DNA from: Cryobacterium frigoriphilum
GTDB lineage: Bacteria > Actinomycetota > Actinomycetes > Actinomycetales > Microbacteriaceae
Assembly (NCBI RefSeq): GCF_004403305.1
Contig: NZ_SOHE01000053.1
Span: 124,001-188,000, forward strand
Length of the DNA: 64,000 nucleotides
Direction: 5' to 3'
The notes under the pieces were generated by a model. The model was not told where the DNA came from. It was given only the letters and a program-made list of their open reading frames with translations, and searched no databases. The position numbers and the translations under genes were made by a program. Numbering within the stretch: the stretch's first letter is position 1; every line of letters starts with the position of its first letter. Of the stretch, positions 1 to 64,000 are shown piece after piece.

Positions 1-301
1 CGCCGCGCCCGGCGTGACCGATCATGAGGGCGATCAGGGCGAGAACCAGCACCCGTTCGAGGCTGAGCCGTCGCGTGAGCATCGGGGTGACAATGCCGAA
101 GAGCGCGAAACACAGCGGTGGCAGCATGCCGAGCAGCCCGAGGGCCACCGAGCCGAGCGGAATGTCGACCTCGACGAGCGAGACGATGGGTGACAGCGCC
201 GCGACCGCGGTACGCAGGCTCGATGCCACGAGAAGAATGCCGAGCAGTGCGAGCACTCGCCCCGACCAGAGACGGCGGGTCGGAAAGGCGGCGTCGGTCA
301 C
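1..301 (-). CDS. MFS transporter, CynX/NimT-like, N-terminal part (runs off the left edge)
   Basis: The first 100 residues of a membrane transporter are visible, read from a GTG at 301 down to the window edge. After a short basic N-terminus comes a hydrophobic helix ending in the segment SSLRTAVAALSPIV, then two further helices separated by a short loop with TPMLTRRLSLERV. The Arg-Thr after helix 1 followed by Ala-x-x-x-Pro is typical of the cyanate/nitroimidazole (CynX/NimT) branch of the major facilitator superfamily. The gene lies 126 bp downstream of a TetR regulator on the same strand, so the pair may be a regulator and its efflux pump. The substrate cannot be told. The start has no strong Shine-Dalgarno, so it is provisional. 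Confidence 0.7.
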   Translation of the reverse strand, partial: MTDAAFPTRRLWSGRVLALLGILLVASSLRTAVAALSPIVSLVEVDIPLGSVALGLLGMLPPLCFALFGIVTPMLTRRLSLERVLVLALIALMIGHAGRG

Positions 302-427
302 CGGGTAAGTCTATGGTTGGGCGACGGCCGGTCTCGCCACTCGGCACCGCTGCACGGCCGCTGGGCTCGCTTGCGGCACCCCTGGGACGCCGCACAGCCT
401 CGCGCGGGCGCGGCGACCGGTTGAGCT

Positions 428-1084
428 CTACCCGCCGCTCGTACCGTGACGCGACGCGCGGATGCGCTCGGGCAGGGCGAGCAGATCGGCCAGACGATCG
501 GCCGGCGCCAGCCCCGGCAGCAGCATGCCCCACATCTCCACCAGGCGCTGCTGGATGTCTTCCCGACGGGTGAGCACGTCGGACACGACCTGCACGCCGG
601 TGAAGGCGGAAATGATGAAGTGAGCCGCCGTGCAGACCTCGACGGTGTCGGTAATGTCGCCCTCGGCCTGGCCCCGGCGCAGGAATTCCTCGGCGGCCTT
701 CATCCAGTCCAGGTAGGGAGCGTCAACGGGTGAGTCGAAGTTGGCGGCCTCGATCGTGAGCCGTACCCCCGCGCTGACGACGGGATTGTTGTGAAGCTGA
801 TCGGCGATTTCGAGGGACATCACGATCATGGCGTCGATCCCGCGCATGTGGGCCTCGAGCAGGTCCCGCCCGATCGCGGAGGATGACTCGTGCTGGGCCT
901 CGATGATGGCGCGGGCCAGCGCTTCTTTCGAGTCGAAGTGAAAGTAGAGCGCACCCTTGGTGACGCCCGCCTCGGCGCAGACGTCGGCCAGCGAGGTGCT
1001 CCCATAACCGTGCTGCTGAAATACGGCTGCCGCGCCGCGGATGATCGCCGCCCGGGTGACGACAGCTCGAGCCTGTTGTGCCAC
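428..1084 (-). CDS. TetR-family regulator, ScbR/ArpA (gamma-butyrolactone receptor) type
   Basis: A 218-residue DNA-binding regulator. The helix-turn-helix lies at about residues 27-50 (TSLADVCAEAGVTKGALYFH), followed by FDSKEALA. Two ligand-domain segments, SAGVRLTIE and SAFTGVQVVSD followed by a leucine-rich C-terminus, match the layout of ScbR-type autoregulator receptors better than generic TetR proteins. The start is GTG at 1084 behind GAGGAG with good spacing. It is transcribed toward the MFS gene, so it probably controls itself and that transporter. Whether it binds a butyrolactone or another small molecule is unknown: many members outside Streptomyces are orphan receptors. No butyrolactone synthase (AfsA/ScbA) is in the window. 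Confidence 0.85.
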   Translation of the reverse strand: MAQQARAVVTRAAIIRGAAAVFQQHGYGSTSLADVCAEAGVTKGALYFHFDSKEALARAIIEAQHESSSAIGRDLLEAHMRGIDAMIVMSLEIADQLHNNPVVSAGVRLTIEAANFDSPVDAPYLDWMKAAEEFLRRGQAEGDITDTVEVCTAAHFIISAFTGVQVVSDVLTRREDIQQRLVEMWGMLLPGLAPADRLADLLALPERIRASRHGTSGG

Positions 1085-1122
1085 TGCTACTCCTCGTTCG
1101 AATTTACTCGACTTAGACTAGC

Positions 1123-1134
1123 GGGTCGCGACCC
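1123..1134. promoter_or_regulatory. 12-bp perfect palindrome, candidate TetR operator
   Basis: The sequence GGGTCGCGACCC is a perfect palindrome 38 bp upstream of the TetR start codon, in the gap between that gene and ribF. Its position fits an autoregulatory operator, but palindromes rich in CG are common at this GC content, so this is a guess from position only. Confidence 0.3.
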
Positions 1135-1167
1135 CACAAAATACAGGCTGATAGGTATGGTCGGGAC

Positions 1168-2112
1168 CTACCGGCGCCGCTCTGGCGCCAGAATGTGCCG
1201 CACCCGGGCGACATCGTCCCGGATCTGGGCGATGAGCGGCTCGACACCCTCATAGGCGACCATGCCGCGGATGTGCTCCACGAAGCCCAGATCGATGCGG
1301 TGGCCGTAGAGGTCAATGTCCTCGTCGAGCACGAAGGCCTCAACCTGCGTCTGCAGGATTCCCTCGAAGGTGGGGTTCTTGCCGACGGAAATGGCCGCCG
1401 GGTAACGGATTCCGGCATCCGTCAGCCAGCCGGCGTAAACACCGTCGGCCGGCGTGAGGCCCTCCGCCTCCGGGGCGAGATTCGCGGTCGGAAAGCCGAG
1501 CTCGCGGCCGCGCGCGGCGCCGTGTACGACTACGCCGCGCATGGTCGGCAGGTGGCCGAGCAGCCGAGCGGCGGCCCGCACGTCGCCCTCGGCGAGCAGC
1601 TCCCGAATCCAGGTCGACGACACGCGCCGGGAGTCATCGGGCTTGACGTCCTCAATGAGGTCAACGGCAAACCCGAAACGGATGCCGAGCTCGCGCAGCA
1701 ACGCCACGTCGCCCGCACCGCGGTGCCCGAACCGAAAGTCCAGGCCGACGAGCACATGCCTGGCGTGCAGGGCGTCTACGAGGATGTCCCGCACGAACGC
1801 TTCTGGTTCGAGGGCGGACAGCTCGCGGGTGAATTCAAGCACCAGGGTGGCCTCGACGCCGGTCTCGGCCAGCAGATCGAGTTTCTGCTCGGTGCTTACG
1901 AGGCTGGTCGGGCAGCGCTCGGGCGACAGCACGGAGAGCGGATGCCGATCGAAGGTCACGACGACCGTGCGCAGCCGGTCGCGGGCGGCGTGCCGTTCGA
2001 GTTCGGCGATCACGGCGCGGTGACCGGCGTGCACGCCGTCAAACTTGCCGATGGTGACGGCCGAGGCCGGCCAGTCCGAGGGCACGCTGGGGAGCCCGTT
2101 CAGAATCCTCAC
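1168..2112 (-). CDS. ribF: Bifunctional riboflavin kinase / FAD synthetase
   Basis: A 314-residue cytosolic enzyme that phosphorylates riboflavin to FMN and adenylylates FMN to FAD. The N-terminal nucleotidyltransferase carries the HxGH-type motif in GKFDGVHAGH, with SSTWIRELLAEGDV near the end of that domain. The C-terminal flavokinase shows GRELGFPTANL and DGVYAGWL. The open frame extends 24 codons further upstream, but the start is placed at GTG 2112 because it overlaps the TGA of the preceding gene (GTGA) and gives the usual N-terminus VRILNGL. It is the last gene of the truB operon; truB-ribF linkage is ancestral in bacteria. The upstream gene ends in a 15-bp repeat that reaches to within about 20 bp of this start. 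Confidence 0.95.
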   Translation of the reverse strand: MRILNGLPSVPSDWPASAVTIGKFDGVHAGHRAVIAELERHAARDRLRTVVVTFDRHPLSVLSPERCPTSLVSTEQKLDLLAETGVEATLVLEFTRELSALEPEAFVRDILVDALHARHVLVGLDFRFGHRGAGDVALLRELGIRFGFAVDLIEDVKPDDSRRVSSTWIRELLAEGDVRAAARLLGHLPTMRGVVVHGAARGRELGFPTANLAPEAEGLTPADGVYAGWLTDAGIRYPAAISVGKNPTFEGILQTQVEAFVLDEDIDLYGHRIDLGFVEHIRGMVAYEGVEPLIAQIRDDVARVRHILAPERRR

Positions 2113-2588
2113 GAGGCCCTCCGCGCAGCGGGCCGGTGGGTAGCGGGACGGTGGGTATCGGGACGGTGCGTGTACAGCCACCACATGCCCAAGACCGGCA
2201 GCACCAGCGGAATGAAGAGGTAGCCGCTGCCGAACACCGACCAGACGGTTGCGTGCTGGAACAGGGCGGGATCGACGAGGCTCAGGGTGCCGACGACGAG
2301 CACTCCGAGCATTTCAAAGCCGATCGTGATCCAGGCGACCCGGTACCAGCGGGCGCTGGGGGCGGTGAGCGCGATGGTCGCGAGAACGTAGACGACCGCG
2401 GCGAGGGCGGACAGCGAGTAGGCCAGCGGGGCCTCATCGAACCGGGAGACGATCTGTACGAACGATCGACCGGTCGCGGCGAGGGCCAGCACGCCGTAGA
2501 CGGCGATCAGGAGTCGACCGATTCCGATGGATCGGGAGGGAGATCGTGGCGGTTCCTGGGGATTAACGCCGGTTTGCTGTTCTGTCAT
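2109..2588 (-). CDS. Small integral membrane protein, unknown function
   Basis: A 159-residue protein with four predicted membrane helices (beginning with GRLLIAVYGVLALAATGRSF) and a basic tail. I do not recognise a functional domain. The start is placed at ATG 2588 because the 17 upstream in-frame residues look non-coding, although no clear Shine-Dalgarno precedes it. The C-terminus consists of three near copies of a five-residue unit (HRPDT, HRPAT, HRPAA), encoded by a 15-bp tandem repeat. Translation is coupled to ribF by a GTGA overlap and the gene follows another membrane protein by 57 bp, so the two membrane proteins may act together. Similar small membrane proteins often sit beside ribF/truB in Microbacteriaceae, from general memory rather than a search. 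Confidence 0.75.
   Translation of the reverse strand: MTEQQTGVNPQEPPRSPSRSIGIGRLLIAVYGVLALAATGRSFVQIVSRFDEAPLAYSLSALAAVVYVLATIALTAPSARWYRVAWITIGFEMLGVLVVGTLSLVDPALFQHATVWSVFGSGYLFIPLVLPVLGMWWLYTHRPDTHRPATHRPAARRAS
2131..2171. repeat. 15-bp tandem repeat at a gene's 3' end (about 2.7 copies)
   Basis: Near-identical 15-bp units built on GGGACGGTGGGTATC lie at the 3' end of the membrane-protein gene and encode its His-Arg-Pro-rich tail. The unit length keeps the reading frame. Confidence 0.75.
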
Positions 2589-2645
2589 CGCACGGTAATT
2601 ATGCCAGTGTTCCCGCTGGTTTCCGCACCGGGCGCGCACCGGGCG

Positions 2646-3014
2646 TCACACGCCCTGCACGGTCCAGATCTGCACCATGCGATAAATCATGACCGCGACC
2701 GAGAGGCACGCGACACCGAGAATGACCGTGCTCCAGCGGCTGCGTTCGATGAGGGCCCAGAATCCGGCGGCGACCGGCAGCAGGATCGCGCTGATCAGGT
2801 ACGTGTAGAACTCCAGCAGGCTGCCGGTCGCTTCGTTTCCGACCAGCGGAGCGACGAGCGCGACCACGAGCTGCGCGAGCAGCAGCAGCTCTACGAGCAG
2901 GGTCGCGCCCATGGTGAGGTCGGTCGGTTTGCGCCCGAGCAGGCCGAGCACGACACACAGCACTCCCGCCGGCACGGCGATGGCGAGCTGCAGCCAGCTG
3001 AACCACTCGATCAT
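2646..3014 (-). CDS. Four-helix integral membrane protein, unknown function
   Basis: A 122-residue protein that is almost entirely hydrophobic, with helices around residues 8-26, 35-58, 68-85 and 95-113 and the short polar loops GRKPTDLT and IERSRWS. No catalytic or binding motif is visible. It starts at ATG 3014 inside the stop codon of truB (ATGA overlap), so it is translationally coupled to truB. The fold resembles small actinobacterial DUF-type membrane proteins that accompany the truB-ribF operon, but I cannot name the family. Confidence 0.75.
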   Translation of the reverse strand: MIEWFSWLQLAIAVPAGVLCVVLGLLGRKPTDLTMGATLLVELLLLAQLVVALVAPLVGNEATGSLLEFYTYLISAILLPVAAGFWALIERSRWSTVILGVACLSVAVMIYRMVQIWTVQGV

Positions 3015-4051
3015 CGGGTCTCGTTCGGTTCGGCGACGGATGCTGCGGGTTCGTCGGGCGCAAAGTTCAGCACGGACTTGGCGTGGTGGCCGCGCAGCTC
3101 GACGAGCCCCACGAGTCGACCGTCCGGGGCCACCGCGGCGACCGGAACGACCGCGCCGGCCGCGCCGACGTCTCCGGCTTCGCCTGCAGTGCGGGGGCGT
3201 CGGCCGGGGCGGGCCTCGATGGCGGCCACGAGCGCCGGGTCCACGTCGATGCGTTTGCCATGACCCAGATCAATCGCCTGTTGCGGCGTGAGATCGAGGC
3301 GGGCGAGCAGGCGGGTGGCGGCATCCGTCGGCGCGATCAGATTCGCGGCCACGTCGAGCTCGTCGAGCAGCCGGGCGTCCTCGATGCGGAACGGGCCGAT
3401 GCGGGTGCGCCGCAACGCCGTCAGGTGGCCACCGACACCGAGTGCGGCGCCGAGGTCGCGGGCGAGCGCCCGAATGTAGGTGCCTGAACCACAGTCCACC
3501 CGCACCCGGAGGTCGAGAAACCCGTCGATTTCAGTGCTGTCGAGCAGCTCGAAGGCGCTCACGGTCACGGGGCGGGACGGCAGCTGCACGTCTTCGCCGG
3601 CGCGCACGCGGGCGTAGGCACGCTGGCCGTCGATCTTGATCGCGCTCACCGCGCTCGGGCGCTGGCCGATTGCTCCGGTCAGGGCGGTCATGCCGCTGGC
3701 CACGGCCTCGGGGGTCAGCGCGGCGACGACGTCTGCGGGGGCGCGTTCGATCTCTTCGCCCTCCGCGTCGTCCGTCGTGGTGCAGGCACCGAGGCGAATC
3801 GTGGCGAAGTATTCCTTGTCGAGCCCGACGACATAGGTCAACAGCCGGGTGGAGTTGTTGATGCCGAGCACCAGCAGGCCGGTCGCCATCGGGTCGAGGG
3901 TGCCGGCGTGGCCGACCTTGCGGGTGCCGGCGAGGCGGCGGGTGCGGGCAACGGCGTCGTGGCTCGTCCAGCCCTGGATCTTGTCGACGAGCAGCAGGCC
4001 GCTCGCGGTGGTGCCCTGCGTGCGTGCAGGGCGAGTGGTGTCGGCGCTCAT
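3011..4051 (-). CDS. truB: tRNA pseudouridine(55) synthase
   Basis: A 346-residue RNA-modifying enzyme that isomerises U55 to pseudouridine in the T-loop of tRNA. The catalytic aspartate is in the family signature VGHAGTLDPMATGLL, preceded by LLLVDKIQGWTSHD; the later YTYIRALARDLG-type element is seen as CGSGTYIRALARDLG. The start at ATG 4051 is chosen over the open upstream frame because conserved sequence begins only after it. A C-terminal extension of about 70 residues, rich in Ala, Val and Gly, is longer than in E. coli TruB. It heads a four-gene operon (truB, two membrane proteins, ribF). In most actinobacteria it directly follows rbfA; here four unrelated genes lie between. Confidence 0.95.
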   Translation of the reverse strand: MSADTTRPARTQGTTASGLLLVDKIQGWTSHDAVARTRRLAGTRKVGHAGTLDPMATGLLVLGINNSTRLLTYVVGLDKEYFATIRLGACTTTDDAEGEEIERAPADVVAALTPEAVASGMTALTGAIGQRPSAVSAIKIDGQRAYARVRAGEDVQLPSRPVTVSAFELLDSTEIDGFLDLRVRVDCGSGTYIRALARDLGAALGVGGHLTALRRTRIGPFRIEDARLLDELDVAANLIAPTDAATRLLARLDLTPQQAIDLGHGKRIDVDPALVAAIEARPGRRPRTAGEAGDVGAAGAVVPVAAVAPDGRLVGLVELRGHHAKSVLNFAPDEPAASVAEPNETR

Positions 4052-4228
4052 GCGCGGGCCTTCCGAAAAAGTTGAGACGCCGGGAACGGGATACAGTTTG
4101 GTGCCGAAGGCGCTGCGCACTCGCCGAGTTTACCAGCCGGCGCTGGTTCGCTCGCCGTTGTCGAGCGGCGCGGCCGGTCGAGCGCCCTAGGCTGAAGAAA
4201 TGCCATCACCGCTGCACCCGAAACCGCT

Positions 4229-5227
4229 ATGCGCCTAGCCGTCATCGGGGCCGGTGCGCTCGGCGGTACCTTCGCTACCCTGCTGGCGCGTGCCGGACAC
4301 CACGTCACCGTGACCGCCCGCGGCCGGGCCCTCGACGTGATTCGTGAGGAGGGCATCCGTCTGTCCGGCGGATTCGGCGACACCCATGCTCGGCCCGCCG
4401 CGCTCGAACGGCTCGCGGAAACCCCTGACCTCACCCTGGTCTGCACGAAGGCGCACGATGCCGCGGCGGCCCTGAGCTTCAACGCGGCGGCTATCGCGGG
4501 CTCCCCGGTGATCGTCGTGCAGAACGGTCTCGACGGGGTCACGACCGCGGCCCGGCTGCTGCCCGGCTCCGATTGCTTCGGTGCCCTCACCCTCATCGCC
4601 GCCCACTACGAGGCCCCCGGGGTGGTGCGGGTGACCACCGCGGCGCCCACCTATCTGGGGCGCGGTTCCGGGGCAGCGGATGCCGCCACCCGGCGCTGGC
4701 AGGCCGTGCTCGACGCCGCCGTTCCCACCATCGCCCTCGACAATTTCGTGGGCGCCCAGTGGACCAAGCTCATCGTGAACATGCTCAACGCCTTGCCGGC
4801 GATCACGGGCCTGAGTGTGCAGGAGGTCATCGACCACCCCGGGCTGCGGCGACTGATGACGGCGAGCATGCGGGAGGCGGTGCGGGTGGCGCGCGCGCGC
4901 GGTGTGCGCTTCGGACAGCTGCAGGGCCTCGACGACCGCAGCCTGCGGCGCTTCGCGCGACTGCCGCTGTGGGCCGGACAGCGGCTGCCGCTGCAGCTGC
5001 GGGCCCGGATGGGATCGGTTCCGAACCAAGGGTCGACCTTGCAGAGCCTCAATCGCGGACAGGTGACCGAGATCGACTACCTCAACGGCGCCATCGTGCG
5101 TGAGGCCGCGGCGTCCGGCCTGGAGGCCCCGGTCAGCGCCCTGCTGACCACGCTCGTGCACGAGGTCGAGACGAGCGGGGTCTCGCTCACGCCCGACGCG
5201 GTGCTCGCGCGGCTGCCGAGGCACTGA
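4229..5227 (+). CDS. panE: Ketopantoate reductase family protein (2-dehydropantoate 2-reductase)
   Basis: A 332-residue NADP-dependent oxidoreductase of the ApbA/PanE family. The N-terminal Rossmann fold starts with GAGALGGTFATLLARAGH. The C-terminal helical domain holds the catalytic lysine in GAQWTKLIVNMLNAL and the substrate-binding serine/asparagine region GSTLQSLNRGQVTEIDYLNG. The family reduces 2-dehydropantoate to pantoate in coenzyme A synthesis, but it also has members with other 2-oxo-acid substrates, so the exact substrate is less certain than the family. It stands alone on the plus strand, convergent with the next gene, and shares no obvious pathway with its neighbours. Confidence 0.85.
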   Translation: MRLAVIGAGALGGTFATLLARAGHHVTVTARGRALDVIREEGIRLSGGFGDTHARPAALERLAETPDLTLVCTKAHDAAAALSFNAAAIAGSPVIVVQNGLDGVTTAARLLPGSDCFGALTLIAAHYEAPGVVRVTTAAPTYLGRGSGAADAATRRWQAVLDAAVPTIALDNFVGAQWTKLIVNMLNALPAITGLSVQEVIDHPGLRRLMTASMREAVRVARARGVRFGQLQGLDDRSLRRFARLPLWAGQRLPLQLRARMGSVPNQGSTLQSLNRGQVTEIDYLNGAIVREAAASGLEAPVSALLTTLVHEVETSGVSLTPDAVLARLPRH

Positions 5228-5228
5228 G

Positions 5229-5282
5229 CTACCGTGGCGCTGAGGTACGGCGGCGCTGCGGTACGGCGGCGCTGAGGTACGG
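5229..5282. repeat. 16-bp intergenic tandem repeat (about 3.4 copies)
   Basis: Units of 16 bp (core GTACGGCGGCGCTGAG) start directly after the panE stop codon at 5229, 5245 and 5261, with a partial fourth. Unlike the repeats inside genes in this window, the unit is not a multiple of three, consistent with non-coding sequence. Confidence 0.8.
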
Positions 5283-5286
5283 ACTT

Positions 5287-5315
5287 CGCACCCTCGCCCG
5301 CGCCGGGAGGGTGCG
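5287..5315. terminator. Hairpin between convergent genes
   Basis: A perfect 9-bp stem (CGCACCCTC with GAGGGTGCG) and an 11-base loop separate panE from the convergent kinase-like gene. There is no U-tract on either strand. Flanking bases extend a weaker resemblance to the hairpin at 27208-27266. Confidence 0.6.
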
Positions 5316-5363
5316 ATCTCCGCGACTCGCGGCCTGCGGCTCCCCCGAGACTGGTCGCGGCGC

Positions 5364-5978
5364 TCAGCAGCGGTCGAGGAAGCGTCGCAGCGGTGCGGCC
5401 GCATCGGTGGTGTCGACGACGGCGGTGACGGTATCGCGGGGCGCGACCTCGGCGAGGTAGGCCGCCTCGGCGAGGCTCTGCTGCGCGCGGGCGGTGTCGG
5501 TCTCGAGCAACACGCTGTACGACCAGAGATCGTGCACGTCGGGCCGGTTCAGATAATCGCCGTCGAGGATGAGCACCGCATCGTGCGGCGCCGTGCGCCA
5601 GGTCGGCTGGATCCACTCGCCGCTCTCAGGGTCGCGCTGCTCGAGCACGAAGCCCGCGCTGCCGCCCATGCGGAACGGTTCGACGAGCACCCGGCGCAGG
5701 GCCGAATCGTCGGATCCGGAGCGGTAGAGGCGCAGTTGCGGGTCGGGCTCTGAGGAATCCTGTTCGTTCCTGGCCCGCTGAAAAAAGCGCATCGACGCGC
5801 GAAAGACGTGGCGGTCGGTTTCCCGCAGCACCTCGGCCAGCTGGTCGGCGAATTCGACGCGACCGGAGGCATCCGTACCGTCAACCGCGATGATCGTGCG
5901 TCCGCGGCCGTAATTGTGCATGATCTCAGCGGCGAGGGTTCGCAGAAAATCGGTGCGTGGTGTGGAAACGAGCTTCAT
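5364..5978 (-). CDS. Uridine-kinase-like P-loop protein with degenerate nucleotide-binding loop
   Basis: A 204-residue cytosolic protein with the layout of the small uridine-kinase-like NTPases of actinobacteria: HNYGRGRTIIAVDG before the P-loop, FADQLAEVLRETDRHVFRAS after it, and DAVLILDGDYLNRPDVHDLW as the Walker-B-like strand. The P-loop itself reads GTDASGRVEF where family members have GxDGAGKTTF: the invariant lysine is arginine and both following Thr/Ser positions are lost. ATP binding is therefore doubtful, and the protein may be a non-catalytic paralogue. It starts at ATG 5978, divergent from mutY with about 50 bp between, so the two may share a promoter region. Physiological role unknown. 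Confidence 0.75.
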   Translation of the reverse strand: MKLVSTPRTDFLRTLAAEIMHNYGRGRTIIAVDGTDASGRVEFADQLAEVLRETDRHVFRASMRFFQRARNEQDSSEPDPQLRLYRSGSDDSALRRVLVEPFRMGGSAGFVLEQRDPESGEWIQPTWRTAPHDAVLILDGDYLNRPDVHDLWSYSVLLETDTARAQQSLAEAAYLAEVAPRDTVTAVVDTTDAAAPLRRFLDRC

Positions 5979-6030
5979 GCCAAAAGCCTAGGCCCGTTTG
6001 CCGCCTCGATTGGCGGTTAGATTGGAACGG

Positions 6031-6972
6031 ATGACTGCTTTGGCCCCCACAGAGATTTCCAGCCCCGACCTGCACGTGGCTCTCAACGCCTGGTTTCGGC
6101 GCGAGGCCCGCGACCTGCCGTGGCGCCGCGCGGGTTTTGGTGCCTGGGGAATTCTGGTGAGCGAGTTCATGCTGCAGCAGACCCCGGTCGCTCGGGTGAT
6201 ACCGAGGCTCGAAGACTGGCTCGAACGGTGGCCGACCCCGGACGCGCTTGCCGCCGTGCCCGCGAGCGAGGCCGTGCGGGCCTGGGCCACCCTCGGCTAC
6301 CCGCGCCGCGCTCTGTGGCTGCACGCCGCCGCGGTTCAGATCAGCGAGCGCCACGGCGGCGTGGTGCCGCACGATGTCGACGCACTCCTGGAACTGACCG
6401 GTATCGGTGACTACACGGCCAGGGCGGTGGCTGCCTTCGCCTACGGGCACCGGCATCCGGTGGTCGACACCAACACCCGGCGCGTCATCGCCCGCTCGGT
6501 GGCCGGCCAGGGTGAACCGCTGCCGCCGGCCCGAACCCGCGACCTCGAGGCGATGGAAGCGCTGCTCCCCCGTGCCGAAACGGAGGCTGCGGTGTTCAAT
6601 GCGGCGACGATGGAACTCGGCGCCGTCGTCTGCACCGCCCGTAACCCGCACTGCGACGTATGCCCGATTCGGAATAGCTGTGCCTGGAGGGCCGCCGGCT
6701 ACCCTGTCTATGACGGGCCGCGCAAGGCCGTGCAGAAAAAGTTCGAGGGCAGCGACCGTCAGGTGCGCGGGCTGATCATGGCCGAGCTGCGTTCCACACA
6801 CCGTCCCGTGACGGATGCCGAGATCACGGGGCTCTGGGACGATGCGCCCCAGCGGGAGCGTGCCATTGCCGGGTTGCTCGCCGACGGCCTCGCCGTGGCG
6901 GTCGGCCAGCGCCGCACGAGTGAACCGGGCCGCACCGGTGAATCGGGCCGCGGCTACGTGCTGCCAGACTAG
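6031..6972 (+). CDS. mutY: A/G-specific adenine DNA glycosylase
   Basis: A 313-residue base-excision repair enzyme that removes adenine mispaired with 8-oxoguanine. The glutamate needed for catalysis is Glu45 in GILVSEFMLQQTPV; the helix-hairpin-helix is LELTGIGDYTARAV (about 119-133) and the catalytic aspartate is Asp146 in HPVVDTNTRRV. The four iron-sulfur cluster cysteines are Cys201, Cys208, Cys211 and Cys217 with the canonical 6-2-5 spacing. The C-terminal region is shorter than in E. coli MutY and ends with two copies of an RTxExG-like hexapeptide coded by an 18-bp repeat. The start at ATG 6031 is preferred over the in-frame codon at 5998 because it follows GGAACGG and matches family length. 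Confidence 0.93.
   Translation: MTALAPTEISSPDLHVALNAWFRREARDLPWRRAGFGAWGILVSEFMLQQTPVARVIPRLEDWLERWPTPDALAAVPASEAVRAWATLGYPRRALWLHAAAVQISERHGGVVPHDVDALLELTGIGDYTARAVAAFAYGHRHPVVDTNTRRVIARSVAGQGEPLPPARTRDLEAMEALLPRAETEAAVFNAATMELGAVVCTARNPHCDVCPIRNSCAWRAAGYPVYDGPRKAVQKKFEGSDRQVRGLIMAELRSTHRPVTDAEITGLWDDAPQRERAIAGLLADGLAVAVGQRRTSEPGRTGESGRGYVLPD
6912..6947. repeat. 18-bp tandem repeat at the 3' end of mutY (2 copies)
   Basis: Two 18-bp units (CGCACGAGTGAACCGGGC and CGCACCGGTGAATCGGGC) encode RTSEPG and RTGESG close to the MutY C-terminus. Confidence 0.7.
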
Positions 6973-6996
6973 AAACAACGCTCAAGGGGGAGACAC

Positions 6997-8292
6997 GTGG
7001 CCAACACGATCACAGCAGAACTGCACAACTGGGCCGGCAATCTGACCTACGCGACGACCGATCTGAGGCACCCCGCCACGGTCGAAGAACTCTGCGAGAT
7101 CGTCGCGGGCAGCGTGCGGGTGAAGGCACTGGGGTCGCGGCACTCCTTCAACGATTCGGCCGACACCACCGGCACCCTCGTGGCTCTCGACCGCCTGCAG
7201 GGTGAGATCGAGCTCGACACCGACCCGGGCACCGGCGCCCGCATCGTGTCCGTGGGGGCCGGCGTGACCCACGCCCGACTGGGTGCCTACCTCGAAGCCC
7301 GCGGGCTGGCCCTGCACAATCTGGCCTCGCTGCCGCATATTTCGGTCGCCGGTGCGATCCAAACCGGCACGCACGGCTCCGGCGTGAACCTGGGATCCCT
7401 CGCCGCGAAGGTGACCGCCTTCGATATCGTGCGGGCGTCGGGCGTCGTCGAGACGCTGCGGCGCGGCGACGACAGATTCGAGGCATCCCTGGTCGGGATC
7501 GGAGCCCTCGGCATCGTCACCAACGTCACCCTCGAGACCGAGCCGAGCTTTCAGATCGTCCAGCACGTGCACGAGGACCTGCCGTGGGCGGCTGCGCTCC
7601 CCCACTGGGCCGACATCATGGCCGGCGGCTACAGCGTCAGTGTGTTCACGACCTTCGTGGGCGAGAACACCCAGCAGATCCTGACCAAGCGCCGCGTCGA
7701 CGGCGGTCGCGGTGGCGGGGGTGGCGCCACGATCGACCTGGCGGCGCTCGGCGGCCGTGAAGCGGGTGTGGCCGTGCATCCGTTCAAGGGAGCCGCCGCC
7801 AGCAACGTCACCGAGCAGCTGCGCGTCGCCGGCCCGTGGAACGAACGACTGCCACACTTTCGCAGCGACTTTCAGCCGAGCCTCGGTACCGAGATCCAGT
7901 CGGAGTACCTGGTGCCGATCGACAACGCCGTGCCGGCCATTGAGGCGCTGCGCGCGATCGGGCACCTGATCCAACCGCTGCTGTACGTGGCCGAGCTGCG
8001 CACGGTCGCGGCGGATGCCGGGTGGCTGTCCCCAAGCTACGCTCGCGACAGCTTCGCGGTGCACTTCACCTGGCACCAAAGACATCCGGAGGTGCTGGCC
8101 GTGCTGCCGCACGTGGAGAGGGCGCTGGCCCCGTTCAACGCCCGCCCGCACTGGGGCAAGGTCGCCACGCTGACCGGCGTCGAGCTGCGCCGGGTGTACC
8201 CGCGCCTCGATGCCTTCGCGCTCGAGACCCTGCGCGTGGACCCGCAGCGCCGTTTCGCCAACGCCTTCCTGGAGCGCACGCTCTTCGCGTGA
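6997..8292 (+). CDS. aldO: FAD-dependent alditol (xylitol/sorbitol) oxidase-like protein
   Basis: A 431-residue flavoprotein of the vanillyl-alcohol-oxidase superfamily. The FAD domain carries LGSRHSFND, where His49 corresponds to the histidine that holds covalent FAD in Streptomyces AldO, then NLASLPHISVAGAIQTGTHG. The C-terminal half has the lactone-oxidase-type segments LPHFRSDFQPS, IQSEYLVPID, ELRTVAADAGWLSPSY, HFTWHQ and RPHWGKV, all in the order seen in alditol oxidases. Such enzymes oxidise the terminal carbon of polyols with O2, giving aldose and H2O2. The GTG start at 6997 has a strong AAGGGGGAG site four bases upstream. It follows mutY by 24 bp and may be co-transcribed with it. It has a glycine-rich insertion (GGRGGGGG) at about residue 230. 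Confidence 0.87.
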   Translation: MANTITAELHNWAGNLTYATTDLRHPATVEELCEIVAGSVRVKALGSRHSFNDSADTTGTLVALDRLQGEIELDTDPGTGARIVSVGAGVTHARLGAYLEARGLALHNLASLPHISVAGAIQTGTHGSGVNLGSLAAKVTAFDIVRASGVVETLRRGDDRFEASLVGIGALGIVTNVTLETEPSFQIVQHVHEDLPWAAALPHWADIMAGGYSVSVFTTFVGENTQQILTKRRVDGGRGGGGGATIDLAALGGREAGVAVHPFKGAAASNVTEQLRVAGPWNERLPHFRSDFQPSLGTEIQSEYLVPIDNAVPAIEALRAIGHLIQPLLYVAELRTVAADAGWLSPSYARDSFAVHFTWHQRHPEVLAVLPHVERALAPFNARPHWGKVATLTGVELRRVYPRLDAFALETLRVDPQRRFANAFLERTLFA

Positions 8293-8301
8293 CGCCACAA
8301 A

Positions 8302-8345
8302 CGAGCGGATGCCGACCCCCGTGATCGGGTGTCGGCATCCGCTCG
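8302..8345. terminator. 15-bp-stem hairpin between convergent aldO and rbfA
   Basis: A perfect 15-bp inverted repeat (8302-8316 with 8331-8345, arm CGAGCGGATGCCGAC) surrounds a 14-base loop that can itself pair (CCCG with CGGG). It lies 10 bp after the aldO stop and just beyond the rbfA stop, so it can serve both genes. Confidence 0.75.
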
Positions 8346-8354
8346 CGCGTTCAG

Positions 8355-8858
8355 CTACTTCTTGTCGTCGTCCGTGACGGTCTCGAAGACCACATCGTCG
8401 TCGGCGTCAGCGTCAGCGGCCAGCGCTTCGGCCTCGTAGTCGCGCGGCTTCTTGTAGGGGTCGGCGTCGCCGGCGTAGGTTGCGGTGCCCTTGCTGTCCT
8501 CGGTCGCGGTGTCGCGCTCGTGCGCCTCCCGCAGGAGGTCGTCGATGAGCGCCGCGTTCTCGGGGATCGCGTCGGCGATGAATTCGATTGACGGCGTGAG
8601 GCGAGCGGTGATGTTCTTGCCAACCTCGCTGCGCATCATTCCGGTAGCGGCCTTGAGCGCGGCGGCGCTGTCGGTGCGCTCCTCGATCGACCCGTAGACG
8701 GTGTAGAAGACCGAGGCGTGCTGCAGGTCGCCGGTCACCTTCACGTCGGTGATCGTCACGAACCCGAGCCGCGGGTCGCGGAGGCCACGTTCGATGCGCT
8801 TGGCGACGATGACCTTGATGCGGTCCGCCATCTTTCTCGCGCGTTCCGGATCTGCCAT
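8355..8858 (-). CDS. rbfA: Ribosome-binding factor A
   Basis: A 167-residue cold-responsive 30S maturation factor that binds the 16S rRNA helix 1 region. The KH-like fold is recognisable from ARKMADRIKVIVAKRIERG, DPRLGFVTITDVKVTGDL and LRxxxGKxI-type MMRSEVGKNITARLTPSIEF. The last 45 residues form an acidic tail rich in Asp and Ala (from about residue 120), typical of actinobacterial RbfA and absent from E. coli. The start at ATG 8858 follows AGAAGGAG. It lies downstream of infB but is separated from it by an intrinsic terminator, so it may need its own promoter or read-through. Confidence 0.95.
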   Translation of the reverse strand: MADPERARKMADRIKVIVAKRIERGLRDPRLGFVTITDVKVTGDLQHASVFYTVYGSIEERTDSAAALKAATGMMRSEVGKNITARLTPSIEFIADAIPENAALIDDLLREAHERDTATEDSKGTATYAGDADPYKKPRDYEAEALAADADADDDVVFETVTDDDKK

Positions 8859-8899
8859 GACTTGCTCCTTCTGGGGTAAGAATTCTGTGGTTAAAAACC

Positions 8900-8945
8900 A
8901 CGGGTCTCCGCCCGATGCCCGGGGGCGAATCGAGCGGAGACCCGT
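8900..8945 (-). terminator. Intrinsic terminator between infB and rbfA
   Basis: On the minus strand a perfect 12-bp stem (ACGGGTCTCCGC with GCGGAGACCCGT) is followed at once by GGTTTTTAACC, a U-tract. This is one of the few hairpins in the window with a U-run and it stands 26 bp after the infB stop. Confidence 0.85.
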
Positions 8946-8971
8946 GATGGTGGTGCCGGTGAGGCCGAGGG

Positions 8972-11857
8972 TTAGACCCGCGGCTTCTCCTTCATTTCAA
9001 TCGTTTCGATCTCGTCGCCGATCTGGATGTCGTTGAACTTGCCCAGACCGATACCGGCCTCGAAGTCCGTACGGACCTCGGTGACGTCGTCCTTGAAGCG
9101 ACGCAGCGATTCGATGCCCAGGTTGTCTCCCACGACGACGCCCTCGCGGATGACCCGCGCCTTGGCGTTTCGCGTGATCGTACCGGAGCGCACGATGACA
9201 CCGGCGATGTTGCCGAACTTGGAGGAACGGAACACCTCGCGGATCTCGGCGATGCCACTCTGCACTTCTTCGAACTCGGGCTTGAGCATTCCCTTGAGGG
9301 AGTTCTCAATGTCTTCGAGAGCGTTGTAGATGACGGAGTAGAAGCGCACGTCGACGCCTTCACGAGCCGCGCGTTCGCGCGCCTTCGTGTCGGGGCGCAC
9401 GTTGAATCCGATGATGATGGCGTTGTCGACGGTGGCGAGGTTGACGTCGCTCTCCGTGACCGCACCGACACCACGGTGGATGATGCGCAGCTGCACGCTG
9501 TCGTCGACCTCGATCTTGAGCAGCGACTCTTCCAGTGCCTCAACGGCACCGGACACGTCGCCCTTGATGATGAGGTTGAGCGATTCGACCTTGCCCTCTT
9601 CGAGTGCACGGGTGAAGTCTTCGAGGCTGATGCGCTTGCGGGCCTTGGCCAGCAGGGCGTTGCGCTCGGCGGCTTCACGCTTCTCGGCGATCTGACGCGC
9701 GGTGCGGTCTTCCTCGATGACGAGGAAGGTGTCACCGGCGCGCGGAACGCTCGAGAGGCCCTGAACCTGTACGGCACGCGACGGCGTGGCAGCCTGAACG
9801 GCGACACCGTTCTCGTCGGCCATCGCACGAACCCGGCCGTAGGCCGTTCCCGCCACGATGGAGTCTCCGACGTGCAGCGTTCCCGACTGGATGAGCACGG
9901 TTGCAACCGCGCCGCGACCCTTGTCGAGACGAGCCTCGATGGCGACACCGCGAGCATCCTTGTTGGGGTTGGAGCGCATGTCGAGGCCGGCATCGGCGAC
10001 CAGCAGCACGGCGTCAAGAATTTCCTTGATGCCGGTTTTCTGACGAGCCGAGACGTCGACGAACATGACGTCTCCACCGTATTCTTCGGCCACGAGGCCG
10101 AACTCGGTGAGCTGCTGGCGTACCTTCTGCGGGTTCGCTCCGGGCTTGTCCACCTTGTTGACGGCAACCACGATCGGCACGTTGGCGGCCTGTGCGTGGT
10201 TGAGTGCCTCAATGGTCTGGGGCATGATGCCGTCATCGGCGGCCACGACGAGGATCGCAATGTCAGTCACCTGAGCACCACGAGCACGCATGGCGGTGAA
10301 CGCCTCGTGACCCGGTGTGTCAATGAAGGTGATGGCGCGGTCGATGCCCTCGTGCTCGGTGATGATCTGGTACGCACCGATGTGCTGGGTGATGCCGCCG
10401 GCTTCGCCTTCGGCCACCTTCGCGTTACGGATGGCGTCGAGCAGCGCAGTCTTACCGTGGTCGACGTGACCCATGACGGTGACCACGGGAGGACGGACCT
10501 CGAGGTCTTCGTCGGTTTCGTCTTCCAGTTCCTGGTCGATGTCGATATCGAACGCGAGCAGCAGCTCACGGTCTTCGTCATCGGGTGAAACCATCTGGAT
10601 CTTGTAGCCGAGCTCGTCTCCGAGCACACCGAAGGTCGCCTCGTCGAGGGACTCCGTTGCCGTAGCCATTTCACCGAGGTGGAACAGCACGGTGACGAGG
10701 TTTCCGGGGCTCGCGTCAATCTTGTCGGCGAAGTCGGTGATCGACGCGCCGCGACGCAGGCGAACTACGGTTCCACCATCGCCGCGGGGTACGGATACGC
10801 CACCCAGCGACGGCGCTTCGCGCAGTTCGAATTCTGCTCTCTTCGTACGCTTCGACTTGCGCGCCTTGTTCTTGCCACCACCGCGACCGAAGGCACCAGC
10901 GGTGCCTCCACCGGGGCCGCGGCCGCGACCGGCGCCACCGCCCGCGGGACGGGGCGGACCGAAGCCGGGGGCTCCGGCCGGGGCGCCACCTGGGCGAGCG
11001 AAGCCGGGACGAGCGCCACCGGCGCCGCCCGGTGCGCCACCGGGACGCTGGAAGGCACCCGGACGCTGGCCGAAGCCGTTCGGGCGGGGAGCCTGACCGG
11101 GTCCACCGGGGCGCGGAGCGCCGGGGCGGGGAGCGGCCGGACGGGGAATGTTGCTGGGGGTCGGGGTCGCCGGACGCTGGCCCATGCCCTGAGCGCTCGC
11201 GAACGGGTTGTTACCCGGGCGCGGCGGCGCGGTGGGCGTCTTGCCCATGCCCTGATTGCTGGCGAAGGGGTTGTTGCCCGGACGGGCACCGGGCCGCGGG
11301 GCACCGGGCTTGACGCCCGTGCTCGGCTTGGCGCCGGGGGTCTTGGCTGCCGGGGTGGCAGCGTCGGCCGGAGCCTCGGTGGCGGTGGCGGCTTCGGCGG
11401 CCTTCGTCGCTTCTGCTGCCTTCTCGGCGGCGGCAGCACGCTCGGCTGCCTGAGCCTGACGCTCGGCCACCGTGAGGGGCGCGGCGGGCAGGGGCGGCGC
11501 ATCCGTCACCGGGGCCGCTTCAACCGGCGCTGCGGGAGCGGGGGTCTGCACGGGCGGCTTCGGGCCGGGGCGGGCCGCGCTCGGACGAACGCCGGGCTTG
11601 ACGCCGGTGCTCGGACGGGGCGCGGAGGTGGTGACGGTTGCGGCCGCGGCACCCGCGGTGGCGGGGGTCGCGGCGGTGGTGGTCGCACTGCCGGCCAGTT
11701 CCTGCAGCGCGGCGCGAAGGCGACGGGCTACGGGGGGCTCAACACTGCTGGACGGTCCTTTGACGAACTCGCCCATTTCTTTCAATTTGGCAAGGGCTAC
11801 CTTGCTGTCGACTCCGAGCTCGCTGGCGATCTCGTGTACGCGTGGTTTTGCAGCCAC
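8972..11857 (-). CDS. infB: Translation initiation factor IF-2
   Basis: A 961-residue GTPase that places initiator tRNA on the 30S subunit and promotes 70S joining. The G domain begins around residue 455 with [18 protein letters not shown], followed by the G3 motif [17 protein letters not shown] and G4 VAVNKVDK. About 360 N-terminal residues are low-complexity, rich in Ala, Pro and Gly, and include a duplicated [13 protein letters not shown] motif, typical of actinobacterial IF-2. The short N-terminal domain [19 protein letters not shown] is intact. The GTG start at 11857 follows AGGAGAATT. The gene lies in the nusA-ylxR-infB cluster. Confidence 0.97.
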
Positions 11858-11944
11858 AATTCTCCTGTTCCGGGTCTGCGCCCGGAAAGGGGCAGACCGT
11901 TAATAACGGACGGGTCTCATTTCGAGCCGCTCATTAGTTATCCA

Positions 11945-12190
11945 TTAGCCATTCAGCCTGTTCTCTAGTTGTCTCGCGTCCAGCAAGCCGGTCACGCGAA
12001 GGGCACGCCCAAAAGCGCGGCGCTTCAGTGCCTCCTGGAAGCACGAAGCGGTCGGATGCAGCCACGCACCTCTACCGGGGAGTGTGGCGGTGTCATCCAC
12101 CACGAGTTCCGATTTTCCGGCTACCACCCTGAGAAGGGAAGACCGTGCAGCGCGCGAACGGCACCCAATGCACGTTCTAACGGGATCCAT
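11945..12190 (-). CDS. ylxR: YlxR-family RNA-binding protein
   Basis: An 81-residue YlxR/DUF448 protein. Its markers are RTCIGCR near the N-terminus, PGRGAWLHP in the middle and RRAFGRALR toward the C-terminus, which together form the proposed RNA-binding surface. It lies 8 bp downstream of nusA and 87 bp upstream of infB, its conserved place in almost all Gram-positive bacteria. In some species the protein acts as a nucleoid-associated regulator or binds RNase P RNA; nothing in this sequence decides between these. Confidence 0.9.
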   Translation of the reverse strand: MDPVRTCIGCRSRAARSSLLRVVAGKSELVVDDTATLPGRGAWLHPTASCFQEALKRRAFGRALRVTGLLDARQLENRLNG

Positions 12191-12198
12191 CGTACCCC

Positions 12199-13224
12199 CT
12201 ATTCGACATCCTCCAGAATGCTGTCCGGCTGAATGTCGATTTTCGCCCCCGTGAGCTTGGCGGCGAGGCGGGCGTTTTGGCCCTCCTTGCCGATCGCGAG
12301 GGACAGCTGATAGTCGGGCACGAGGGCCCGAACGGCCTTGATCGACTCGTCGATGATGTACGCACTGGTCACCTTGGCCGGCGACAGCGCACTCGCCACA
12401 AACGTGGCCAGGTCGGGCGAGAAGTCGACGATGTCGATCTTCTCGTTGTTCAGTTCGACGGTCACCGCGCGCACGCGCTGGCCGAGTTCACCGATGCAGG
12501 CACCCTTGGCGTTGACCCCGGGTTCGGTGGCGCGCACGGCGATCTTGGTGCGGTGGCCGGCCTCGCGGGCGAGCGACACGATCTCGACGACGCCACTGGC
12601 GATCTCGGGCACCTCGAGGGCGAAGAGCTTGCGCACGAGCGACGGGTGCGTGCGCGAGACCGTGATCTGCGGTCCCTTGAGCCCGCGGCCGACGGCCGTC
12701 ACGAATACCCGGATGCGGGCGCCGTGCACGTACTTCTCGGTCGGTACCTGTTCCTCGGGCGGCATGATCGCCTCGATCGTGCCGAGGTCGACGTGGATCA
12801 TGCGGGGGTTGGGCCCCTGCTGGATGATGCCGGCGACGATGTCGCCCTCACGGCCCTTGAACTCGCCGAGAACGGCGTCGTCGGCCAGGTCGCGCAGACG
12901 CTGGTTGATGACCTGCTTCGCCGCAAAGGCCGCGATGCGCCCGAAATCGGTGGGGTTGTCAACGGCTTCACCGATGACGTTGCCCTCATCGTCGTGTTCG
13001 GGGATGAAAATGTCCACGTGACCGGTCTTGCGGTCGAGTACGACTCGCGCGCCGGGTACGTCGTCGGTGGCCTGCGTGGGCGGTTCACCGTGCTTGGAGA
13101 CTTCCTGGGTGCTGTGCTTGATGTAGGCGGTCAGAATCGCCTGTTCGATGATTTGCACGAGTTCCTCGAAGGGAATCTCTTTCTCGCGCTCCATAAGCCG
13201 CAAAACACTGAGGTCGATGTCCAT
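12199..13224 (-). CDS. nusA: Transcription termination/antitermination factor NusA
   Basis: A 341-residue RNA polymerase cofactor. The N-terminal domain begins MDIDLSVLRLMEREKEIPF; an S1 domain follows (GDIVAGIIQQGPN to about residue 190), then two KH domains with the GACIGELGQRVRAV and AIGKEGQNARLAAKLTG loops. It has no C-terminal acidic repeats, as in other actinobacteria. The start at ATG 13224 has AGGAGG upstream. In most bacteria rimP is directly upstream; here the upstream gene is proS with only a 179-bp gap, and rimP is not present in the window. Confidence 0.96.
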   Translation of the reverse strand: MDIDLSVLRLMEREKEIPFEELVQIIEQAILTAYIKHSTQEVSKHGEPPTQATDDVPGARVVLDRKTGHVDIFIPEHDDEGNVIGEAVDNPTDFGRIAAFAAKQVINQRLRDLADDAVLGEFKGREGDIVAGIIQQGPNPRMIHVDLGTIEAIMPPEEQVPTEKYVHGARIRVFVTAVGRGLKGPQITVSRTHPSLVRKLFALEVPEIASGVVEIVSLAREAGHRTKIAVRATEPGVNAKGACIGELGQRVRAVTVELNNEKIDIVDFSPDLATFVASALSPAKVTSAYIIDESIKAVRALVPDYQLSLAIGKEGQNARLAAKLTGAKIDIQPDSILEDVE

Positions 13225-13353
13225 GGCCGGCCTCCTCTATTCAGATCTTGCCGCCGCGAAACTGTGCAGCGGGCTTCCCACTACGCTACCCGAATCTGCG
13301 GGCCTGCGTCACCGCCCGGCACGCGCTGCGGCGCTGTTCGCGGGCACAGCGAA

Positions 13354-13392
13354 GCGACGGATGACCCCACTCGATCTGGGGGCATCCGTCGC
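13354..13392 (-). terminator. Hairpin downstream of proS
   Basis: A 10-bp perfect outer stem (GCGACGGATG with CATCCGTCGC), one mismatch, then a 4-bp CCCC/GGGG inner stem and a 9-base loop, 11 bp past the proS stop. It would end proS transcription before nusA. No U-tract is seen. Confidence 0.65.
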
Positions 13393-13403
13393 ATCCGTCG
13401 GCA

Positions 13404-15167
13404 TCAGGAAAAGTGTGCGGCGACCTCTTCGATCGCTATCTGCTCGCGTTCGCCGCTGCGACGATCCCACAGCTCGACGATGCCGTCGGCCGCGCCGCGG
13501 CCGACGATCACGATCTTGGGCACACCGATAAGTTCGGCGTCACCGAACTTGATGCCGGGCGACACCTTGCGGCGGTCGTCGTAGAGCACCTCACGGCCGG
13601 TCGCCTCGAGGGCTGCGACAACGGTCTCCGAGGCTTCGAAGACGACCTCGTCACGGCCGGTGGCGATCACGTGCACATCGAACGGCGTCACGGATTCGGG
13701 CCAGATCAGGCCCTTCGCGTCGTTGTTCAGCTCGGCGATGACCGCGAGAATACGGGTGACGCCAATACCGTACGAGCCCATCGTGACGGTGACGAGCTTG
13801 CCGTTTTCGTCGAGCACCTTGAGGCCCAGCAGCTCGGCGTACTTGCGGCCCAGCTGGAAGACGTGGCCGATTTCCATGCCGCGGATCAGTTCGACCGGGC
13901 CGGAGCCGTCGGGCGCCGGGTCGCCGGCGCGCACGTCGGAGGCTTCGACGGTCTGATCGATCGCGAAGTCACGGCCGGCGATGAGGCCGAAGACGTGGCG
14001 GCCGTTCTCGTTGGCGCCGGTGATCCACTCGGTACCGGCGACGACGCGCGGGTCGACGAAGAAGCGGATGCCGGTGGTCCCCTTGTCGCCGAGCACCGCG
14101 CCCTCCGCCGTCCACGGACCGATGTAGCCCTTGACCAGTGCCGGATAGCGCAGAAAGTCGGTCTCGTTGGCCGCTTCGACCTCGGCCGGGCCAAACGCCA
14201 CCTCGACGCGCTTGAGGTCGACGTCGCGGTCTCCCGGAACGGCGATCGCGATGATCTCGCGGGTACCGTCGGGGAACATCAGCGCGAGCACGACGTTCTT
14301 CAGGGTGTCGGCGGCGGTCCAGGCTACGCCGGAGGCGCGTGGGTGCGCCGCGTTGGCGGCGTCGACGAGGGTCTGGATGGTGGGAGTGTCGGGGGTGTCG
14401 TAGACCACGGGGGCCGCGGCAGCTGTGAAGTCGATCTCGGCGGGCACGAGAGTCGTGAACGCTTCGACGTTGGCCGCGTAGCCGCCGGCCGAACGCACGA
14501 AGGTGTCCTCACCGACCGCGGTCGGGTGCAGAAATTCCTCGCTCTTCGAGCCGCCCATGGCGCCGGCGTCCGCTTTCACGATCGCGTACTCGAGGCCGAA
14601 GCGGGTGAAGATGCGCTCGTAGGCGTCGCGCTGGTTCTGGTAGCTCGCGTCGAGGCCGGCGTCGGTGTGGTCGAAGGAGTAGGCATCCTTCATGGTGAAT
14701 TCGCGGCCGCGCAGCAGGCCGCCGCGCGAGCGTGCCTCGTCGCGGTACTTGTCCTGGATCTGGTAGATCGCCAGCGGCAGATCTTTATAGCTGCTGTAGA
14801 GGTCTTTCACGAGCAGGGTGAAGACCTCCTCGTGCGTGGGCGCGAGCAGCATGTCGGAGCCTTTGCGGTCTTTCAGACGAAAAATACCATCGCCGTACTC
14901 GTCCCAGCGGCCGGTTGTCTCGTAGGGTTCGCGGGGCAGCAGCGCGGGAAAATGCACCTCGTGTGCGCCGGCGGCGGCCATCTCCTCGCGGATGATCTTC
15001 TCGACCTTGGCCTTGACCCGCAGGCCCAGCGGCAGCCACGCGAAGATGCCAGGGGCCTGACGCCGGATGTAGCCCGCACGCACGAGCAGGCGGTGGCTGG
15101 TCACCTCCGCGTCGGAAGGATCTTCACGAAGGGTACGGAGGAAGTAGTTAGAGAGACGTGTAGGCAC
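13404..15167 (-). CDS. proS: Prolyl-tRNA synthetase
   Basis: A 587-residue class II aminoacyl-tRNA synthetase of the bacterial type. Motif 2 is seen in [20 protein letters not shown] followed by [10 protein letters not shown]. Between motifs 2 and 3 lies the roughly 180-residue editing insertion (from about residue 220 to 400) that clears mischarged alanine. Motif 3 appears near [12 protein letters not shown], and the C-terminal anticodon-binding domain starts near [12 protein letters not shown]. The GTG start at 15167 follows AAGGTAGG. The gene lies between ispG and nusA, as in other actinobacteria. Confidence 0.96.
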
Positions 15168-15239
15168 TGACCTACCTTACGCGTGTCGCGCAGCCCGCGC
15201 GCGCGGAGCCCACTTCACCCGCAGTTTGCGCGTGACCGT

Positions 15240-15293
15240 GCCCGAAACGGGTGACCGCTACGGTAATTACGGTAGCGGCCACCCGTTTCGGGC
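15240..15293. terminator. 54-bp near-perfect palindrome between ispG and proS
   Basis: Two 27-base arms centred between 15266 and 15267 are complementary except at two positions; the outer 14 pairs (GCCCGAAACGGGTG) are perfect and the centre is GTAATTAC. It lies 29 bp after the ispG stop and 73 bp before the proS start. It probably terminates ispG transcripts, though a position in the proS leader also allows a regulatory role. Confidence 0.7.
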
Positions 15294-15322
15294 GCGGCCA
15301 TGGTCGACTAATGCGACCGGTG

Positions 15323-16477
15323 CTAGTTCGAGCCAACGGAGACGGTGGGGGCGCCCAGCTCGGCAGCGGGCATCTCGGCGGCGAGGCGGTTGGCCTCCTC
15401 GATCAGGGTCTTGACGATATCGGCCTCCGGCACGGTCTTGATGACCTCGCCGCGCACGAAGATCTGACCCTTGCCGTTACCGCTCGCGACGCCCAGGTCG
15501 GCCTCGCGGGCCTCGCCCGGTCCGTTGACGACGCAGCCCATGACGGCGACCCGCAGCGGCACGGTCATTCCCTCGAGCCCGTCGGTGACGTCGTTGGCGA
15601 GCTTGTAGACATCCACCTGGGCCCGGCCACAGCTCGGGCAGGAGACGATCTCGAGCTTGCGCTCGCGCAGGTTCAGCGACTGCAGGATCTGCAGGCCGAC
15701 CTTGATCTCCTCGACCGGCGGTGCGCTCAGCGACACCCGGATGGTGTCGCCGATGCCCTCACCGAGCAGGATCCCGAACGCCGTGGCGCTCTTGATGGTG
15801 CCCTGGAAGCTCGGCCCGGCCTCGGTCACGCCGAGGTGCAGCGGCCAGTCGCCGCGTTCGGCCAGCAGCCGGTAGGCCTTGACCATCACGACCGGGTCGT
15901 TGTGCTTGACCGAGATCTTGAAGTCGTGAAAGTCGTGCTCTTCGAACAGGCTCGCCTCCCAGATGGCGCTCTCTACGAGCGCCTCCGGGGTGGCCTTGCC
16001 GTACTTCGCCATGATGCTCGGTTCGAGCGATCCGGCGTTGACGCCGATGCGCAGGCTCGTGCCCGCGGCCTTCGCCGCGGCCGCGATCTTGCCGATCTGG
16101 TCGTCGAACTTGCGGATGTTGCCGGGGTTGACGCGCACAGCGGCGCAACCGGCGTCGATGGCCGCGAAGACATAGTTGGGCTGAAAGTGAATGTCCGCGA
16201 TGACCGGAATCTGGCTCTTCTTCGCGATGATCGAGAGCACTTCGGCGTCGTCACGGGTGGGCACGGCGACGCGCACGATGTCGCATCCGCTCGCCGTGAG
16301 CTCGGCGATCTGCTGGAGCGTCGCGTTGATGTTGGTGGTCGGGGTCGTGGTCATCGACTGCACGCTCACTTGCGCGCCGCCTCCGACCAGGACCTTGCCG
16401 ACCTTGATCTGACGGGATTTACGTCTGGGAGCGAGTACCTCGGGTACTTTCGGCATCCCTATATTGATAGCAGCCAC
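15323..16477 (-). CDS. ispG: 4-hydroxy-3-methylbut-2-enyl diphosphate synthase (flavodoxin)
   Basis: A 384-residue enzyme of the non-mevalonate isoprenoid pathway that converts methylerythritol cyclodiphosphate to HMBPP. The N-terminal TIM barrel includes [19 protein letters not shown] and [16 protein letters not shown]. The 4Fe-4S cluster ligands are the CxxC in [14 protein letters not shown] and the third cysteine in [20 protein letters not shown]. The start at GTG 16477 gives the N-terminus [13 protein letters not shown]; the internal ATG at codon 7 is an alternative. dxr of the same pathway is at 33746, about 17 kb away, though in mycobacteria and relatives dxr, a site-2 protease and ispG are adjacent. 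Confidence 0.96.
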
Positions 16478-16486
16478 CCGTGTAGC

Positions 16487-17560
16487 TTACGCGCCGCCGA
16501 TGGCTCGCAGCTGGGTGAGCAGCGCCGTGAGGAACACCGCCGGGTGTTCCAGGTGCGGGGAGTGCCCGCAGTCCGTCAGTTCGAGCTCGGTCACGGCGCC
16601 CCCGGCCGCCCGGTAGGCGGCGAGCACGGCGCGAATCTGGCGAATCATCGGCTGGGGCGGGGCAACGTCGATGCCGGGCCAGCCCGGAATCACGCCGAGC
16701 TGCCCGAGGTAGTTCAGGTCAAAGAGCGAGGAATCGGACACGATGACATCGTCGGTGCCGTGCAGCCACAGCACCGGCGGCTTCTGCGGCAGGTCGACGA
16801 TCGCGCTGGTATTGAAATACTGCGGCGCCATCGTGTTCAGCACCCCCTGGGTGCCGGGCGCGAAACCGGGCCAGTTCGGCGAGGCCGTGGAGTCGCCGGG
16901 GTAATTGCCGACGCCGGTCGCGGTGGACAGCATCGACTGCACCCAGATCGGTTCCTGGTCGGAGGCAAACGGCGGTTTGACGTACGCCGTGCGGTACACG
17001 CTCAACGGTGACGCAGCCGCGTCGGCGCTCGTGTCGCGCGCGAGCAGCCGGGCGACGAAGTCCGGGTTCACTCCCCCGCCGCCGGTCCCCGCGTCGTCAT
17101 CGGTGAGTCGCGTACCGTCGTCGCCACTCGTGCCGCCGAAGCCGAAGGGCGACACCGGAGCAACGAGCGTCGCGGATGCCACGAGACCCGGCCGGTCGAG
17201 CAGCAGGCGCATCAGCACGCCGCCGCCCATGCTCCAGCCGACGACGTGCGCGCTGGCGATGCCCAGGGCGTCGAGCACCGATGCGACGTCATCGGAGAAG
17301 TCGGCCAGCCCCCGCGTCGCGTCGACGGGCAGGATCTCGCTGGCCCCGAAGCCACGCAGGTCGATGGCGACGGCCCGCCATTCGGGCGGCAGCGCCAGCA
17401 TGATCGGCTGCCAGAACAGCGACGAGGACACGTTGCCGTGGATGAACACGACGACCCCACCCGCGGCGCCGTCGGCGGCGGGGCGTTCCAGCACTCCGGC
17501 CTGCAGGCGGGGAGTGTGCACGCTGCTCTGGGTGATGCCCTGAAAGATGGTGTCGGTCAT
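16487..17560 (-). CDS. Alpha/beta-fold hydrolase
   Basis: A 357-residue hydrolase. The oxyanion region is VVVFIHGNVSSSLFWQPIM; the nucleophile serine lies in VVGWSMGGGVLMRLL, the acid in WLHGTDDVIVSDSSLF and the histidine in TDCGHSPHLEHP, so the catalytic triad is complete. A roughly 100-residue cap insertion rich in Gly and Asp lies after the nucleophile. It follows a second hydrolase by 50 bp and precedes ispG by 9 bp, so it is probably part of the upstream catabolic operon rather than of isoprenoid metabolism. Substrate unknown; esterase, lipase or C-C hydrolase activity are all possible. Confidence 0.82.
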   Translation of the reverse strand: MTDTIFQGITQSSVHTPRLQAGVLERPAADGAAGGVVVFIHGNVSSSLFWQPIMLALPPEWRAVAIDLRGFGASEILPVDATRGLADFSDDVASVLDALGIASAHVVGWSMGGGVLMRLLLDRPGLVASATLVAPVSPFGFGGTSGDDGTRLTDDDAGTGGGGVNPDFVARLLARDTSADAAASPLSVYRTAYVKPPFASDQEPIWVQSMLSTATGVGNYPGDSTASPNWPGFAPGTQGVLNTMAPQYFNTSAIVDLPQKPPVLWLHGTDDVIVSDSSLFDLNYLGQLGVIPGWPGIDVAPPQPMIRQIRAVLAAYRAAGGAVTELELTDCGHSPHLEHPAVFLTALLTQLRAIGGA

Positions 17561-17610
17561 GATGGGGTCCTCTCTGACTCCGGGTACGAATGACGGGGCT
17601 GACGACGGGG

Positions 17611-18567
17611 CTAGTGGCTGGGTGCGGTGCCGACGGGTGCGGTTCGGGCTGGTTCGGTTCGGTCTGGTGCGGTGATGACGGATGCGACGCGTTCGGCTCC
17701 GTGGGCCGACATCACGATCGTGTAGTGGTTGACGTCGTCGATCTCGTGCACGCGCAGTGCGGGGAGCCGCTCGCGCACGGCGGCGACCACGCTTGGATCG
17801 TACAGCGCGGCGGGCTCGTTCAGCAGCCCCCGCGGTGCTCGCAGAAAGTCGATCGGAGCGGTGACCGAGGCCAGGGCCTCCGCGTACCCGTCGGCGCCGT
17901 CGAGCTGCAGCACGTTTTCCCCGACGGCCTCCAGGCGCGTCGAGGGACGCAGCGCGAACGGGGCGCCGTCAAGGTCGTAGCGGGCGAAGTCGGCGACCCC
18001 CGGCGACCAGTCATCGGCGAACGCCGGATGCCGCCGCCAGAATTCGGTGTAGTCCGCGCTGTTCGCGAAGGTTGTGGACAGGCGTGCCGCGGCCGGACCG
18101 AGCATGCTGATCGGTTCGACTCCGGGCTGGCGGGCAATCGGCAGACCGCCGTCGACGAGCACGAGCGAATCGACCCGGTCGGGAAAACGGTGTGCCAGCC
18201 AGACCGCGACGAAGGCCCCCATCGAGTGACCGACGACGATGACGCGTTCCACGCCGAGCCCGTCGAGCACGGCAACCATGTCGTCGGCCTGCGCGCGCAG
18301 CGCGTATGGGCCGGGCAGGCTGTTGCTGCGGGCCCGACCCCGCAGGTCGGGAGCGATCACCCGGTGGCCCGGCAACGCCGTGGCGAGCCAGGAAAAGCTT
18401 CGGTGCGAGGCGGTGATTCCGTGGATCGTGAGCACCGCAACCGGCCGGCCACTCTCAGCGGGCGGTCGGCTGACCGGCCGCCCCCGCCACTGCCCGCCGA
18501 AAAGCTGGCCGCCGCTGACCGCGACCTGAAAGGCCCGATAGTCGGCCGACTCCGCCGCGCCGCTCAT
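17611..18567 (-). CDS. Alpha/beta-fold hydrolase, second copy type
   Basis: A 318-residue hydrolase unlike the first in sequence. It has LTIHGITASHRSFSWLATAL (oxyanion), VIAPDLRGRARS, the nucleophile in VIVVGHSMGAFVAVWLAHRF, and the general-base histidine in IDDVNHYTIVMS. The first ATG lies in the TetR stop codon (ATGA overlap at 18564-18567), tying its translation to the regulator. The C-terminus ends in a degenerate repeat, RTEPARTAPVGTAPS, encoded by a 15-bp tandem repeat. It might hydrolyse an ester or lactone taken up by the ABC system upstream in the operon; this is inference from context. Confidence 0.82.
   Translation of the reverse strand: MSGAAESADYRAFQVAVSGGQLFGGQWRGRPVSRPPAESGRPVAVLTIHGITASHRSFSWLATALPGHRVIAPDLRGRARSNSLPGPYALRAQADDMVAVLDGLGVERVIVVGHSMGAFVAVWLAHRFPDRVDSLVLVDGGLPIARQPGVEPISMLGPAAARLSTTFANSADYTEFWRRHPAFADDWSPGVADFARYDLDGAPFALRPSTRLEAVGENVLQLDGADGYAEALASVTAPIDFLRAPRGLLNEPAALYDPSVVAAVRERLPALRVHEIDDVNHYTIVMSAHGAERVASVITAPDRTEPARTAPVGTAPSH
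17626..17670. repeat. 15-bp tandem repeat at a hydrolase C-terminus (3 copies)
   Basis: Three 15-bp units start at 17626, 17641 and 17656 (for example GGTTCGGTCTGGTGC) and encode the Arg-Thr-x-Pro-like tail of the hydrolase. Confidence 0.75.
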
Positions 18568-19259
18568 TCGGAGCCCCGAGCGGTCAGCGGATGGGCCTGC
18601 AGCTCCGCGGTGGAGGGAACCCCGAGCGCACCCTCGATGAAGCGCATCATCTGCTCGAATACGTGCTCGGGAACCGCCCGGGTTCCGCTCGCAAATGGAT
18701 CGGCAGAGGCGGCATCATCGGTGCCGGGGTCGGTCTCGTCCCCCCACAGCACCCAGCGCATGCCGATCATCTCGCCGACACCCATGAGCGCCCACGCGGC
18801 GACGGTGGGGTCGATGTCCCCGATCTCACCGGCCTCACCCGCGGCCCGGAGACCGGAGATGTACCCCTCGACGATTCGCGTGTAGTGCAGCCGCAGCGCC
18901 CCGGGGGACACGAACTCGGCCTCCCGCACGATTCGGTAGAGCGCCGGATGATCGGCCGTGAACTGGAAGAACGCCCGAAAGCCGGCCCGCTCGGAATCGA
19001 TACGGTTTTCGGTCGCCGCCGACGCGGCGCTCATCGCCTGGCGAACGCGATGGTTGAGGTCTTCGACGAGTTCGTTGAAGATCTCCAGCTTCGAATCGAA
19101 ATAGAGGTAGAAGGTGCCCTGACCCACCCCGGCCGACTCCGTGAGACGGGACACGGAGGCCTCGGCGTATCCGAGGCGGGAGAAGACGTCTTCCGCCGCC
19201 TCGAGCAGTCGACGCTTGGTCTCGGCCCCGCGCGCGGTGCGCGGCTGCCCGGCGCTCAC
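18564..19259 (-). CDS. TetR-family regulator of the catabolic operon
   Basis: A 231-residue regulator with a helix-turn-helix at about residues 36-56 (ASVSRLTESAGVGQGTFYLY) and FDSKLEIFNELVEDL after it. The ligand domain contains FFQFTADHPALYRIVREAEFV, a pattern common in TetR regulators of fatty-acid or acyl-CoA degradation. Unusually, the gene lies inside the operon, overlapping the acyl-CoA ligase upstream (GTGA) and the hydrolase downstream (ATGA), so its level follows the operon it probably controls. Its operator would most likely be in the livK-thiolase divergent region (25847-26009). An acyl-CoA or acid ligand is an inference. Confidence 0.85.
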   Translation of the reverse strand: MSAGQPRTARGAETKRRLLEAAEDVFSRLGYAEASVSRLTESAGVGQGTFYLYFDSKLEIFNELVEDLNHRVRQAMSAASAATENRIDSERAGFRAFFQFTADHPALYRIVREAEFVSPGALRLHYTRIVEGYISGLRAAGEAGEIGDIDPTVAAWALMGVGEMIGMRWVLWGDETDPGTDDAASADPFASGTRAVPEHVFEQMMRFIEGALGVPSTAELQAHPLTARGSE

Positions 19260-20905
19260 GATGCGCTCCCGGTTCCGGTCGACACGGCACTGCCGGAAAC
19301 CGGGCTGCCCGAAACGGATGCGCGCTGCCAGCGTGCCAGCAGCTCCCGCCGCTGGACCTTTCCGCTGTGGGACCGCGGCAATTCCGGCAGAAAGCGCACG
19401 AAGGCCGGAACCTTGAACCGCGCCAGTTCGGCGCGGGTGTGGGCCAGGATCTGCTGCTCGTCGATCGCCTGCTGCTCGGCCGGGTGGCCCGGCCGCAGCA
19501 CGACGAAGGCGACCCCCACCTCGCCCCAGCGATCATCGGGGACGCCGATCACGGCCACGTCGGCCACAGCAGCATGTTCGAACACAACGTTCTCCACTTC
19601 AGCGGGCGCGATGCTTTCGCCACCCGAGGTATAGATTTCGGAAATACGATCCACGATCGCGTAGTACCCGCGGTCGTCGCGACGCACCAGATCACCGGTG
19701 TGCAGCCATCCGTCACGCAGCGCCGCCGCGGTCTCGGCCGGGGCCCGAAAGTATCCGGAGAACACATTCGGACCGCGCACCAGGAGTTCGCCGAAACCGG
19801 CCCCGGTGAGATGCTCACCGGTCAGGGGGTCGGCGACCGCGACCTGCACGTGCGGGTATGGTTTGCCAGCGTAGCCGACCATGCTGCGGGCGTCTTCGTC
19901 GGGCAGATAGAGCACGTTCGGCGAGGCCTCCGTCAGCCCGTAGCCCTGGGTCAGGGCCACACCGCGGGCATGCCAGGTGCGCAACAGCGGCGCCGGCATC
20001 GGAGCCCCGCCCACGAGGGCATGCTTCAGGCTCGAGAGGTCTGCCCCGGCAAACAGCGGATGCTGCGCCAGAAACAGGTAGTTCGCCGGAACGCCCATCA
20101 TGGTGCTGATTCGTCGATCCTGAATGAGCTGCAGCACCCGACCGGGGTCGAAGGTGCGCTCGAGCACGACCGTCGCGCCGACGTTCCAGGCCAGCAGCGG
20201 CTGAATGTTCCAGCCGCCGACGTGGTACTGCGGCATGACCGACAGCACAACGTCGGCGCTCGTGAGTTCGACCATGGCAGCAAGGGAGAGGTTCGTCCAG
20301 AAGCAGTTCGCGTGCGTGAGCACGACTCCCTTGGGCTGCCCGAGGGTGCCGGAGGTGAAAACGAGCAGCAGGGCGTCGTCGTCCTGCACCGAGCGCGCCC
20401 GCCCGACGTGACCCGGTTCGTCGGTGGCGTCGGCACGCCGGGGTGCCGGTACGCGCGACTCGACGCCGCGGGCTCCGAGCATCGTACGCGGCAGCGTGCT
20501 CGGCAGCGCAGTCGGCAGCGCAGCCGCCGCGAGGCGTGCCGTCGCGTCGCCGGCGAGGGTCTCACACTCGTCCTCGACCAGCAGCAGCGTCGGATCGGCG
20601 ACGGCGAGCTGGGTCGCCAGTTCCCGTGGGGAGAGCCGCCAGGACAGCGGAACGAGCACCAGTCCGGCACGCGCGCAGGCGAAAAACACCACGACGTGGT
20701 CGGAGCTGTTGCCGGTGAGGGTTGCGACCCGGTCGCCCACCACGTAGCCGGCGGCCCGGAATGCGTCGGCGAGGGCGCTGCTGCGCTCATCGAGGTCACG
20801 GTAGCTCAGCACGACCCCGCGGTCGTCGACGGCGATTCGATCGGCACTGGCCCTGGCCCGGTCGCGCACCCAGCCGCCGATCGTGTGCAGCCCTGACTCG
20901 TTCAC
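19256..20905 (-). CDS. AMP-forming acyl-CoA ligase (ANL superfamily)
   Basis: A 549-residue adenylating enzyme that would activate a carboxylic acid to its CoA thioester. The P-loop is LLLVFTSGTLGQPKGVVLTH, followed by QGYGLTEASP, GWLHTGDL, and the hinge region DRISEIYTSGGESIAPAEVE; the catalytic lysine is in LPRSHSGKVQRREL near the C-terminus. It resembles medium/long-chain or aromatic acyl-CoA ligases; the chain length cannot be read from sequence. The GTG start overlaps the livM stop. A 12-bp triplicate repeat encodes ALPTALPSTLP in the N-terminal domain, a region where family members vary, and a degenerate 15-bp repeat forms the C-terminal tail. Confidence 0.87.
   Translation of the reverse strand: MNESGLHTIGGWVRDRARASADRIAVDDRGVVLSYRDLDERSSALADAFRAAGYVVGDRVATLTGNSSDHVVVFFACARAGLVLVPLSWRLSPRELATQLAVADPTLLLVEDECETLAGDATARLAAAALPTALPSTLPRTMLGARGVESRVPAPRRADATDEPGHVGRARSVQDDDALLLVFTSGTLGQPKGVVLTHANCFWTNLSLAAMVELTSADVVLSVMPQYHVGGWNIQPLLAWNVGATVVLERTFDPGRVLQLIQDRRISTMMGVPANYLFLAQHPLFAGADLSSLKHALVGGAPMPAPLLRTWHARGVALTQGYGLTEASPNVLYLPDEDARSMVGYAGKPYPHVQVAVADPLTGEHLTGAGFGELLVRGPNVFSGYFRAPAETAAALRDGWLHTGDLVRRDDRGYYAIVDRISEIYTSGGESIAPAEVENVVFEHAAVADVAVIGVPDDRWGEVGVAFVVLRPGHPAEQQAIDEQQILAHTRAELARFKVPAFVRFLPELPRSHSGKVQRRELLARWQRASVSGSPVSGSAVSTGTGSAS
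20490..20525. repeat. 12-bp in-frame tandem repeat inside the acyl-CoA ligase (3 copies)
   Basis: Three 12-bp units (GGCAGCGTGCTC, GGCAGCGCAGTC, GGCAGCGCAGCC) encode an Ala/Leu/Pro-Thr/Ser stretch in a loop of the N-terminal domain. Confidence 0.75.
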
Positions 20906-22038
20906 CGTGTCGTCCCCTCGGCCGCAATCGTGCGCGCCCGCCGCGGGCCGCGGGGGGTGCGGTGCTCGCCGAGCTTGGCCAGGCCGGCGAGTCCGCCCGG
21001 CAGAAACAGCACCACCAGAATGAACAGGGTGCCGAGCAGAAACAGGGGCTGCGACAGCGGGATGCGCAACACGTCCGGCAGTCCCGCGATCAAGTCCGAC
21101 CCGGCCAGAGCCGTCAGACGCTGGTCGAGCAGCGTATAGACGACGGCGCCGAGCACGGCGCCCCAGCGCAGCCCGACCCCGCCGAGCACGACGATGACCA
21201 GCAGCGTCAGGGTGAAGTCGGGCGTCGCGACCCGCGGCGAGACGCCGCTCTGCAGCAGCAGAAACGCCGCCCCGGCGAGCGCCGCGAGCGCGCCGGCGAT
21301 GCTGAAGACAAGCAGCCGCACCCCGTACGGGCGGATACCGATGACTCGCACCCGCAGGTCGTTTTCGCGGGTCGCGGCCACGACGTGACCGGCCCGGGAG
21401 CGTTCCACCCAGAGCACCACGAGGTAGACGACGACGAGCACCCCGAGCGCCAGCCAGTACAGGTTGCGGGTGTTCAACACGCCGACGAAGAAGCTCGGCA
21501 CGTTGGTGACGTCGAGGGACAGGCCCTCCTCACCGCCGGTCAGGCCCTCGGGGTTGCGACGCACCACGACCGACCCGGCCTGCGCGAAGGCAAGCGTGAC
21601 CATCGCGAACGAGATGCCGGTGACCCGCAGACTCAGCGACCCGACGACCGCGGCGAGCACGAAGCCGAGCACGACCGTGATGACCACCGCCACGAGGAAC
21701 GTGGCTCCCGGCGACAACCAGTCGGGCGAAAAGCGACGCAGCACGATTCCGAGTCCGTAGGCTCCGGCCGCGAAGAACAGCGCGTGGCCGAAGGACAGCA
21801 TGCCGGCCAGGCCGAACAACAGGTGATAGCTCAGCGCGAGCGCCGCGATCAGCATCGCGTAGGCCAGCAGCTGCAGCGTTCCCGGGGTGTAGGTCGGGCC
21901 GGGAAAAACGCCGGGGATCGAAATGTTCAGCAGCGGAAGCAGCGCCAGCAGGGCGACGAGCGCTCCCCCGGCGGCTATTTTGATGATGAGTCTGCGCTGC
22001 CCGCTCAGGCCCTGCCCTCTCATACCGTGCTCCGTCAT
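20902..22038 (-). CDS. livM: Branched-chain amino acid-type ABC transporter permease LivM
   Basis: A 378-residue inner-membrane permease with about ten helices. The conserved LivM signature is visible in LSYHLLFGLAGMLSFGHALFFAAGAYG, written here from residue 66, and in the cytoplasmic EAA-like loop GVGLRWGAVLGAVVY. It pairs with LivH. The start overlaps livH (4 bases). The basic C-terminal tail HRTPRGPRRARTI is longer than usual. HAAT-family transporters carry branched-chain amino acids, but also amides, urea and aromatic acids; the adjacent acyl-CoA ligase argues here for an organic acid. Confidence 0.92.
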   Translation of the reverse strand: MTEHGMRGQGLSGQRRLIIKIAAGGALVALLALLPLLNISIPGVFPGPTYTPGTLQLLAYAMLIAALALSYHLLFGLAGMLSFGHALFFAAGAYGLGIVLRRFSPDWLSPGATFLVAVVITVVLGFVLAAVVGSLSLRVTGISFAMVTLAFAQAGSVVVRRNPEGLTGGEEGLSLDVTNVPSFFVGVLNTRNLYWLALGVLVVVYLVVLWVERSRAGHVVAATRENDLRVRVIGIRPYGVRLLVFSIAGALAALAGAAFLLLQSGVSPRVATPDFTLTLLVIVVLGGVGLRWGAVLGAVVYTLLDQRLTALAGSDLIAGLPDVLRIPLSQPLFLLGTLFILVVLFLPGGLAGLAKLGEHRTPRGPRRARTIAAEGTTR

Positions 22039-22919
22039 GCCGTGCTCCCTTTCGCTCCGAGCAGTCCACGCGGCCGAACCAGCAGCACCGCGGCGAGGGC
22101 GAGCACGACGGCGAGGTCGCCGGTGCCGCCGAGGTAGAAGTTCGCGAACTGTTGCAGAACGGCCACGAGAACGGATGCGATGGCCGCGCCGCCGAGGGAT
22201 CCCAGCCCGCCGATGACGGTCACGATGAACGCGAAGATCAGCAGCGAGCTGCCGATATGGGCCGAGACGTAGCCGTAGTAGATCGACGCGAGCACCCCGC
22301 CGAGTCCGGCCGCGGCACCGCCGATCGCGAAGACCACGGTGAAGGCCCGGCGCACGTCGATACCGAGCGCGGTGACCATGGTGCGGTTTTCGACTCCGGC
22401 CCGAATGATCAGACCGTAACGGGTGAAGCGCAGAAACCCGACGATCGTGACGAGTACGAGTACGGCGAGGGCGATGAGCAGAAACCTGTTATTAGGAATG
22501 CGCGCGCCGAGGATCTCGGTGGTCTGCGCCAGCCAGGCCGGGCTCGTGACGTAGGTCGGATCGGTGCCCCAGATGCCCTCGAACAGGGCCACGGTGGCCA
22601 GGGCGAGTCCCACGGTCACGAGCACCTGTTCGATGTGACGGTTGTAGAGGCGCCGAATCAGAAAGAATTCGGTCGCAGCCGCGGCGAGCGCCCCGACGAG
22701 GGCACCCACGAGCATCGCGGCGACGAGCGCCCACCAGGAGCCGTCGCTCAGCCTGCGTGACACCTCCCAGCCGATGAAAGCCCCGACGGTGAGAAAGGAG
22801 CCGTGGGCGAAGTTGAGCACGCCCATCAGCCCGTAGATGAGTGAGAGTCCCGATGCCACGAGAAAGTACAGGGCGCCGAGGCCCAGGCCAGTGACGAGCA
22901 AGAGTACGAGGGTGCTCAT
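22035..22919 (-). CDS. livH: Branched-chain amino acid-type ABC transporter permease LivH
   Basis: A 294-residue permease with eight or more helices. It carries SGLSLIYGLMGVLNFAHGSF near the N-terminus and VIGGLGSLGGAAIASVLVA, the loop that contacts the ATPase, near the C-terminus. It overlaps the ATPase gene livF upstream (ATGA at 22916) and livM downstream. The length and segment order are normal for the family. Confidence 0.93.
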   Translation of the reverse strand: MSTLVLLLVTGLGLGALYFLVASGLSLIYGLMGVLNFAHGSFLTVGAFIGWEVSRRLSDGSWWALVAAMLVGALVGALAAAATEFFLIRRLYNRHIEQVLVTVGLALATVALFEGIWGTDPTYVTSPAWLAQTTEILGARIPNNRFLLIALAVLVLVTIVGFLRFTRYGLIIRAGVENRTMVTALGIDVRRAFTVVFAIGGAAAGLGGVLASIYYGYVSAHIGSSLLIFAFIVTVIGGLGSLGGAAIASVLVAVLQQFANFYLGGTGDLAVVLALAAVLLVRPRGLLGAKGSTA

Positions 22920-23719
22920 GCCGGCACCGCCGCATCCGTCGTCGTGTCGGCGGGGTCGGCCCCGCTGTGCACGCCGAGGTAGCGCTGGATCAGCTCCGGG
23001 TCGTCGAGCAGGTCGGCGGCGTCACCGGTGAAGACGACGCGCCCGCCGGAGAGCACGACGACCCGGTCGGCCAGGCGGCGGATCACCTGCAGGTTTTGTT
23101 CCACGAGCAGGATCGGCACCGTGGCCGCCGCGGCCAGCAGCGCCTCGGTGACCTCGCCGACGATCTTCGGCGACAGTCCCTTCGTCGGTTCGTCGACGAG
23201 CAGCAGCCGGTTGGTGTTCAGCAGGGCGCGTGCGAGGGACACCATCTGCTGCTGTCCGCCCGACAGGGTGCCGGCGAGCTGGGCCCGGCGCTGCACGAGG
23301 TCGGGAAAGAGCGCCTCGACGAGAGCTCGGTTGGGGTGCGCGTCGCGCTCGGCGAGCCGGAGGTTTTCCGTCACCGTGAGCTTCGCGAATACCTCCCGGT
23401 CTTCGGGCACGTACCCCACACCCCGCTGCACGATGCGGTGCGTCGGCAGGCGATCGACGCGGGAACCGGCAAAGGTCACCTCGCCGGTGCGCTCGATGAG
23501 GCCCAGAATCGATCTGATGGTGCTGGTCTTGCCGACGCCGTTGCGACCGAGCAGGGCGGTGACGCCGGTGCCCGGCACGTCAAAGGACACGTCTTCGACG
23601 ACCTGCTGGCCGGCGATACGGCCGTACAGGTTCCGAACGCGCAGTATGGGTTCGGTGCGGGCGGGTTCGGTGCGTATCGATTCGGTGCGTGGCGATTCGG
23701 TGCGTATCGGGTCGGTCAT
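22916..23719 (-). CDS. livF: Branched-chain amino acid-type ABC transporter ATP-binding protein LivF
   Basis: A 267-residue cytosolic ATPase. Walker A is LLGRNGVGKTSTIRSIL, the signature is LSGGQQQMVSLARALL, Walker B is LLLVDEPTKGLSPKI and the switch histidine is replaced as LVEQNL, normal for LivF. The first 25 residues form a repeat of the five-residue unit RTExx encoded by four 15-bp units; homologues usually start near the IL-V-N-Y strand, here LRVRNLYG. Start at ATG 23719, overlapping livG (ATGA). Confidence 0.92.
   Translation of the reverse strand: MTDPIRTESPRTESIRTEPARTEPILRVRNLYGRIAGQQVVEDVSFDVPGTGVTALLGRNGVGKTSTIRSILGLIERTGEVTFAGSRVDRLPTHRIVQRGVGYVPEDREVFAKLTVTENLRLAERDAHPNRALVEALFPDLVQRRAQLAGTLSGGQQQMVSLARALLNTNRLLLVDEPTKGLSPKIVGEVTEALLAAAATVPILLVEQNLQVIRRLADRVVVLSGGRVVFTGDAADLLDDPELIQRYLGVHSGADPADTTTDAAVPA
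23651..23710. repeat. 15-bp tandem repeat at the livF N-terminus (4 copies)
   Basis: Units at 23651, 23666, 23681 and 23696 (consensus TTCGGTGCGTATCGA) encode the N-terminal RTExx repeat of LivF. The array lies 9 bases from the start codon. Confidence 0.9.
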
Positions 23720-24582
23720 GCCGCTCCTCCGAGGTAGGCGGACTGCACCGTGGGGTTACCCATCACGGCGTCGGGGGTGTCGCAGGCGAGCAGTTCGCCG
23801 TGGTGCATGACGGCGACGCGGTCGACCAGGCCGAGCACCACTTCCATGTGGTGCTCGACCATGAGCACGGTGCGGCCGCCGTGGTGCAGCTGACGGATCA
23901 CCTCCATGAGGCCGGGCACATCGCCCGACCCGACCCCCGCCATGGGTTCGTCGAGCAGGATGACCTCAGGATCCATGGCCATCAGCATCGCGATCTCCAG
24001 TTTGCGTTTGTCGCCGTGCGAGAGACCGCCCGCGATGCTGCGGCGGTGGGCGCCGAGGCCCACCTCTGCCAGGCGTTGCTCGGCGAGTCGGGTGGCGGCA
24101 TCCCGCGCTCGGGGAAACTTGCCCAGGGCGGTCGCTCCGCCCGCCTTGGTCTGGGCCGCGAGGCGCACGTTCTCGGTCGCGGTGAGGCCGGCGAACAGGC
24201 TCGAGGTTTGAAAGGTACGGCCGAGGCCGGCCCGCGCCCTGGCGTGAATGGGTTCCCGGGTGATGGTGCGGCCGTTCAGCCGCACCACCCCCGCGGTTGC
24301 GAACAGCACGCCGGAGATCACGTTGAACAGGGTCGTCTTGCCGGCCCCGTTCGGGCCGATCACCCCGAGCATCTCGCCCTTCGGAATCGCCAGCGACACA
24401 TCGTTCAGGATGCGGGCACCGCCGATCTGCAGAGTGACGTGCTCGATGCTGAGCACCGGCTGGGCACCGGGCACCGGCTGGGCACTGAGCACCGGCTGGG
24501 CACTGAGCACCGGCTGGGCACTGGGTACCGGCTGGGCACTGAGCAGCTGCTGAACACTGTGCAGCGGCGGTTGGTCGCTCAT
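23716..24582 (-). CDS. livG: Branched-chain amino acid-type ABC transporter ATP-binding protein LivG
   Basis: A 288-residue cytosolic ATPase partner of LivF. Walker A is VIGPNGAGKTTLFNVISG, the ABC signature is GLSHGDKRKLEIAML and Walker B is VILLDEPMAGV; the switch histidine is in LMVEHHMEVV. The N-terminus carries about 36 residues of a hexapeptide repeat (SAQPVx) before the first conserved strand LSIEHVTLQIGG; such an extension is not part of the family fold. It lies 49 bp downstream of the binding-protein gene. Confidence 0.92.
   Translation of the reverse strand: MSDQPPLHSVQQLLSAQPVPSAQPVLSAQPVLSAQPVPGAQPVLSIEHVTLQIGGARILNDVSLAIPKGEMLGVIGPNGAGKTTLFNVISGVLFATAGVVRLNGRTITREPIHARARAGLGRTFQTSSLFAGLTATENVRLAAQTKAGGATALGKFPRARDAATRLAEQRLAEVGLGAHRRSIAGGLSHGDKRKLEIAMLMAMDPEVILLDEPMAGVGSGDVPGLMEVIRQLHHGGRTVLMVEHHMEVVLGLVDRVAVMHHGELLACDTPDAVMGNPTVQSAYLGGAA
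24448..24555. repeat. 18-bp tandem repeat at the livG N-terminus (6 copies)
   Basis: Six 18-bp units (consensus ACTGAGCACCGGCTGGGC) begin at 24448 and encode the AQPVLS hexapeptide array. Two adjacent units are identical and the outermost ones are the most diverged, as expected from recent slippage. Confidence 0.92.
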
Positions 24583-24631
24583 CGGCGTCTCCTGATCGTC
24601 TCTTGTGGTCTCTGCGCGGACTGCCGGCCGG

Positions 24632-25846
24632 CTACTTGGCGGCGATCACGGGAGCGACGGTCTTCGCATCGACGGTTTCGACGAGGCTCGGCGTCCACGT
24701 TCCGTCGGCTCCCTGGCTCAGGGCCGCCTGGAACATCGGCTGCAGAACGGCGTGGTCTTCGGCCCGAATGGTGATCGATCCCTTGACCGAGTCGAAGGTG
24801 TAGCCCTCGAGGGACTCGATCATCGTGCCAACGTCGTCACCGCCGCCCTCGCGCACGGCCTGCACGATCATCTGGGCGGCCACGAAGCCGTCGGGCGAGA
24901 ACAAGTCGGCCTCGGAGTCGTTGGCCTCGAGGTAGCTGATCATGGCCGCGCTCTCGTCGTTGTCGGTCGCCGCGGCGAAGTAGTGCGAGAGAAAGCTGAT
25001 TTTGTCGCTCGCTTCGCCGTAAGCGCCGTAGGTCGACACGTCTCCGAGCCCGGTCACGACCGGAACGTCATCGAAGACCCCCTGCTGCTGAAGCGCAGTC
25101 CACATCGCGCCCGTGGAGGCACCGGCCCAGGCCACGAAGATCAGGTCGGGATCGGCGTCGAGCAGCTGCTGGGCGAAGGGGGTGAACTCGGTGGCGTCCT
25201 CGGCCACCAGCACGCCGTCGACCGTGGCGCCCTTGGCCCCGAGCACCGCCTGCACTCCGGCGAGGTTGCCCTGGCCGAAGGCGTTGTCCTGCGCGAAAAC
25301 GACGATCTTCTTGCCGCTCGGGTCGCCGATGAAGGTTCCGGCGGTCGCGACGTCTTCGTAGGTCTGCCGCCCGGAGCGGAAGGTGTTCTGGTTGATGCCG
25401 GTGATGGCGTCGGCGGCGGCCGGGCCCGAGATGTAGAGGATGTCGTTTTGCGCGGCCTGCTCTGCCAGCGAGAGCGCTATGCCGGATGCGACGGTGCCGG
25501 CCAGGATCTTGTATCCCTGGCCGATGAGGTCCTTGGCCTGAGACACGGCCGTGTCGGGGTTGCCCTGGTCATCCTTCCAGGTGATCTCGAGTTCGCGGCC
25601 GTCGACGGCACCGGTGCCGTCGGTCGCGTAGTCGAGGCCGGCTTCGAATCCGGCCGTGTATGCGGCCCCATAGGCGGCAAGCGGTCCGGTCGCGGAGGTG
25701 ATCATGCCTACCTGCACGGCGGGCTGTGCGGCCGCGTCGACGTCAGCGGCCGCGCCGGGGGCGGCGACGCTCGGTGCACAGCCGACGAGGGCGAGTGCGG
25801 TGATGGCGACGAGCGCCGGGGTCAGGAACAGCTTTGTTACCCTCAT
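24632..25846 (-). CDS. livK: ABC transporter substrate-binding lipoprotein (LivK/HAAT family)
   Basis: A 404-residue periplasmic-side receptor anchored in the membrane. The signal peptide runs from residue 1 to about 22 and ends in the lipobox LVGC, so the mature protein starts at a lipidated cysteine. The type I binding fold is seen from VQVGMITSATGPLAAYG through KILAGTVASGIALSLAEQ and KKIVVFAQDNAFGQG. The start is placed at ATG 25846, since the 35 codons upstream lack coding character and would bury the signal peptide. It is first in the operon livK-livG-livF-livH-livM-ligase-TetR-hydrolases. The ligand is unknown. Confidence 0.92.
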   Translation of the reverse strand: MRVTKLFLTPALVAITALALVGCAPSVAAPGAAADVDAAAQPAVQVGMITSATGPLAAYGAAYTAGFEAGLDYATDGTGAVDGRELEITWKDDQGNPDTAVSQAKDLIGQGYKILAGTVASGIALSLAEQAAQNDILYISGPAAADAITGINQNTFRSGRQTYEDVATAGTFIGDPSGKKIVVFAQDNAFGQGNLAGVQAVLGAKGATVDGVLVAEDATEFTPFAQQLLDADPDLIFVAWAGASTGAMWTALQQQGVFDDVPVVTGLGDVSTYGAYGEASDKISFLSHYFAAATDNDESAAMISYLEANDSEADLFSPDGFVAAQMIVQAVREGGGDDVGTMIESLEGYTFDSVKGSITIRAEDHAVLQPMFQAALSQGADGTWTPSLVETVDAKTVAPVIAAK

Positions 25847-25919
25847 GAAGTTTGCCTTTCGGGGCAGGAGAAATGACGAGTGGTGACGAGTGGAGGTGGT
25901 GCGCTGTGGGACAGACACT

Positions 25920-25953
25920 GAACCAAACCTGACAGGTGGTTCATGTGTCATGA
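25920..25953. promoter_or_regulatory. Candidate operator in the livK/thiolase divergent region
   Basis: The 163-bp gap between the divergent livK and thiolase genes holds an imperfect dyad (GAACCAAACCT with AGGTGGTTC, 25920-25942) followed by the perfect dyad TCATG-TGT-CATGA (25941-25953). A direct repeat of TGACGAGTGG lies at 25874-25893. The position makes this the best candidate site for the TetR protein encoded at 18564. No convincing -35/-10 pair was assigned. Confidence 0.45.
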
Positions 25954-25996
25954 AGCTAGTGTGAGAGAGGCGCTATTGTCAAGAAGTAGCCCAGAC

Positions 25997-26003
25997 AAAG
26001 GAG
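25997..26003 (+). promoter_or_regulatory. Ribosome binding site deciding a TTG start
   Basis: AAAGGAG lies six bases before the TTG at 26010 and supports this rare start codon for the thiolase gene over later ATG codons. Confidence 0.8.
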
Positions 26004-26009
26004 TCTCCA

Positions 26010-27194
26010 TTGAGCGCCATTGAAGTTGTTATCCTCGCCGGATCCCGTACCCCGCAGGGCAAAGTGAACGGCCAGCTGTCGAGCCTGACCGCCGTTCAGC
26101 TCGGCGCCGCCGCAATATCCGGGGCCCTCGCCCGTGCCGGCGTCGCCCCAGACCAGGTCGATTTCGTGCTGATGGGCCAGGTGCTTCAGGCCGGCTGCGG
26201 GCAGAACCCGGCCCGCCAGAGCGCCATCGCCGCGGGCATCCCGTGGAATGTTCCGGCGATGACCGTCAACAAGGTCTGCCTCTCGGGGCTCGCCGCGATC
26301 ATCGACGCCGCCCGGCTGGTGCGCCTCGGCGAGGCGACCGTTGTCGTCGCCGGCGGTCAGGAATCCATGTCCCGCGCGCCGCACCTGCTTCCCGGTTCCC
26401 GCCAGGGCTGGGCCTTCGGCAGCGTCACGATGCTCGACCACGCCGCGCATGACGGGCTGACGGATGCCTTCGACGGCCTCTCGATGGGCCTCTCGACCGA
26501 ACGCACCAACGAAAAGCTGGATATTGACCGCCTCATGCAGGACGAGGTGTCGGCGGCATCCCACCAGCGCGCCGCCGCGGCAGCGGCCGCCGGACTGTTC
26601 GACAACGAGATCACACCGCTCAGCGTTCCGCAGCGCAAGGGCGAGCCGGTGCTGATCAGCGCCGACGAGGGCGTGCGGGCCGCGAGCACCACCGAGACGC
26701 TCGGCAAGCTGCGGCCGGCCTTCGCGGCCGAGGGCACCATCACCGCCGGCAACTCCTCGCCGCTGAGCGACGGTGCGAGCGCGGTCGTGGTGTGCAGCCG
26801 GGCCTATGCCGAGGCGAACGGGCTGGTCTGGCTCGCGGTGATCGAGGCATCCGGCCAGGTCGCCGGCCCCGACAACTCGCTGCACTCCCAGCCGGCCAAC
26901 GCGATTCAGAGCGCGCTCGACAAGCAGGGCTGGAGCGCCGCCGACCTCGACGTGATCGAGATCAACGAGGCCTTCGCCGCGGTCACCGTGCAGTCCAGTA
27001 AGGATCTGGGAGTCTCGAGCGACGTCGTCAACATGCACGGCGGCGCGATCGCGATCGGCCACCCGGTCGGCTCGAGCGGCGGTCGGCTCGCGCTGCACGC
27101 CGCCCTCGAGCTGTCCCGGCGCGGCACCGGCAAGGCCGCCGTTGCCCTCTGCGGCGGCGGCGGCCAGGGCGAGGCGCTGTTGCTCTCCCGCTAA
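26010..27194 (+). CDS. Acetyl-CoA C-acyltransferase (thiolase)
   Basis: A 394-residue thiolase that either joins two acetyl-CoA or cleaves a 3-ketoacyl-CoA. The acyl-accepting cysteine is Cys90 in TVNKVCLSGLAAI; the proton-transfer pair is the histidine in GGAIAIGHPVGSSGGR and the cysteine in VALCGGGGQG. The sequence NEAFAAV is the usual conserved element before them. It starts with TTG behind AAAGGAG and is divergent from the ABC-transporter/acyl-CoA-ligase operon, which suggests it finishes breakdown of the imported acid. The cluster has no acyl-CoA dehydrogenase, hydratase or hydroxyacyl-CoA dehydrogenase, so intermediate steps must be encoded elsewhere. Confidence 0.93.
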   Translation: MSAIEVVILAGSRTPQGKVNGQLSSLTAVQLGAAAISGALARAGVAPDQVDFVLMGQVLQAGCGQNPARQSAIAAGIPWNVPAMTVNKVCLSGLAAIIDAARLVRLGEATVVVAGGQESMSRAPHLLPGSRQGWAFGSVTMLDHAAHDGLTDAFDGLSMGLSTERTNEKLDIDRLMQDEVSAASHQRAAAAAAAGLFDNEITPLSVPQRKGEPVLISADEGVRAASTTETLGKLRPAFAAEGTITAGNSSPLSDGASAVVVCSRAYAEANGLVWLAVIEASGQVAGPDNSLHSQPANAIQSALDKQGWSAADLDVIEINEAFAAVTVQSSKDLGVSSDVVNMHGGAIAIGHPVGSSGGRLALHAALELSRRGTGKAAVALCGGGGQGEALLLSR

Positions 27195-27207
27195 CCCCGT
27201 TTGTGGG

Positions 27208-27266
27208 CTGAGTCGCGGACTTCGCACCGTCGTGTCGACGGGGAACGTGCGAAGTCCGCGACTCAG
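27208..27266. terminator. 20-bp perfect hairpin between convergent genes
   Basis: Perfect 20-bp arms (27208-27227 with 27247-27266, CTGAGTCGCGGACTTCGCAC) enclose a loop that contains a further 6-bp dyad (CCGTCG-TGT-CGACGG). It stands between the thiolase and the SHOCT protein. No U-tract. The arm sequence is related to the hairpin region at 5265-5340. Confidence 0.8.
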
Positions 27267-27277
27267 TCAGCGTCGGG

Positions 27278-27643
27278 CTACTCGGGGGTCGGCGGGGTCT
27301 CCCGGTTGGCACGCAGCACCTCAAGGCGGGCGCGGTATTCGACCTCGTCAATGTCGCCCTGTGCGAAACGTTCGGCGAGCGTTTTTTCGGCGCTGCGGGC
27401 ATCCGTCGTCGCCTGCTGCCACCCCGGGTGCAGGCCGGGGCCACCGCGCATGCCGCCGCGCCAGCGGCGACCGAAGATCGCGAACAGAATACCCAGGACG
27501 ATGAGCCAGAACAGCGGGATCAGCAGGAACAGCCAGCCCCACCCCCAGCCCATCGTCATTCCGTAGCCCATTCGGCCGTCCCAGTCGGGGCGCAGCGCCA
27601 GGGTAGAGGCCGTGGTCAGCGTCGTGAGTGCGGTACTCAGCAT
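27278..27643 (-). CDS. SHOCT-domain membrane protein
   Basis: A 121-residue protein with one transmembrane helix (WLFLLIPLFWLIVLGILFAI, about residues 37-56) after a Gly/Trp/Met-rich segment, and a C-terminal SHOCT motif: KTLAERFAQGDIDEVEYRARLEVL. The SHOCT domain is a short oligomerisation or tethering module. The true start may be the ATG at 27571 (MGYGM), since the first 24 residues are weakly conserved-looking. It is followed by the two-component system gene pair on the same strand upstream, at a distance of 138 bp. Function unknown. Confidence 0.8.
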   Translation of the reverse strand: MLSTALTTLTTASTLALRPDWDGRMGYGMTMGWGWGWLFLLIPLFWLIVLGILFAIFGRRWRGGMRGGPGLHPGWQQATTDARSAEKTLAERFAQGDIDEVEYRARLEVLRANRETPPTPE

Positions 27644-27685
27644 GAGGGGTCCAATCCGAGAGCGTCCGGCCCACGGTCGGGCCGG

Positions 27686-27704
27686 GACGGATGCGTCATC
27701 CGTC
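27686..27704 (-). terminator. Short hairpin downstream of the two-component system
   Basis: The 8-3-8 dyad GACGGATG-CGT-CATCCGTC lies 78 bp past the response-regulator stop. It could terminate that operon but is far from the gene. Confidence 0.4.
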
Positions 27705-27781
27705 GCAATCAGAATCGTCCATAATCGCTCGAAGCGAAACTGCCCGCGGGAGGCACTTCGCCTACTCCCCCGGGCGCAGCG

Positions 27782-28525
27782 TCACCAGCTGGCCCGCACC
27801 AGACCGGCCTGATACGCCATGATCACGAGCTGAACCCGGTCGCGGGCGGCGAGCTTGCTCATGATGCGCGACACGTGCGTCTTCGCGGTGAGCGGGCTGA
27901 GAAACAGCCGGGCACCGATTTCGGTGTTGGTCAGGCCGAGCCCGACGAGGGCGAGCACCTCACGCTCGCGGTCGGTGAGCGCGGCGAGCGCGTGGAGTGC
28001 GGCGCTGTCCGCGGCATCCGTCGGGCCGCGCAGGCCCGACGCCATCCGTTCGAGCAGGCGCCGCGTGACCCCGGGCGAGAGCAGCCCGTCGCCGGCCGCG
28101 ACCACGCGCACCGCACGAATCAGCTCGGTCGGCTCGGTGTCCTTGACGAGAAATCCGCTCGCACCGGCGTGAATGGCATGGGCGACGTACTCGTCGAGCT
28201 CGAAGGTCGTCACGATGACGATGTGCGTGGCCGCGAGCCGCGGGTCGGCCGTGATCTGCTCGGTCGCCCAGAGTCCGTCACCATCGGGCATGCGGATGTC
28301 CATGAGCACGACGTCAGGACGGTGCCGCGTCACCAGTTCGACGGCCTGTCGGCCGGTCGCGGCCTGCCCGACCACCTCGATGTCGGACTCGGACTCCAGC
28401 AGCGCCGCGAAGCCGGCGCGGATGAGCTGCTGGTCGTCGGCGATCACGACGCGAATCGCGCGAGGCGTGCTGGTGCTGGTACTGGTGCTGGTACTGGTGC
28501 TGTCCGGCCGGTCGGAGTCGGTCAC
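27782..28525 (-). CDS. NarL/LuxR-type response regulator
   Basis: A 247-residue transcription factor. The receiver domain (about residues 25-140) has the acidic pair VVIADD, the phosphoacceptor Asp in DVVLMDIRMPDGDG, Thr in IVTTFELDEYV and Lys in FLVKDTEP. The C-terminal LuxR helix-turn-helix is LTDREREVLALVGLGLTNTE followed by IGARLFLSPLTAKTHVSRIM. The N-terminus is preceded by a Ser-Thr repeat (12-bp DNA units). It overlaps the kinase gene by four bases (ATGA) and is certainly its partner. The target genes and stimulus are unknown. Confidence 0.92.
   Translation of the reverse strand: MTDSDRPDSTSTSTSTSTSTPRAIRVVIADDQQLIRAGFAALLESESDIEVVGQAATGRQAVELVTRHRPDVVLMDIRMPDGDGLWATEQITADPRLAATHIVIVTTFELDEYVAHAIHAGASGFLVKDTEPTELIRAVRVVAAGDGLLSPGVTRRLLERMASGLRGPTDAADSAALHALAALTDREREVLALVGLGLTNTEIGARLFLSPLTAKTHVSRIMSKLAARDRVQLVIMAYQAGLVRASW
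28467..28501. repeat. 12-bp tandem repeat at the response regulator N-terminus
   Basis: About three units of GGTACTGGTGCT encode an alternating Ser-Thr stretch just before the receiver domain. Confidence 0.8.
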
Positions 28526-29841
28526 GGCCTGACCTCCCGGCGCGGAATCATCGCCTCGACCCGCACGCCACCGCCCTGCTCGGCCGACACCCGCAGTACC
28601 TGCAGGCTGCCGCCGAGTAGTTCGGCGCGTTCGCGCATACCGAGCAGCCCGCCGCCGGGCAGCAGCGGGCCGGCGCCGGGCGCGAGGGAACCATCATCCG
28701 TCACGCTCAGCCGGTAGCCTCCGGAAACCGTGCCGGTAGTGGCATCGACGCTGAGCCGCACCCGCACCGACGCCGCCCTGGCATGACGCAGCACATTGGT
28801 GAGTGCCTCCTGCACGATTCGGTAGAGCGCGAGCTGGGTCGCAACCGGCGGTTTCTCCTCTGCGGCGTTCAGTTCACTCGTGAACTCGACCGCAAGTCCC
28901 TGCCGCCGGAACGACTCGATGAGCGCGGGCAGCCCGGCCAGATCGGGCTGCGGGGCGAGCGGGGCACCGACCTCGTCGGGCGTCGACCGCAGAATCCCGA
29001 GCACCGTGCGCACCTCCTCGAGGGCGTTCTTGCTCGTACTCTTGATGCTCGCGAGCGCCTCGGCGGCCCGCTCCGGCTGGCTCTCGATGAGGTGCAGCCC
29101 GACGCCCGCCTGCACGTTGATCTGCGAGAGGGAGTGCGCGAGCACGTCGTGCAGTTCCCGGGCGATGCGCACCCGCTCGCGCTGTTCCGCGGACAGCCGG
29201 CGGGCATCCGCGGTGCGCCGCAGGTCTCGAAAGCGGTCGCGGCGGTGACGGATGCCCTCCCCGGCCGCCATCACGAGCGCCAGCGCGAGAGTGGTCCCCG
29301 CGATCCGCAGGGGGTGCAGATCGCGCTCGAGCACCGCTGCGAGGGCAATCGTGGTGATCCAGGCGGTGCCGACGGAGGTATAGACCCAGACGCGGGCGCC
29401 ACGCACGATGCCGAGAGCGATCGCGAACGCGAGGGCGACCGCGGGCACGCCGAGGTCGGGCCGCAGCAGGATCAGGGCGCCGGCCGCCGCCGCGGTGATG
29501 GCCGCGACCGGGCCGGCGAACCGTCTGGCGCCGATGAGCGCGAGTGGGCCGATGACCGCGAGCGTGACGGCGAGCAGCCAGCCGGCGAGCTGCAGGCCGG
29601 GGAGACCATCGAAGACAGCACCGCCGGAAGGCTGGTCGTCACCGCGAAACATGGGCATGTCGGCGAACCGGTCAGGGCGATTTCGGGTCGGCCAGGTCAG
29701 CAGCGCGACGAGCGGCACCTGCACCACGAACGAGGTGACCACCGGAAACCACAGCCGGCCCGCACGCGGGAGCAGGCCGGGCGGGCCGCCGGAGGGCGCG
29801 GGCTCATACCAGGCCGCGTCCGAATCCGAGTGTGGTGGCAT
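28522..29841 (-). CDS. Sensor histidine kinase, NarL-partner (HisKA_3) type
   Basis: A 439-residue membrane kinase. About five to six hydrophobic helices occupy residues 30-190 with almost no extracytoplasmic domain, so the signal is probably sensed in or at the membrane. The dimerisation domain has the phosphorylated histidine in RVRIARELHDVLAHSLSQIN; the ATP-binding domain has ALTNVLRHARA (N box) and a G-box at LPGGGLLGMRERAELLGGSL. This is the DesK-like architecture used by Gram-positive regulators of envelope stress or lipid state. It starts at ATG 29841. Confidence 0.92.
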   Translation of the reverse strand: MPPHSDSDAAWYEPAPSGGPPGLLPRAGRLWFPVVTSFVVQVPLVALLTWPTRNRPDRFADMPMFRGDDQPSGGAVFDGLPGLQLAGWLLAVTLAVIGPLALIGARRFAGPVAAITAAAAGALILLRPDLGVPAVALAFAIALGIVRGARVWVYTSVGTAWITTIALAAVLERDLHPLRIAGTTLALALVMAAGEGIRHRRDRFRDLRRTADARRLSAEQRERVRIARELHDVLAHSLSQINVQAGVGLHLIESQPERAAEALASIKSTSKNALEEVRTVLGILRSTPDEVGAPLAPQPDLAGLPALIESFRRQGLAVEFTSELNAAEEKPPVATQLALYRIVQEALTNVLRHARAASVRVRLSVDATTGTVSGGYRLSVTDDGSLAPGAGPLLPGGGLLGMRERAELLGGSLQVLRVSAEQGGGVRVEAMIPRREVRP

Positions 29842-29850
29842 GGCTCGATG

Positions 29851-29893
29851 CTATTCCCCGCAAGCGGCCGCCGGCATCCGCCCCGGGGAGTAG
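29851..29893. terminator. Inverted repeat between the protease and kinase genes
   Basis: Arms CTATTCCCCG and CGGGGAGTAG (9 of 10 pairs) flank a 23-base spacer, between the end of the site-2 protease and the start of the histidine kinase. It could be a terminator for the former or an operator of the latter. Confidence 0.4.
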
Positions 29894-29940
29894 TTGGCCG
29901 CGCTGAGCTGCTGGGGGCGCAGCCAGCCGGAACAACCCGG

Positions 29941-31329
29941 CTAGCCGAAGACGCTGATGGGCTTCACGATGTCGGCGTAGATCAACAGCAGGCTCATGCC
30001 GCCGAGCAGAATGACGACAGCGAAGGTCAGCGGCATGAGCTTGGCCATGTCGACCGGGCCAGGGTCGCGCTTCTTGAACAGCTTGGCGAAGAAGCGACGT
30101 ATGCCCTCGAACAGCGCGCCCGCGACGTGGCCGCCGTCGAGCGGCAGCAGTGGCACGAGGTTGAAGACGAACAGCGCGATGTTGACCGAGCCGAGGATAC
30201 CGAGCATGCTCGCGACCTTGTCGGCGACCGGGATCGTGTCGATGCTGGTGATCTCCCCGGCGATCCGGCCGACGCCGACGACGCTGATCGGGCCGTTCGG
30301 GTCGCGTTCGCCAGAGCCGAACGCCGCCGTGGCCACGTCGATCAGCCGTTGCGGCAGGTTGAGGATGATGTTCGCCGTGGTGCCGATGGTTTGCCCGACC
30401 GCGGGCAGTACGGCCGACGCGGGCTGCGGCACCATGGCGGAGGCCGGGCCGATGCCCACGAAACCGACGTCTTCGGTGATGGCGTCGCCTGCGGCATCCG
30501 TTTCGGGCTTGCCGGCTTCGTTCAGCACGTAGCGTTCGGTCAGCTTGGGGGTGACGGTGAGGGTCTGTTCGCTGCCGTCGCGTTCAACGACCACGGTGAG
30601 GGTATCGCCGGCCGAGGTGCGAATGATCTCGGTCGACTGCTCCCAGGTCTCGATCGCCTGGCCGTTGATGCTGACCAGGCGGTCGCCCGGCGTGAGGCCG
30701 CCGGCGGCGCCTGGCGCGGCCTCGTCGGCGGTCTCGCAGGTCTGCCGGTCGCTCGTGGCGGGCAGCACGCACTCGCTGACGCTGCCGAGGGTCGTGGTGG
30801 CCTGCGCGGTGCCGAAGCCCATCAGCAGTACCGAAAACAACACGACGGCGATCAGCAGGTTCATGAACGGGCCGCCGAGCATGATGATGATGCGCTTGAA
30901 CACCGGCAGTCGGTAGAACGCGCGGTGGTCTTCGCCCTCGCCGATGCTTTCGGCGCTCGCCTGACGGGCATCGTCGACCATCGTCGCGGCGGCGCTCGGC
31001 TTCTTGACGGGGGCACCGGCGGGTTCCCCCTCCTGCACGAGGGTGTCGAAGAATCCGGTGCTCGCGCTGCGAACGCCCTCACCGTTACGCGGCGGGAACA
31101 TGCCGATCATGGCGATATAGCCGCCGAGTGGAATGGCCTTCACGCCGTACTCGGTCTCGCCCTTCTTCTTCGAGAAGAGCGTCGGCCCGAAGCCGATCAT
31201 GTACTGCGTGACCTTGACCCCGAACAGCTTCGCGGGCACGAGATGCCCGATTTCGTGCAGGCCGATCGACAGGGCGAGGCCCACGACGATGACGAGCACG
31301 CCCAGGATGAATAGCAGCACGGATTCCAC
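29941..31329 (-). CDS. Site-2 protease (RIP/RseP family, M50 metallopeptidase)
   Basis: A 462-residue intramembrane zinc protease that cleaves anti-sigma factors or similar single-pass proteins. The zinc site is the HEIGH at residues 25-29 in SIGLHEIGHLVPAKLFGV, and the third ligand lies in FNLVPLLPLDGGHVAGALFE. A PDZ domain covers about residues 190-270 (GLTPGDRLVSINGQAIETWE). An insertion rich in charged residues follows GMFPPRNGEG. The open frame extends 31 codons upstream but the start is taken at GTG 31329, which puts the first helix at the N-terminus as in homologues. In mycobacteria this gene lies between dxr and ispG; both are still on the same strand here but separated from it. Confidence 0.92.
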   Translation of the reverse strand: MESVLLFILGVLVIVVGLALSIGLHEIGHLVPAKLFGVKVTQYMIGFGPTLFSKKKGETEYGVKAIPLGGYIAMIGMFPPRNGEGVRSASTGFFDTLVQEGEPAGAPVKKPSAAATMVDDARQASAESIGEGEDHRAFYRLPVFKRIIIMLGGPFMNLLIAVVLFSVLLMGFGTAQATTTLGSVSECVLPATSDRQTCETADEAAPGAAGGLTPGDRLVSINGQAIETWEQSTEIIRTSAGDTLTVVVERDGSEQTLTVTPKLTERYVLNEAGKPETDAAGDAITEDVGFVGIGPASAMVPQPASAVLPAVGQTIGTTANIILNLPQRLIDVATAAFGSGERDPNGPISVVGVGRIAGEITSIDTIPVADKVASMLGILGSVNIALFVFNLVPLLPLDGGHVAGALFEGIRRFFAKLFKKRDPGPVDMAKLMPLTFAVVILLGGMSLLLIYADIVKPISVFG

Positions 31330-31378
31330 TTGGGTAGAGTATCCGTCCCAAGCTGCAAACCGGCTGGCCATCGGGCAA

Positions 31379-31411
31379 GACCGGCCCCCGACCTCTCTAT
31401 TGGGGGTGGTC
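31379..31411 (+). promoter_or_regulatory. Stem-loop in the leader of the kinase gene
   Basis: GACC and GGTC plus CCCCC and GGGGG pair around a 12-base loop just upstream of the AGGAG site (31423-31427) of the kinase gene. It could modulate translation; no function is shown. Confidence 0.3.
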
Positions 31412-31437
31412 TGTGGTTTCATAGGAGCGTGAACGAC

Positions 31438-32763
31438 ATGAATTCGACCCGCGCCATCGGTGCCGTCTTAGCCGACCGATTTCGACTCGACCGGCTGATC
31501 GGAACCGGCGGCATGGCATCCGTCTATGAAGCAGCGGATTCCGCCCTCGGCCGCACCGTCGCGGTGAAGCTCTTTCGCAACGACAGCCTCGACGGAGCCG
31601 GTCCCGAGCGCCAGAGCGGTGAGATCGCCCTGCTCGCGAGCCTGAACCACTTCGCGCTCGTGACCCTGTACGACGCCGGCACGACCGAGATCAACGGTGC
31701 CCCGCGCACCTTCATCGTCATGGAATACGTCGATGGTTCCGACCTCCGCACCCGAATTCAGGCCGGCCCGCCGCTCGAACAGACCGACGTCGCACGCATG
31801 GGAGCCGACCTGGCCGAAGCACTGCACTACGTGCATGAGCGGGGCATCATTCACCGCGACATCAAGCCCGCGAACGTGCTGCTGGGCGCCAGCGGGTTTC
31901 CGGGCCGCAGCATGCACGCCAAACTCGCCGACTTCGGCATCGCCCGACTGCTCGACGAGACCCGCCTCACCGCGACCGGCACGCTGCTCGGCACGGCGAG
32001 CTACCTGAGCCCGGAGCAAGCGCTCGGCGGTGCGCTGGGATCTCCCACCGACCTGTACTCGCTCGGCCTCGTACTGCTCGAGTGCCTCACCGGCGAACGG
32101 GCCTACCCCGGCACCGCCGTGGAGTCGGCGATGGCGCGCCTGCAACGCCAACCTTCCGTGCCCGATTCCCTCGGTGCCGGCTGGGTGGACCTGCTGACCG
32201 CGATGACGAGCCGCGACCCCGCCGACCGCCCGACGGCCGCCGAAGCCGCTCTCACCCTGCGGGCGCTCGAAACTCCTGGTCCCGCTGATGCCCCAGCCAC
32301 CGTCGACCAGTCGGCCGCCGCGACCGAGCTTCTCGCGACCACCGGCATGGAGTCGACCGCGGCGATGCCCGCTCCGACGCAGCTGCTGCCGGCCGCGGGC
32401 GATGCTCCCGCCCAGACCCTGCTGCTGCCGGTGACGCCGTTCACACCGGCACCGCCGACGGCAGCGACGGTTGTCGCGCCGGTTCTCGCGCCGGTAGCGG
32501 CATCGATCGCGCCGACGCCAACCCCGACCGCCGCCGCGAGTGGCGGCGTGCTGCGCTCCCCCGGCAGCCAGCCGCGCGCCATGCCCAAACGCGCCGTGAT
32601 CGTCGGTTCGGTCGTGATCGCGGTCGTGATGCTCGGGGCGCTCATCGCCCTCTTCATCGCGACCCAGACTATCCAGCCGGTAGCGCCGCCGCCCAACTAC
32701 CCGGCGGTCGAAGGCCAGCTCGGAACCAGCCTGCAGCAGCTTCAGGAAAGCGTGAACCCGTGA
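31438..32763 (+). CDS. Transmembrane serine/threonine protein kinase
   Basis: A 441-residue Hanks-type kinase. The glycine loop is LIGTGGMASVYEA, the ATP lysine is Lys44 in TVAVKLF, the catalytic loop is IIHRDIKPANVLL (His139-Arg140-Asp141) and the metal site is LADFGIAR (165-168), with GTASYLSPEQ as the activation segment end. A Pro/Ala/Thr-rich linker (about 275-380) leads to one transmembrane helix at about 385-410 and a short external tail of some 30 residues, so there is no large sensor domain. ATG 31438 is chosen because AGGAG is ten bases upstream; a GTG at 31429 is too close to it. It overlaps the next gene (GTGA). Confidence 0.92.
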   Translation: MNSTRAIGAVLADRFRLDRLIGTGGMASVYEAADSALGRTVAVKLFRNDSLDGAGPERQSGEIALLASLNHFALVTLYDAGTTEINGAPRTFIVMEYVDGSDLRTRIQAGPPLEQTDVARMGADLAEALHYVHERGIIHRDIKPANVLLGASGFPGRSMHAKLADFGIARLLDETRLTATGTLLGTASYLSPEQALGGALGSPTDLYSLGLVLLECLTGERAYPGTAVESAMARLQRQPSVPDSLGAGWVDLLTAMTSRDPADRPTAAEAALTLRALETPGPADAPATVDQSAAATELLATTGMESTAAMPAPTQLLPAAGDAPAQTLLLPVTPFTPAPPTAATVVAPVLAPVAASIAPTPTPTAAASGGVLRSPGSQPRAMPKRAVIVGSVVIAVVMLGALIALFIATQTIQPVAPPPNYPAVEGQLGTSLQQLQESVNP

Positions 32764-33293
32764 GCCTCCAGACCCGCCCCCGTTCGCGCCTGACCCTGTT
32801 CGCCGCGACGGCACTGATCGTCGTCGGTGCCCTGAGCGGATGCTCAAACGCCCCGGCCGCCCTCGAATCGGCAACGGCCGACCGGCTGCAGTCGAGCGTG
32901 CTCGACGTGACGAGCGCCGCCGCGACGGGCGACTACGAGACCGCGTTGTCGCTGCTCACCGCGGTCGAGGCCGACCTGCGCACGGCGGCCTCGGCCGGCC
33001 AGGTCACCGCGGAACGTTCCGCCGAGATTCAGGCCGCGATCACCGCGGTGAACGCCGACCTGCTCGCGGCCGTCGAGGCGAGTGTGCCGGTGCCGGCCTC
33101 GACGCCCTCGCCGTCGCCCACCCCGACGCCCACACCATCGGAGTCCCCGAGCCCAACGCCGAGCCCCACGCCGACGTCTGACGACGACGATGACGACGAC
33201 GACGACGACAAGGGCAAGAACGACGAGAAAGAGTGCAAGCCGAACGACGACAAGGACGGCGACGGCATCTGCGACGACAAGGACGACGACTAG
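32760..33293 (+). CDS. Acidic lipoprotein with poly-Asp and calcium-binding-like tail
   Basis: A 177-residue predicted lipoprotein. The signal peptide ends in the lipobox LSGC at about residue 28. A helical segment (about 35-105) with repeated TAxxA patterns follows; then a Pro-Ser-Thr-rich linker (SPSPTPTPTPSES and similar), a run of ten Asp residues, and DKDGDGICDDKDDD, which resembles the calcium loops of thrombospondin type 3 or EF-hand proteins. It starts at GTG 32760 inside the kinase stop codon, so the two are translated together. It may be an external partner or ligand-binding subunit of that kinase, which lacks its own sensor. No homologue is recognised for the central domain. Confidence 0.8.
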   Translation: MSLQTRPRSRLTLFAATALIVVGALSGCSNAPAALESATADRLQSSVLDVTSAAATGDYETALSLLTAVEADLRTAASAGQVTAERSAEIQAAITAVNADLLAAVEASVPVPASTPSPSPTPTPTPSESPSPTPSPTPTSDDDDDDDDDDKGKNDEKECKPNDDKDGDGICDDKDDD

Positions 33294-33485
33294 CTCACTC
33301 CGCGGACGAGCCCAGGCCGCAGAGCCAGCTGGCACGCGCCGGTGGGGAGCCGGTTCGTGCCCCGTGTGTGCGTCCGAAGCGTTGCCCGAAGCGTGGGCCT
33401 GAAGCGTGGCTTGGCCGTGCGGACCTTACCGTGCGGGCGAAAGCTGCGTGTGCGCCGCAAAACTGCAGGCCATGGCGGTCATGCG

Positions 33486-33537
33486 CCCGAAAACTGCTCG
33501 TGCACCCGGCAGGCCAGGCGCACGAGCAGTTTTCGGG
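33486..33537. terminator. 18-bp perfect hairpin in the spacer before dxr
   Basis: Arms 33486-33503 and 33520-33537 (CCCGAAAACTGCTCGTGC and its complement) pair perfectly around a 16-base loop. The left arm is followed on neither strand by a clear U-tract. It lies 192 bp past the lipoprotein gene. Confidence 0.65.
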
Positions 33538-33567
33538 AGCACGGGCTCCCGGGAGTGCAGCTAATGG

Positions 33568-33693
33568 GCGCACGAGCACCCCACGGGCGCACAACACAGT
33601 GCACGCATCCACCGCACCAGCAGCTTTCAAGCGCACGAGCACCCCACGGGCGCACAACACAATGCACGTAATGGCCACACCAGCAGGTGTGAG
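33568..33693. repeat. 63-bp tandem duplication
   Basis: Two units start at 33568 and 33631. The first 30 bases of each are identical and the remaining 33 have diverged. The unit is a multiple of three although no gene is there. Confidence 0.85.
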
Positions 33694-33745
33694 GCGCACG
33701 AACTGCTGCCACGCCGACCGGCACAACGCTGCCGCCGGTCGGGCG

Positions 33746-34825
33746 CTACGAGGCGAGCAGTTTGTCGGCCGCGGCCCGCGCCCACGTCTCGGCGCCGACG
33801 AGCGACTCTCGGGTCAACGGGCCGTCTTGCTCGTGCGACTCGACGACGCGCAGCACCGTGTCGACGATGTCGAGAAACCCGATCCGCTTCGCGTGAAAAG
33901 CGGCGACGGCCTGCTCGTTCGCGGCGTTGAAGACGGCCGGATAGGTTGCGCCGGCGCGGCCCACCTTTTTGGCCAGTTCCACGGCGGGAAATGCCTGGTC
34001 GTCGAGCGGTTCGAAGGTCCAGGTGTGCGGGCTGGTCCAGTCGATCGGCGTGCCGACCGCGGCAACCCGGTTCGGCCAATCGAGGCCGAGCGAAATCGGC
34101 AGGCGCATGTCGGGCGGGCTTGCCTGCGCGATCGTCGACCCGTCGACGAACTCGACCATCGAGTGCACGACCGACTGCGGGTGCACGACGGCATCGATGC
34201 GGTCATATTCCACGTCGAACAGCAGGTGCGCCTCGATGATCTCGAGGCCCTTGTTCACGAGGGTCGCGGAGTTGGTCGTGACGACGAGCCCCATGTCCCA
34301 GGTCGGGTGCGCGAGCGCCTGGGCCGGCGTGACGAAACGCAACGATTCACGAGTGCGCCCGCGAAACGGGCCACCGGATGCCGTCAGCACGAGCCGCCGC
34401 ACTTCGGCTGCGGTCCCCGACAGCAGGGCCTGGGCGATCGCGGAGTGCTCCGAATCCACCGGCACGATCTGTCCGGGCTTCGCGAGGGTCTTCACCAGGT
34501 CACCGCCCACGATCAGGGATTCCTTGTTCGCCAGGGCGAGGGTGCGGCCGGCCTTCAGCGCGGCGAGGGTCGGGCCGAGGCCGACCGAGCCGGTGATGCC
34601 GTTCAGCACGACGTCGGCGTCGACGTCACGCACAAGCTGTTCGGCCTCGTCGGCGCCGAGCGCGGTGTCATCGACGTGAAAGAACGCGGCCTGTTCCGCG
34701 AGCAGGTCCCGGTTGCGGCCGGCCGAGAGGCCGACAACCTCGAACCGCTGCGGATTCGCCCTGATGACGTCGAGGGCCTGGGTACCGATCGAGCCCGTGG
34801 ATCCGAGGATGATTACTCTGCGCAT
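33746..34825 (-). CDS. dxr: 1-deoxy-D-xylulose 5-phosphate reductoisomerase
   Basis: A 359-residue NADPH-dependent enzyme that makes methylerythritol phosphate, the first committed step of the non-mevalonate pathway. The NADPH loop is [14 protein letters not shown]; substrate-binding segments are [21 protein letters not shown] and [20 protein letters not shown]; the metal-binding acidic residues fall in [11 protein letters not shown]. It is 104 bp divergent from the plsC-like gene. The next gene in the ancestral order, the site-2 protease, is separated here by the kinase-lipoprotein pair. Confidence 0.96.
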
Positions 34826-34929
34826 TCCTCCATGCTAGGCGCATGCCGCCGGCTGCATCCCGGCAGCAACCCGGCTCCGGCGGCGGGTTGTGGCGGGGCG
34901 GAGCACACGCAGGGGGGTAGTGTCATCGG

Positions 34930-35709
34930 GTGACCGGTGCCAGTGAAGAACCTCAGGATCAAGAGGTCTCCGTCGACCTTCCGCGTGTGAAACGTCCCGG
35001 TTTCGTCTACTTTCTCGGCTACGGAATCATGGCGCCCGTGGCCCGGGTGGTCTTTCGCCCGCACATTGTGGGTCGCGAGAACATTCCGAGTTCGGGCCGC
35101 GTGATCCTCGCGAGCAACCACCTCTCCTTCATCGACAGCATCGTCATTCCACTCGTCGCCACCCGCCGGGTGCAGTTCCTGGCGAAGTCGACGTACTTCA
35201 CGGGCACCGGCATGAAGGGCTGGGTTTCCCGCACGTTCTTCACCGCGATCGGCGCGATCGGTGTCGAGCGCGGCGCCGGCCAGGCCGCCCAGGCGGCGCT
35301 CGACGAGGGCCGCTCGGTACTCGAAGCCGAGGGTGCCTTCGCCATCTACCCGGAGGGCACCCGCTCGCTCGACGGCCGCCTCTACCGTGGCCGCACCGGC
35401 GTCGCCTGGCTCGCGCTCACCACCGGCGCCGTGGTGGTGCCCGTTGGTCTGGTGGGAACCCAGGAGATTCAGCCGGTCGGCTCGAAGGTGCCGCGCATCC
35501 GCAAGGTCACCGTCAGCTTTGGCACCCCGATCGATGTCAGCGCCCACGGCCCGGCCACCTCCGGCAAGGCGCGTCGTCAGGCAACGGATGAAATCATGGC
35601 CGCCATCCACGAGCTGTCCGGCCAGGAACTCGCCGGCAGCTACAACGAAACCCCGGCGAACCCGCTCGTGCGGCTCGCCGATCGGGTCTTTCCGCGCGAA
35701 CGCGTCTAA
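34930..35709 (+). CDS. plsC: 1-acyl-sn-glycerol-3-phosphate acyltransferase family protein (PlsC)
   Basis: A 259-residue membrane-associated acyltransferase that would acylate lysophosphatidic acid. The catalytic HX4D is NHLSFIDSIVIP, the phosphate-binding motif is the YPEGTRSLDGRLYRG block and the intermediate FFTAIGAIGVERG is the conserved block II. Many actinobacterial genomes carry several such genes, so the exact acceptor lipid is uncertain. The GTG start at 34930 follows an AGGGGGGTAG stretch at longer than ideal spacing. Confidence 0.88.
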   Translation: MTGASEEPQDQEVSVDLPRVKRPGFVYFLGYGIMAPVARVVFRPHIVGRENIPSSGRVILASNHLSFIDSIVIPLVATRRVQFLAKSTYFTGTGMKGWVSRTFFTAIGAIGVERGAGQAAQAALDEGRSVLEAEGAFAIYPEGTRSLDGRLYRGRTGVAWLALTTGAVVVPVGLVGTQEIQPVGSKVPRIRKVTVSFGTPIDVSAHGPATSGKARRQATDEIMAAIHELSGQELAGSYNETPANPLVRLADRVFPRERV

Positions 35710-35822
35710 CGAGGTTTCGGGACCGCGCTCGGGACCGCTTGCGGGACCCGGTTCGGCCCCGGCGGGCCCGAAACCGGGCGCCCGCGGTCTCGACGCCCAG
35801 CGCACAGTCCTATGGTGGACAG

Positions 35823-37157
35823 ATGACTGCTACGTATTCGGTTCCCCAGCAACGCAAACTCGTCACGGAATTGCCCGGCCCGCAGTCCGTCGCTCTGCAG
35901 GCCAGGCGTGTCGCATCCGTCGCCCGTGGCGCCGGAACGCTCGCCAACATCTACATGGACCACGCCGCGGGCGCGATCCTCGTTGACGTAGACGGCAACC
36001 AGATCATCGATCTGGGTTCGGGCATCGGTGTGAACACGATCGGCCACGCCCACCCCGAGGTCGCGGCCGCCGCATCCGCTCAGGCCGGCAAGCTGATGCA
36101 CACCCTCTTCACCGTGACGCCGTACGCAACCTATGTGAAGGTCGCCGAGAAGCTCAACGCGATCACCCCCGGCGACTTCGAGAAGCACACCATCCTCGTG
36201 AACACGGGCGCCGAAGCGGTCGAGAACGCGGTGAAGATCGCCCGCAAGTTCACCGGCCGCCGCGCCATCGTCGCCCTCGACCACGCCTTCCACGGCCGCA
36301 CCAACCTGACCATGACGATGACCTACCGGCCCTGGCCGGAACGCGCCGGCATGGGTCCGTTCCCCGGCGAGATCTACAGCGTGCCGACGAGCTACCCGTA
36401 CCGCGACGGCCTGACCGGCCTCGAAGCGGCCGAGAAGACCATCGACTACATCACGACCCACATCGGCGCGACCGAGATCGCTGCCTTCTTCGTCGAGCCG
36501 ATCCAGGGCGACGGCGGCATCGTCATTCCCGCTCCCGGCTACTTCAAGCGCATCAGCGAGTTCTGCACCGAGAACGGCATCGTCTTCGTCGCCGACGAGA
36601 TTCAGGCCGGTATCGCACGCACCGGAGCCTGGTACTCGATCGAGCACCACGGCGTCGTTCCCGACCTCGTCACCACGGCCAAGGGCATCGCCGGCGGGTT
36701 CCCGCTCGCCGCGGTCACCGGCCGCGCCGACATCATGGACGCCGTTCAGCCCGGCGGCATCGGCGGCACCTTCGGCGGCAACCCGGTCTCGACCGCGGCC
36801 GCCCTCGCGGTGCTCGAGATCATCGAACGCGACAACCTGATCGGCGAGGCGCAGCGCGTCGAGGCGGCCATGTGGGCGCGCATCGGCGACTGGGCGCAGA
36901 AGTTCTCGGTCGTCGGCGACGTGCGCGGCAAGGGTGCCATGTTCGGCGTCGAGCTCGTGCACCCCGGCACCACCACGCAGTACCCCGAGGCGCTCACCGC
37001 CGTGATCACGCACGCCGTCGCGAACGGTGTCATCGTGCTCGACTCCGGCAGCTGGGACTCCGTACTGCGCATCATGCCGCCCGTCGTGATCTCGAACGAG
37101 CTCATCGACGACGCCATGACCGTGATCGAAGAGGCGCTCGCGCTGCTGTCGAAGTAA
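35823..37157 (+). CDS. gabT: 4-aminobutyrate aminotransferase (class III), copy 1
   Basis: A 444-residue PLP enzyme that moves the amino group of GABA to 2-oxoglutarate, giving succinate semialdehyde and glutamate. PLP binds Lys287 in DLVTTAKGIAGGFPLA; the aspartate that contacts the ring nitrogen is in VFVADEIQAGIARTG, and NTGAEAVENAVKIAR is the phosphate-binding segment. Start ATG 35823, about 113 bp after the acyltransferase. It is closely related in sequence to the copy at 41322; no succinate-semialdehyde dehydrogenase or GABA permease is nearby. Confidence 0.92.
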   Translation: MTATYSVPQQRKLVTELPGPQSVALQARRVASVARGAGTLANIYMDHAAGAILVDVDGNQIIDLGSGIGVNTIGHAHPEVAAAASAQAGKLMHTLFTVTPYATYVKVAEKLNAITPGDFEKHTILVNTGAEAVENAVKIARKFTGRRAIVALDHAFHGRTNLTMTMTYRPWPERAGMGPFPGEIYSVPTSYPYRDGLTGLEAAEKTIDYITTHIGATEIAAFFVEPIQGDGGIVIPAPGYFKRISEFCTENGIVFVADEIQAGIARTGAWYSIEHHGVVPDLVTTAKGIAGGFPLAAVTGRADIMDAVQPGGIGGTFGGNPVSTAAALAVLEIIERDNLIGEAQRVEAAMWARIGDWAQKFSVVGDVRGKGAMFGVELVHPGTTTQYPEALTAVITHAVANGVIVLDSGSWDSVLRIMPPVVISNELIDDAMTVIEEALALLSK

Positions 37158-37163
37158 TCGCGT

Positions 37164-37226
37164 CGCCGAACCGTGAGTTAAGCATCGATTTCCGGCGAAA
37201 ACGGATGCTTAACTCACGGTTCGGCG
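37164..37226. terminator. 23-bp perfect hairpin downstream of gabT
   Basis: Arms 37164-37186 and 37204-37226 are perfectly complementary over 23 bases (starting CGCCGAACCGTGAGTTAAGC) around a 17-base loop. It begins 7 bp after the gabT stop and separates it from a convergent gene. The mid-arm AT-rich part is unlike the GC-rich background. Confidence 0.85.
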
Positions 37227-37239
37227 CACCGGTGCCCGG

Positions 37240-37347
37240 CTACGGGCGTCCCATTGCCCGCACCCACTCCGTGATATCAACGGACCGGGTCGCGGGCAGT
37301 TCGATGTCTGCCGGAGAGATGTCCACGCCGGCAGCCGCGCCGGTCAC
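37240..37347 (-). CDS. Candidate 35-residue small protein coupled to the DUF1700-like gene
   Basis: A GTG at 37347 overlaps the stop codon of the preceding gene (GTGA), exactly the arrangement used by many genuine neighbours here, and opens 35 codons with strongly GC third positions. The peptide contains VDISPADIELPATRSVDITE and a short amphipathic tail, with no membrane segment. It may be a real small protein or an accident of high GC. Detectable ribosome footprint or conservation would decide. Confidence 0.3.
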   Translation of the reverse strand: MTGAAAGVDISPADIELPATRSVDITEWVRAMGRP

Positions 37348-38483
37348 TGTGAGACCTCGGCCGGCGTGGGCGTCGGCACCGGCACATCGGTAGCGGATGC
37401 CGTCGGCTCTGCCGTCGGGGTCGGCGACGCTGTCGGATCCCCCGCCAGGGGCGCCGCCACGAGCGGCTGCACCTGGGCGAACGGGAACGGCGTCGCCTCC
37501 GACTGCTCTAACTGCGCGAGCCCGTCGTACGGGTAGGCGATGTCCTCCGCAGAGACCTGACCCAGCGGGTAGACGTTCCAGCCGCTGCCGCCCGGTACCA
37601 GCCGGCTCGGCACGAGCACGATTTCGGTGCCGGCCTCGTCGTACTGCGACAGGGAGGGCGTGTTCGCCGGGTCGTCGACCACGCCGAGCGGCTGGCCGTT
37701 CTGGTCGAAGAGCTGCACGTTGTCCACCGGCTGTCCGTCGGCGTCGTAGGCGAAGATATTGGTGACCTGCTCGCCGTTCTGCACGAGCCCGGGCATGACA
37801 AAGTCGCTGTCCGGAACGTAGTAGTTCGCCGCCGAGTAGTTCTGCGCGGTGATCTGGTGCGCCGCGATGAACAGCAGCCACGGCAGGGCGAGGATCGCGC
37901 AGACGCTCACGAGGGTGCGAAAGCCGAGCAGCCAGTGCCAGGGCAGCCAGCGCCCCCGGCCCCACTGCACGCTGAGCGTCACGAAGGCCAGCAGGGCGAT
38001 ACCCCGAATCGGATCACTGGGAAGAACCTCGAAGGACTGCCCGAAGAAGATATTCGCCACGACGTACACGGCCCAGCCGCGCAACACCCACCAGAGCGGA
38101 CGCAGCACGAGCAGAAAGTCGAGCAGCTGCGCGCCCGCCGGGCTCAGGCGGATGCTGCGCGCGGCATCCGCTCGCCAGCTGCGGGCACGGGCGCCCAGGC
38201 GCCGCACCAGCGATTCCCGCTTCGCCCCTGAGCCTGGCTCGGTGCGCGGCGGCAGATCGGCTGCGGCGCGCAGCTCGGCCGCGTAGGCAGCCGGGTCACC
38301 CAACTCGGGCGAGGCCGCACCCGCCCCGGTGGCATCGGCCGCCTGCTCGGTGAGGTCGGCTTCGAGACCATCAGTGAGGTCGTCGACGTCGTCGGCGGGC
38401 AAGTCTCCGAGTTGCGCCCGCACGGCGGCGGCAAAATCGGTGATCGAGAGCGAGGTCTGGGTGGCTGCGGTGGCGTCGGTCAT
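37344..38483 (-). CDS. DUF1700-like membrane protein paired with PadR
   Basis: A 379-residue protein. The N-terminus (about 1-80) is the acidic, Ala-rich domain with DFAAAVRAQLGDLPADDVDDL and LGDPAAYAAELRAAA that is typical of HAAS/DUF1700 proteins. Three or four membrane helices lie in residues 120-215, followed by an external domain with the repeat-like NIFAYDADGQPVDNVQLFD, then a Pro-Thr tail (PTPTAEPTASA). Its start overlaps PadR by four bases. In Firmicutes, PadR-DUF1700 pairs regulate and form envelope proteins under antibiotic stress; whether that holds here is not known. Confidence 0.75.
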   Translation of the reverse strand: MTDATAATQTSLSITDFAAAVRAQLGDLPADDVDDLTDGLEADLTEQAADATGAGAASPELGDPAAYAAELRAAADLPPRTEPGSGAKRESLVRRLGARARSWRADAARSIRLSPAGAQLLDFLLVLRPLWWVLRGWAVYVVANIFFGQSFEVLPSDPIRGIALLAFVTLSVQWGRGRWLPWHWLLGFRTLVSVCAILALPWLLFIAAHQITAQNYSAANYYVPDSDFVMPGLVQNGEQVTNIFAYDADGQPVDNVQLFDQNGQPLGVVDDPANTPSLSQYDEAGTEIVLVPSRLVPGGSGWNVYPLGQVSAEDIAYPYDGLAQLEQSEATPFPFAQVQPLVAAPLAGDPTASPTPTAEPTASATDVPVPTPTPAEVSQ

Positions 38484-38851
38484 GACTGGTCCCCGTTCGT
38501 GCTGGAAGAATTCTCGGTCTGGGCAGGGCGGGCGGGTTCGGCGAGCAGCAGGGTCAGCGTGCTCGCGAACCGGGTCCAGTTCGTGCGCTGCTCGGCGAGC
38601 ATGGCGCGACCCTCGGCATTCATCGCGTAGTACTTGCGGTTCGGCCCGCCGTCGCTCGGCACGACGTAGGTCGAGAGCGCGCCGGCCGTGTAGAGCCGGC
38701 GCAGCGTGCCGTAGACGGATGCGTCCCCGACCTCGTCGAGGCCGGCCGCGCGCAGGCGGCGCACGACGTCGTAGCCGTAGCCGTCGTCTTTCTGAATCAC
38801 GGCCAGCACGGCGACATCGAGCACCCCCTTGAGCAGTTGGGTGGTATCCAT
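38480..38851 (-). CDS. PadR-family transcriptional regulator
   Basis: A 123-residue winged-helix repressor. The DNA-binding domain has LKGVLDVAVLAVIQKDDGYGYDVVRRLRAAG, split across helix 1-3, and GDASVYGTLRRLYTAGALST as the recognition region; YVVPSDGGPNRKYYAMNAEGRAMLAEQ forms the wing. The C-terminus is a short helical tail for dimerisation. ATG 38851 follows AAGGAG. Its stop overlaps the membrane protein it probably controls, so it most likely represses its own operon. Confidence 0.9.
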   Translation of the reverse strand: MDTTQLLKGVLDVAVLAVIQKDDGYGYDVVRRLRAAGLDEVGDASVYGTLRRLYTAGALSTYVVPSDGGPNRKYYAMNAEGRAMLAEQRTNWTRFASTLTLLLAEPARPAQTENSSSTNGDQS

Positions 38852-38899
38852 GGGTCTCCTTCGCTTCGGGTTCCAGGCCGGACCCCTGCAACGCACCCC

Positions 38900-38931
38900 A
38901 CGGTACTACATTTCCAACGGTACTGTGTAAA
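38900..38931 (-). promoter_or_regulatory. Promoter and candidate PadR operator
   Basis: On the minus strand TTTACA (38926-38931) and TAGTAC (38903-38908) are 17 bases apart, a good -35/-10 pair about 50 bp upstream of padR. An 8-bp direct repeat, ACGGTACT, lies at 38900-38907 and 38917-38924 over the spacer and -10, where repressor binding would block transcription. Confidence 0.5.
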
Positions 38932-39008
38932 CCGCACTAGCAAAGCACGACAGCGAGAGCGGACAGCCGCAAGCCGCGAGCCGCATGGAGAGCAGAAAGG
39001 GTGCCGGG

Positions 39009-39827
39009 CTACAGCGGCGGGCTCGTCACGATGCTCGTCGTGCAGCCCAGCTCTCCGGGCTCGATCCAGGTCCGGTCATACCAGGCGAAGTACACCCCGC
39101 CGGCGGCGTCCCGCACTCCCACCGTGCACTCACGCTCGCCGGGAACACCGACGGCCGCGATCAGCTCGCCCCCCGAGGCGCCGGTATCGACCGAAATGAA
39201 GTCCTCGGGAAATGCGGCCCGAACGTCATGTTCGAGCGACCCTTCCGTGGCCGCGACCAGCACGGCCGCGAGAATCTCCTCCGCGTCTTCCGGCAACGCC
39301 GGCAGCGGGCTGGCGACGGGGGCCGGCCCAATCGCGTCGGCCGGACAGTCGATCTTCTCGGGGACCACCTCCGGGCGGGGACCTCGAAACACCAGATAGC
39401 GAAAGCATGCCGTGGCCGTGCCGGGCCCGAACGCCGACGAGCCCCAGTAGTCGCCGTCATCGCCGGCGGCGACGTCGACCCGGATACGCGCGTCGATCTG
39501 CGCGCCGTCCTCGTCGGTCGTGCTGCCGCTCCAGGCGATGGCGTCGACCGTCACGACCTCGGGCGTCCATTCCGTTCGATCGGCCGGAGCCGCGCGCGAC
39601 ACGTGGGTGGCCGCTAGCCACTCGGCGTCGCGCTCGCGCCAGACGCGCGGGGTCAGCTCTTCGCCGAGTTCCTCGGCGACCCGTTGAACGCGATCGGCTG
39701 CCTCACGTTCTCCCGATGTGCCGGTCGCGCAGCCGGTAAGCCCGGCGGCGAGCACGCCCACCGCCACCAGCATCGTCAGAAATCGTGACCTGGTTCGCCC
39801 CGTTGTGCCCATCCCACGTGTCCCCAT
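39009..39827 (-). CDS. Predicted lipoprotein, unknown function
   Basis: A 272-residue secreted protein. The signal peptide (basic N-region, then MLVAVGVLAAGLTGC) ends in a lipobox. The mature protein starts with an acidic helix (EREAADRVQRVAEELGEEL) and contains several Cys (CFRYLVF, CPADAIG, RECTVGV, LGCTTS) that could form disulfides. No domain is recognised. An alternative start at ATG 39812 is equally plausible. It is divergent from another lipoprotein across a 146-bp gap. Confidence 0.7.
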   Translation of the reverse strand: MGTRGMGTTGRTRSRFLTMLVAVGVLAAGLTGCATGTSGEREAADRVQRVAEELGEELTPRVWRERDAEWLAATHVSRAAPADRTEWTPEVVTVDAIAWSGSTTDEDGAQIDARIRVDVAAGDDGDYWGSSAFGPGTATACFRYLVFRGPRPEVVPEKIDCPADAIGPAPVASPLPALPEDAEEILAAVLVAATEGSLEHDVRAAFPEDFISVDTGASGGELIAAVGVPGERECTVGVRDAAGGVYFAWYDRTWIEPGELGCTTSIVTSPPL

Positions 39828-39915
39828 CCCACGACCCTAGCTCGCCTGCGCAAACCTGACTGTTTGCTGACAGGCTGGCTCCCCGGCCCGGTGCGGTCAG
39901 GGCCACCTCGCCTCA

Positions 39916-39933
39916 CTAGTCTTATAAGACCAG
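39916..39933. promoter_or_regulatory. AT-rich palindrome between divergent lipoprotein genes
   Basis: GTCTTATAAGAC (39919-39930) is a perfect palindrome and extends to 18 bp with one mismatch. It is the most AT-rich element of the gap, includes a TATAAG that could serve as -10 in either direction, and lies 44 bp before the plus-strand gene. Confidence 0.45.
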
Positions 39934-39973
39934 AGAGCGTCGTCCCCTGACCTCTCGGGCGACAGGGGGCCCC

Positions 39974-40705
39974 ATGATTCTCAGGACTGACCGACGCGAC
40001 ACTCCCGGCAGCACGGGCCGGTCCCGAGCGGGCCTCGGCACCCGGTCGGCGATATTCGTGCTCTTCGGACTGCTGCTGTCCGGGTGCGCCGCTGCAGCCC
40101 CCTCGGCGCAGGAGCCCGGCAGCTCGCCGTCAGCCACTCCCGCGGGCTCGACGTCGACCGCGCAGGCGCCCACACAGGAGCCGACCGTGTCAACCATCGA
40201 GTTGAGCGGCACGGCACTGACCAGCGAGACCGCAACCGGTGAGCCGATCTCGACCGTCGCATTCAGGGACGGCACCGACGCCTCCGTCGCATTCCTCACG
40301 GATGCCTTGGCCGCTGAGCCCGAGCAGAGCGTTCCCGGCGAGCTGGAGGCCTGCGCCGAGGTCACCGCTCGCTATTCCTGGGGCGACACCGCACTCGTGC
40401 TCGATGTCTGGGAGCCGGCCGGATTTGTCATGACCCTGGGCGAATCCAGCGTGAACGGCGTCAGGCTGCAGAGCAGCGGCGACTTCGCCGCGGGCGAAGA
40501 CGCCCAGGCCTTCTTCGACGCACTTCCCGCTGAGCTGGCCCTCGACGAGTACAACGATGGCACGGGGCCCTTCGTCTACGACCTCGTCGCCGGCTCTTCC
40601 CCCTGGGGCGAAGACAACGCCTACGGTGGCGTCGCGCTGCTGCAGCAGGGCGGCATCGTGAGCCGAATCGTGTCACCCGACACGACGCGCGCCTTCTACT
40701 GCTGA
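39974..40705 (+). CDS. Predicted lipoprotein, unknown function
   Basis: A 243-residue secreted protein. The signal peptide (SAIFVLFGLLLSGC) ends in a lipobox followed by a Ser/Pro/Thr linker of about 40 residues. The folded part starts at about residue 75 and has alternating beta-strand-like segments (for example DTALVLDVWEPAGFVMTL) but no recognised domain. ATG 39974 follows AGGGGG. Its paralogue or partner may be the divergent lipoprotein at 39009; they show no clear sequence similarity. Confidence 0.7.
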   Translation: MILRTDRRDTPGSTGRSRAGLGTRSAIFVLFGLLLSGCAAAAPSAQEPGSSPSATPAGSTSTAQAPTQEPTVSTIELSGTALTSETATGEPISTVAFRDGTDASVAFLTDALAAEPEQSVPGELEACAEVTARYSWGDTALVLDVWEPAGFVMTLGESSVNGVRLQSSGDFAAGEDAQAFFDALPAELALDEYNDGTGPFVYDLVAGSSPWGEDNAYGGVALLQQGGIVSRIVSPDTTRAFYC

Positions 40706-40731
40706 CTACTGCTGAGTTGGCGTCACGAGCG

Positions 40732-41217
40732 TCAGTCGGCGACGGTCTCGGGTTCGTGCAGCACCGGAAAGTTGACGGATGCCGCGATGAAGCACTCACG
40801 GGCGGCCTCGGCGTGCAGGGTCTGCGCGAAAGCGATCTGTTCCGGGTCACTGATCGTGACTCGAGGCCGCAGTGTCACGCTCGTGAAGTGTCCGCCTCCG
40901 CCCGAAACCTGTTCCATGGTGCCGGTCGCGGCATCCGTATAGCCGGTCACGGTGACCCCGTTGCGCACCGCGACATGCAGGTACGACAGCAGGTGGCATT
41001 GGCTGAGCGCGGCCAGCAGCAGTTCTTCCGGGTTCCACCGGTCGGCGTTGCCATGGAACGTCTGGTCGCTCGATCCCAGAATTGACGGCTGATCGACGGA
41101 TGCCCGCCCACCCGCCGTGATCGTGTGCTCGCGACCGTAGGCCCGGTAGTGGCTCGTGCCGGTGCCGCGATTGCCGGTCCAGTCGACCGTGACCGCGTAG
41201 TTGTGAACCCCGTTCAT
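40732..41217 (-). CDS. OsmC/Ohr-family peroxiredoxin
   Basis: A 161-residue thiol peroxidase of the OsmC type. The two reactive cysteines are Cys74 in LLLAALSQCHLLSYL and Cys142 in AARECFIAASVNFP, at the usual spacing of about 60-70 residues. The N-terminal beta-rich part has GRASVDQPSILGSS. OsmC proteins reduce organic hydroperoxides and some fatty-acid peroxides. ATG 41217 follows GAGGAGACG. It is divergent from gabT2. Confidence 0.9.
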   Translation of the reverse strand: MNGVHNYAVTVDWTGNRGTGTSHYRAYGREHTITAGGRASVDQPSILGSSDQTFHGNADRWNPEELLLAALSQCHLLSYLHVAVRNGVTVTGYTDAATGTMEQVSGGGGHFTSVTLRPRVTISDPEQIAFAQTLHAEAARECFIAASVNFPVLHEPETVAD

Positions 41218-41244
41218 GCGTCTCCTCGCGTTCGAGCGGCACCT

Positions 41245-41273
41245 GAGAATCGCCTGCCCTGCAGACGATTCTC
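41245..41273. promoter_or_regulatory. 8-bp inverted repeat between osmC and gabT2
   Basis: GAGAATCG (41245-41252) and CGATTCTC (41266-41273) flank a 13-base spacer in the divergent region. The size and position fit a dimeric repressor site, such as one for an OhrR or GabR-type protein; no such gene is visible nearby. Confidence 0.45.
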
Positions 41274-41321
41274 CCAGTGTCTACAGGCCCGGGCGGCATC
41301 GGGCCGTAAACTAGGGCCATC

Positions 41322-42701
41322 ATGACTGACACCCTTGCGCCTACCGCCGTGCCCGCCGCTTCTGCTCCCGCTTACACGGTGGCTCAGGAACGCAAGATCG
41401 TGACCGCGATTCCCGGTCCGCTCTCGACCGAACTGCACCGGCGCCGACTCGCGGTCGTCTCGGGCGGTGTCGCCTCGATGCTGCCGGTCTACATCAAGAA
41501 GGCCAACGGCGCGATCATCGTCGACGTCGACGGCAATCAGTTCATCGACCTCGGCGCCGGCATCGGTGTGACCACCGTCGGCCACACCGAAACGAGCGTC
41601 GTCGCTGCGGCCGTTGACCAGGCGCAGGACTTCGTGCACACCCTGTTCACCGTCACGCCCTACGAGGAATACGTGCGCGTCTGCGAGCTGCTCGCCGAGC
41701 ACACTCCCGGCGACTTCCCGAAGAAGAGCGTGCTCGTCAATTCCGGCGCCGAGGGCGTGGAGAACGGCGTGAAGATCGCCCGCAAGTACACCGGTCGCCG
41801 CGCCGTCGCCGTGCTCGACCACGCCTACCACGGCCGCACCGTGCTGACGATGGCCATGAATTACAAGGCCGCCCCCTACGCCACCGGCTACGGTCCGCTC
41901 GCGAGCGACGTCTACCACGCGCCGAGCTCCTACCCCTATCACGATGGCCTCAGCGGTGCGGATGCCGCGGCCCGCACCATCGGCTACCTCGAGAAGGTCA
42001 TCGGCGCGGCCGACCTCGCCTGCCTCGTCGTCGAGCCGATCCAGGGCGAGGGCGGCTTCATGGTGCCGGCCGAGGGCTACCTGCCCGCCCTGCAGCAGTG
42101 GTGCACCGCCAACGGCGTCGTGATGATCGCCGACGAGATTCAGAGCGGCATGGCCCGTACCGGTAAATACTTCGCGAGCGAGCACTTCGGCTGGGTTCCC
42201 GACCTGGTGCTGAGCGCCAAGGGCATCGCCGGCGGCTTCCCGCTCGCCGGCGTCACGGGCCGCGCCGAGATCATGGATGCCAGCCAGCCCGGCGGTCTCG
42301 GCGGCACCTTCGGCGGCAACCCCGTCTCGTGCGCCGCAGCCATCGCCGTGTTCGACGCGATCGAGGCGAACAACCTGCTCGGCGAGGCCCAGCGCATCGA
42401 GGCGAGCCTCACCGCCGGCCTCACCGTGCTCAAGGAGAAGTACGACATCATCGGCGAGATCCGCGGCCGCGGTGCCATGATCGCGATCGAGCTCGTGCAG
42501 CCCGGAACCGGCGACACCACCAAGCTACCCAACGCGGCCGCCGTGAGCGCCATCTCCGCCTACGCCAGCCAGCACGGCGTGTTGCTGCTGACCGCGGGCA
42601 CCTACGGCAGCGTGCTGCGCTTCCTGCCGAGCCTCGCCCTCAGCGACGCCCTCATCGCTGACGCGCTCTCGGTCATCGACGACGCCATCGCCTCCCTCTA
42701 G
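41322..42701 (+). CDS. gabT: 4-aminobutyrate aminotransferase (class III), copy 2
   Basis: A 459-residue PLP enzyme homologous to the one at 35823 over its full length. The PLP lysine is Lys300 in LVLSAKGIAGGFPLAG, with NSGAEGVENGVKIARKYTGR and MIADEIQSGMARTGKYF as supporting motifs. The N-terminal 15 residues (APTAVPAASAPAY) are a low-complexity extension absent from copy 1. A TAAACT element lies about ten bases upstream of the start and could make the transcript nearly leaderless. It is followed after 16 bp by the asparaginase gene, so the pair is probably one operon for amino-nitrogen use. Confidence 0.92.
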   Translation: MTDTLAPTAVPAASAPAYTVAQERKIVTAIPGPLSTELHRRRLAVVSGGVASMLPVYIKKANGAIIVDVDGNQFIDLGAGIGVTTVGHTETSVVAAAVDQAQDFVHTLFTVTPYEEYVRVCELLAEHTPGDFPKKSVLVNSGAEGVENGVKIARKYTGRRAVAVLDHAYHGRTVLTMAMNYKAAPYATGYGPLASDVYHAPSSYPYHDGLSGADAAARTIGYLEKVIGAADLACLVVEPIQGEGGFMVPAEGYLPALQQWCTANGVVMIADEIQSGMARTGKYFASEHFGWVPDLVLSAKGIAGGFPLAGVTGRAEIMDASQPGGLGGTFGGNPVSCAAAIAVFDAIEANNLLGEAQRIEASLTAGLTVLKEKYDIIGEIRGRGAMIAIELVQPGTGDTTKLPNAAAVSAISAYASQHGVLLLTAGTYGSVLRFLPSLALSDALIADALSVIDDAIASL

Positions 42702-42717
42702 GCCCGGCGACCGCAGC

Positions 42718-43725
42718 GTGAGCAGCACCAGCATGGTTGAAACATTCTCTGTCGAGAACGCCGTCGAACTCGCCATCGTGGAACGCAGCGGCTTCGTGGA
42801 ATCCCGGCACGCCGGATCCGCGATCGTGCTCGGTACCTCAGGCGAGGTGCTCCGCACCCTCGGCGACGTCACCTCACCCGTCTACCCGCGCTCGGCCATG
42901 AAGCCGTTCCAGGCCATCGCGTCGATGGCGAGTGGGGTCACGCTGCGCGGGGAAGACGCCGCCATCGCCACCGCGAGCCACAGCGGAACCCCGAAACACG
43001 TCGAGCTGGTGCGGGGGCTGCTCGCCAGAGCGAGCATTCCCGAGGCTGCCCTCGGCTGCCCGGCGGCCTGGCCCATCGACCGGCCGACCCGCGACGCCAT
43101 GGTGCGGCAGGGATTGGCACAGGCACCGATCTACATGGAGTGCTCGGGCAAGCACGCGGCCATGCTGCTGGCCTGCGCGCAGAATGGCTGGCCGCTGGCC
43201 GGGTATCTGACACCGGGGCATCCGCTGCAGAAACGGGTGCTCGACGTGCTCGAACGCTTCACCGGCGAACGCCCGGCCGCGTCGGGCGTCGACGGATGCG
43301 GCGCTCCGGTTCACGCCATCTCCCTCACCGGACTCGCGCGCGGCATCGCCCGCATCGCCGGGTCGAAGTCGAACTCCCCCTTCGCGATCTACCGCGAGGC
43401 CGGCTTTCTCGCCGAAGCGGTGCGCGAGCACGGCTGGGTCGTGGCCGGCCCCGGCCTCAGCGACAGCACCGTGATCGACCGCCTCGGCCTGTTCATCAAG
43501 GGCGGTGCCGAGGGAATCGTCGTCGCGGCGGCCGAGAACGGCACCACGGTCGCTCTGAAGGTGCTCGACGGCAACCTGCGCGCCGCCACGATCGTGGCGC
43601 TGCACCTGCTCGCCGACGCCGGAGCGATAGCCCCAGCGGATGTCGACGCCCTCGCCCCCGAGCTCGGCCTCACGGTACTCGGCGGCGGACTCCCCGTCGG
43701 CGTGATCCGCCCCACCTACCTGTAA
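42718..43725 (+). CDS. L-asparaginase II family protein
   Basis: A 335-residue enzyme of the Rhizobium etli-type (class 3) asparaginase family, which releases ammonia from asparagine. Conserved blocks are VYPRSAMKPFQAI, ATASHSGTPKHV, MECSGKHAAMLLACA and GVDGCGAPVHAISL with their invariant Ser, Lys, Cys and His; it has none of the threonine motifs of the classical type. The GTG start lacks a good ribosome site, and ATG 42733 is an alternative. Location between gabT2 and ald suggests a nitrogen-scavenging cluster. Confidence 0.9.
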   Translation: MSSTSMVETFSVENAVELAIVERSGFVESRHAGSAIVLGTSGEVLRTLGDVTSPVYPRSAMKPFQAIASMASGVTLRGEDAAIATASHSGTPKHVELVRGLLARASIPEAALGCPAAWPIDRPTRDAMVRQGLAQAPIYMECSGKHAAMLLACAQNGWPLAGYLTPGHPLQKRVLDVLERFTGERPAASGVDGCGAPVHAISLTGLARGIARIAGSKSNSPFAIYREAGFLAEAVREHGWVVAGPGLSDSTVIDRLGLFIKGGAEGIVVAAAENGTTVALKVLDGNLRAATIVALHLLADAGAIAPADVDALAPELGLTVLGGGLPVGVIRPTYL

Positions 43726-43734
43726 CGCCCCGTG

Positions 43735-43797
43735 CCGCGAAAGCGGGTGAATCGCCGGTTAGGCCCGGCATAACCCACGATTCATCCGCTCTCGCGG
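43735..43797. terminator. Long hairpin downstream of the asparaginase
   Basis: Arms 43735-43754 and 43778-43797 match at 18 of 20 positions (one G-U), with a 5-bp inner stem GGTTA/TAACC. It lies 9 bp after the asparaginase stop and 64 bp before the ald start, so it would separate them. Confidence 0.7.
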
Positions 43798-43860
43798 ACG
43801 GATTCGCGGCCGGGACCGTAGGCTGTGCGGTGACAGCGACGTTGCCGACAGAGGAGTCTC

Positions 43861-44976
43861 ATGAAGGTTGCCATCCCCCGGGAGATCAAGAACAACGAAT
43901 TCCGCGTCGCGATCACCCCCGCTGGGGTACACGAACTCGTCTCATTCGGTCATGAGGTCTTCATCGAAACGGGCGCGGGGCTCGGTTCCCTCATCACCGA
44001 TGCCGCCTATCACGACGCCGGCGCCACCATCCTTTCCGACGCCGCGAGCACCTGGGCCGCGGCCGAGCTGCTGCTCAAGGTCAAGGAACCGGTCGCAAGC
44101 GAATACGACTATTTCCGCTCCGACCTGGTGCTCTTCACCTATCTGCACCTCGCGGCCGAGGCCGAGCTGACTCAGGCCCTGCTCGCGAGCGGCGTCACCG
44201 CCATTGCCTACGAGACCGTGCAACTGCCTTCCCGGGCACTGCCGCTGTTGGCCCCAATGAGCGAGGTCGCCGGCCGACTCGCCCCGATCGTGGGCGCCAA
44301 CGCCATGCTGACACCCAACGGCGGTCCGGGCCTGCTGGTGCCCGGCGTGCCCGGCACCCACCCGGCACGCATCACCGTGCTTGGCGGCGGCGTCGCCGGC
44401 ACCGCAGCGCTGCAGATCTCCCTGGGGCTCGGTGCCGAGGTCACCGTGCTCGACACCAATCTGTTTCGGCTGCGGGAGCTCGATGCCCTCTACTTCGGCC
44501 GAGTGAAGACCATAGCGAGCAACAGTTTCGAGATCGACAAGGCCGTCGTGCAGGCCGACCTGGTCATCGGATCGGTACTCATCCCCGGCGCGCGAGCGCC
44601 GAAGCTCGTGAGCAACGAACTCGTCTCACGCATGAAGCCCGGCAGCGTGCTCGTCGACATCGCCGTGGACCAGGGCGGCTGTTTCGCCGACTCGCATGCC
44701 ACCACCCACGCCGACCCCACGTTTCGAGTGCACCAGTCACTGTTCTATTGCGTCGCCAATATGCCAGGGGCCGTGCCGAGCACGTCGACGTACGCCCTGA
44801 CCAACGCGACCCTCCCGTACGTGCGCATGATCGCAAACCAGGGCTGGCGGGCTGCCCTGCGAGCGGATGCCGCACTCGCCCGTGGACTGAATGCCGTCGG
44901 CGGAACGCTGGTCAGCGCCCCGGTCGCACAGGCCCACGACCTGCCATTTCGTGCGCTCATCGACGCGCTCGCCTGA
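43861..44976 (+). CDS. ald: Alanine dehydrogenase
   Basis: A 371-residue NAD-dependent enzyme that interconverts alanine and pyruvate plus ammonia. It begins MKVAIPREIKNNEFRVAITP; Lys75-type LLLKVKEPVASEY and FTYLHLAAEAELTQALL hold the substrate residues, and the NAD fold is ITVLGGGVAGTAALQISLG. VDIAVDQGGCFADS is the conserved substrate-closing loop. ATG 43861 follows AGAGGAG. In low oxygen or on alanine the enzyme links carbon and nitrogen pools. It is convergent with the FtsK-like gene, 29 bp apart. Confidence 0.95.
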   Translation: MKVAIPREIKNNEFRVAITPAGVHELVSFGHEVFIETGAGLGSLITDAAYHDAGATILSDAASTWAAAELLLKVKEPVASEYDYFRSDLVLFTYLHLAAEAELTQALLASGVTAIAYETVQLPSRALPLLAPMSEVAGRLAPIVGANAMLTPNGGPGLLVPGVPGTHPARITVLGGGVAGTAALQISLGLGAEVTVLDTNLFRLRELDALYFGRVKTIASNSFEIDKAVVQADLVIGSVLIPGARAPKLVSNELVSRMKPGSVLVDIAVDQGGCFADSHATTHADPTFRVHQSLFYCVANMPGAVPSTSTYALTNATLPYVRMIANQGWRAALRADAALARGLNAVGGTLVSAPVAQAHDLPFRALIDALA

Positions 44977-45005
44977 GCACGTGTTGGTTCGGCCCTGTTG
45001 ATCGC

Positions 45006-48000
45006 TTAGACCCGGGAGTCAGACGAACGCCCAAACCCGGCAGCATCAGGATCCGCGGGCAGCATGCCGCGGCGAAGCGCCCCGTCGGGTGAGAGCACCC
45101 ACACGCGTGAACGACCGGGCAGCAGCGGAGGCGGCAAGTCGCGGCGGTGGCTGAGGAGGCGCAGATCGGCGTGGCTGCATCCGTCGAAGATCAGGGCGCC
45201 GCGCGCTCGGATCGCCGAGAGCAGTGCCCACTGGGCCTGCCAGGCGTCGGGGTCACCGACGATGACGGTGCCTGCCGTCGCGTCTCGCACCTCGAGACGC
45301 CCGACACCAGGCCCGGCCGAGTCCATGCCTGCGCTGCCGGGCTCGCCGCTGCCGGTCAGGTCGACGAGCCGAACGTCCGTGCCGAGCGAGCGGCGCAGCA
45401 TCGCGATCGTCCGAGCGGGCGCCCCAGACACGACGATCACCGGGGCGTTCTGCAGTAGCCGGCACAGGTTGAGCACCGGTGCCGGGTCGGCTGCGGCCCG
45501 CGCCGCGCACGGGGCCTGACCCGGTGGCGTTTCATCGTCGTCCAACGTCGCTGTCGCTGTGACTGTGGTTGTCGCCGCGAGCAGCTGCACGCGCGCCCCC
45601 TGCCAGCACCCACCGCCCGCCTCAAGGCCGTTATCGTACAGTCCGGCTGGCCCACCGGCCTCCCGATAGTCATCCCGGTCACGCAGCGACAACAGCAACC
45701 GACTGCGGCACAGTGCGCTGACGCCGCGCAGGCCCCCAGTCAGACGTTGCACTGCCAGCGCAACGTAGAGTCCGCGGCCCGGGCCGTCGCGCAAAATCAC
45801 GCTGAGCATCTCGAGCGCGGCGAGTTGATGCTCGGGGTGCAGGCGGGCACAGACCGAGTCGAGGTCATCGAGCAGCAACAACCGCGTGCCACCGACGCCG
45901 GGTTCACCCGCACCAGTCTCAAGCACGTGGCTGGCGTCGACGAGCGCGTCCCAGAGGTGTTCCACGTCGGCGATGACCGACTCCGTGCGGCACTGGCCCG
46001 TTCCCTGTCGCGCGAGGGTCGCGAGCAGCGAGCTCTTGCCCGATCGCGCGTCGCCAACGACGAGCAAGTGGCCGTCGGCAGCGGGCGTATAGCGGGCGAC
46101 GCTGTATCGCTGGCGGTGCGGCTCATCGGCCAGACCCATCCGAAACGAGGATTCGATGCCGACCACATCGACACCGCGGCCGAGATCGCACTCCGGCAGC
46201 ACCCGAGGAAGCGGGTCGAGCCAGGGCCGCCGCGGGCCGACCAGCCCGGGCCGGAGTCGGCAGGCCTCGATGCTTCTGACAGCGAGCGAACCCAGATCGG
46301 TGACCGTGGTCGTGGCGATCTGCCCGAGCACGGGCGCGCCGTCGCCGGCACTCACGAAGCACCGCCCCGGAACGGATGCGGGCAGCCCGGCCGCGGCATC
46401 CGTTCCGATGACCGCTTCGCTGTCGGCGCGATTGTTCACCCGCAGCGACAGCCGCAGGCTGCAATTGGCCAGCAGCGCGTCGCGCACTACCCCCGCCGGA
46501 CGCTGCGTGCACAGGATCAGGTGCACGCCGAGTGACCTGCCGCGGGCGGCGATGTCGACGAACAGGGCGTGCAGTGCGGGAAAGGCGGCGAGCATGGTCG
46601 CGAACTCGTCGACGACGATGACGAGGCGCGGCAGCGCCTGCCCCGGCACGAGCGTTCCCGGCAGCTCGCTCACATCGCGCACGCCGGCATCGCGCAGCAC
46701 GCCCTCGCGATAGCGCAGTTCCGCCGAGAGACTGGCGAGAGCCCGTGTGGCCTGCGCCGCGTCGAGATCCGTGATCACGCCAACGCAGTGCGGCAGTTCG
46801 GCCAGCGCACTGAAGGCGGCGCCGCCCTTGAAGTCCACGAGCAGAAATGTCACCGTGTCGGGGTCGAAACACGCCGCCATCGAGGCCACCCAGGTCACGA
46901 GCAGCTCGCTCTTGCCGCTGCCTGTGGTGCCACCGACGACCGCGTGCGGCCCGTGCCGTACGAGGTCGAGCATCAACGATCCCTCGGCCGTGACACCCAC
47001 CGGGCACGCGAGTCCGGCAGCCGCCACCCCCGCGCGCGCAGGCCCGGCACGCAACTCCCCCGCCCCCTCACCATCGGCCAGCAGCGCGTCGAATGCAACC
47101 ACGAGGGGCAGTTCGGCGGGCGCGCTCAACAGCCCGGCAGCCCCGGCCCGCTGCCGCACCACGCGGGCGAAAGACAACGCCTGTTCCGCGGCGATCAGGT
47201 CCGGCTCAAACCGGGTGCCCGGCGAGTGCGCCGGCGAACGCACGATCTCGGCCCGCGCGGGCCCGTGCACCCGAACGACCGTGCTGCATCCCCGCGGCAG
47301 CTCGGCCTCGGTGCGCGCCAGGAAGAGGACCCCGTTCGCTGTCGCCTGCCCGTGCCCAGCCACCCCCTCGGGCCCAAGAACGTCTCCGAACCCGTTCGCA
47401 TCACCGGGCGCCATCCTCTCGCCGATCAGCACCCGGTAGCCTGCCCGCGCCGCCGTCACCGAGGTGGCACCAGCTCGCGAGGCGGCCGCTCCGGGCACGC
47501 GGGCCTGACCGCGCTCAGAGCGATGCGGCAGTGCGCGCGTCCATTCCCAGGCTTCGCCCGGCGGGGCATCGACGGTACCGGCGTCCGGAGCCAGCGCGAA
47601 GCACAGTTGCACCAGAACCGCCCGTGCCAGCGCCCGGGTGAGTGCGGGCGGCCCGACGAGTCCGAGGCCACCGGAGACATCCGTCGTCAGCGGAGCACCG
47701 GTCAGTACGGCGGCCCAGTCGCGCAGCGCGCGCTCCTCGAGCGGGTCACGGGCCCCGCCCAGCAGGACCCCGCTCGCGATGTGGCCGCGCCCGAGGCTCA
47801 CGAGCATGGAGGCACCCGCAGACCACAGCCCGGCCTCCGCCGGAAGCGACATGATCGCGAGGGCACCGGGCGTGCGCCGTTCGGCGGCGAGCCGCAGCCG
47901 ATCATGACGATCGGCGACGATGCTTCTCAGCGAGTCGAGCATTCGGTCATGTTCCCGCCCATCGCGCACACCCTGCTTGCGGCGGGACCGGCGACCGTCC

Positions 48001-48260
48001 ACCAGACTGCCGACGGCGATGATCGGGCTGAGCAGACCGAACAGCAGGGCAAACGCCGACCCGGTGATCAGCCAGATCGCTACGGCCGCGCCCAGCGGGG
48101 CCAGGCAGGCCACCAACGGAAAAGCCTGGGCGGCCGGAACCGTGGGCAGCGGCGGAAGATTCAGCGGCTCATCGAGCGGTACCGCGCAGAACACTGCTGC
48201 GCCGAATGGCACGGCCTTCGGCGGCGTTGTGTTGGCGGTATCGACGTCACGGATGCGCAT
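45006..48260 (-). CDS. FtsK/SpoIIIE ATPase, EccC-like (type VII secretion-like)
   Basis: A 1,084-residue membrane-anchored DNA/protein-translocase-type ATPase. Two adjacent hydrophobic helices lie at about 47-87, as in EccC. The first ATPase has Walker A GGTTGSGKSELL (443-454), Walker B VIVVDEFATML (547-557) and LGVHLILCTQRPAG. The second has GDARSGKSSLLATL (736-749) and LLLLDDLDSVC. A third, C-terminal ATPase-like part (from about 930) has no Walker A. This matches the three-ATPase layout of EccC with a dead third domain. The start is put at ATG 48260, since 42 upstream codons are poor in coding character and rich in Cys and His. No WXG100 gene is adjacent. Confidence 0.83.
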   Translation of the reverse strand: MRIRDVDTANTTPPKAVPFGAAVFCAVPLDEPLNLPPLPTVPAAQAFPLVACLAPLGAAVAIWLITGSAFALLFGLLSPIIAVGSLVDGRRSRRKQGVRDGREHDRMLDSLRSIVADRHDRLRLAAERRTPGALAIMSLPAEAGLWSAGASMLVSLGRGHIASGVLLGGARDPLEERALRDWAAVLTGAPLTTDVSGGLGLVGPPALTRALARAVLVQLCFALAPDAGTVDAPPGEAWEWTRALPHRSERGQARVPGAAASRAGATSVTAARAGYRVLIGERMAPGDANGFGDVLGPEGVAGHGQATANGVLFLARTEAELPRGCSTVVRVHGPARAEIVRSPAHSPGTRFEPDLIAAEQALSFARVVRQRAGAAGLLSAPAELPLVVAFDALLADGEGAGELRAGPARAGVAAAGLACPVGVTAEGSLMLDLVRHGPHAVVGGTTGSGKSELLVTWVASMAACFDPDTVTFLLVDFKGGAAFSALAELPHCVGVITDLDAAQATRALASLSAELRYREGVLRDAGVRDVSELPGTLVPGQALPRLVIVVDEFATMLAAFPALHALFVDIAARGRSLGVHLILCTQRPAGVVRDALLANCSLRLSLRVNNRADSEAVIGTDAAAGLPASVPGRCFVSAGDGAPVLGQIATTTVTDLGSLAVRSIEACRLRPGLVGPRRPWLDPLPRVLPECDLGRGVDVVGIESSFRMGLADEPHRQRYSVARYTPAADGHLLVVGDARSGKSSLLATLARQGTGQCRTESVIADVEHLWDALVDASHVLETGAGEPGVGGTRLLLLDDLDSVCARLHPEHQLAALEMLSVILRDGPGRGLYVALAVQRLTGGLRGVSALCRSRLLLSLRDRDDYREAGGPAGLYDNGLEAGGGCWQGARVQLLAATTTVTATATLDDDETPPGQAPCAARAAADPAPVLNLCRLLQNAPVIVVSGAPARTIAMLRRSLGTDVRLVDLTGSGEPGSAGMDSAGPGVGRLEVRDATAGTVIVGDPDAWQAQWALLSAIRARGALIFDGCSHADLRLLSHRRDLPPPLLPGRSRVWVLSPDGALRRGMLPADPDAAGFGRSSDSRV

Positions 48261-48402
48261 GCCTCCAGCAGAGCAGACCGGCCGCTCGCGCGGGCGGCAG
48301 GATGCCGAAATGTGCATAACAGCGACGCGAATCTGCCTGTGCAGAACATCGCTCGGCGACCGCTTCGTGCCCCGGAACGGCGGCACGCGCAGACGAACGG
48401 CG

Positions 48403-49113
48403 TCAGGCGAGTACGAAGTACTGGTCGGCGATGTCGACCCGTGATCCTCGCGGCACCAGATAGCGCCGTCCGGGTTCGCAGCGCAGTGGCCCCTCCGAGG
48501 GTCGCTGCAGCACGCTGCCGTTGCCCGAGAACCGGTCGCTCACCCAGAATTGGCCGCCGTGTTGGCCGAACTCGAGGTGACTTTTCGACACCGACATGCC
48601 GGAATCCTGAATCTGCACCAGGTGATCAAACACCTCGCCGGGCTGCGGCAGCGGACGCCGACCGATCAGGCCGGAACCGTGCACGTTCACGGTCTCTCCG
48701 GTGCTGAACTGAAGCACGAACCGCACCCCGTCGGGTCTGGGTGCGTTCGGTGAATCCCCCGGCGGCAGAGCCTCAGAAACCGGCACCGGCACGGCAGAAA
48801 CCGGCACCGGCACGGCAGATACCGGCACCGGCACCGCGGCGGGCGCGGGCGGCACCGGCCCGATCCGTTCCGCGGGCGGCGGCGCAGCGGGAACGGGCAC
48901 CGAGATCACCGTCGAACGCGGCAGGGGCTGAATGATCGTGGTATCGCGACCGCGCGGATCGGGGCGTCGCCGGGTCAGCGGCGTGGCCGAGGTGGAACTT
49001 CCACACTCGCCGCAAAACATCGCACCGGAAGGAAGCGTCGCGGCACAGATCCGACAGCGAGCCGCATCGGTACCCGGCGGTCCGGCCCCGCCTGTCCCGG
49101 CCTTACTGGTCAC
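48403..49113 (-). CDS. Zinc-ribbon plus FHA-domain protein
   Basis: A 236-residue cytosolic adaptor. Cys20, Cys23, Cys34 and Cys37 form an N-terminal zinc ribbon (CRICAATLPSGAMFCGEC). A DTTIIQP site (about 57-63), similar to the phospho-Thr acceptor sites in the FHA gene at 62395, precedes a Pro/Val-rich linker that holds three exact 21-bp DNA repeats (AVPVPVS). The FHA domain covers about 150-236, with LIGRRP, the SKSHLEF phosphate-contact region and SDRFSGNGS. It is translationally coupled to the transglutaminase gene (GTGA) and follows AAGGAG. Likely role: reads phospho-Thr made by the kinase of this cluster. Confidence 0.85.
   Translation of the reverse strand: MTSKAGTGGAGPPGTDAARCRICAATLPSGAMFCGECGSSTSATPLTRRRPDPRGRDTTIIQPLPRSTVISVPVPAAPPPAERIGPVPPAPAAVPVPVSAVPVPVSAVPVPVSEALPPGDSPNAPRPDGVRFVLQFSTGETVNVHGSGLIGRRPLPQPGEVFDHLVQIQDSGMSVSKSHLEFGQHGGQFWVSDRFSGNGSVLQRPSEGPLRCEPGRRYLVPRGSRVDIADQYFVLA
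48774..48836. repeat. 21-bp tandem repeat in the zinc-ribbon/FHA gene (3 copies)
   Basis: Three 21-bp units begin at 48774, 48795 and 48816 (two identical, one with three changes). They encode three AVPVPVS heptapeptides in the linker between ribbon and FHA domain. Confidence 0.92.
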
Positions 49114-51482
49114 CTTGCTCCTTCTGAACGAGAGGGTTTCTTCCCTCCAGCGTACCGACCAAGCGAACGCAGCGAGAGCAACGCCCGCAGCCGATCGCGA
49201 CGGGTGTGTTCGACGGCCAGCGAGCGGCGCAAGGCGCCGACGGATGCCCACACCCGGTCCGCGTCCGCGTTCGACGGGGTGTCCGGCGCGAAGACGGCGC
49301 GGTCGACAAGTTCGGCGAACACGACGGGCGGGGTACCGCCGAGTGCGGGCGTTCCGCCCACGGATGCGGCCAGCTCGGCCCGTGTCGTGCCGACGGCGGC
49401 CACGCCGTTGAAGTCGGTGACGGTGTCGGCGAACTCTCGCCAGCCGCCTCCGATGCGTTCCCCGGCGGTGCCGCGGGATCGGCGCAGATACCGACGTCGG
49501 GTTTTGATTGCGACGACGACGAGCAGGGGCGACAGCAGCACCAGAAGAGCCAGCCCGCTCCAGCCGACAATCTGCAGCACAGCGAACAGCAACGCCAGGA
49601 GCGGATCGATCGGCGCGGGCGGGTCTTCCACCGTCGTGTCCGGCGGCGGCGTGTCACGGGGGTCTTCGATGTCGACGACGGGCGGCGGCAGCACCGACTG
49701 TGGGCGGGACACGACCGACGGGTCGTCGGGCTGCTTCGCCGGCACCTCCCGGAAGGCCGGATTCGGGTCGATCATGACCCAGCCGTCGAGGGCGGTTTGT
49801 ACCTCGATCCAGGCGGTCACGTCTGCGCCGGTGACGGCGACGGCGCCCTCGGGGTCGGCCGCGGCATCCGGGGCGAAGCCCAGAACCACCCGGGCCGGAA
49901 AACCGAGGCTGCGGGCCAGGATCGCGGCCGCCACGGCGTACTGTTCCTCATCGCCGAGCATGGGCACATCGGTGAAGAGTTGCGTCATGCGGTCTGCGCC
50001 GTGGCCGGACCGGCTGACCGGTTCGTCGGTGCCCACGCCATGGCTGATGTAGCCGCGCGTCAGCAGGTCATCGAGCATCGCCTGCAGCTGCTCGCCCGGT
50101 GTGTCCCCGGCCTGCTGGGCCTCTTCGAGCGCGGCCAGCATGCCGTCGGGCACCGCGATCGGAGCGAGCACGGCCGAACCGGGCAGGGCAGTGGCCAGAT
50201 CCCCGGTCGATTCGGGCACGACGGAACGACTCTCATACCGGTCGCCGCGGGTGAGCCCGCCGATCACCGCCGCCGACCCACCCACATCGTTGTAGTAGAA
50301 GGAATCACTGCGCGCCACGGCGGTGTCGCCGCCGAACACGACCTGTTCCAGCTGCCCGGCACCGGGCACCCAGACGCCCGTGTAGCCGAGAACCTCGACC
50401 TGCAGCACGACCTCCTGACCATCGACGGCGCTCTGATCGAGCCGATACGGCAGCCGCGTGAACGAACCGGAGTCGGCCGATCCGGTCTCGCTCCGCGCGG
50501 CCCCGGCCTCGCCGCCGGCGGCAAACACGACCCCGTCGTAGCTGTCGAGGGTCGCGAGCCGCAGCCGCTCACCGGTCGGCAGTCCGGTCACCCGCAGCAG
50601 GGTGTCGTCGACGGTTGGGGACTGCAGATAGCTGCGGAACCCGCTCAGCGGGCTGGCATAGTCGTTGGGGTTGAACGGTTGCTGCACGTGGCTGCGCACC
50701 ACGTCGCGTGCTCCTGCCGGCGGCACGGCCAGCGAGGCGGCCGTACCGGCCGCAATCGCGAGCGCGATGATGGCCGCCGCGCTCACCAGCCGGCGAGCGG
50801 CCGCGAGCCGCCGGTCGCTCAGCGACTCGATCGTGCGGGCCGACTGCGCCGCCACAAGACGGGTGGCCCCGACGCGCCGACGCCAGCGAAACCAGAGCAG
50901 CCAGCTGAGCAGCAGCACGAGAAAACCGAGACCGAGTTCGACCGGGCGGGCCACGCTGCTCGGTCCGAGCGCGATGCCGGCAATGAAGAGGCCCACGGGT
51001 GCCAGAACCGCGAGCTCGCCGTGCGCGGACCGCAGGGCGACCGTCAGGCCGATGACCGTCGAGACGAGCACGAGGATGAGAGCGGGCACGAGCAGGGCCT
51101 GATAGTCCCCGACGGGCAGCGCGATCGTCACGAGCTGTTTCCAACCCAGCACGACCGCCATGGCGAGTTCCTGCACGCCCTCAACGGTGGGCAGCACACC
51201 GTTCACGGCCCGGGCCGGAACGGCCAGCGGCACACCGACGACCCCGAAGCCCAGGATTGTCACAAGAATAACGAGCCAGGCCGGCCAGCGAAACCGCGCG
51301 CCCAGAATCGCCACGGTGGCCCCGAGCACGAACCCGCCGGCCACCATCACAATGAAGGCTCGGCTCTGATAACTCGGCCAGAGGGTAGCGGATGCCGCTG
51401 CCGTCACCAGCAGCATCGCCAGCAGGTTGCCGAGCACTTTCGTCATGCCGAGCTGGTGCGCTGGTCGCTGACGCGTCGTCAT
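49110..51482 (-). CDS. Transglutaminase-fold membrane protein (TgpA-like) with degenerate catalytic site
   Basis: A 790-residue membrane protein. Seven helices fill residues 10-265; the extracellular transglutaminase-like domain follows (about 270-600) and one more helix and a cytoplasmic tail complete it. In the core, GDEEQYAVAAAILARSLG (510-527) lies where active enzymes have a catalytic cysteine in GxCxxFA, and GADVTAWIEVQTALDG (552-567) has Thr where the histidine should be; the Asp of MIDPNP (571-576) is kept. Thus cysteine-protease/transglutaminase chemistry is unlikely. The protein belongs to the widespread MoxR-DUF58-TgpA assembly and overlaps DUF58 upstream (ATGA) and the FHA gene downstream. 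Confidence 0.88.
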   Translation of the reverse strand: MTTRQRPAHQLGMTKVLGNLLAMLLVTAAASATLWPSYQSRAFIVMVAGGFVLGATVAILGARFRWPAWLVILVTILGFGVVGVPLAVPARAVNGVLPTVEGVQELAMAVVLGWKQLVTIALPVGDYQALLVPALILVLVSTVIGLTVALRSAHGELAVLAPVGLFIAGIALGPSSVARPVELGLGFLVLLLSWLLWFRWRRRVGATRLVAAQSARTIESLSDRRLAAARRLVSAAAIIALAIAAGTAASLAVPPAGARDVVRSHVQQPFNPNDYASPLSGFRSYLQSPTVDDTLLRVTGLPTGERLRLATLDSYDGVVFAAGGEAGAARSETGSADSGSFTRLPYRLDQSAVDGQEVVLQVEVLGYTGVWVPGAGQLEQVVFGGDTAVARSDSFYYNDVGGSAAVIGGLTRGDRYESRSVVPESTGDLATALPGSAVLAPIAVPDGMLAALEEAQQAGDTPGEQLQAMLDDLLTRGYISHGVGTDEPVSRSGHGADRMTQLFTDVPMLGDEEQYAVAAAILARSLGFPARVVLGFAPDAAADPEGAVAVTGADVTAWIEVQTALDGWVMIDPNPAFREVPAKQPDDPSVVSRPQSVLPPPVVDIEDPRDTPPPDTTVEDPPAPIDPLLALLFAVLQIVGWSGLALLVLLSPLLVVVAIKTRRRYLRRSRGTAGERIGGGWREFADTVTDFNGVAAVGTTRAELAASVGGTPALGGTPPVVFAELVDRAVFAPDTPSNADADRVWASVGALRRSLAVEHTRRDRLRALLSLRSLGRYAGGKKPSRSEGAR

Positions 51483-52804
51483 GCGGCGGCCGATCGGGCG
51501 AGGCTCTTCTGCAGGTCTTCCAGAAACCCGATGGTGAGCACGCTGAGTTCGGCCACCCGCCGCAGGGTCGGCGGTGCCTCCGGGTCGCAGACGACGGCGA
51601 CGACCTCGACACCGGCCGGAAACTGCGTCGACGCGGCACGCAGCTGTGCGAGCGTCGTCGGTGTTCCGCAAATCAGAAACGCCACCGAGATACCGGCCAC
51701 CGTTTCGGCGGCGACCGCCGCGAGTCCCTGCAGCGGCAGCGCCGTCTGGGCCGGCTCGACGCCGCTCAGATCGTCGAGCAGACGGCCGCGCGAGAGGGTA
51801 CTGAGCGGCCGCACCGCGGGCATCCGTCGTACTGCTCGGGATCGACGACCGCCACGCGGCGCGCCTGGCCGCCCCGCCCCGTCGAGGGCGCTCACCACGA
51901 CGGAAACGGTACGGCCGTCACGAATCGCGCGAATGCCCAGAGACCCGGCGACACTCACGGCCATCTCGAATTCGTCGTCACTCGCGTAGTCGCCGCCGAA
52001 CAGGCTCAGCGCGACCATGAGGTGACTGCGCCGGCTCTCCTCGAACTGGCGCACCATGAAGGTGCCCGTCTTCGCGGTGCTCTTCCAGTGGATGCTGCGG
52101 CGTTCGTCGCCCGCAACGTACTCCCGCAGCGCGTGGAACGAGACATCGTCCGTCGTCAGGTTGCGGGTCGGGTGCCCCTCGAGGTCGCGGATGAACCCGG
52201 TGCTCATGCTCGGGATCGACAGTGTACGCGGGTGCACGAACAGCTCGATCGGTTGCGCCCAGACCCGTTCCTTGCGCACGAGCCCGATGGGGTCGCTGCG
52301 CACGGTGCGCACCGGACCCACCGAAATGATGCCGCGGCGGGTGGTGGGAACGAGAAAGACGTCTTCGAAGGCGGCGCCTCGCGCGAGGCCGGGCATCAGG
52401 AACGTCGCCAGCCCGCCACCGACGGGTACTTCGATACTGACGCCCGGCAGGTGGCGCCGGCTCGGGTTCGTGACGCCGACGAGTCCCGGGGAGCGTTCAC
52501 CCGCGACGACGCGGGTCACCGGCATCGCCAGGGTCACGAGATAGGCATCGCGGCCGATCAGGTAGCCGCCGGCAGCGAAGAGCAGAATGGTTCCGGCCCA
52601 GGCGATGGCGACGAGCTCGGCCCAGCCGAGGCCGTAGCCGGCCAGAAACGCCAACGAGACAGCGACCGTCAGGCTCCAGCCGAGCGGGGTGACGACGGCC
52701 CCGACCACGGCGACCGCCCGAACGGCGCGCCGACGCAGCGCCCTGCCCCATCCGATCACACGCTCGAGAACCTCCGTGAGCCGGCCGTCACCAACCTGAT
52801 TCAC
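51479..52804 (-). CDS. DUF58 membrane protein
   Basis: A 441-residue protein with two helices near residues 30-80, then a beta-rich part and the DUF58 signature, DDVSFHALREYVAGDERRSIHW (about 217-238), followed by KSTAKTGTFMVRQFEE. A von-Willebrand-like region (LMVALSLFG, TVSVVVSALDG) fills the C-terminal half. DUF58 proteins accompany MoxR ATPases in nearly all phyla and are thought to help assemble or mature surface or metalloprotein complexes. GTG start at 52804, 7 bp from moxR. Confidence 0.88.
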   Translation of the reverse strand: MNQVGDGRLTEVLERVIGWGRALRRRAVRAVAVVGAVVTPLGWSLTVAVSLAFLAGYGLGWAELVAIAWAGTILLFAAGGYLIGRDAYLVTLAMPVTRVVAGERSPGLVGVTNPSRRHLPGVSIEVPVGGGLATFLMPGLARGAAFEDVFLVPTTRRGIISVGPVRTVRSDPIGLVRKERVWAQPIELFVHPRTLSIPSMSTGFIRDLEGHPTRNLTTDDVSFHALREYVAGDERRSIHWKSTAKTGTFMVRQFEESRRSHLMVALSLFGGDYASDDEFEMAVSVAGSLGIRAIRDGRTVSVVVSALDGAGRPGAPRGGRRSRAVRRMPAVRPLSTLSRGRLLDDLSGVEPAQTALPLQGLAAVAAETVAGISVAFLICGTPTTLAQLRAASTQFPAGVEVVAVVCDPEAPPTLRRVAELSVLTIGFLEDLQKSLARSAAA

Positions 52805-52811
52805 CCGAGGT

Positions 52812-53900
52812 TCACCCCGCCTGGCGCTCGCTCGGCGGCGGCGTCTCGATCAGAATCTGGGCGATGACACTCGACGCGGTCACGCCGTCGAACTCGGCCT
52901 CCGGGTCGAGCAGTAGTCGGTGGGCGAGCACGGGTTCGGCGAGTGCCTTCACATCATCGGGCAGCACGTAGTGCCGACCATTAGCCGCGGCCAGGGTCTT
53001 CGCGGTGCGAATCAGCGCGAGGGCCCCGCGCACGCTGGCTCCCAGGCGCACCTCCGGCGCGTTGCGGGTCGCGTCCACCAGACGGGACACGTAGTCGTTG
53101 ATCGTCGAGTCGACGAACACGGTGCGGGCCAGGGCGGCGAGCTCCACGACGGTGCCGGCGGAGAGCACCGCGGCCACGACCAGTTCGTGCGGTCGGGCGC
53201 TCGCGCCCTCGAGAATTCGGATGGTGGAGGCGTGATCGGGATAACCGATCGAGGACTTCATGATGAACCGGTCGAGCTGCGCTTCGGGAAGGCGGTAGGT
53301 TCCCGACTGCTCGATGGGGTTCTGAGTGGCGATGACCATGAAGGGGGCGCCGACCGGGTGCGTCACGCCGTCGGCGGTGACCTGGCCTTCTTCCATCACT
53401 TCGAGCAGCGCGGCCTGGGTCTTCGGGCTGGCCCGGTTGATCTCGTCGGCGAGCACGATATTGGCGAAGATCGGTCCGCGGTGAAATTCGAAGATGCCGC
53501 TCTTCTGGTCGTAGATGCTCACGCCCGTGATATCGCCCGGCAGCAGGTCGGGCGTGAACTGTACCCGGTTGGAGGTTCCGCGCACGCTCTGCGCGATCGC
53601 CCTCGCGAGCGACGTCTTGCCGGTGCCCGGCACGTCTTCGAGCAGCAGGTGTCCCTCGCTCAGCAGCGCCACGAATGACAGGCGAATCACATGTTTCTTA
53701 CCGAGTACGACGTGTTCGACCCCGCGCACCAACCGCTCGAAGGCGTCGGCGAACTGGCTGGCCTGGTCCGGACTCATGGTCATAGCGGGGGTGGTTCCGT
53801 TCATTCGGTGCTGAAATTCCGTGGTGAGGGCAGTGCCATCGAGGGACGTGCCATCGAGGGACGTGCCGTCAAGGGCAGCGGGGTCAGTTTCTATAGTCAT
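52812..53900 (-). CDS. MoxR-family AAA+ ATPase
   Basis: A 362-residue AAA+ chaperone-like ATPase. Walker A is EDVPGTGKTSLARAI (89-103), Walker B is IVLADEINRASPKTQAAL, sensor 1 is FMVIATQNPIEQSGTY and the arginine finger region is LPEAQLDRFIM. The N-terminus carries three LDGTS-type pentapeptides encoded by 15-bp repeats before conserved sequence starts at about residue 45. The ATG at 53900 is preferred (GGGG ten bases upstream); an ATG at 53912 also lies in frame. It overlaps the end of the giant Ig protein gene by 17 bp. Confidence 0.92.
   Translation of the reverse strand: MTIETDPAALDGTSLDGTSLDGTALTTEFQHRMNGTTPAMTMSPDQASQFADAFERLVRGVEHVVLGKKHVIRLSFVALLSEGHLLLEDVPGTGKTSLARAIAQSVRGTSNRVQFTPDLLPGDITGVSIYDQKSGIFEFHRGPIFANIVLADEINRASPKTQAALLEVMEEGQVTADGVTHPVGAPFMVIATQNPIEQSGTYRLPEAQLDRFIMKSSIGYPDHASTIRILEGASARPHELVVAAVLSAGTVVELAALARTVFVDSTINDYVSRLVDATRNAPEVRLGASVRGALALIRTAKTLAAANGRHYVLPDDVKALAEPVLAHRLLLDPEAEFDGVTASSVIAQILIETPPPSERQAG
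53826..53870. repeat. 15-bp tandem repeat at the moxR N-terminus (3 copies)
   Basis: Units at 53826, 53841 and 53856 (consensus GAGGGACGTGCCATC) encode the repeated LDGTx pentapeptide of MoxR. Confidence 0.85.
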
Positions 53901-56900
53901 GTGTCGCCCCATTCACGGTCACGGTGAGCTGTGCGCCACCGGCTGGTGCCGGCTCGGCGAGCGTGCAGGTGTTGCCTGAGTCGGCCGCCGTGCTCGCGTC
54001 AGCGGTGTCGGCCGAGCAGGTGAAGGTCGCCGGGTAGTCCGCGCCGTTGTCGGGAGCATTCGTCCAGCTAAACACACCGGTGTCGGCGTCGTAGGCCACG
54101 CCACGCACGGCGAGGCTGACGGATGCCTCGGGCGCACTGAATGAAGCCGACCAGGCCCCGCAGGCTCCCGACGCGTTACAGGCTCGCAGCTCGAAGTCGA
54201 CGGTCTGCCCGAACGGCTCGGCGAGCAGTTCGCGCGGCCAGACATCGGCGGTGCCGGCGCCGCCGAAACGTTCGCCGCCGCCCAGCCCCGAGCCGGCGCT
54301 GCGCAGCTCGTAGTAGGACACCGTGGCTCCGCCACCCTGCAGCCCGGTCAGGTGGTAATCCCTGGCAATCGATTCCGGCGCCTGTCCGCGCGGTTCCATG
54401 CCGCCCTGCACCGACGTGATCTGGCCCGGAACCGGGCTCACGAGCACCGTCGCAACGGCCGTCGCGACGCATCCGGCCTGGTTGTAGCCCCAGACCACAA
54501 AGGAGTAGCTGCGGTTGTCGGCGAGGGACACATCGAAGGTTGCGGAGGTGGCGGCGGCGGCCGCGGACTTCTGCTCCGCAACGTCGCCGCCCGCGCGGGG
54601 CGGCACGAGGGTGCCGGGGGCGGGCTCGCTCACCGAGCAGGCCTGCGCGCCGGTGGGCACCGACTGGCCGGAGAGCCGCTGCACGAAGTAACCGCCGATC
54701 GCAGAACCGGCCCCGTCGAAGGCGTTCCACGACACGGTCACCCGGCCGGAGGCATCCGTCGCCGTGGCCGAGATACCGCCGGCCCGCGGCGGGCCGTACG
54801 GGGTACCGTCGGCACGGGCGCTGTTCCAACTGGAGAGCGCCGCAAAGGAGTCGTTGCGGGCGCTGACCGTGTACGAGGCCACGGCACCGTTGTTCAGGCC
54901 GTCCACGTCGAGGCTGCAGGCACCGGATGAGCAGGACGTGGCGCTCACCTGTGCGCGTTCCACGCCGTTGACGGTGACCACGTACGTGCTCACCGCGGTG
55001 CCGCCCTGGCTGGCGCCCACGGTCCTCCAGCCGAGCCGCAGGCCACCGTCGAGCGGGGCAGCGGTCAGGCCGGTCGGAGCGACCGGAACGACGTTTGACC
55101 AGACCGCGCCGCCGAATGCGGCGGAAGCTGACCGGCCGAGGGCGTTGACGGCGGTGACCGACACCCGCACGGCGTTCGCCTGGCCATTACCGCCGGTTGC
55201 GACCGTGCAGGTGGTCGCGGCGCAGGTGGAGGTGGAGACCGGCGCCCCGGAGCCTGCATCGACGAGGGTGATGTCGTAGCCGCTGATGGCCGCGTTGTTG
55301 GCCGCACCGGCATTGAACGACAGCGACAGGGAGGCATCGCCGAACCCGGTCACGGTGACGCGGCTCACCGGATCCGGCACATCCTGCACCGAAACCCGCA
55401 CGGTTCCCCAGGCATACCGGTCGGCATCTCCGGTGGCATCGGCCACCTGGTACTGCACGGTCGTGTCGACCGGCTCTGCGGTGGCGGCCACCGAAACGCT
55501 CAGCTGGCTGCGGTCGGTGCTCGGCGTGATGGTGACGCCGGTCGGAACGCCGGCACCGTCGAGCCCCCGGACCGCGACGACACGCAACGGCACCGCGGGA
55601 AACGGGTTCGTCGCGGTGTCGTTGGCGAGCACGTCGACGACGGTCGTCTGGCCGCGCGGCGCGAGAACCTGATCGGCGGCGGGAATCGCGAGCGGCTTGG
55701 TCGAGGCGACGACGTTGAGCTCGATTCGGCCGGCCTCGCCCTCACTCAGGTCGTCACGTACCCCAATCACGAGGGCGCTCTCGCTGCCCTTCTCGGCGCC
55801 CTCGGCAGCGCGGATTGTGAGAAGCGATCCGTTGAGGCCATACTCAAAACCGGTCGGCTCCGGCGCGAGCACCGTGTAGGCCAGCTCATCGACCGCGTCG
55901 GGGTACGGATACGAGGTGAGTTTCTGCAGGTCGACGACCGTGGTCTGGTCGGGTTCGAAGTCCAGCACCGCACCGTCGAAGGCCGGCGGCTGGTTGTCCC
56001 GGGGGGTGACGGTGATGGGCAGCACGATCGTCGCGCTGCGGGCCTCGGTATCGCCCGCCCGGCGGGCATCCGTCACCTCGAACGAGATCGACGCGGGTCC
56101 GTAGTAGCCGTCCGCGCTCGTGAACACCAGGCTGTCGTCGGATTCCACCAGATTGGCCCCGTCGGAGTGGCTGGCCCTGACCGCCGCTTCGTCGGTCAGC
56201 GAGACCCTTTTGGCACCGACCGCGACCACGTAGTCGTTGATGTCGATGCTCAGGCTGGACTCGCTCGCGACGCTCAGGGCAGCCACGTTGGTGCGCAGCT
56301 GCGGCAGGGCGTCGCTGTACCCCGGAACCCAGATGAAGGCGTACGACACGATGCTGTCATCGTCGGGGTGGGTCACCGAGAACGGGATGATCTGGCTGTC
56401 GTCACCCACCGTGACGCGGATGCGCTGGTCGGCCGTGACCTTCGCCTGCCGCGCGTACCCCGGCAGCACACCCAGTTTCAGCTCGCTCGCCTGCCCCTCG
56501 GCGAAGAAAACGCGGGCCAGCACGTCGACGTCGATCGACGGATGATCGAGCACGTCGGAGAGCGTCAGCACGGTGTCGCGCGCGTCCGGATGCGCCCGCA
56601 CGGCCTCCTTGTCGACGACGACGGTGAGAAAACTTGAGCCGGTGCCGCCGCGCTCGTTCTGGATCTCGTAGATGAACCCGGTGCGGCCCTCGGCGGCCGG
56701 AGCCTGCACCGAGATCACATCGCCATCGATGCTCGCCACGCCGGCGGCATCCGTCGGCTCGACGCTCAGCAGGCTGAGGCTTCCGCCGTCAGGGTCGGAG
56801 TCGTTGGCCAGCACCCGCACCGAGACGGTGCTGCCGGGTCGCACAACGACCTCGTCGGGGGCGGCGATGGGGTTGCGGGCACCGTCGAGCCTGGCACTGA

Positions 56901-59862
56901 TGCCGACCCGCACCAGACCGGTCGCCCGCGCCCCGAGAGCGTCGATGACGGCGTAGGTGAAGGTGTCGGTTCCGGCGGCGTAGTCCCCCGATTCAAACTC
57001 GATCCAGTCCGCACCGACGCCGGTCACGGCACCCTTCTCCGGGTTCGTTTCCTGCCCGAGCAGCTGCACGGAATCACCGTCGGGATCGATTCCGGCCAGT
57101 GGAATCGAGATGCGCACCGTCTCACCGGCGAGTACCCGCGCGGTCACGGTCTGCGGAATCGGAGCCCGGTTGGCGTCCCGATCCACCTCACGCACCGAGA
57201 TCGTCACCTCGGCGTTGGCAAACTGCCCATCAGGGGCATTCACGCGGTACACGGCCGTGAAGTTACCGGGCGCTTCGGGAGCCAGATAGCGCAATCCGCT
57301 TCCAGACACGAACAGCAGGCCAGCGTCACTGCCGAGCGGCGTCGCCAGCTCCGACGCGAGGGTCAGCGTGTCTCCGTCGGGGTGTTCATCGTTGGCGAGC
57401 ACCGGAATGTCGATCGCGTCGCCGACCCGCACCGAGATGCTGTCCGGCCTGGCCAGCGGGGCCTGCTTGCGGGCGAGCGCCGGCAGCTCGATGACGGTGA
57501 CGGTGCCGTCGGCCGCTGCCAGGCCGTTGCTGACCCGGTATGAAAAGGTGACCGGGCCGTCGAGCGGTTTCGTGAGCGTGACCCGGATCAGCCGCTGGTC
57601 GAGCACCTCGACCCGCAGGCCGCTGCCGACGGGCACGTTCATCGTGCCGGTGACCAGCAGTACGCCGCCGCCGGGGTCGATGTCCCCCGCCAGAACGTCG
57701 ACGAGTGCCGAGTCCTGACCCCGGATGAAGGCGGTGTGCGGCACCGTGATCGGCGTGCTCGCAGCATCATCGGCCGCCGTCACCTGCACTCGTACCTGGC
57801 CGACAGCGGTCACGCCGGAATCGTCGGTCACGACGAATTCCAGGTAGTGCGGGCCGACGACGCTGCTGAGAAAACGAAAGGTTCCGGCGTTGACGTCGGT
57901 CGTGATGGTCGCGTCCGATTTTGTCGGCACCGTGCTGAGGCGCAGTGCTCCCGAGCCGCCGCGAACGTGATCGAGGGGGGAGACGGTCACCTCGGCGCCC
58001 GCGGTGGCGAGAACGAGAAAGGTATCGGCCACGATCGGTACCGATCCGACCGCTCGCACGTTGACGCTCAGGGTGCCGGTGCCGTCGAGGCTTCCGTCAG
58101 ACACCACGAGTCCGACCTGCACGCCGCCGTCGGAGTTCGACGCGGCATCGCTCGCCACACCCGATCCGCCGTGGGTGAACGTGACGGCGCCGTTCGGGGT
58201 GAACGAGACGGCGTCGGGAGCGGTGACGTTGACCGCCGTGAGGTAGAACGGGTCGCCGTCAGGGTCGACCCAGTCGCCGAGAACCTGGGTTGTGACAGCG
58301 GACCCGGCCTCCACCGTCGCGGTGCTCGTGCGCACCTGCACCGGTGCGGAATTTTCATCCGCCTGGCGCACCGTGACCGTCACCGTTGCCGTGGCGGTGC
58401 CGCCGCGCCCGTCGCTGATCGTGTAGTCGAAGACCACGGTCCCGGACGCCTCCGAGCCGAGGGTGAGCTGAACCTGTTGGCTGTTGGCGATGAGGTCGAG
58501 GTGACCCTGTTCGGGGTCGATCGGGGTCACGTCCGTGATCATGAGCACGTCGTCGTTGGGGTCGTAGTCGTTCAGCAACACGGGCAGGGTCAGCGCGCGG
58601 CCTGGTCGGCCACCGAACTCGTCATCCTCGGCGACGGGAGGCAGCTGAGTGTCCTCGAATTCGGGCGCATCGTCGAGGTTCTCCTCGACCCGTTCGGGGT
58701 CGACGACACTGTCGATGAGTTCGTCCCAGTTGTCGATGAGGGCCGTTCCCTGCTGCACGGCCCACGCGCTGCCGTTGCGGGCGTCGCTCAGCACCACGCC
58801 GAGACCGTTCACCTGAAATTCCAGCCGGGCATCCCCGGCCAGGGCATCGAGCGTGGTGAGGGCACCATCTGGTCCGGTGCCGGCGGTTCCTGTGCTGTTC
58901 GAGCCGGCGCAGCCCTGCCAGGCGGAGCCGTCCGACCAGGCCGCGTAGGCGCATCCGTCGACGGAGACCGGCTCTGCCGGCTGCCCGGTGCGACCCGAAA
59001 CCAGCGTTCGCGGTTCACCACCGGTCAGCCCCACGGAGATCAGGCCGCCCTCATGCGCCACGAGCAGGCGGTCTCCCCGAGGCGTGGCCCGCTGCAGGAC
59101 CGACTCCCCCACGAGGTCGGCCGACAGGTCGATTTCACGGTTGTTCAGAAAGAGGATGCCGCTGGTGGCGTTGAGCAGCGCCCAGTCACCATTCACGCTC
59201 GTGAGCCGGTAGGCGTCGTCGGCGTCGCCCGCATCGACCGTGACCGTGGCCGAGATGCGGTCGGAGTCGTTGACCGAGACGGTGACGAGGGTTCCGGTCG
59301 CGGGAGTGAAAGAATGCAGCAGCCCGTCGGCGGCGACGCTCACGACCGATCCGGTTCCGAGCGCCAGGTCGGGGCGGCTCAAACTGTCGAAGGTGTCGAG
59401 TCCGGCCGTCGGCAGGTTCCAGACGTCGCCGTTGGCGGCGATGACCGCGCGGCCGCCGGCCAGAAACACGTCGGGATCATTCGGCGGCAGCGCCACGCTG
59501 TCTGAGAGTTCTGCCGTGGCGGGGTCGAGGATTTCGAGCGTGCTGTTTGCCTCGTCAACGACGAGTACCGTCTCACCGGCCTGGCGCAGCGCGAGCGTGG
59601 CGCTGCCGGTCTCGACGACGGTGTTCAGTTCGAGCACGGCCGTGTTCGCCCGCCCGACGGCCTGACGGCTCTCGTTGGCCACCCAGACCGCCGCATCGTT
59701 AAGATCCAGGCGCTGCGCCGTGTAGCCGCCGGAGACGACCGCGAGGGTCGCCACGAGGGCGACGACGACCGTGCTCGCGAGGCTGGTAATCGTGCCGGAA
59801 CGGTGAGCGGCGAGCCAGGGCCCGATTCGAGCACGAAGCGATGCCGCGTCGGCGACACTCAC
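53884..59862 (-). CDS. Giant membrane-anchored Ig-like/fibronectin type III protein
   Basis: A 1,992-residue protein. After about 22 residues, a single helix (25-47, TITSLASTVVVALVATLAVV) anchors it; the rest faces outward and there is no C-terminal anchor. Residues about 50-480 show repeated short strands with LDPATAEL and VLVVDEAN-like elements that resemble a beta-propeller. From about 480 to 1540, ten or so modules carry the motif LxNDxDPxGD (for example PVLLNDYDPNDD, VLANDEHPDGD, VLANDSDPDGG), typical of bacterial Ig/cadherin-like domains with calcium-binding Asp. The last 450 residues look like fibronectin type III and contain paired cysteines. The GTG start (59862) overlaps the kinase stop (GTGA). 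Confidence 0.85.
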   Translation of the reverse strand: MSVADAASLRARIGPWLAAHRSGTITSLASTVVVALVATLAVVSGGYTAQRLDLNDAAVWVANESRQAVGRANTAVLELNTVVETGSATLALRQAGETVLVVDEANSTLEILDPATAELSDSVALPPNDPDVFLAGGRAVIAANGDVWNLPTAGLDTFDSLSRPDLALGTGSVVSVAADGLLHSFTPATGTLVTVSVNDSDRISATVTVDAGDADDAYRLTSVNGDWALLNATSGILFLNNREIDLSADLVGESVLQRATPRGDRLLVAHEGGLISVGLTGGEPRTLVSGRTGQPAEPVSVDGCAYAAWSDGSAWQGCAGSNSTGTAGTGPDGALTTLDALAGDARLEFQVNGLGVVLSDARNGSAWAVQQGTALIDNWDELIDSVVDPERVEENLDDAPEFEDTQLPPVAEDDEFGGRPGRALTLPVLLNDYDPNDDVLMITDVTPIDPEQGHLDLIANSQQVQLTLGSEASGTVVFDYTISDGRGGTATATVTVTVRQADENSAPVQVRTSTATVEAGSAVTTQVLGDWVDPDGDPFYLTAVNVTAPDAVSFTPNGAVTFTHGGSGVASDAASNSDGGVQVGLVVSDGSLDGTGTLSVNVRAVGSVPIVADTFLVLATAGAEVTVSPLDHVRGGSGALRLSTVPTKSDATITTDVNAGTFRFLSSVVGPHYLEFVVTDDSGVTAVGQVRVQVTAADDAASTPITVPHTAFIRGQDSALVDVLAGDIDPGGGVLLVTGTMNVPVGSGLRVEVLDQRLIRVTLTKPLDGPVTFSYRVSNGLAAADGTVTVIELPALARKQAPLARPDSISVRVGDAIDIPVLANDEHPDGDTLTLASELATPLGSDAGLLFVSGSGLRYLAPEAPGNFTAVYRVNAPDGQFANAEVTISVREVDRDANRAPIPQTVTARVLAGETVRISIPLAGIDPDGDSVQLLGQETNPEKGAVTGVGADWIEFESGDYAAGTDTFTYAVIDALGARATGLVRVGISARLDGARNPIAAPDEVVVRPGSTVSVRVLANDSDPDGGSLSLLSVEPTDAAGVASIDGDVISVQAPAAEGRTGFIYEIQNERGGTGSSFLTVVVDKEAVRAHPDARDTVLTLSDVLDHPSIDVDVLARVFFAEGQASELKLGVLPGYARQAKVTADQRIRVTVGDDSQIIPFSVTHPDDDSIVSYAFIWVPGYSDALPQLRTNVAALSVASESSLSIDINDYVVAVGAKRVSLTDEAAVRASHSDGANLVESDDSLVFTSADGYYGPASISFEVTDARRAGDTEARSATIVLPITVTPRDNQPPAFDGAVLDFEPDQTTVVDLQKLTSYPYPDAVDELAYTVLAPEPTGFEYGLNGSLLTIRAAEGAEKGSESALVIGVRDDLSEGEAGRIELNVVASTKPLAIPAADQVLAPRGQTTVVDVLANDTATNPFPAVPLRVVAVRGLDGAGVPTGVTITPSTDRSQLSVSVAATAEPVDTTVQYQVADATGDADRYAWGTVRVSVQDVPDPVSRVTVTGFGDASLSLSFNAGAANNAAISGYDITLVDAGSGAPVSTSTCAATTCTVATGGNGQANAVRVSVTAVNALGRSASAAFGGAVWSNVVPVAPTGLTAAPLDGGLRLGWRTVGASQGGTAVSTYVVTVNGVERAQVSATSCSSGACSLDVDGLNNGAVASYTVSARNDSFAALSSWNSARADGTPYGPPRAGGISATATDASGRVTVSWNAFDGAGSAIGGYFVQRLSGQSVPTGAQACSVSEPAPGTLVPPRAGGDVAEQKSAAAAATSATFDVSLADNRSYSFVVWGYNQAGCVATAVATVLVSPVPGQITSVQGGMEPRGQAPESIARDYHLTGLQGGGATVSYYELRSAGSGLGGGERFGGAGTADVWPRELLAEPFGQTVDFELRACNASGACGAWSASFSAPEASVSLAVRGVAYDADTGVFSWTNAPDNGADYPATFTCSADTADASTAADSGNTCTLAEPAPAGGAQLTVTVNGATHDYRN

Positions 59863-61385
59863 CGGTCGTCCCCGTGTATGTCGCCGGCAACAGGCCCGGC
59901 GGCATCCCCGGCGACATCGACGCACTTCTCCCGGCTGGGCTCGCCGTACTTGCCGGCTCGGTTGACGGTCACGGTCACGCAGACGCTCGCCGCACCGTGC
60001 GGGTCGACGGTGAAGGCCGTGCCGCGCTGAATACTTGTCTCCCCGGAGCGCAGGGCGACGACGTAGCTGTCGCCCTGCTGGGTTCCCGGATCGGTCCACT
60101 CGAACAACACTCGGCCATTGCGCTCTGAACCGTCGACGTTGGTGACGCGCGGGATCGCCGCGTCGGTGGACTGCAGCAGCACGGCCGCTCCGGCCGCGGT
60201 TCCGCCGACAAGAACGACGGATGCCGCCACGAGCACCCAGAGCAGGCCGACTCGACGCCGTGGCCTGCTGAGCACCGTGGCCGAACTGCCGAGAGCGCTG
60301 CGGCTGCCGGCGGTGCCGTGAACAGAGGGATACCGATGTCCGGACAGCGGCTCGGCGAGCGGCAGCCGACCCGATGGCCCGACCGCCGCCGCTCGGGTAA
60401 GCGCCGGGCGAGCGGAAGCGGAACGGCGGCGCCTGGCCGGGGCAGGGTCGATCGACGCGACGCCGGTGATGCGGGTCTTGTCGTCGGGGTCGGCCGTGGC
60501 GGCCGCGGCCCAGTCTTCGAGGGCCACTTCGAGCGGCGTCTGCGCCAGCCCCAGGTCGGCTTCCACCGTCTGAAGTTCCCGCACCAACTCGAGCACGCTC
60601 CGTTGCCGTGCCTGGGGGTTACGGCTCATCGACCGGGTGAGCAGCGCGTCGAGCCGGGCGGGAACATCCGCTCGACCGATCGGCGGCACCTTCGCGCGCA
60701 CGATGCGGCCCATCAAATCGGCGGTGGAGTTCTCGGACCCGGGCACCTCGAACGGGGAGCGCCCGGCGAGCAGCGAGTAGAGGGTCGCGCCGAGCGACCA
60801 GACCTCGCTCGCGATGGTGCCCGAAACCTCGTCGAGCAGCACTTCCGGTGCCGACCAGGGGATCGACAGGCCCACGGCGTCGGCTTTTTCGGCCTCGTTG
60901 AGCGTGGACGCGATGCCGAAGTCGGACAGCACGGGATGACCGTAGGCGGTGACCAGAATGTTCGACGGTTTAATGTCGCGGTGCAGCACGCCGGCCCGGT
61001 GGGCCGTTTCAACCGCGCTCGCGATCTTGATGCCGATGCGCAAGACGTCGGGAACGGCCAGCGGCGCGGCGCGATAGCGCTGGCTGAGGCTGGCCGAGCA
61101 GTATTCCATGACCAGATAGGGCCGACCGTCGCTCGAGACGCTCGACTGGAACACCGTCAAAATCGACGGATGTGAGCTCAGCAGGGCCATCAGGTCGGCC
61201 TCGGCCCGAAACATCTGCCGCACCTGATCGGTGACGATGCCGGCGAGCAGCACCTTGACCGCGACGGGCCGCCGCGGCAGGTTTTGCTCGTACAGAAAAA
61301 CGTCGGCGAAACCACCCGACCCGAGAACGCGCACGTAAGAGAACCCCGGCAGGTTGGGCGGGGGTGACGGCAGTCGTCGCGTCAT
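59859..61385 (-). CDS. Transmembrane serine/threonine protein kinase with external FN3-like domain
   Basis: A 508-residue kinase. The glycine loop is RVLGSGGFADVFL, the ATP lysine is Lys43 in PVAVKVL, the catalytic loop is VLHRDIKPSNILV (His135-Arg136-Asp137), the metal motif is SDFGIAS (154-160) and the activation segment ends IPWSAPEV. A linker (about 300-378) with basic residues leads to one helix (379-403), then about 100 external residues with the strand pattern RVLFEWTDPGTQQGDSYVVA that resembles fibronectin type III, plus two cysteines. The neighbour gene encodes FN3 modules of similar appearance. No PASTA repeats are present, so peptidoglycan sensing is unlikely. Confidence 0.92.
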   Translation of the reverse strand: MTRRLPSPPPNLPGFSYVRVLGSGGFADVFLYEQNLPRRPVAVKVLLAGIVTDQVRQMFRAEADLMALLSSHPSILTVFQSSVSSDGRPYLVMEYCSASLSQRYRAAPLAVPDVLRIGIKIASAVETAHRAGVLHRDIKPSNILVTAYGHPVLSDFGIASTLNEAEKADAVGLSIPWSAPEVLLDEVSGTIASEVWSLGATLYSLLAGRSPFEVPGSENSTADLMGRIVRAKVPPIGRADVPARLDALLTRSMSRNPQARQRSVLELVRELQTVEADLGLAQTPLEVALEDWAAAATADPDDKTRITGVASIDPAPARRRRSASARPALTRAAAVGPSGRLPLAEPLSGHRYPSVHGTAGSRSALGSSATVLSRPRRRVGLLWVLVAASVVLVGGTAAGAAVLLQSTDAAIPRVTNVDGSERNGRVLFEWTDPGTQQGDSYVVALRSGETSIQRGTAFTVDPHGAASVCVTVTVNRAGKYGEPSREKCVDVAGDAAGPVAGDIHGDDR

Positions 61386-61513
61386 GCGTGCCTTCCCGCT
61401 TCTTATACCAGTGCGTCGTGAATCAGTCCGCGCTTGCCGTGAGGGTTGAACGGGCGATACCGCTCATTGTAAGCAGGCTCACCGCGCCGTTCATCGCCCC
61501 ATCCGGGCCAGTT

Positions 61514-62338
61514 TTACGAATCTGTCCCCAGCAGGGGGGCAGACTCACCGCTTTCGTGCACGATGTCCAGCACGTCGAGCACGATAGCGGTCACGTTGTC
61601 ACGTCCGCCATTCTCGAGGGCGGCGTCAACGAGCGCCTGCACGGCGTCCTCCGCTCGGGGCATCGACATCAGAAAATGACGGATGCCGTAGGCCGTGAGT
61701 TCTTTCGTGAGGCCGTCGGAACAGACGAGGATGCGCATGCCCACCTGCAGGGGCAGCACGCGGTAGTCCGGCACGGGCGGTTCATGAAAGCCGACCGCGC
61801 GGGTGATGACGTTACCGTGCGGGTGCACGTCGGCCTCTTCGCGGGTGATGCGACCCGCGTCGACGAGTTCCTGCACCACCGAGTGGTCGACGGTGACCTG
61901 TTCGAGAACACCCGAGGTGAGCTGGTAGACCCGGGAATCTCCGATGTTGAACACGATCCACTGCGCGGCCCCGGAGACGATCCCGAGGGCGACACCGGTG
62001 ACCGTGGTTCCGGTTCCCTGGTCGGTGACGCCCACGCCGTGGGCCATATCGATGACCGCCTGGCTGAGGGCCTGGTTGAGGGCCTCGGCGTCGGTCACGG
62101 CCGCGCCGGCCAGGTCGGCGAGTCGGGTGACGACGGCCGCGCTGGCGACGTCGCCGGCCGAGTGGCCGCCCATGCCGTCGGCCACGGCGAAGACGGGCGG
62201 ATCGGCGATGAGGCTGTCTTCGTTCACCTCGCGGCGATGGCCGGTGTCGGTGAGCATTGCCCAGGCGAGAGTCACGGTGGTATTGGCCTGAGGCAGGTCA
62301 ACCGTGAAGGTGGTCGAACTGCGACCGAGCTGAGTCAC
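61514..62338 (-). CDS. PP2C-family serine/threonine phosphatase
   Basis: A 274-residue metal-dependent phosphatase that reverses kinase action. Metal ligands and family motifs appear in order: TDTGHRREVNEDS, FAVADGMGGHSAGDVASA, GTGTTVTGVAL, NIGDSRVYQL, ILVCSDGLTKEL and GRDNVTAIVLD. It has no membrane helix, so it is cytosolic, unlike PstP-type enzymes. The start at GTG 62338 is chosen for the first conserved residues, but a longer product from GTG 62392, three bases from the FHA stop codon, cannot be excluded. The kinase gene lies 128 bp downstream. Confidence 0.92.
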   Translation of the reverse strand: MTQLGRSSTTFTVDLPQANTTVTLAWAMLTDTGHRREVNEDSLIADPPVFAVADGMGGHSAGDVASAAVVTRLADLAGAAVTDAEALNQALSQAVIDMAHGVGVTDQGTGTTVTGVALGIVSGAAQWIVFNIGDSRVYQLTSGVLEQVTVDHSVVQELVDAGRITREEADVHPHGNVITRAVGFHEPPVPDYRVLPLQVGMRILVCSDGLTKELTAYGIRHFLMSMPRAEDAVQALVDAALENGGRDNVTAIVLDVLDIVHESGESAPLLGTDS

Positions 62339-62394
62339 GGATGGAGCCTTCCGAGGTCGGATGTGCGGAACGAGAGCGACGCTGAGCCGCACGG

Positions 62395-63546
62395 TTATCG
62401 CAGGATTTCGACGCTATTGCCGTCCCCGATGTCTACTACTGTACCGGGCGTGACCGCGAGAGACTGGCCCGAACGCAGTCGGCGGGTGCGACCGTGCGGC
62501 GGGCGCACGACCGTACCGTTGGTGGAGCCGAGGTCGGTGACGACGATCGAGTCTCCCTCCTGACGGATTTCGAGGTGGGTCGACGAGACCGCGGAGGTCG
62601 GCGACGGCACGGCCAGCAGTCGCGGCGGCTGCCCGATGACGATGCGCGGCAGCCGTGGCTTACGGCCCAGCACGTAGGCCTGATCGAGCCGATGCGGTTC
62701 GCCGGAAGACAGCTGGAACGCGTGGCTGGTGACCCGTTCCGTGGCCGGGTCACGACGCGGCGTTGGGCCGGCTTGAGGGTCGTCGCGCACCGCGGGTGCC
62801 GGCGCCGGAGTCGGCTCGGGCTCGCCGACGATCTGGCCGTGCCGTGCGGCATGCGGCGGGCGAATGACCGTGTCGGCGTCCATCGCTCGGGACTCGGCGC
62901 GTTCCGAACCCGCCCAGGACTCGGTCGGGACCCGCAGCACGGTGTCCGCCTCGGCGAGCGCCCGCGGTGGGCGAATCACGGTGTCGTACTCGGGAAGGCC
63001 GTCGAGCTCGCGAGGAGCCTCATACGCCGTGCCAACGTCGTCGCTTTCCGGGGCGGCCAGGACCGACCAGAACAGGGAGGTGCCGGCGAAGGCACCGGTG
63101 CCCACTCGCTGACCGGCACCGAGTCCGCCGGCGGCGAGCATCGGGGCATCCATCGACCCGATGACCAGCCCGGTCACGGCACGAAAGTCGGCGAGCAGCC
63201 ACGGTCGAATGCCACGGTCGCTGAACCGACGCGATCCTCCGATCGAGAACACGTCGGCCATGGCGGTGCCCCGCACGACCGCGGAAACCGGGATACCGTC
63301 ACCGTCGGTGGCCTGTCGCGGCACAACGACGAGAAAGCTGGTGATGGCTTCCGCACCCGTCAGCGGCAGCAGGGCCACAATCGATTCGAGGTCGAGTGCC
63401 TCGTCGAGAACGCGTTCCGTCAGGCAGTCCACCACGCCGCGTGCGGTCCCGAACGGCACACCGGCCAGAAAGCGACGACCCACCACGAAGATCCAGGCCG
63501 CCGGTGCCCCTGGCGACATGACGACGGCGACGCGTCCCTGTGGCAT
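62395..63546 (-). CDS. FHA-domain protein with repeated DTVIRPP phospho-Thr-like motifs
   Basis: A 383-residue cytosolic protein. The N-terminal about 170 residues form an alpha/beta domain I do not recognise. Three similar sequences follow, DTVIRPP (188-194), DTVLRVP (201-207) and DTVIRPP (225-231), in a charged linker. The FHA domain occupies about 290-383, with VLGRKP, SSTHLEI and GSTNGTVVRPP. The acidic-Thr-hydrophobic motifs look like kinase acceptor sites that FHA domains read, as in mycobacterial GarA, so the protein may be a switch that binds its own or a partner's phospho-Thr. It is the first gene of the cluster visible here. Confidence 0.85.
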   Translation of the reverse strand: MPQGRVAVVMSPGAPAAWIFVVGRRFLAGVPFGTARGVVDCLTERVLDEALDLESIVALLPLTGAEAITSFLVVVPRQATDGDGIPVSAVVRGTAMADVFSIGGSRRFSDRGIRPWLLADFRAVTGLVIGSMDAPMLAAGGLGAGQRVGTGAFAGTSLFWSVLAAPESDDVGTAYEAPRELDGLPEYDTVIRPPRALAEADTVLRVPTESWAGSERAESRAMDADTVIRPPHAARHGQIVGEPEPTPAPAPAVRDDPQAGPTPRRDPATERVTSHAFQLSSGEPHRLDQAYVLGRKPRLPRIVIGQPPRLLAVPSPTSAVSSTHLEIRQEGDSIVVTDLGSTNGTVVRPPHGRTRRLRSGQSLAVTPGTVVDIGDGNSVEILR

Positions 63547-63632
63547 GCACGAAGTCTATCGAGGGAAGTCGCGACTCGAGCTGCCACCGACCATCCGCGA
63601 CCGCCCGCGACGCACGCGTCGTCACGGTGCTC

Positions 63633-63917
63633 CTACTCGTCTTCGAACGGCACCTGAAACGCCCACTCGGGCAGGTGCCCCGAGCCGAGCAGCGTCTCGA
63701 GCAGCTGGGCCATGCTGTAGCCGGGGTCGATGGTGAGTGCCTGGTCGAGAAAGATGCCCGCGACCGATCCGCGCCCCAATGCCCAGGACAGCCAGGCGAG
63801 CATGCACAGCGGCGCCGGTCGGGCCGCACGCGGGGCCATGGCAACTACCGTTTTCAGCAGGTCGATGGCACGCTCACAGCGGTCCGGATCCGGCCGCACG
63901 GGCGTGTTGCCGAGCAT
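63633..63917 (-). CDS. DUF4192-type C-terminal domain protein
   Basis: A 94-residue protein matching the last part of DUF4192 proteins: LDQALTIDPGYSMAQLLETL and the LPEWAF ending, with APLCMLAWLSWALGRGS before it. Family proteins are normally 300-400 residues, so most of the domain is missing. The start ATG at 63917 overlaps the TAA of an upstream frame (TAATG), so either this is a translationally coupled short gene or the two frames are halves of one DUF4192 gene split by a -1 frameshift. The upstream frame has strongly GC third positions, which the alternative continuous frame lacks. Confidence 0.6.
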   Translation of the reverse strand: MLGNTPVRPDPDRCERAIDLLKTVVAMAPRAARPAPLCMLAWLSWALGRGSVAGIFLDQALTIDPGYSMAQLLETLLGSGHLPEWAFQVPFEDE

Positions 63918-64000
63918 TAGGTCACCCACTCTGAGCCCTCGGCGTCGATCCCGTGCTTCGGAACCGAACCCGGCATCGTGATCAACACCGGGCTCGGCAT
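63917..64000 (-). CDS. C-terminal end of an unidentified gene (partial)
   Basis: Twenty-seven codons with GC-rich third positions end in TAA at 63917-63919. The visible tail ITMPGSVPKHGIDAEGSEWV is too short to identify. It may be the N-terminal part of the DUF4192 protein, interrupted by a frameshift, or a separate gene. The 5' end lies outside the window. Confidence 0.4.
   Translation of the reverse strand: MPSPVLITMPGSVPKHGIDAEGSEWVT

Follow-up and report, generated by a model that had tools for sequence, protein, structure and literature searches.

A nine-gene kinase, FHA, MoxR and EccC-like ATPase cluster in Cryobacterium frigoriphilum: a candidate envelope machine under phospho-control and akin to type VII secretion

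The PFNA gene cluster of Bifidobacterium is described in the available portions of the relevant papers as pkb2-fn3-aaa-atp-duf58-tgm, accompanied in some species by prpC, a hypothetical gene and fha (PMC8430577, PMC6803598). According to the same portions of PMC6803598, no other organism was found to carry PFNA orthologues, and MoxR modules of the MRP subfamily have the order MoxR-DUF58-TGM (Wong and Houry, cited therein); a mycobacterial moxR operon is stated, in the accessible part of PMC12067865, to resemble PFNA. Among variants of the type VII secretion system (T7SS), including T7SSd and T7SSe, the accessible text of Garrett, Higginson and Palmer 2024 (PMC11217815) describes an EccC/EssC-type ATPase with kinase, phosphatase and FHA proteins, and a giant Ig-like envelope protein in T7SSd, which is assigned to Bifidobacterium too. 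The term 'FtsK' has no match in the accessible text of PMC8430577 and PMC6803598, nor have 'MoxR' and 'transglutaminase' in the main text of PMC11217815, as far as it was accessible. Within PMC full text, a scope outside which subscription papers lie, no literature was found that joins PFNA or MoxR-DUF58-TGM with T7SS.

The window, that is the whole analysed stretch of 64,000 nucleotides of Cryobacterium frigoriphilum, carries nine genes, all on the minus strand between positions 45006 and 63546 (Table 1), as revealed by Pfam domains and a hydropathy scan. The first-pass annotation had listed these genes with the same domains, and all were found, that of FHA2 being sub-threshold in Pfam. Its statement that they mostly overlap by four bases is true of three of the eight junctions (PK/BIG, DUF58/TGM and TGM/FHA2) and wrong for the other five, at +2, +128 (PP2C to PK), -17, +7 and at least +16 (FHA2 to FtsK). 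The PP2C-PK and FHA2-FtsK spaces recur in relatives, with medians of 113 bp (n=30) and 108 bp (n=32) for starts placed by a home-made gene caller, and a single transcript for all nine genes is therefore unproven. A scan of the cluster gave no promoter-like sites against 0.6 expected and seven terminator-like sites against 6.2 expected; being near expectation, these counts give the operon structure no help.

Table 1. Genes of the cluster, with window coordinates
Gene	Position	Strand	Product or size	Basis
FHA1	62395..63546	-	383-aa FHA protein	Pfam FHA
PP2C Ser/Thr phosphatase	61514..62392	-	292 aa; start may be 62338	PP2C_2
PK, membrane Ser/Thr kinase	59859..61385	-	508 aa	Pkinase; hydropathy scan
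BIG surface protein	53884..59862	-	1,992 aa	Big_9/cadherin-like repeats, fn3
MoxR AAA+ ATPase	52812..53900	-	start 53900 or 53912	AAA_3
DUF58 membrane protein	51479..52804	-	441 aa	
TGM, polytopic, transglutaminase fold	49110..51482	-	790 aa	Transglut_core
FHA2, zinc ribbon + FHA	48403..49113	-	236 aa	both sub-threshold in Pfam
FtsK, short EccC-like ATPase	45006..48386	-	1,084 aa from 48260; 1,126 aa from 48386	

The kinase-BIG-MoxR-DUF58-TGM part of the locus is the published bifidobacterial PFNA cluster. On the published features available for comparison, the five core genes stand in one order in both, and PP2C and FHA genes are shared as well; however, the eight-gene form of PFNA has prpC and fha downstream of tgm, whereas PP2C and FHA1 lie here upstream of PK, another FHA gene (FHA2, with a zinc ribbon) follows TGM, and the EccC-like FtsK closes the cluster. 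The MoxR-DUF58-TGM order is that reported for the MRP modules in the part of the source available, but the present TGM lacks the catalytic Cys and is tied to a kinase, BIG and FtsK. With T7SSd/T7SSe, as far as their accessible description goes, the locus has in common the EccC-type ATPase, the kinase, the phosphatase, the FHA proteins and, for T7SSd, the giant Ig-like protein; it differs by the lack of WXG100 in the locus, of an FHA domain in the ATPase, and of any transmembrane (TM) segment in BIG other than an N-terminal one.

Conservation was assessed in 49 loci with the short FtsK from 41 genera of related Microbacteriaceae. Since the gene caller places shadow ORFs on the wrong strand, clusters were counted by tblastn, which detected kinase-BIG-MoxR-DUF58-TGM-FtsK in 32 of the 49 loci and the complete set of nine, in unchanged order, in 26; the latter figure was reduced from 27 by leaving out L133, which does not truly hold the full set. 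L118, L133 and L136 run to the end of their stretches. A chance neighbourhood is ruled out by these 26 loci. Loss of the order in relatives had been named in advance as a result that would count against the proposed machine, and the order is conserved in most of those sampled. In the other direction, the kinase-to-TGM block is absent from 16 of the 49 loci, in all of which PP2C lies just upstream of FtsK; such loci, with FtsK-PP2C and without kinase, BIG, MoxR, DUF58 and TGM, speak against one fixed machine.

FtsK consists of two TM helices, the first starting at about residue 49, a stalk, ATPase1, ATPase2 and a shrunken third domain (approximately residues 930-1066) in whose alignment a P-loop was not seen. 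Type VII secretion ATPases have three full ATPase domains, the third of which binds substrate; the first two are present here, and the third is reduced. The protein is homologous to EccC/EssC-family membrane ATPases over the membrane stalk and the ATPases and has the same fold from the stalk through ATPase1-2, but it scores below the NCBIfam cut-offs for this family, is shorter (1,084 aa versus 1,463-1,552 aa in 13 clear EccC proteins of module-linked loci) and forms a separate clade. Scans with Pfam and further family models found no FHA domain in it. The tree behind this separation was built on the ATPase1 segment and is unrooted, because the outgroup was, together with seven unlinked EccC loci, among the 8 of 43 rows dropped for an unmatched segment; one further entry, G066, sits on a very long branch, and its identity as an EccC is doubtful. 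By sequence and by predicted structure, FtsK is related to the type VII ATPase EccC, as the first reading of the locus had supposed, but it has diverged and makes up a single clade.

Homologues of the kinase-BIG-MoxR-DUF58-TGM-PP2C-FHA module also adjoin full-length EccC elsewhere, namely in 13 of the 30 loci sampled in other parts of the order, belonging to eight other families. WXG100 was found in at least 10 of the 30, a lower bound since the home-made profile used misses members (it recovered 8 of the 19 loci known to hold one). The C. frigoriphilum genome itself has two further EccC genes, on contigs C54 and C88, and the full-length one on C88 adjoins a paralog of the module.

These occurrences bear on the alternative that the cluster is a surface sensor or adhesion operon of PFNA type, as proposed in Bifidobacterium, with FtsK-PP2C a separate neighbouring unit doing another job. 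It is in line with the Bifidobacteriaceae loci G003, G134 and G148, where kinase-BIG-MoxR-DUF58-TGM has no EccC within 40 kb (3/3), with the persistence of FtsK-PP2C in the 16 loci mentioned above and with the gap before FtsK in relatives. Yet 31 of the 49 loci, spanning 29 genera, keep FtsK behind the module in an unchanged order, the module adjoins clear EccC in the other families, and the host being a Cryobacterium would make an immune-signal role unlikely as a general one; a PFNA-type operon is therefore regarded as a rather unlikely explanation. Across the Microbacteriaceae the same genes recur in the same order, and module homologues adjoin full-length EccC elsewhere. The best explanation, to which we incline slightly, is that the cluster encodes an envelope machine under phospho-control, a relative of type VII secretion equipped with a short EccC-like motor of its own.

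No WXG100 gene lies in or near the cluster, the PF06013 matches of the genome being confined to contigs C62, C54 and C88. In relatives, likewise, none of the listed PF06013 matches falls within the short-FtsK stretches, which were compared by hand and lie mainly upstream of FtsK. The 20 kb to the right hold DUF4192, an ABC pair, TetR and an ATP synthase gene; together with the PF06013 positions, this rules out a standard ESX locus just beyond the window. The suggestion that the machine is independent of WXG100 is nevertheless unproven, since WXG100 is encoded somewhere in all 50 genomes tested (PF06013).

That distribution, and the additional EccC genes of the host, could indicate that the cluster is an accessory to an ordinary T7SS located elsewhere in the genome, with which it would share WXG100 substrates and core. 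This is improbable and already disfavoured: the short FtsK is the only EccC-family match (E<=1e-30) in 13 of 25 genomes, 12 of which carry the cluster, and each of the 13 encodes exactly one orphan WXG100, adjoining a response regulator, a sensor kinase and a chaperonin gene rather than EccC. A canonical T7SS alongside the cluster thus seems dispensable. The constant regulator-sensor-WXG100 locus of these genomes might instead point to a split type VII system, in which the short FtsK is the motor for WXG100 encoded in trans, but this too has little likelihood, given that 17 of 20 genomes without an EccC or FtsK match likewise encode WXG100 (16 above the cut-off) and that the third ATPase-like domain of FtsK is shrunken and lacks a P-loop.

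The conservation of the phospho-signalling set, as judged from residues at the predicted active and binding sites, agrees with the earlier claim of a Thr-phosphorylation circuit. PK, like TsdD of T7SSd, combines a kinase domain with one TM helix (about residues 379-397 in the hydropathy scan), past which there is a short C-terminal domain, and its catalytic residues are kept in 31 of 32 sequences. The five Asp ligands of PP2C, which matches the Stp1 model below that model's cut-off, are kept in 44 or 45 of 45. The phosphothreonine-site R/S/H/N of FHA1 is kept in 30/30, and a motif count located three DTV[IL]R motifs in its linker (approximately 62985-62971, 62946-62932 and 62874-62860). FHA2 gave no Pfam match at E<=0.001 and reached 18.8 bits for FHA in a looser scan (cut-off 20.7 bits), although its phosphothreonine-site residues are kept in 33 of 33; the CxxC...CxxC Cys of its zinc ribbon, also sub-threshold, are present in 13-21 of 33, the remainder being nearly all alignment gaps.

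In the envelope machine favoured here, the C-terminal domain of PK would sense the cell surface and PK would phosphorylate Thr residues, the best candidate targets being the DT-type repeats of the FHA1 linker. FHA1 and FHA2 would read these marks and gate the EccC-like FtsK in the membrane, and PP2C would reset the switch. MoxR, with DUF58 and a catalytically dead polytopic TGM, may provide the assembly chaperone and the membrane scaffold. The giant single-pass BIG might reach across the wall and serve as conduit or receptor, as has been proposed for TsdI and EsaA in other T7SS. Candidate substrates are BIG itself or WXG100 encoded elsewhere. More tentatively, the Microbacteriaceae may possess a distinct EccC-driven machine without a full T7SS, with a two-ATPase 'mini-EccC', a kinase/PP2C/two-FHA gate and MoxR-DUF58-pseudo-transglutaminase assembly around a 2,000-residue wall-spanning protein; bifidobacterial PFNA could then be a relative of the T7SS control and scaffold module whose motor was lost or never gained, and not primarily an immune sensor. 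Such a reading joins the PFNA literature, concerned with a host-immune sensor of gut bifidobacteria, with the T7SS variants having kinases and FHA proteins, and, if true, makes the PFNA genes part of the envelope machinery of free-living actinomycetes, as a module of it. An EccC without adjoining WXG100 would offer a handle on what a T7SS motor does alone, and a phospho-switch on an EccC-like motor would become directly testable.

The length given for BIG in Table 1 assumes the GTG at 59862 as start codon, which places its overlap with PK at GTGA. The hydropathy scan detected an N-terminal TM-like stretch and no C-terminal TM; BIG thus resembles TsdI in its Ig-like content but not in the combination of signal peptide and C-terminal TM. 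The Walker residues of MoxR are kept in 28/28. The predicted structure of DUF58 (pLDDT 71, with an unconfident C-terminal part) has weak beta-sandwich (CARDB-like) matches and no vWA match among the matches listed.

A point absent from the first-pass annotation concerns TGM. In the alignment to 6g49 its catalytic Cys is replaced by Glu and the His by Thr, so that the Cys-His-Asp set of an active transglutaminase or cysteine protease is lacking, and none of the 141 homologues, which include 76 close kin, has Cys in the catalytic column. Judged by these residues, TGM is a pseudoenzyme of the transglutaminase fold, and the annotation needs correcting, since it is very improbable that tgm encodes a transglutaminase.

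The nine genes claimed for this cluster by the first-pass annotation were all found on the minus strand, and their stated domains were confirmed: an FHA protein (FHA1), a PP2C phosphatase, a kinase (PK), a large surface protein (BIG), MoxR, DUF58, a transglutaminase-fold protein (TGM), a second FHA protein (FHA2) and a short EccC-like ATPase (FtsK). The window belongs to a Cryobacterium genome, and the nearest named proteins are those of C. melibiosiphilum, with 64% identity for FtsK and 85% for DUF58. The genes had also been described as joined mostly by 4-base overlaps, which holds for three of the eight junctions. PP2C and PK are separated by 128 bp and FHA2 and FtsK by at least 16 bp; in relatives the median spacings at these junctions are 113 bp (n=30) and 108 bp (n=32). 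Because of these two larger spacings and the few overlaps, a single transcriptional unit is only possible. Promoter and terminator scans of the cluster gave nothing exceeding chance.

Best start positions of genes in the window cluster
Gene	Best start	Strand	Length
BIG	59862 (GTG)	minus	1,992 aa
TGM	51482	minus	
FHA2	49113	minus	
FtsK	48386 or 48260	minus	

A first FtsK search of 149 genomes of the order, at a threshold of 1e-70, gave matches in 21, of which 10 (the window's own genome included) belong to Microbacteriaceae and are all short forms, the other 11 being long EccC-type frames. At 1e-40, 175 of 199 family genomes were matched, long EccC forms counted too. Forty loci were taken from this family listing, covering 39 genera with two loci from the window's own genus (8 further genera with short forms were left out), and nine were added from the order sample, giving 49 loci from 41 genera. 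By tblastn, PK, BIG, MoxR, DUF58, TGM and FtsK are present together in 32 of the 49; the order test was passed by 31 of these, L133 failing solely because its FHA1 match falls on FHA2. The window's gene order recurs in relatives, all nine genes being ordered alike in 26/49 loci (L133 excluded from an initial 27). Within the window's genus, 37 of 57 genomes encode a TGM whose identity to that of the window is 54% or more, counting the TGM match alone.

The five middle genes, from PK to TGM, are wholly absent from 16 of the 49 loci, and one locus (L147) is mixed. Every one of the 16 reduced loci has PP2C upstream of FtsK in the same orientation, the two matches being 110 to 2,099 bp apart; FHA2 is retained in seven and FHA1 in two. 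Since PP2C and FtsK persist without the middle block, the data point to phosphatase and motor as the minimal core. The reduced loci found in the window's genus, L034, L114 and L115, have alanine dehydrogenase on one flank and a DUF4192 gene on the other, as in the window, accompanied in two of the three by the ABC pair; because of these common flanks they represent the window's locus minus the middle block. In L034 (genome G121) a PhnA/YjdM-type zinc-ribbon gene (13127-13417) lies between PP2C and FHA2.

Among called genes, conservation of the switch residues is established: kinase catalytic residues are retained in 31/32, PP2C Asp ligands in 44 or 45 of 45, pThr-site residues in 30/30 FHA1 and 33/33 FHA2, and MoxR Walker residues in 28/28. 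The motif [DE]T[VIL][VILMA]R occurs 21 times in the linkers of 30 FHA1 proteins, at least once in 14, against a mean of 0.57 and a maximum of 3 in 200 shuffles; it was derived from the window itself, removal of which leaves 18 motifs in 13/29 proteins. No excess was seen in the other eight families, and the motif occurs in none of 26 order-type FHA1 proteins. Judged from its alignment to the protein-glutamine gamma-glutamyltransferase 6g49, TGM is catalytically dead, its catalytic Cys being replaced by Glu and its His by Thr. None of 141 homologues of at least 500 aa (including 76 close Arthrobacter kin, 33 Microbacteriaceae sequences and 30 order-wide ones) has Cys at this column; the His is retained in some, e.g. 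in Arthrobacter, according to the alignment strings.

These proteins could form a phosphorylation switch in which the kinase would mark FHA1, the FHA proteins would gate the membrane-located short EccC and PP2C would reset the switch, while MoxR, DUF58 and TGM may assemble the short EccC and BIG may span the wall.

The EccC of a paralogous cluster on contig C88 was used as a query on 25 genomes, chosen mainly for earlier hints of single matches. The short FtsK is the sole match at 1e-30 in 13 of them, several being drafts with completeness of 90-100%; the cluster is retained in 12 of the 13, with all nine genes in 11. Own profiles of WXG100 and X274 (a conserved protein of related loci) gave 0/50 in the window cluster and 49 relatives' loci. 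Because this WXG100 profile is weak, the listed genome-wide PF06013 matches were also compared by hand with the stretches, and none lies inside them. Full independence from WXG100, as proposed, is opposed by the finding that each of the 50 corresponding genomes encodes a WXG100 scoring over the Pfam cut-off. The 13 single-match genomes have one WXG100 gene, adjoining a sensor kinase and response regulator and flanked on its opposite side by a chaperonin gene. Of 24 genomes without an EccC or FtsK match, the 20 listed include 17 with a WXG100 (16 above cut-off), so that the orphan type shows no clear tie to FtsK. In the window's genome the orphan WXG100 gene lies on contig C62 (L235:7230-7520, minus) with sensor kinase and response regulator. 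All 18 fetched relatives (L236-L253) have the orphan WXG100, regulator and sensor kinase (about 90-99% identical), and 17 have the Cpn60 chaperonin gene. G121 has EccC-like matches in three separate pieces (C16:152904-155417), which look like a broken gene; a further frame resembling EccC, 1,493 aa long, is on C12.

Across the order, TGM matches occur in 81/149 genomes, 71 of them outside Microbacteriaceae. Thirty loci, each at most 40 kb long and picked for family spread among 28 of these 71 genomes, contain DUF58 (30), BIG (29), MoxR (29), PK (28), PP2C (21) and X274 (16). An EccC-length match is present in 14 and absent from 16; one (G066) is doubtful, and the other 13 are spread over eight families. 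WXG100, with its weak profile, was detected in at least 10 of the 30. On the unrooted TGM tree 19 sampled TGMs of window-locus type form one group (96/87) and EccC-linked TGMs are scattered. X274 has no Pfam match and is likely an FHA-like/HTH regulator, its N-terminus being FHA-like and its C-terminus helix-turn-helix-like by eye. The best 80 of at least 591 X274 loci in named genomes, nearly all from Arthrobacter and kin, contain PK (80), EccC (78), PP2C (78), DUF58 (77), TGM (77), MoxR (17) and WXG100 (17), and none has BIG; their flanks stop at 10 kb, which probably accounts for the absence of BIG and most of the MoxR shortfall. An Arthrobacter-like X274 locus (77% identity) in a record titled Sporosarcina beigongshangi (L215, NZ_JADHDY010000023.1) is perhaps contamination or a misnamed assembly.

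The C88 paralog (L051, L052) has the order BIG-MoxR-DUF58-TGM-FHA(RDD)-PP2C-FHA-PK-[FHA-ABC]-X274-EccC(1,497 aa)-WXG100, the last just below family cut-offs (27.0 vs 27.3 bits), and is probably an undescribed type VII secretion (T7SS) arrangement in the order. A third BIG-MoxR-DUF58-TGM-FHA cluster of this genome, on C63 (L053:8815-19889), adjoins aconitase-family (leuC/leuD-like) genes, with no kinase or phosphatase match within the 20 kb viewed.

Family f4 is Bifidobacteriaceae, the kinase of its member G134 being 90% identical to a B. asteroides kinase. The kinase-BIG-MoxR-DUF58-TGM loci of this family are the PFNA cluster. The literature searched holds no account of the mini-EccC version, its recurring family order or its presence without another EccC, nor of a PFNA-T7SS link or the loss of the TGM Cys. 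Already in print are the cluster's parts, the PFNA concept and the concept of kinase/FHA-containing T7SS variants, which are described in PMC11217815. PMC6803598 reports PFNA orthologues as not found in other organisms, and PMC8430577 terms the cluster unique to bifidobacteria; in contrast, homologues, often matched in order, were found here through Microbacteriaceae and other families. A likeness of a mycobacterial moxR operon to PFNA is already drawn in PMC12067865.
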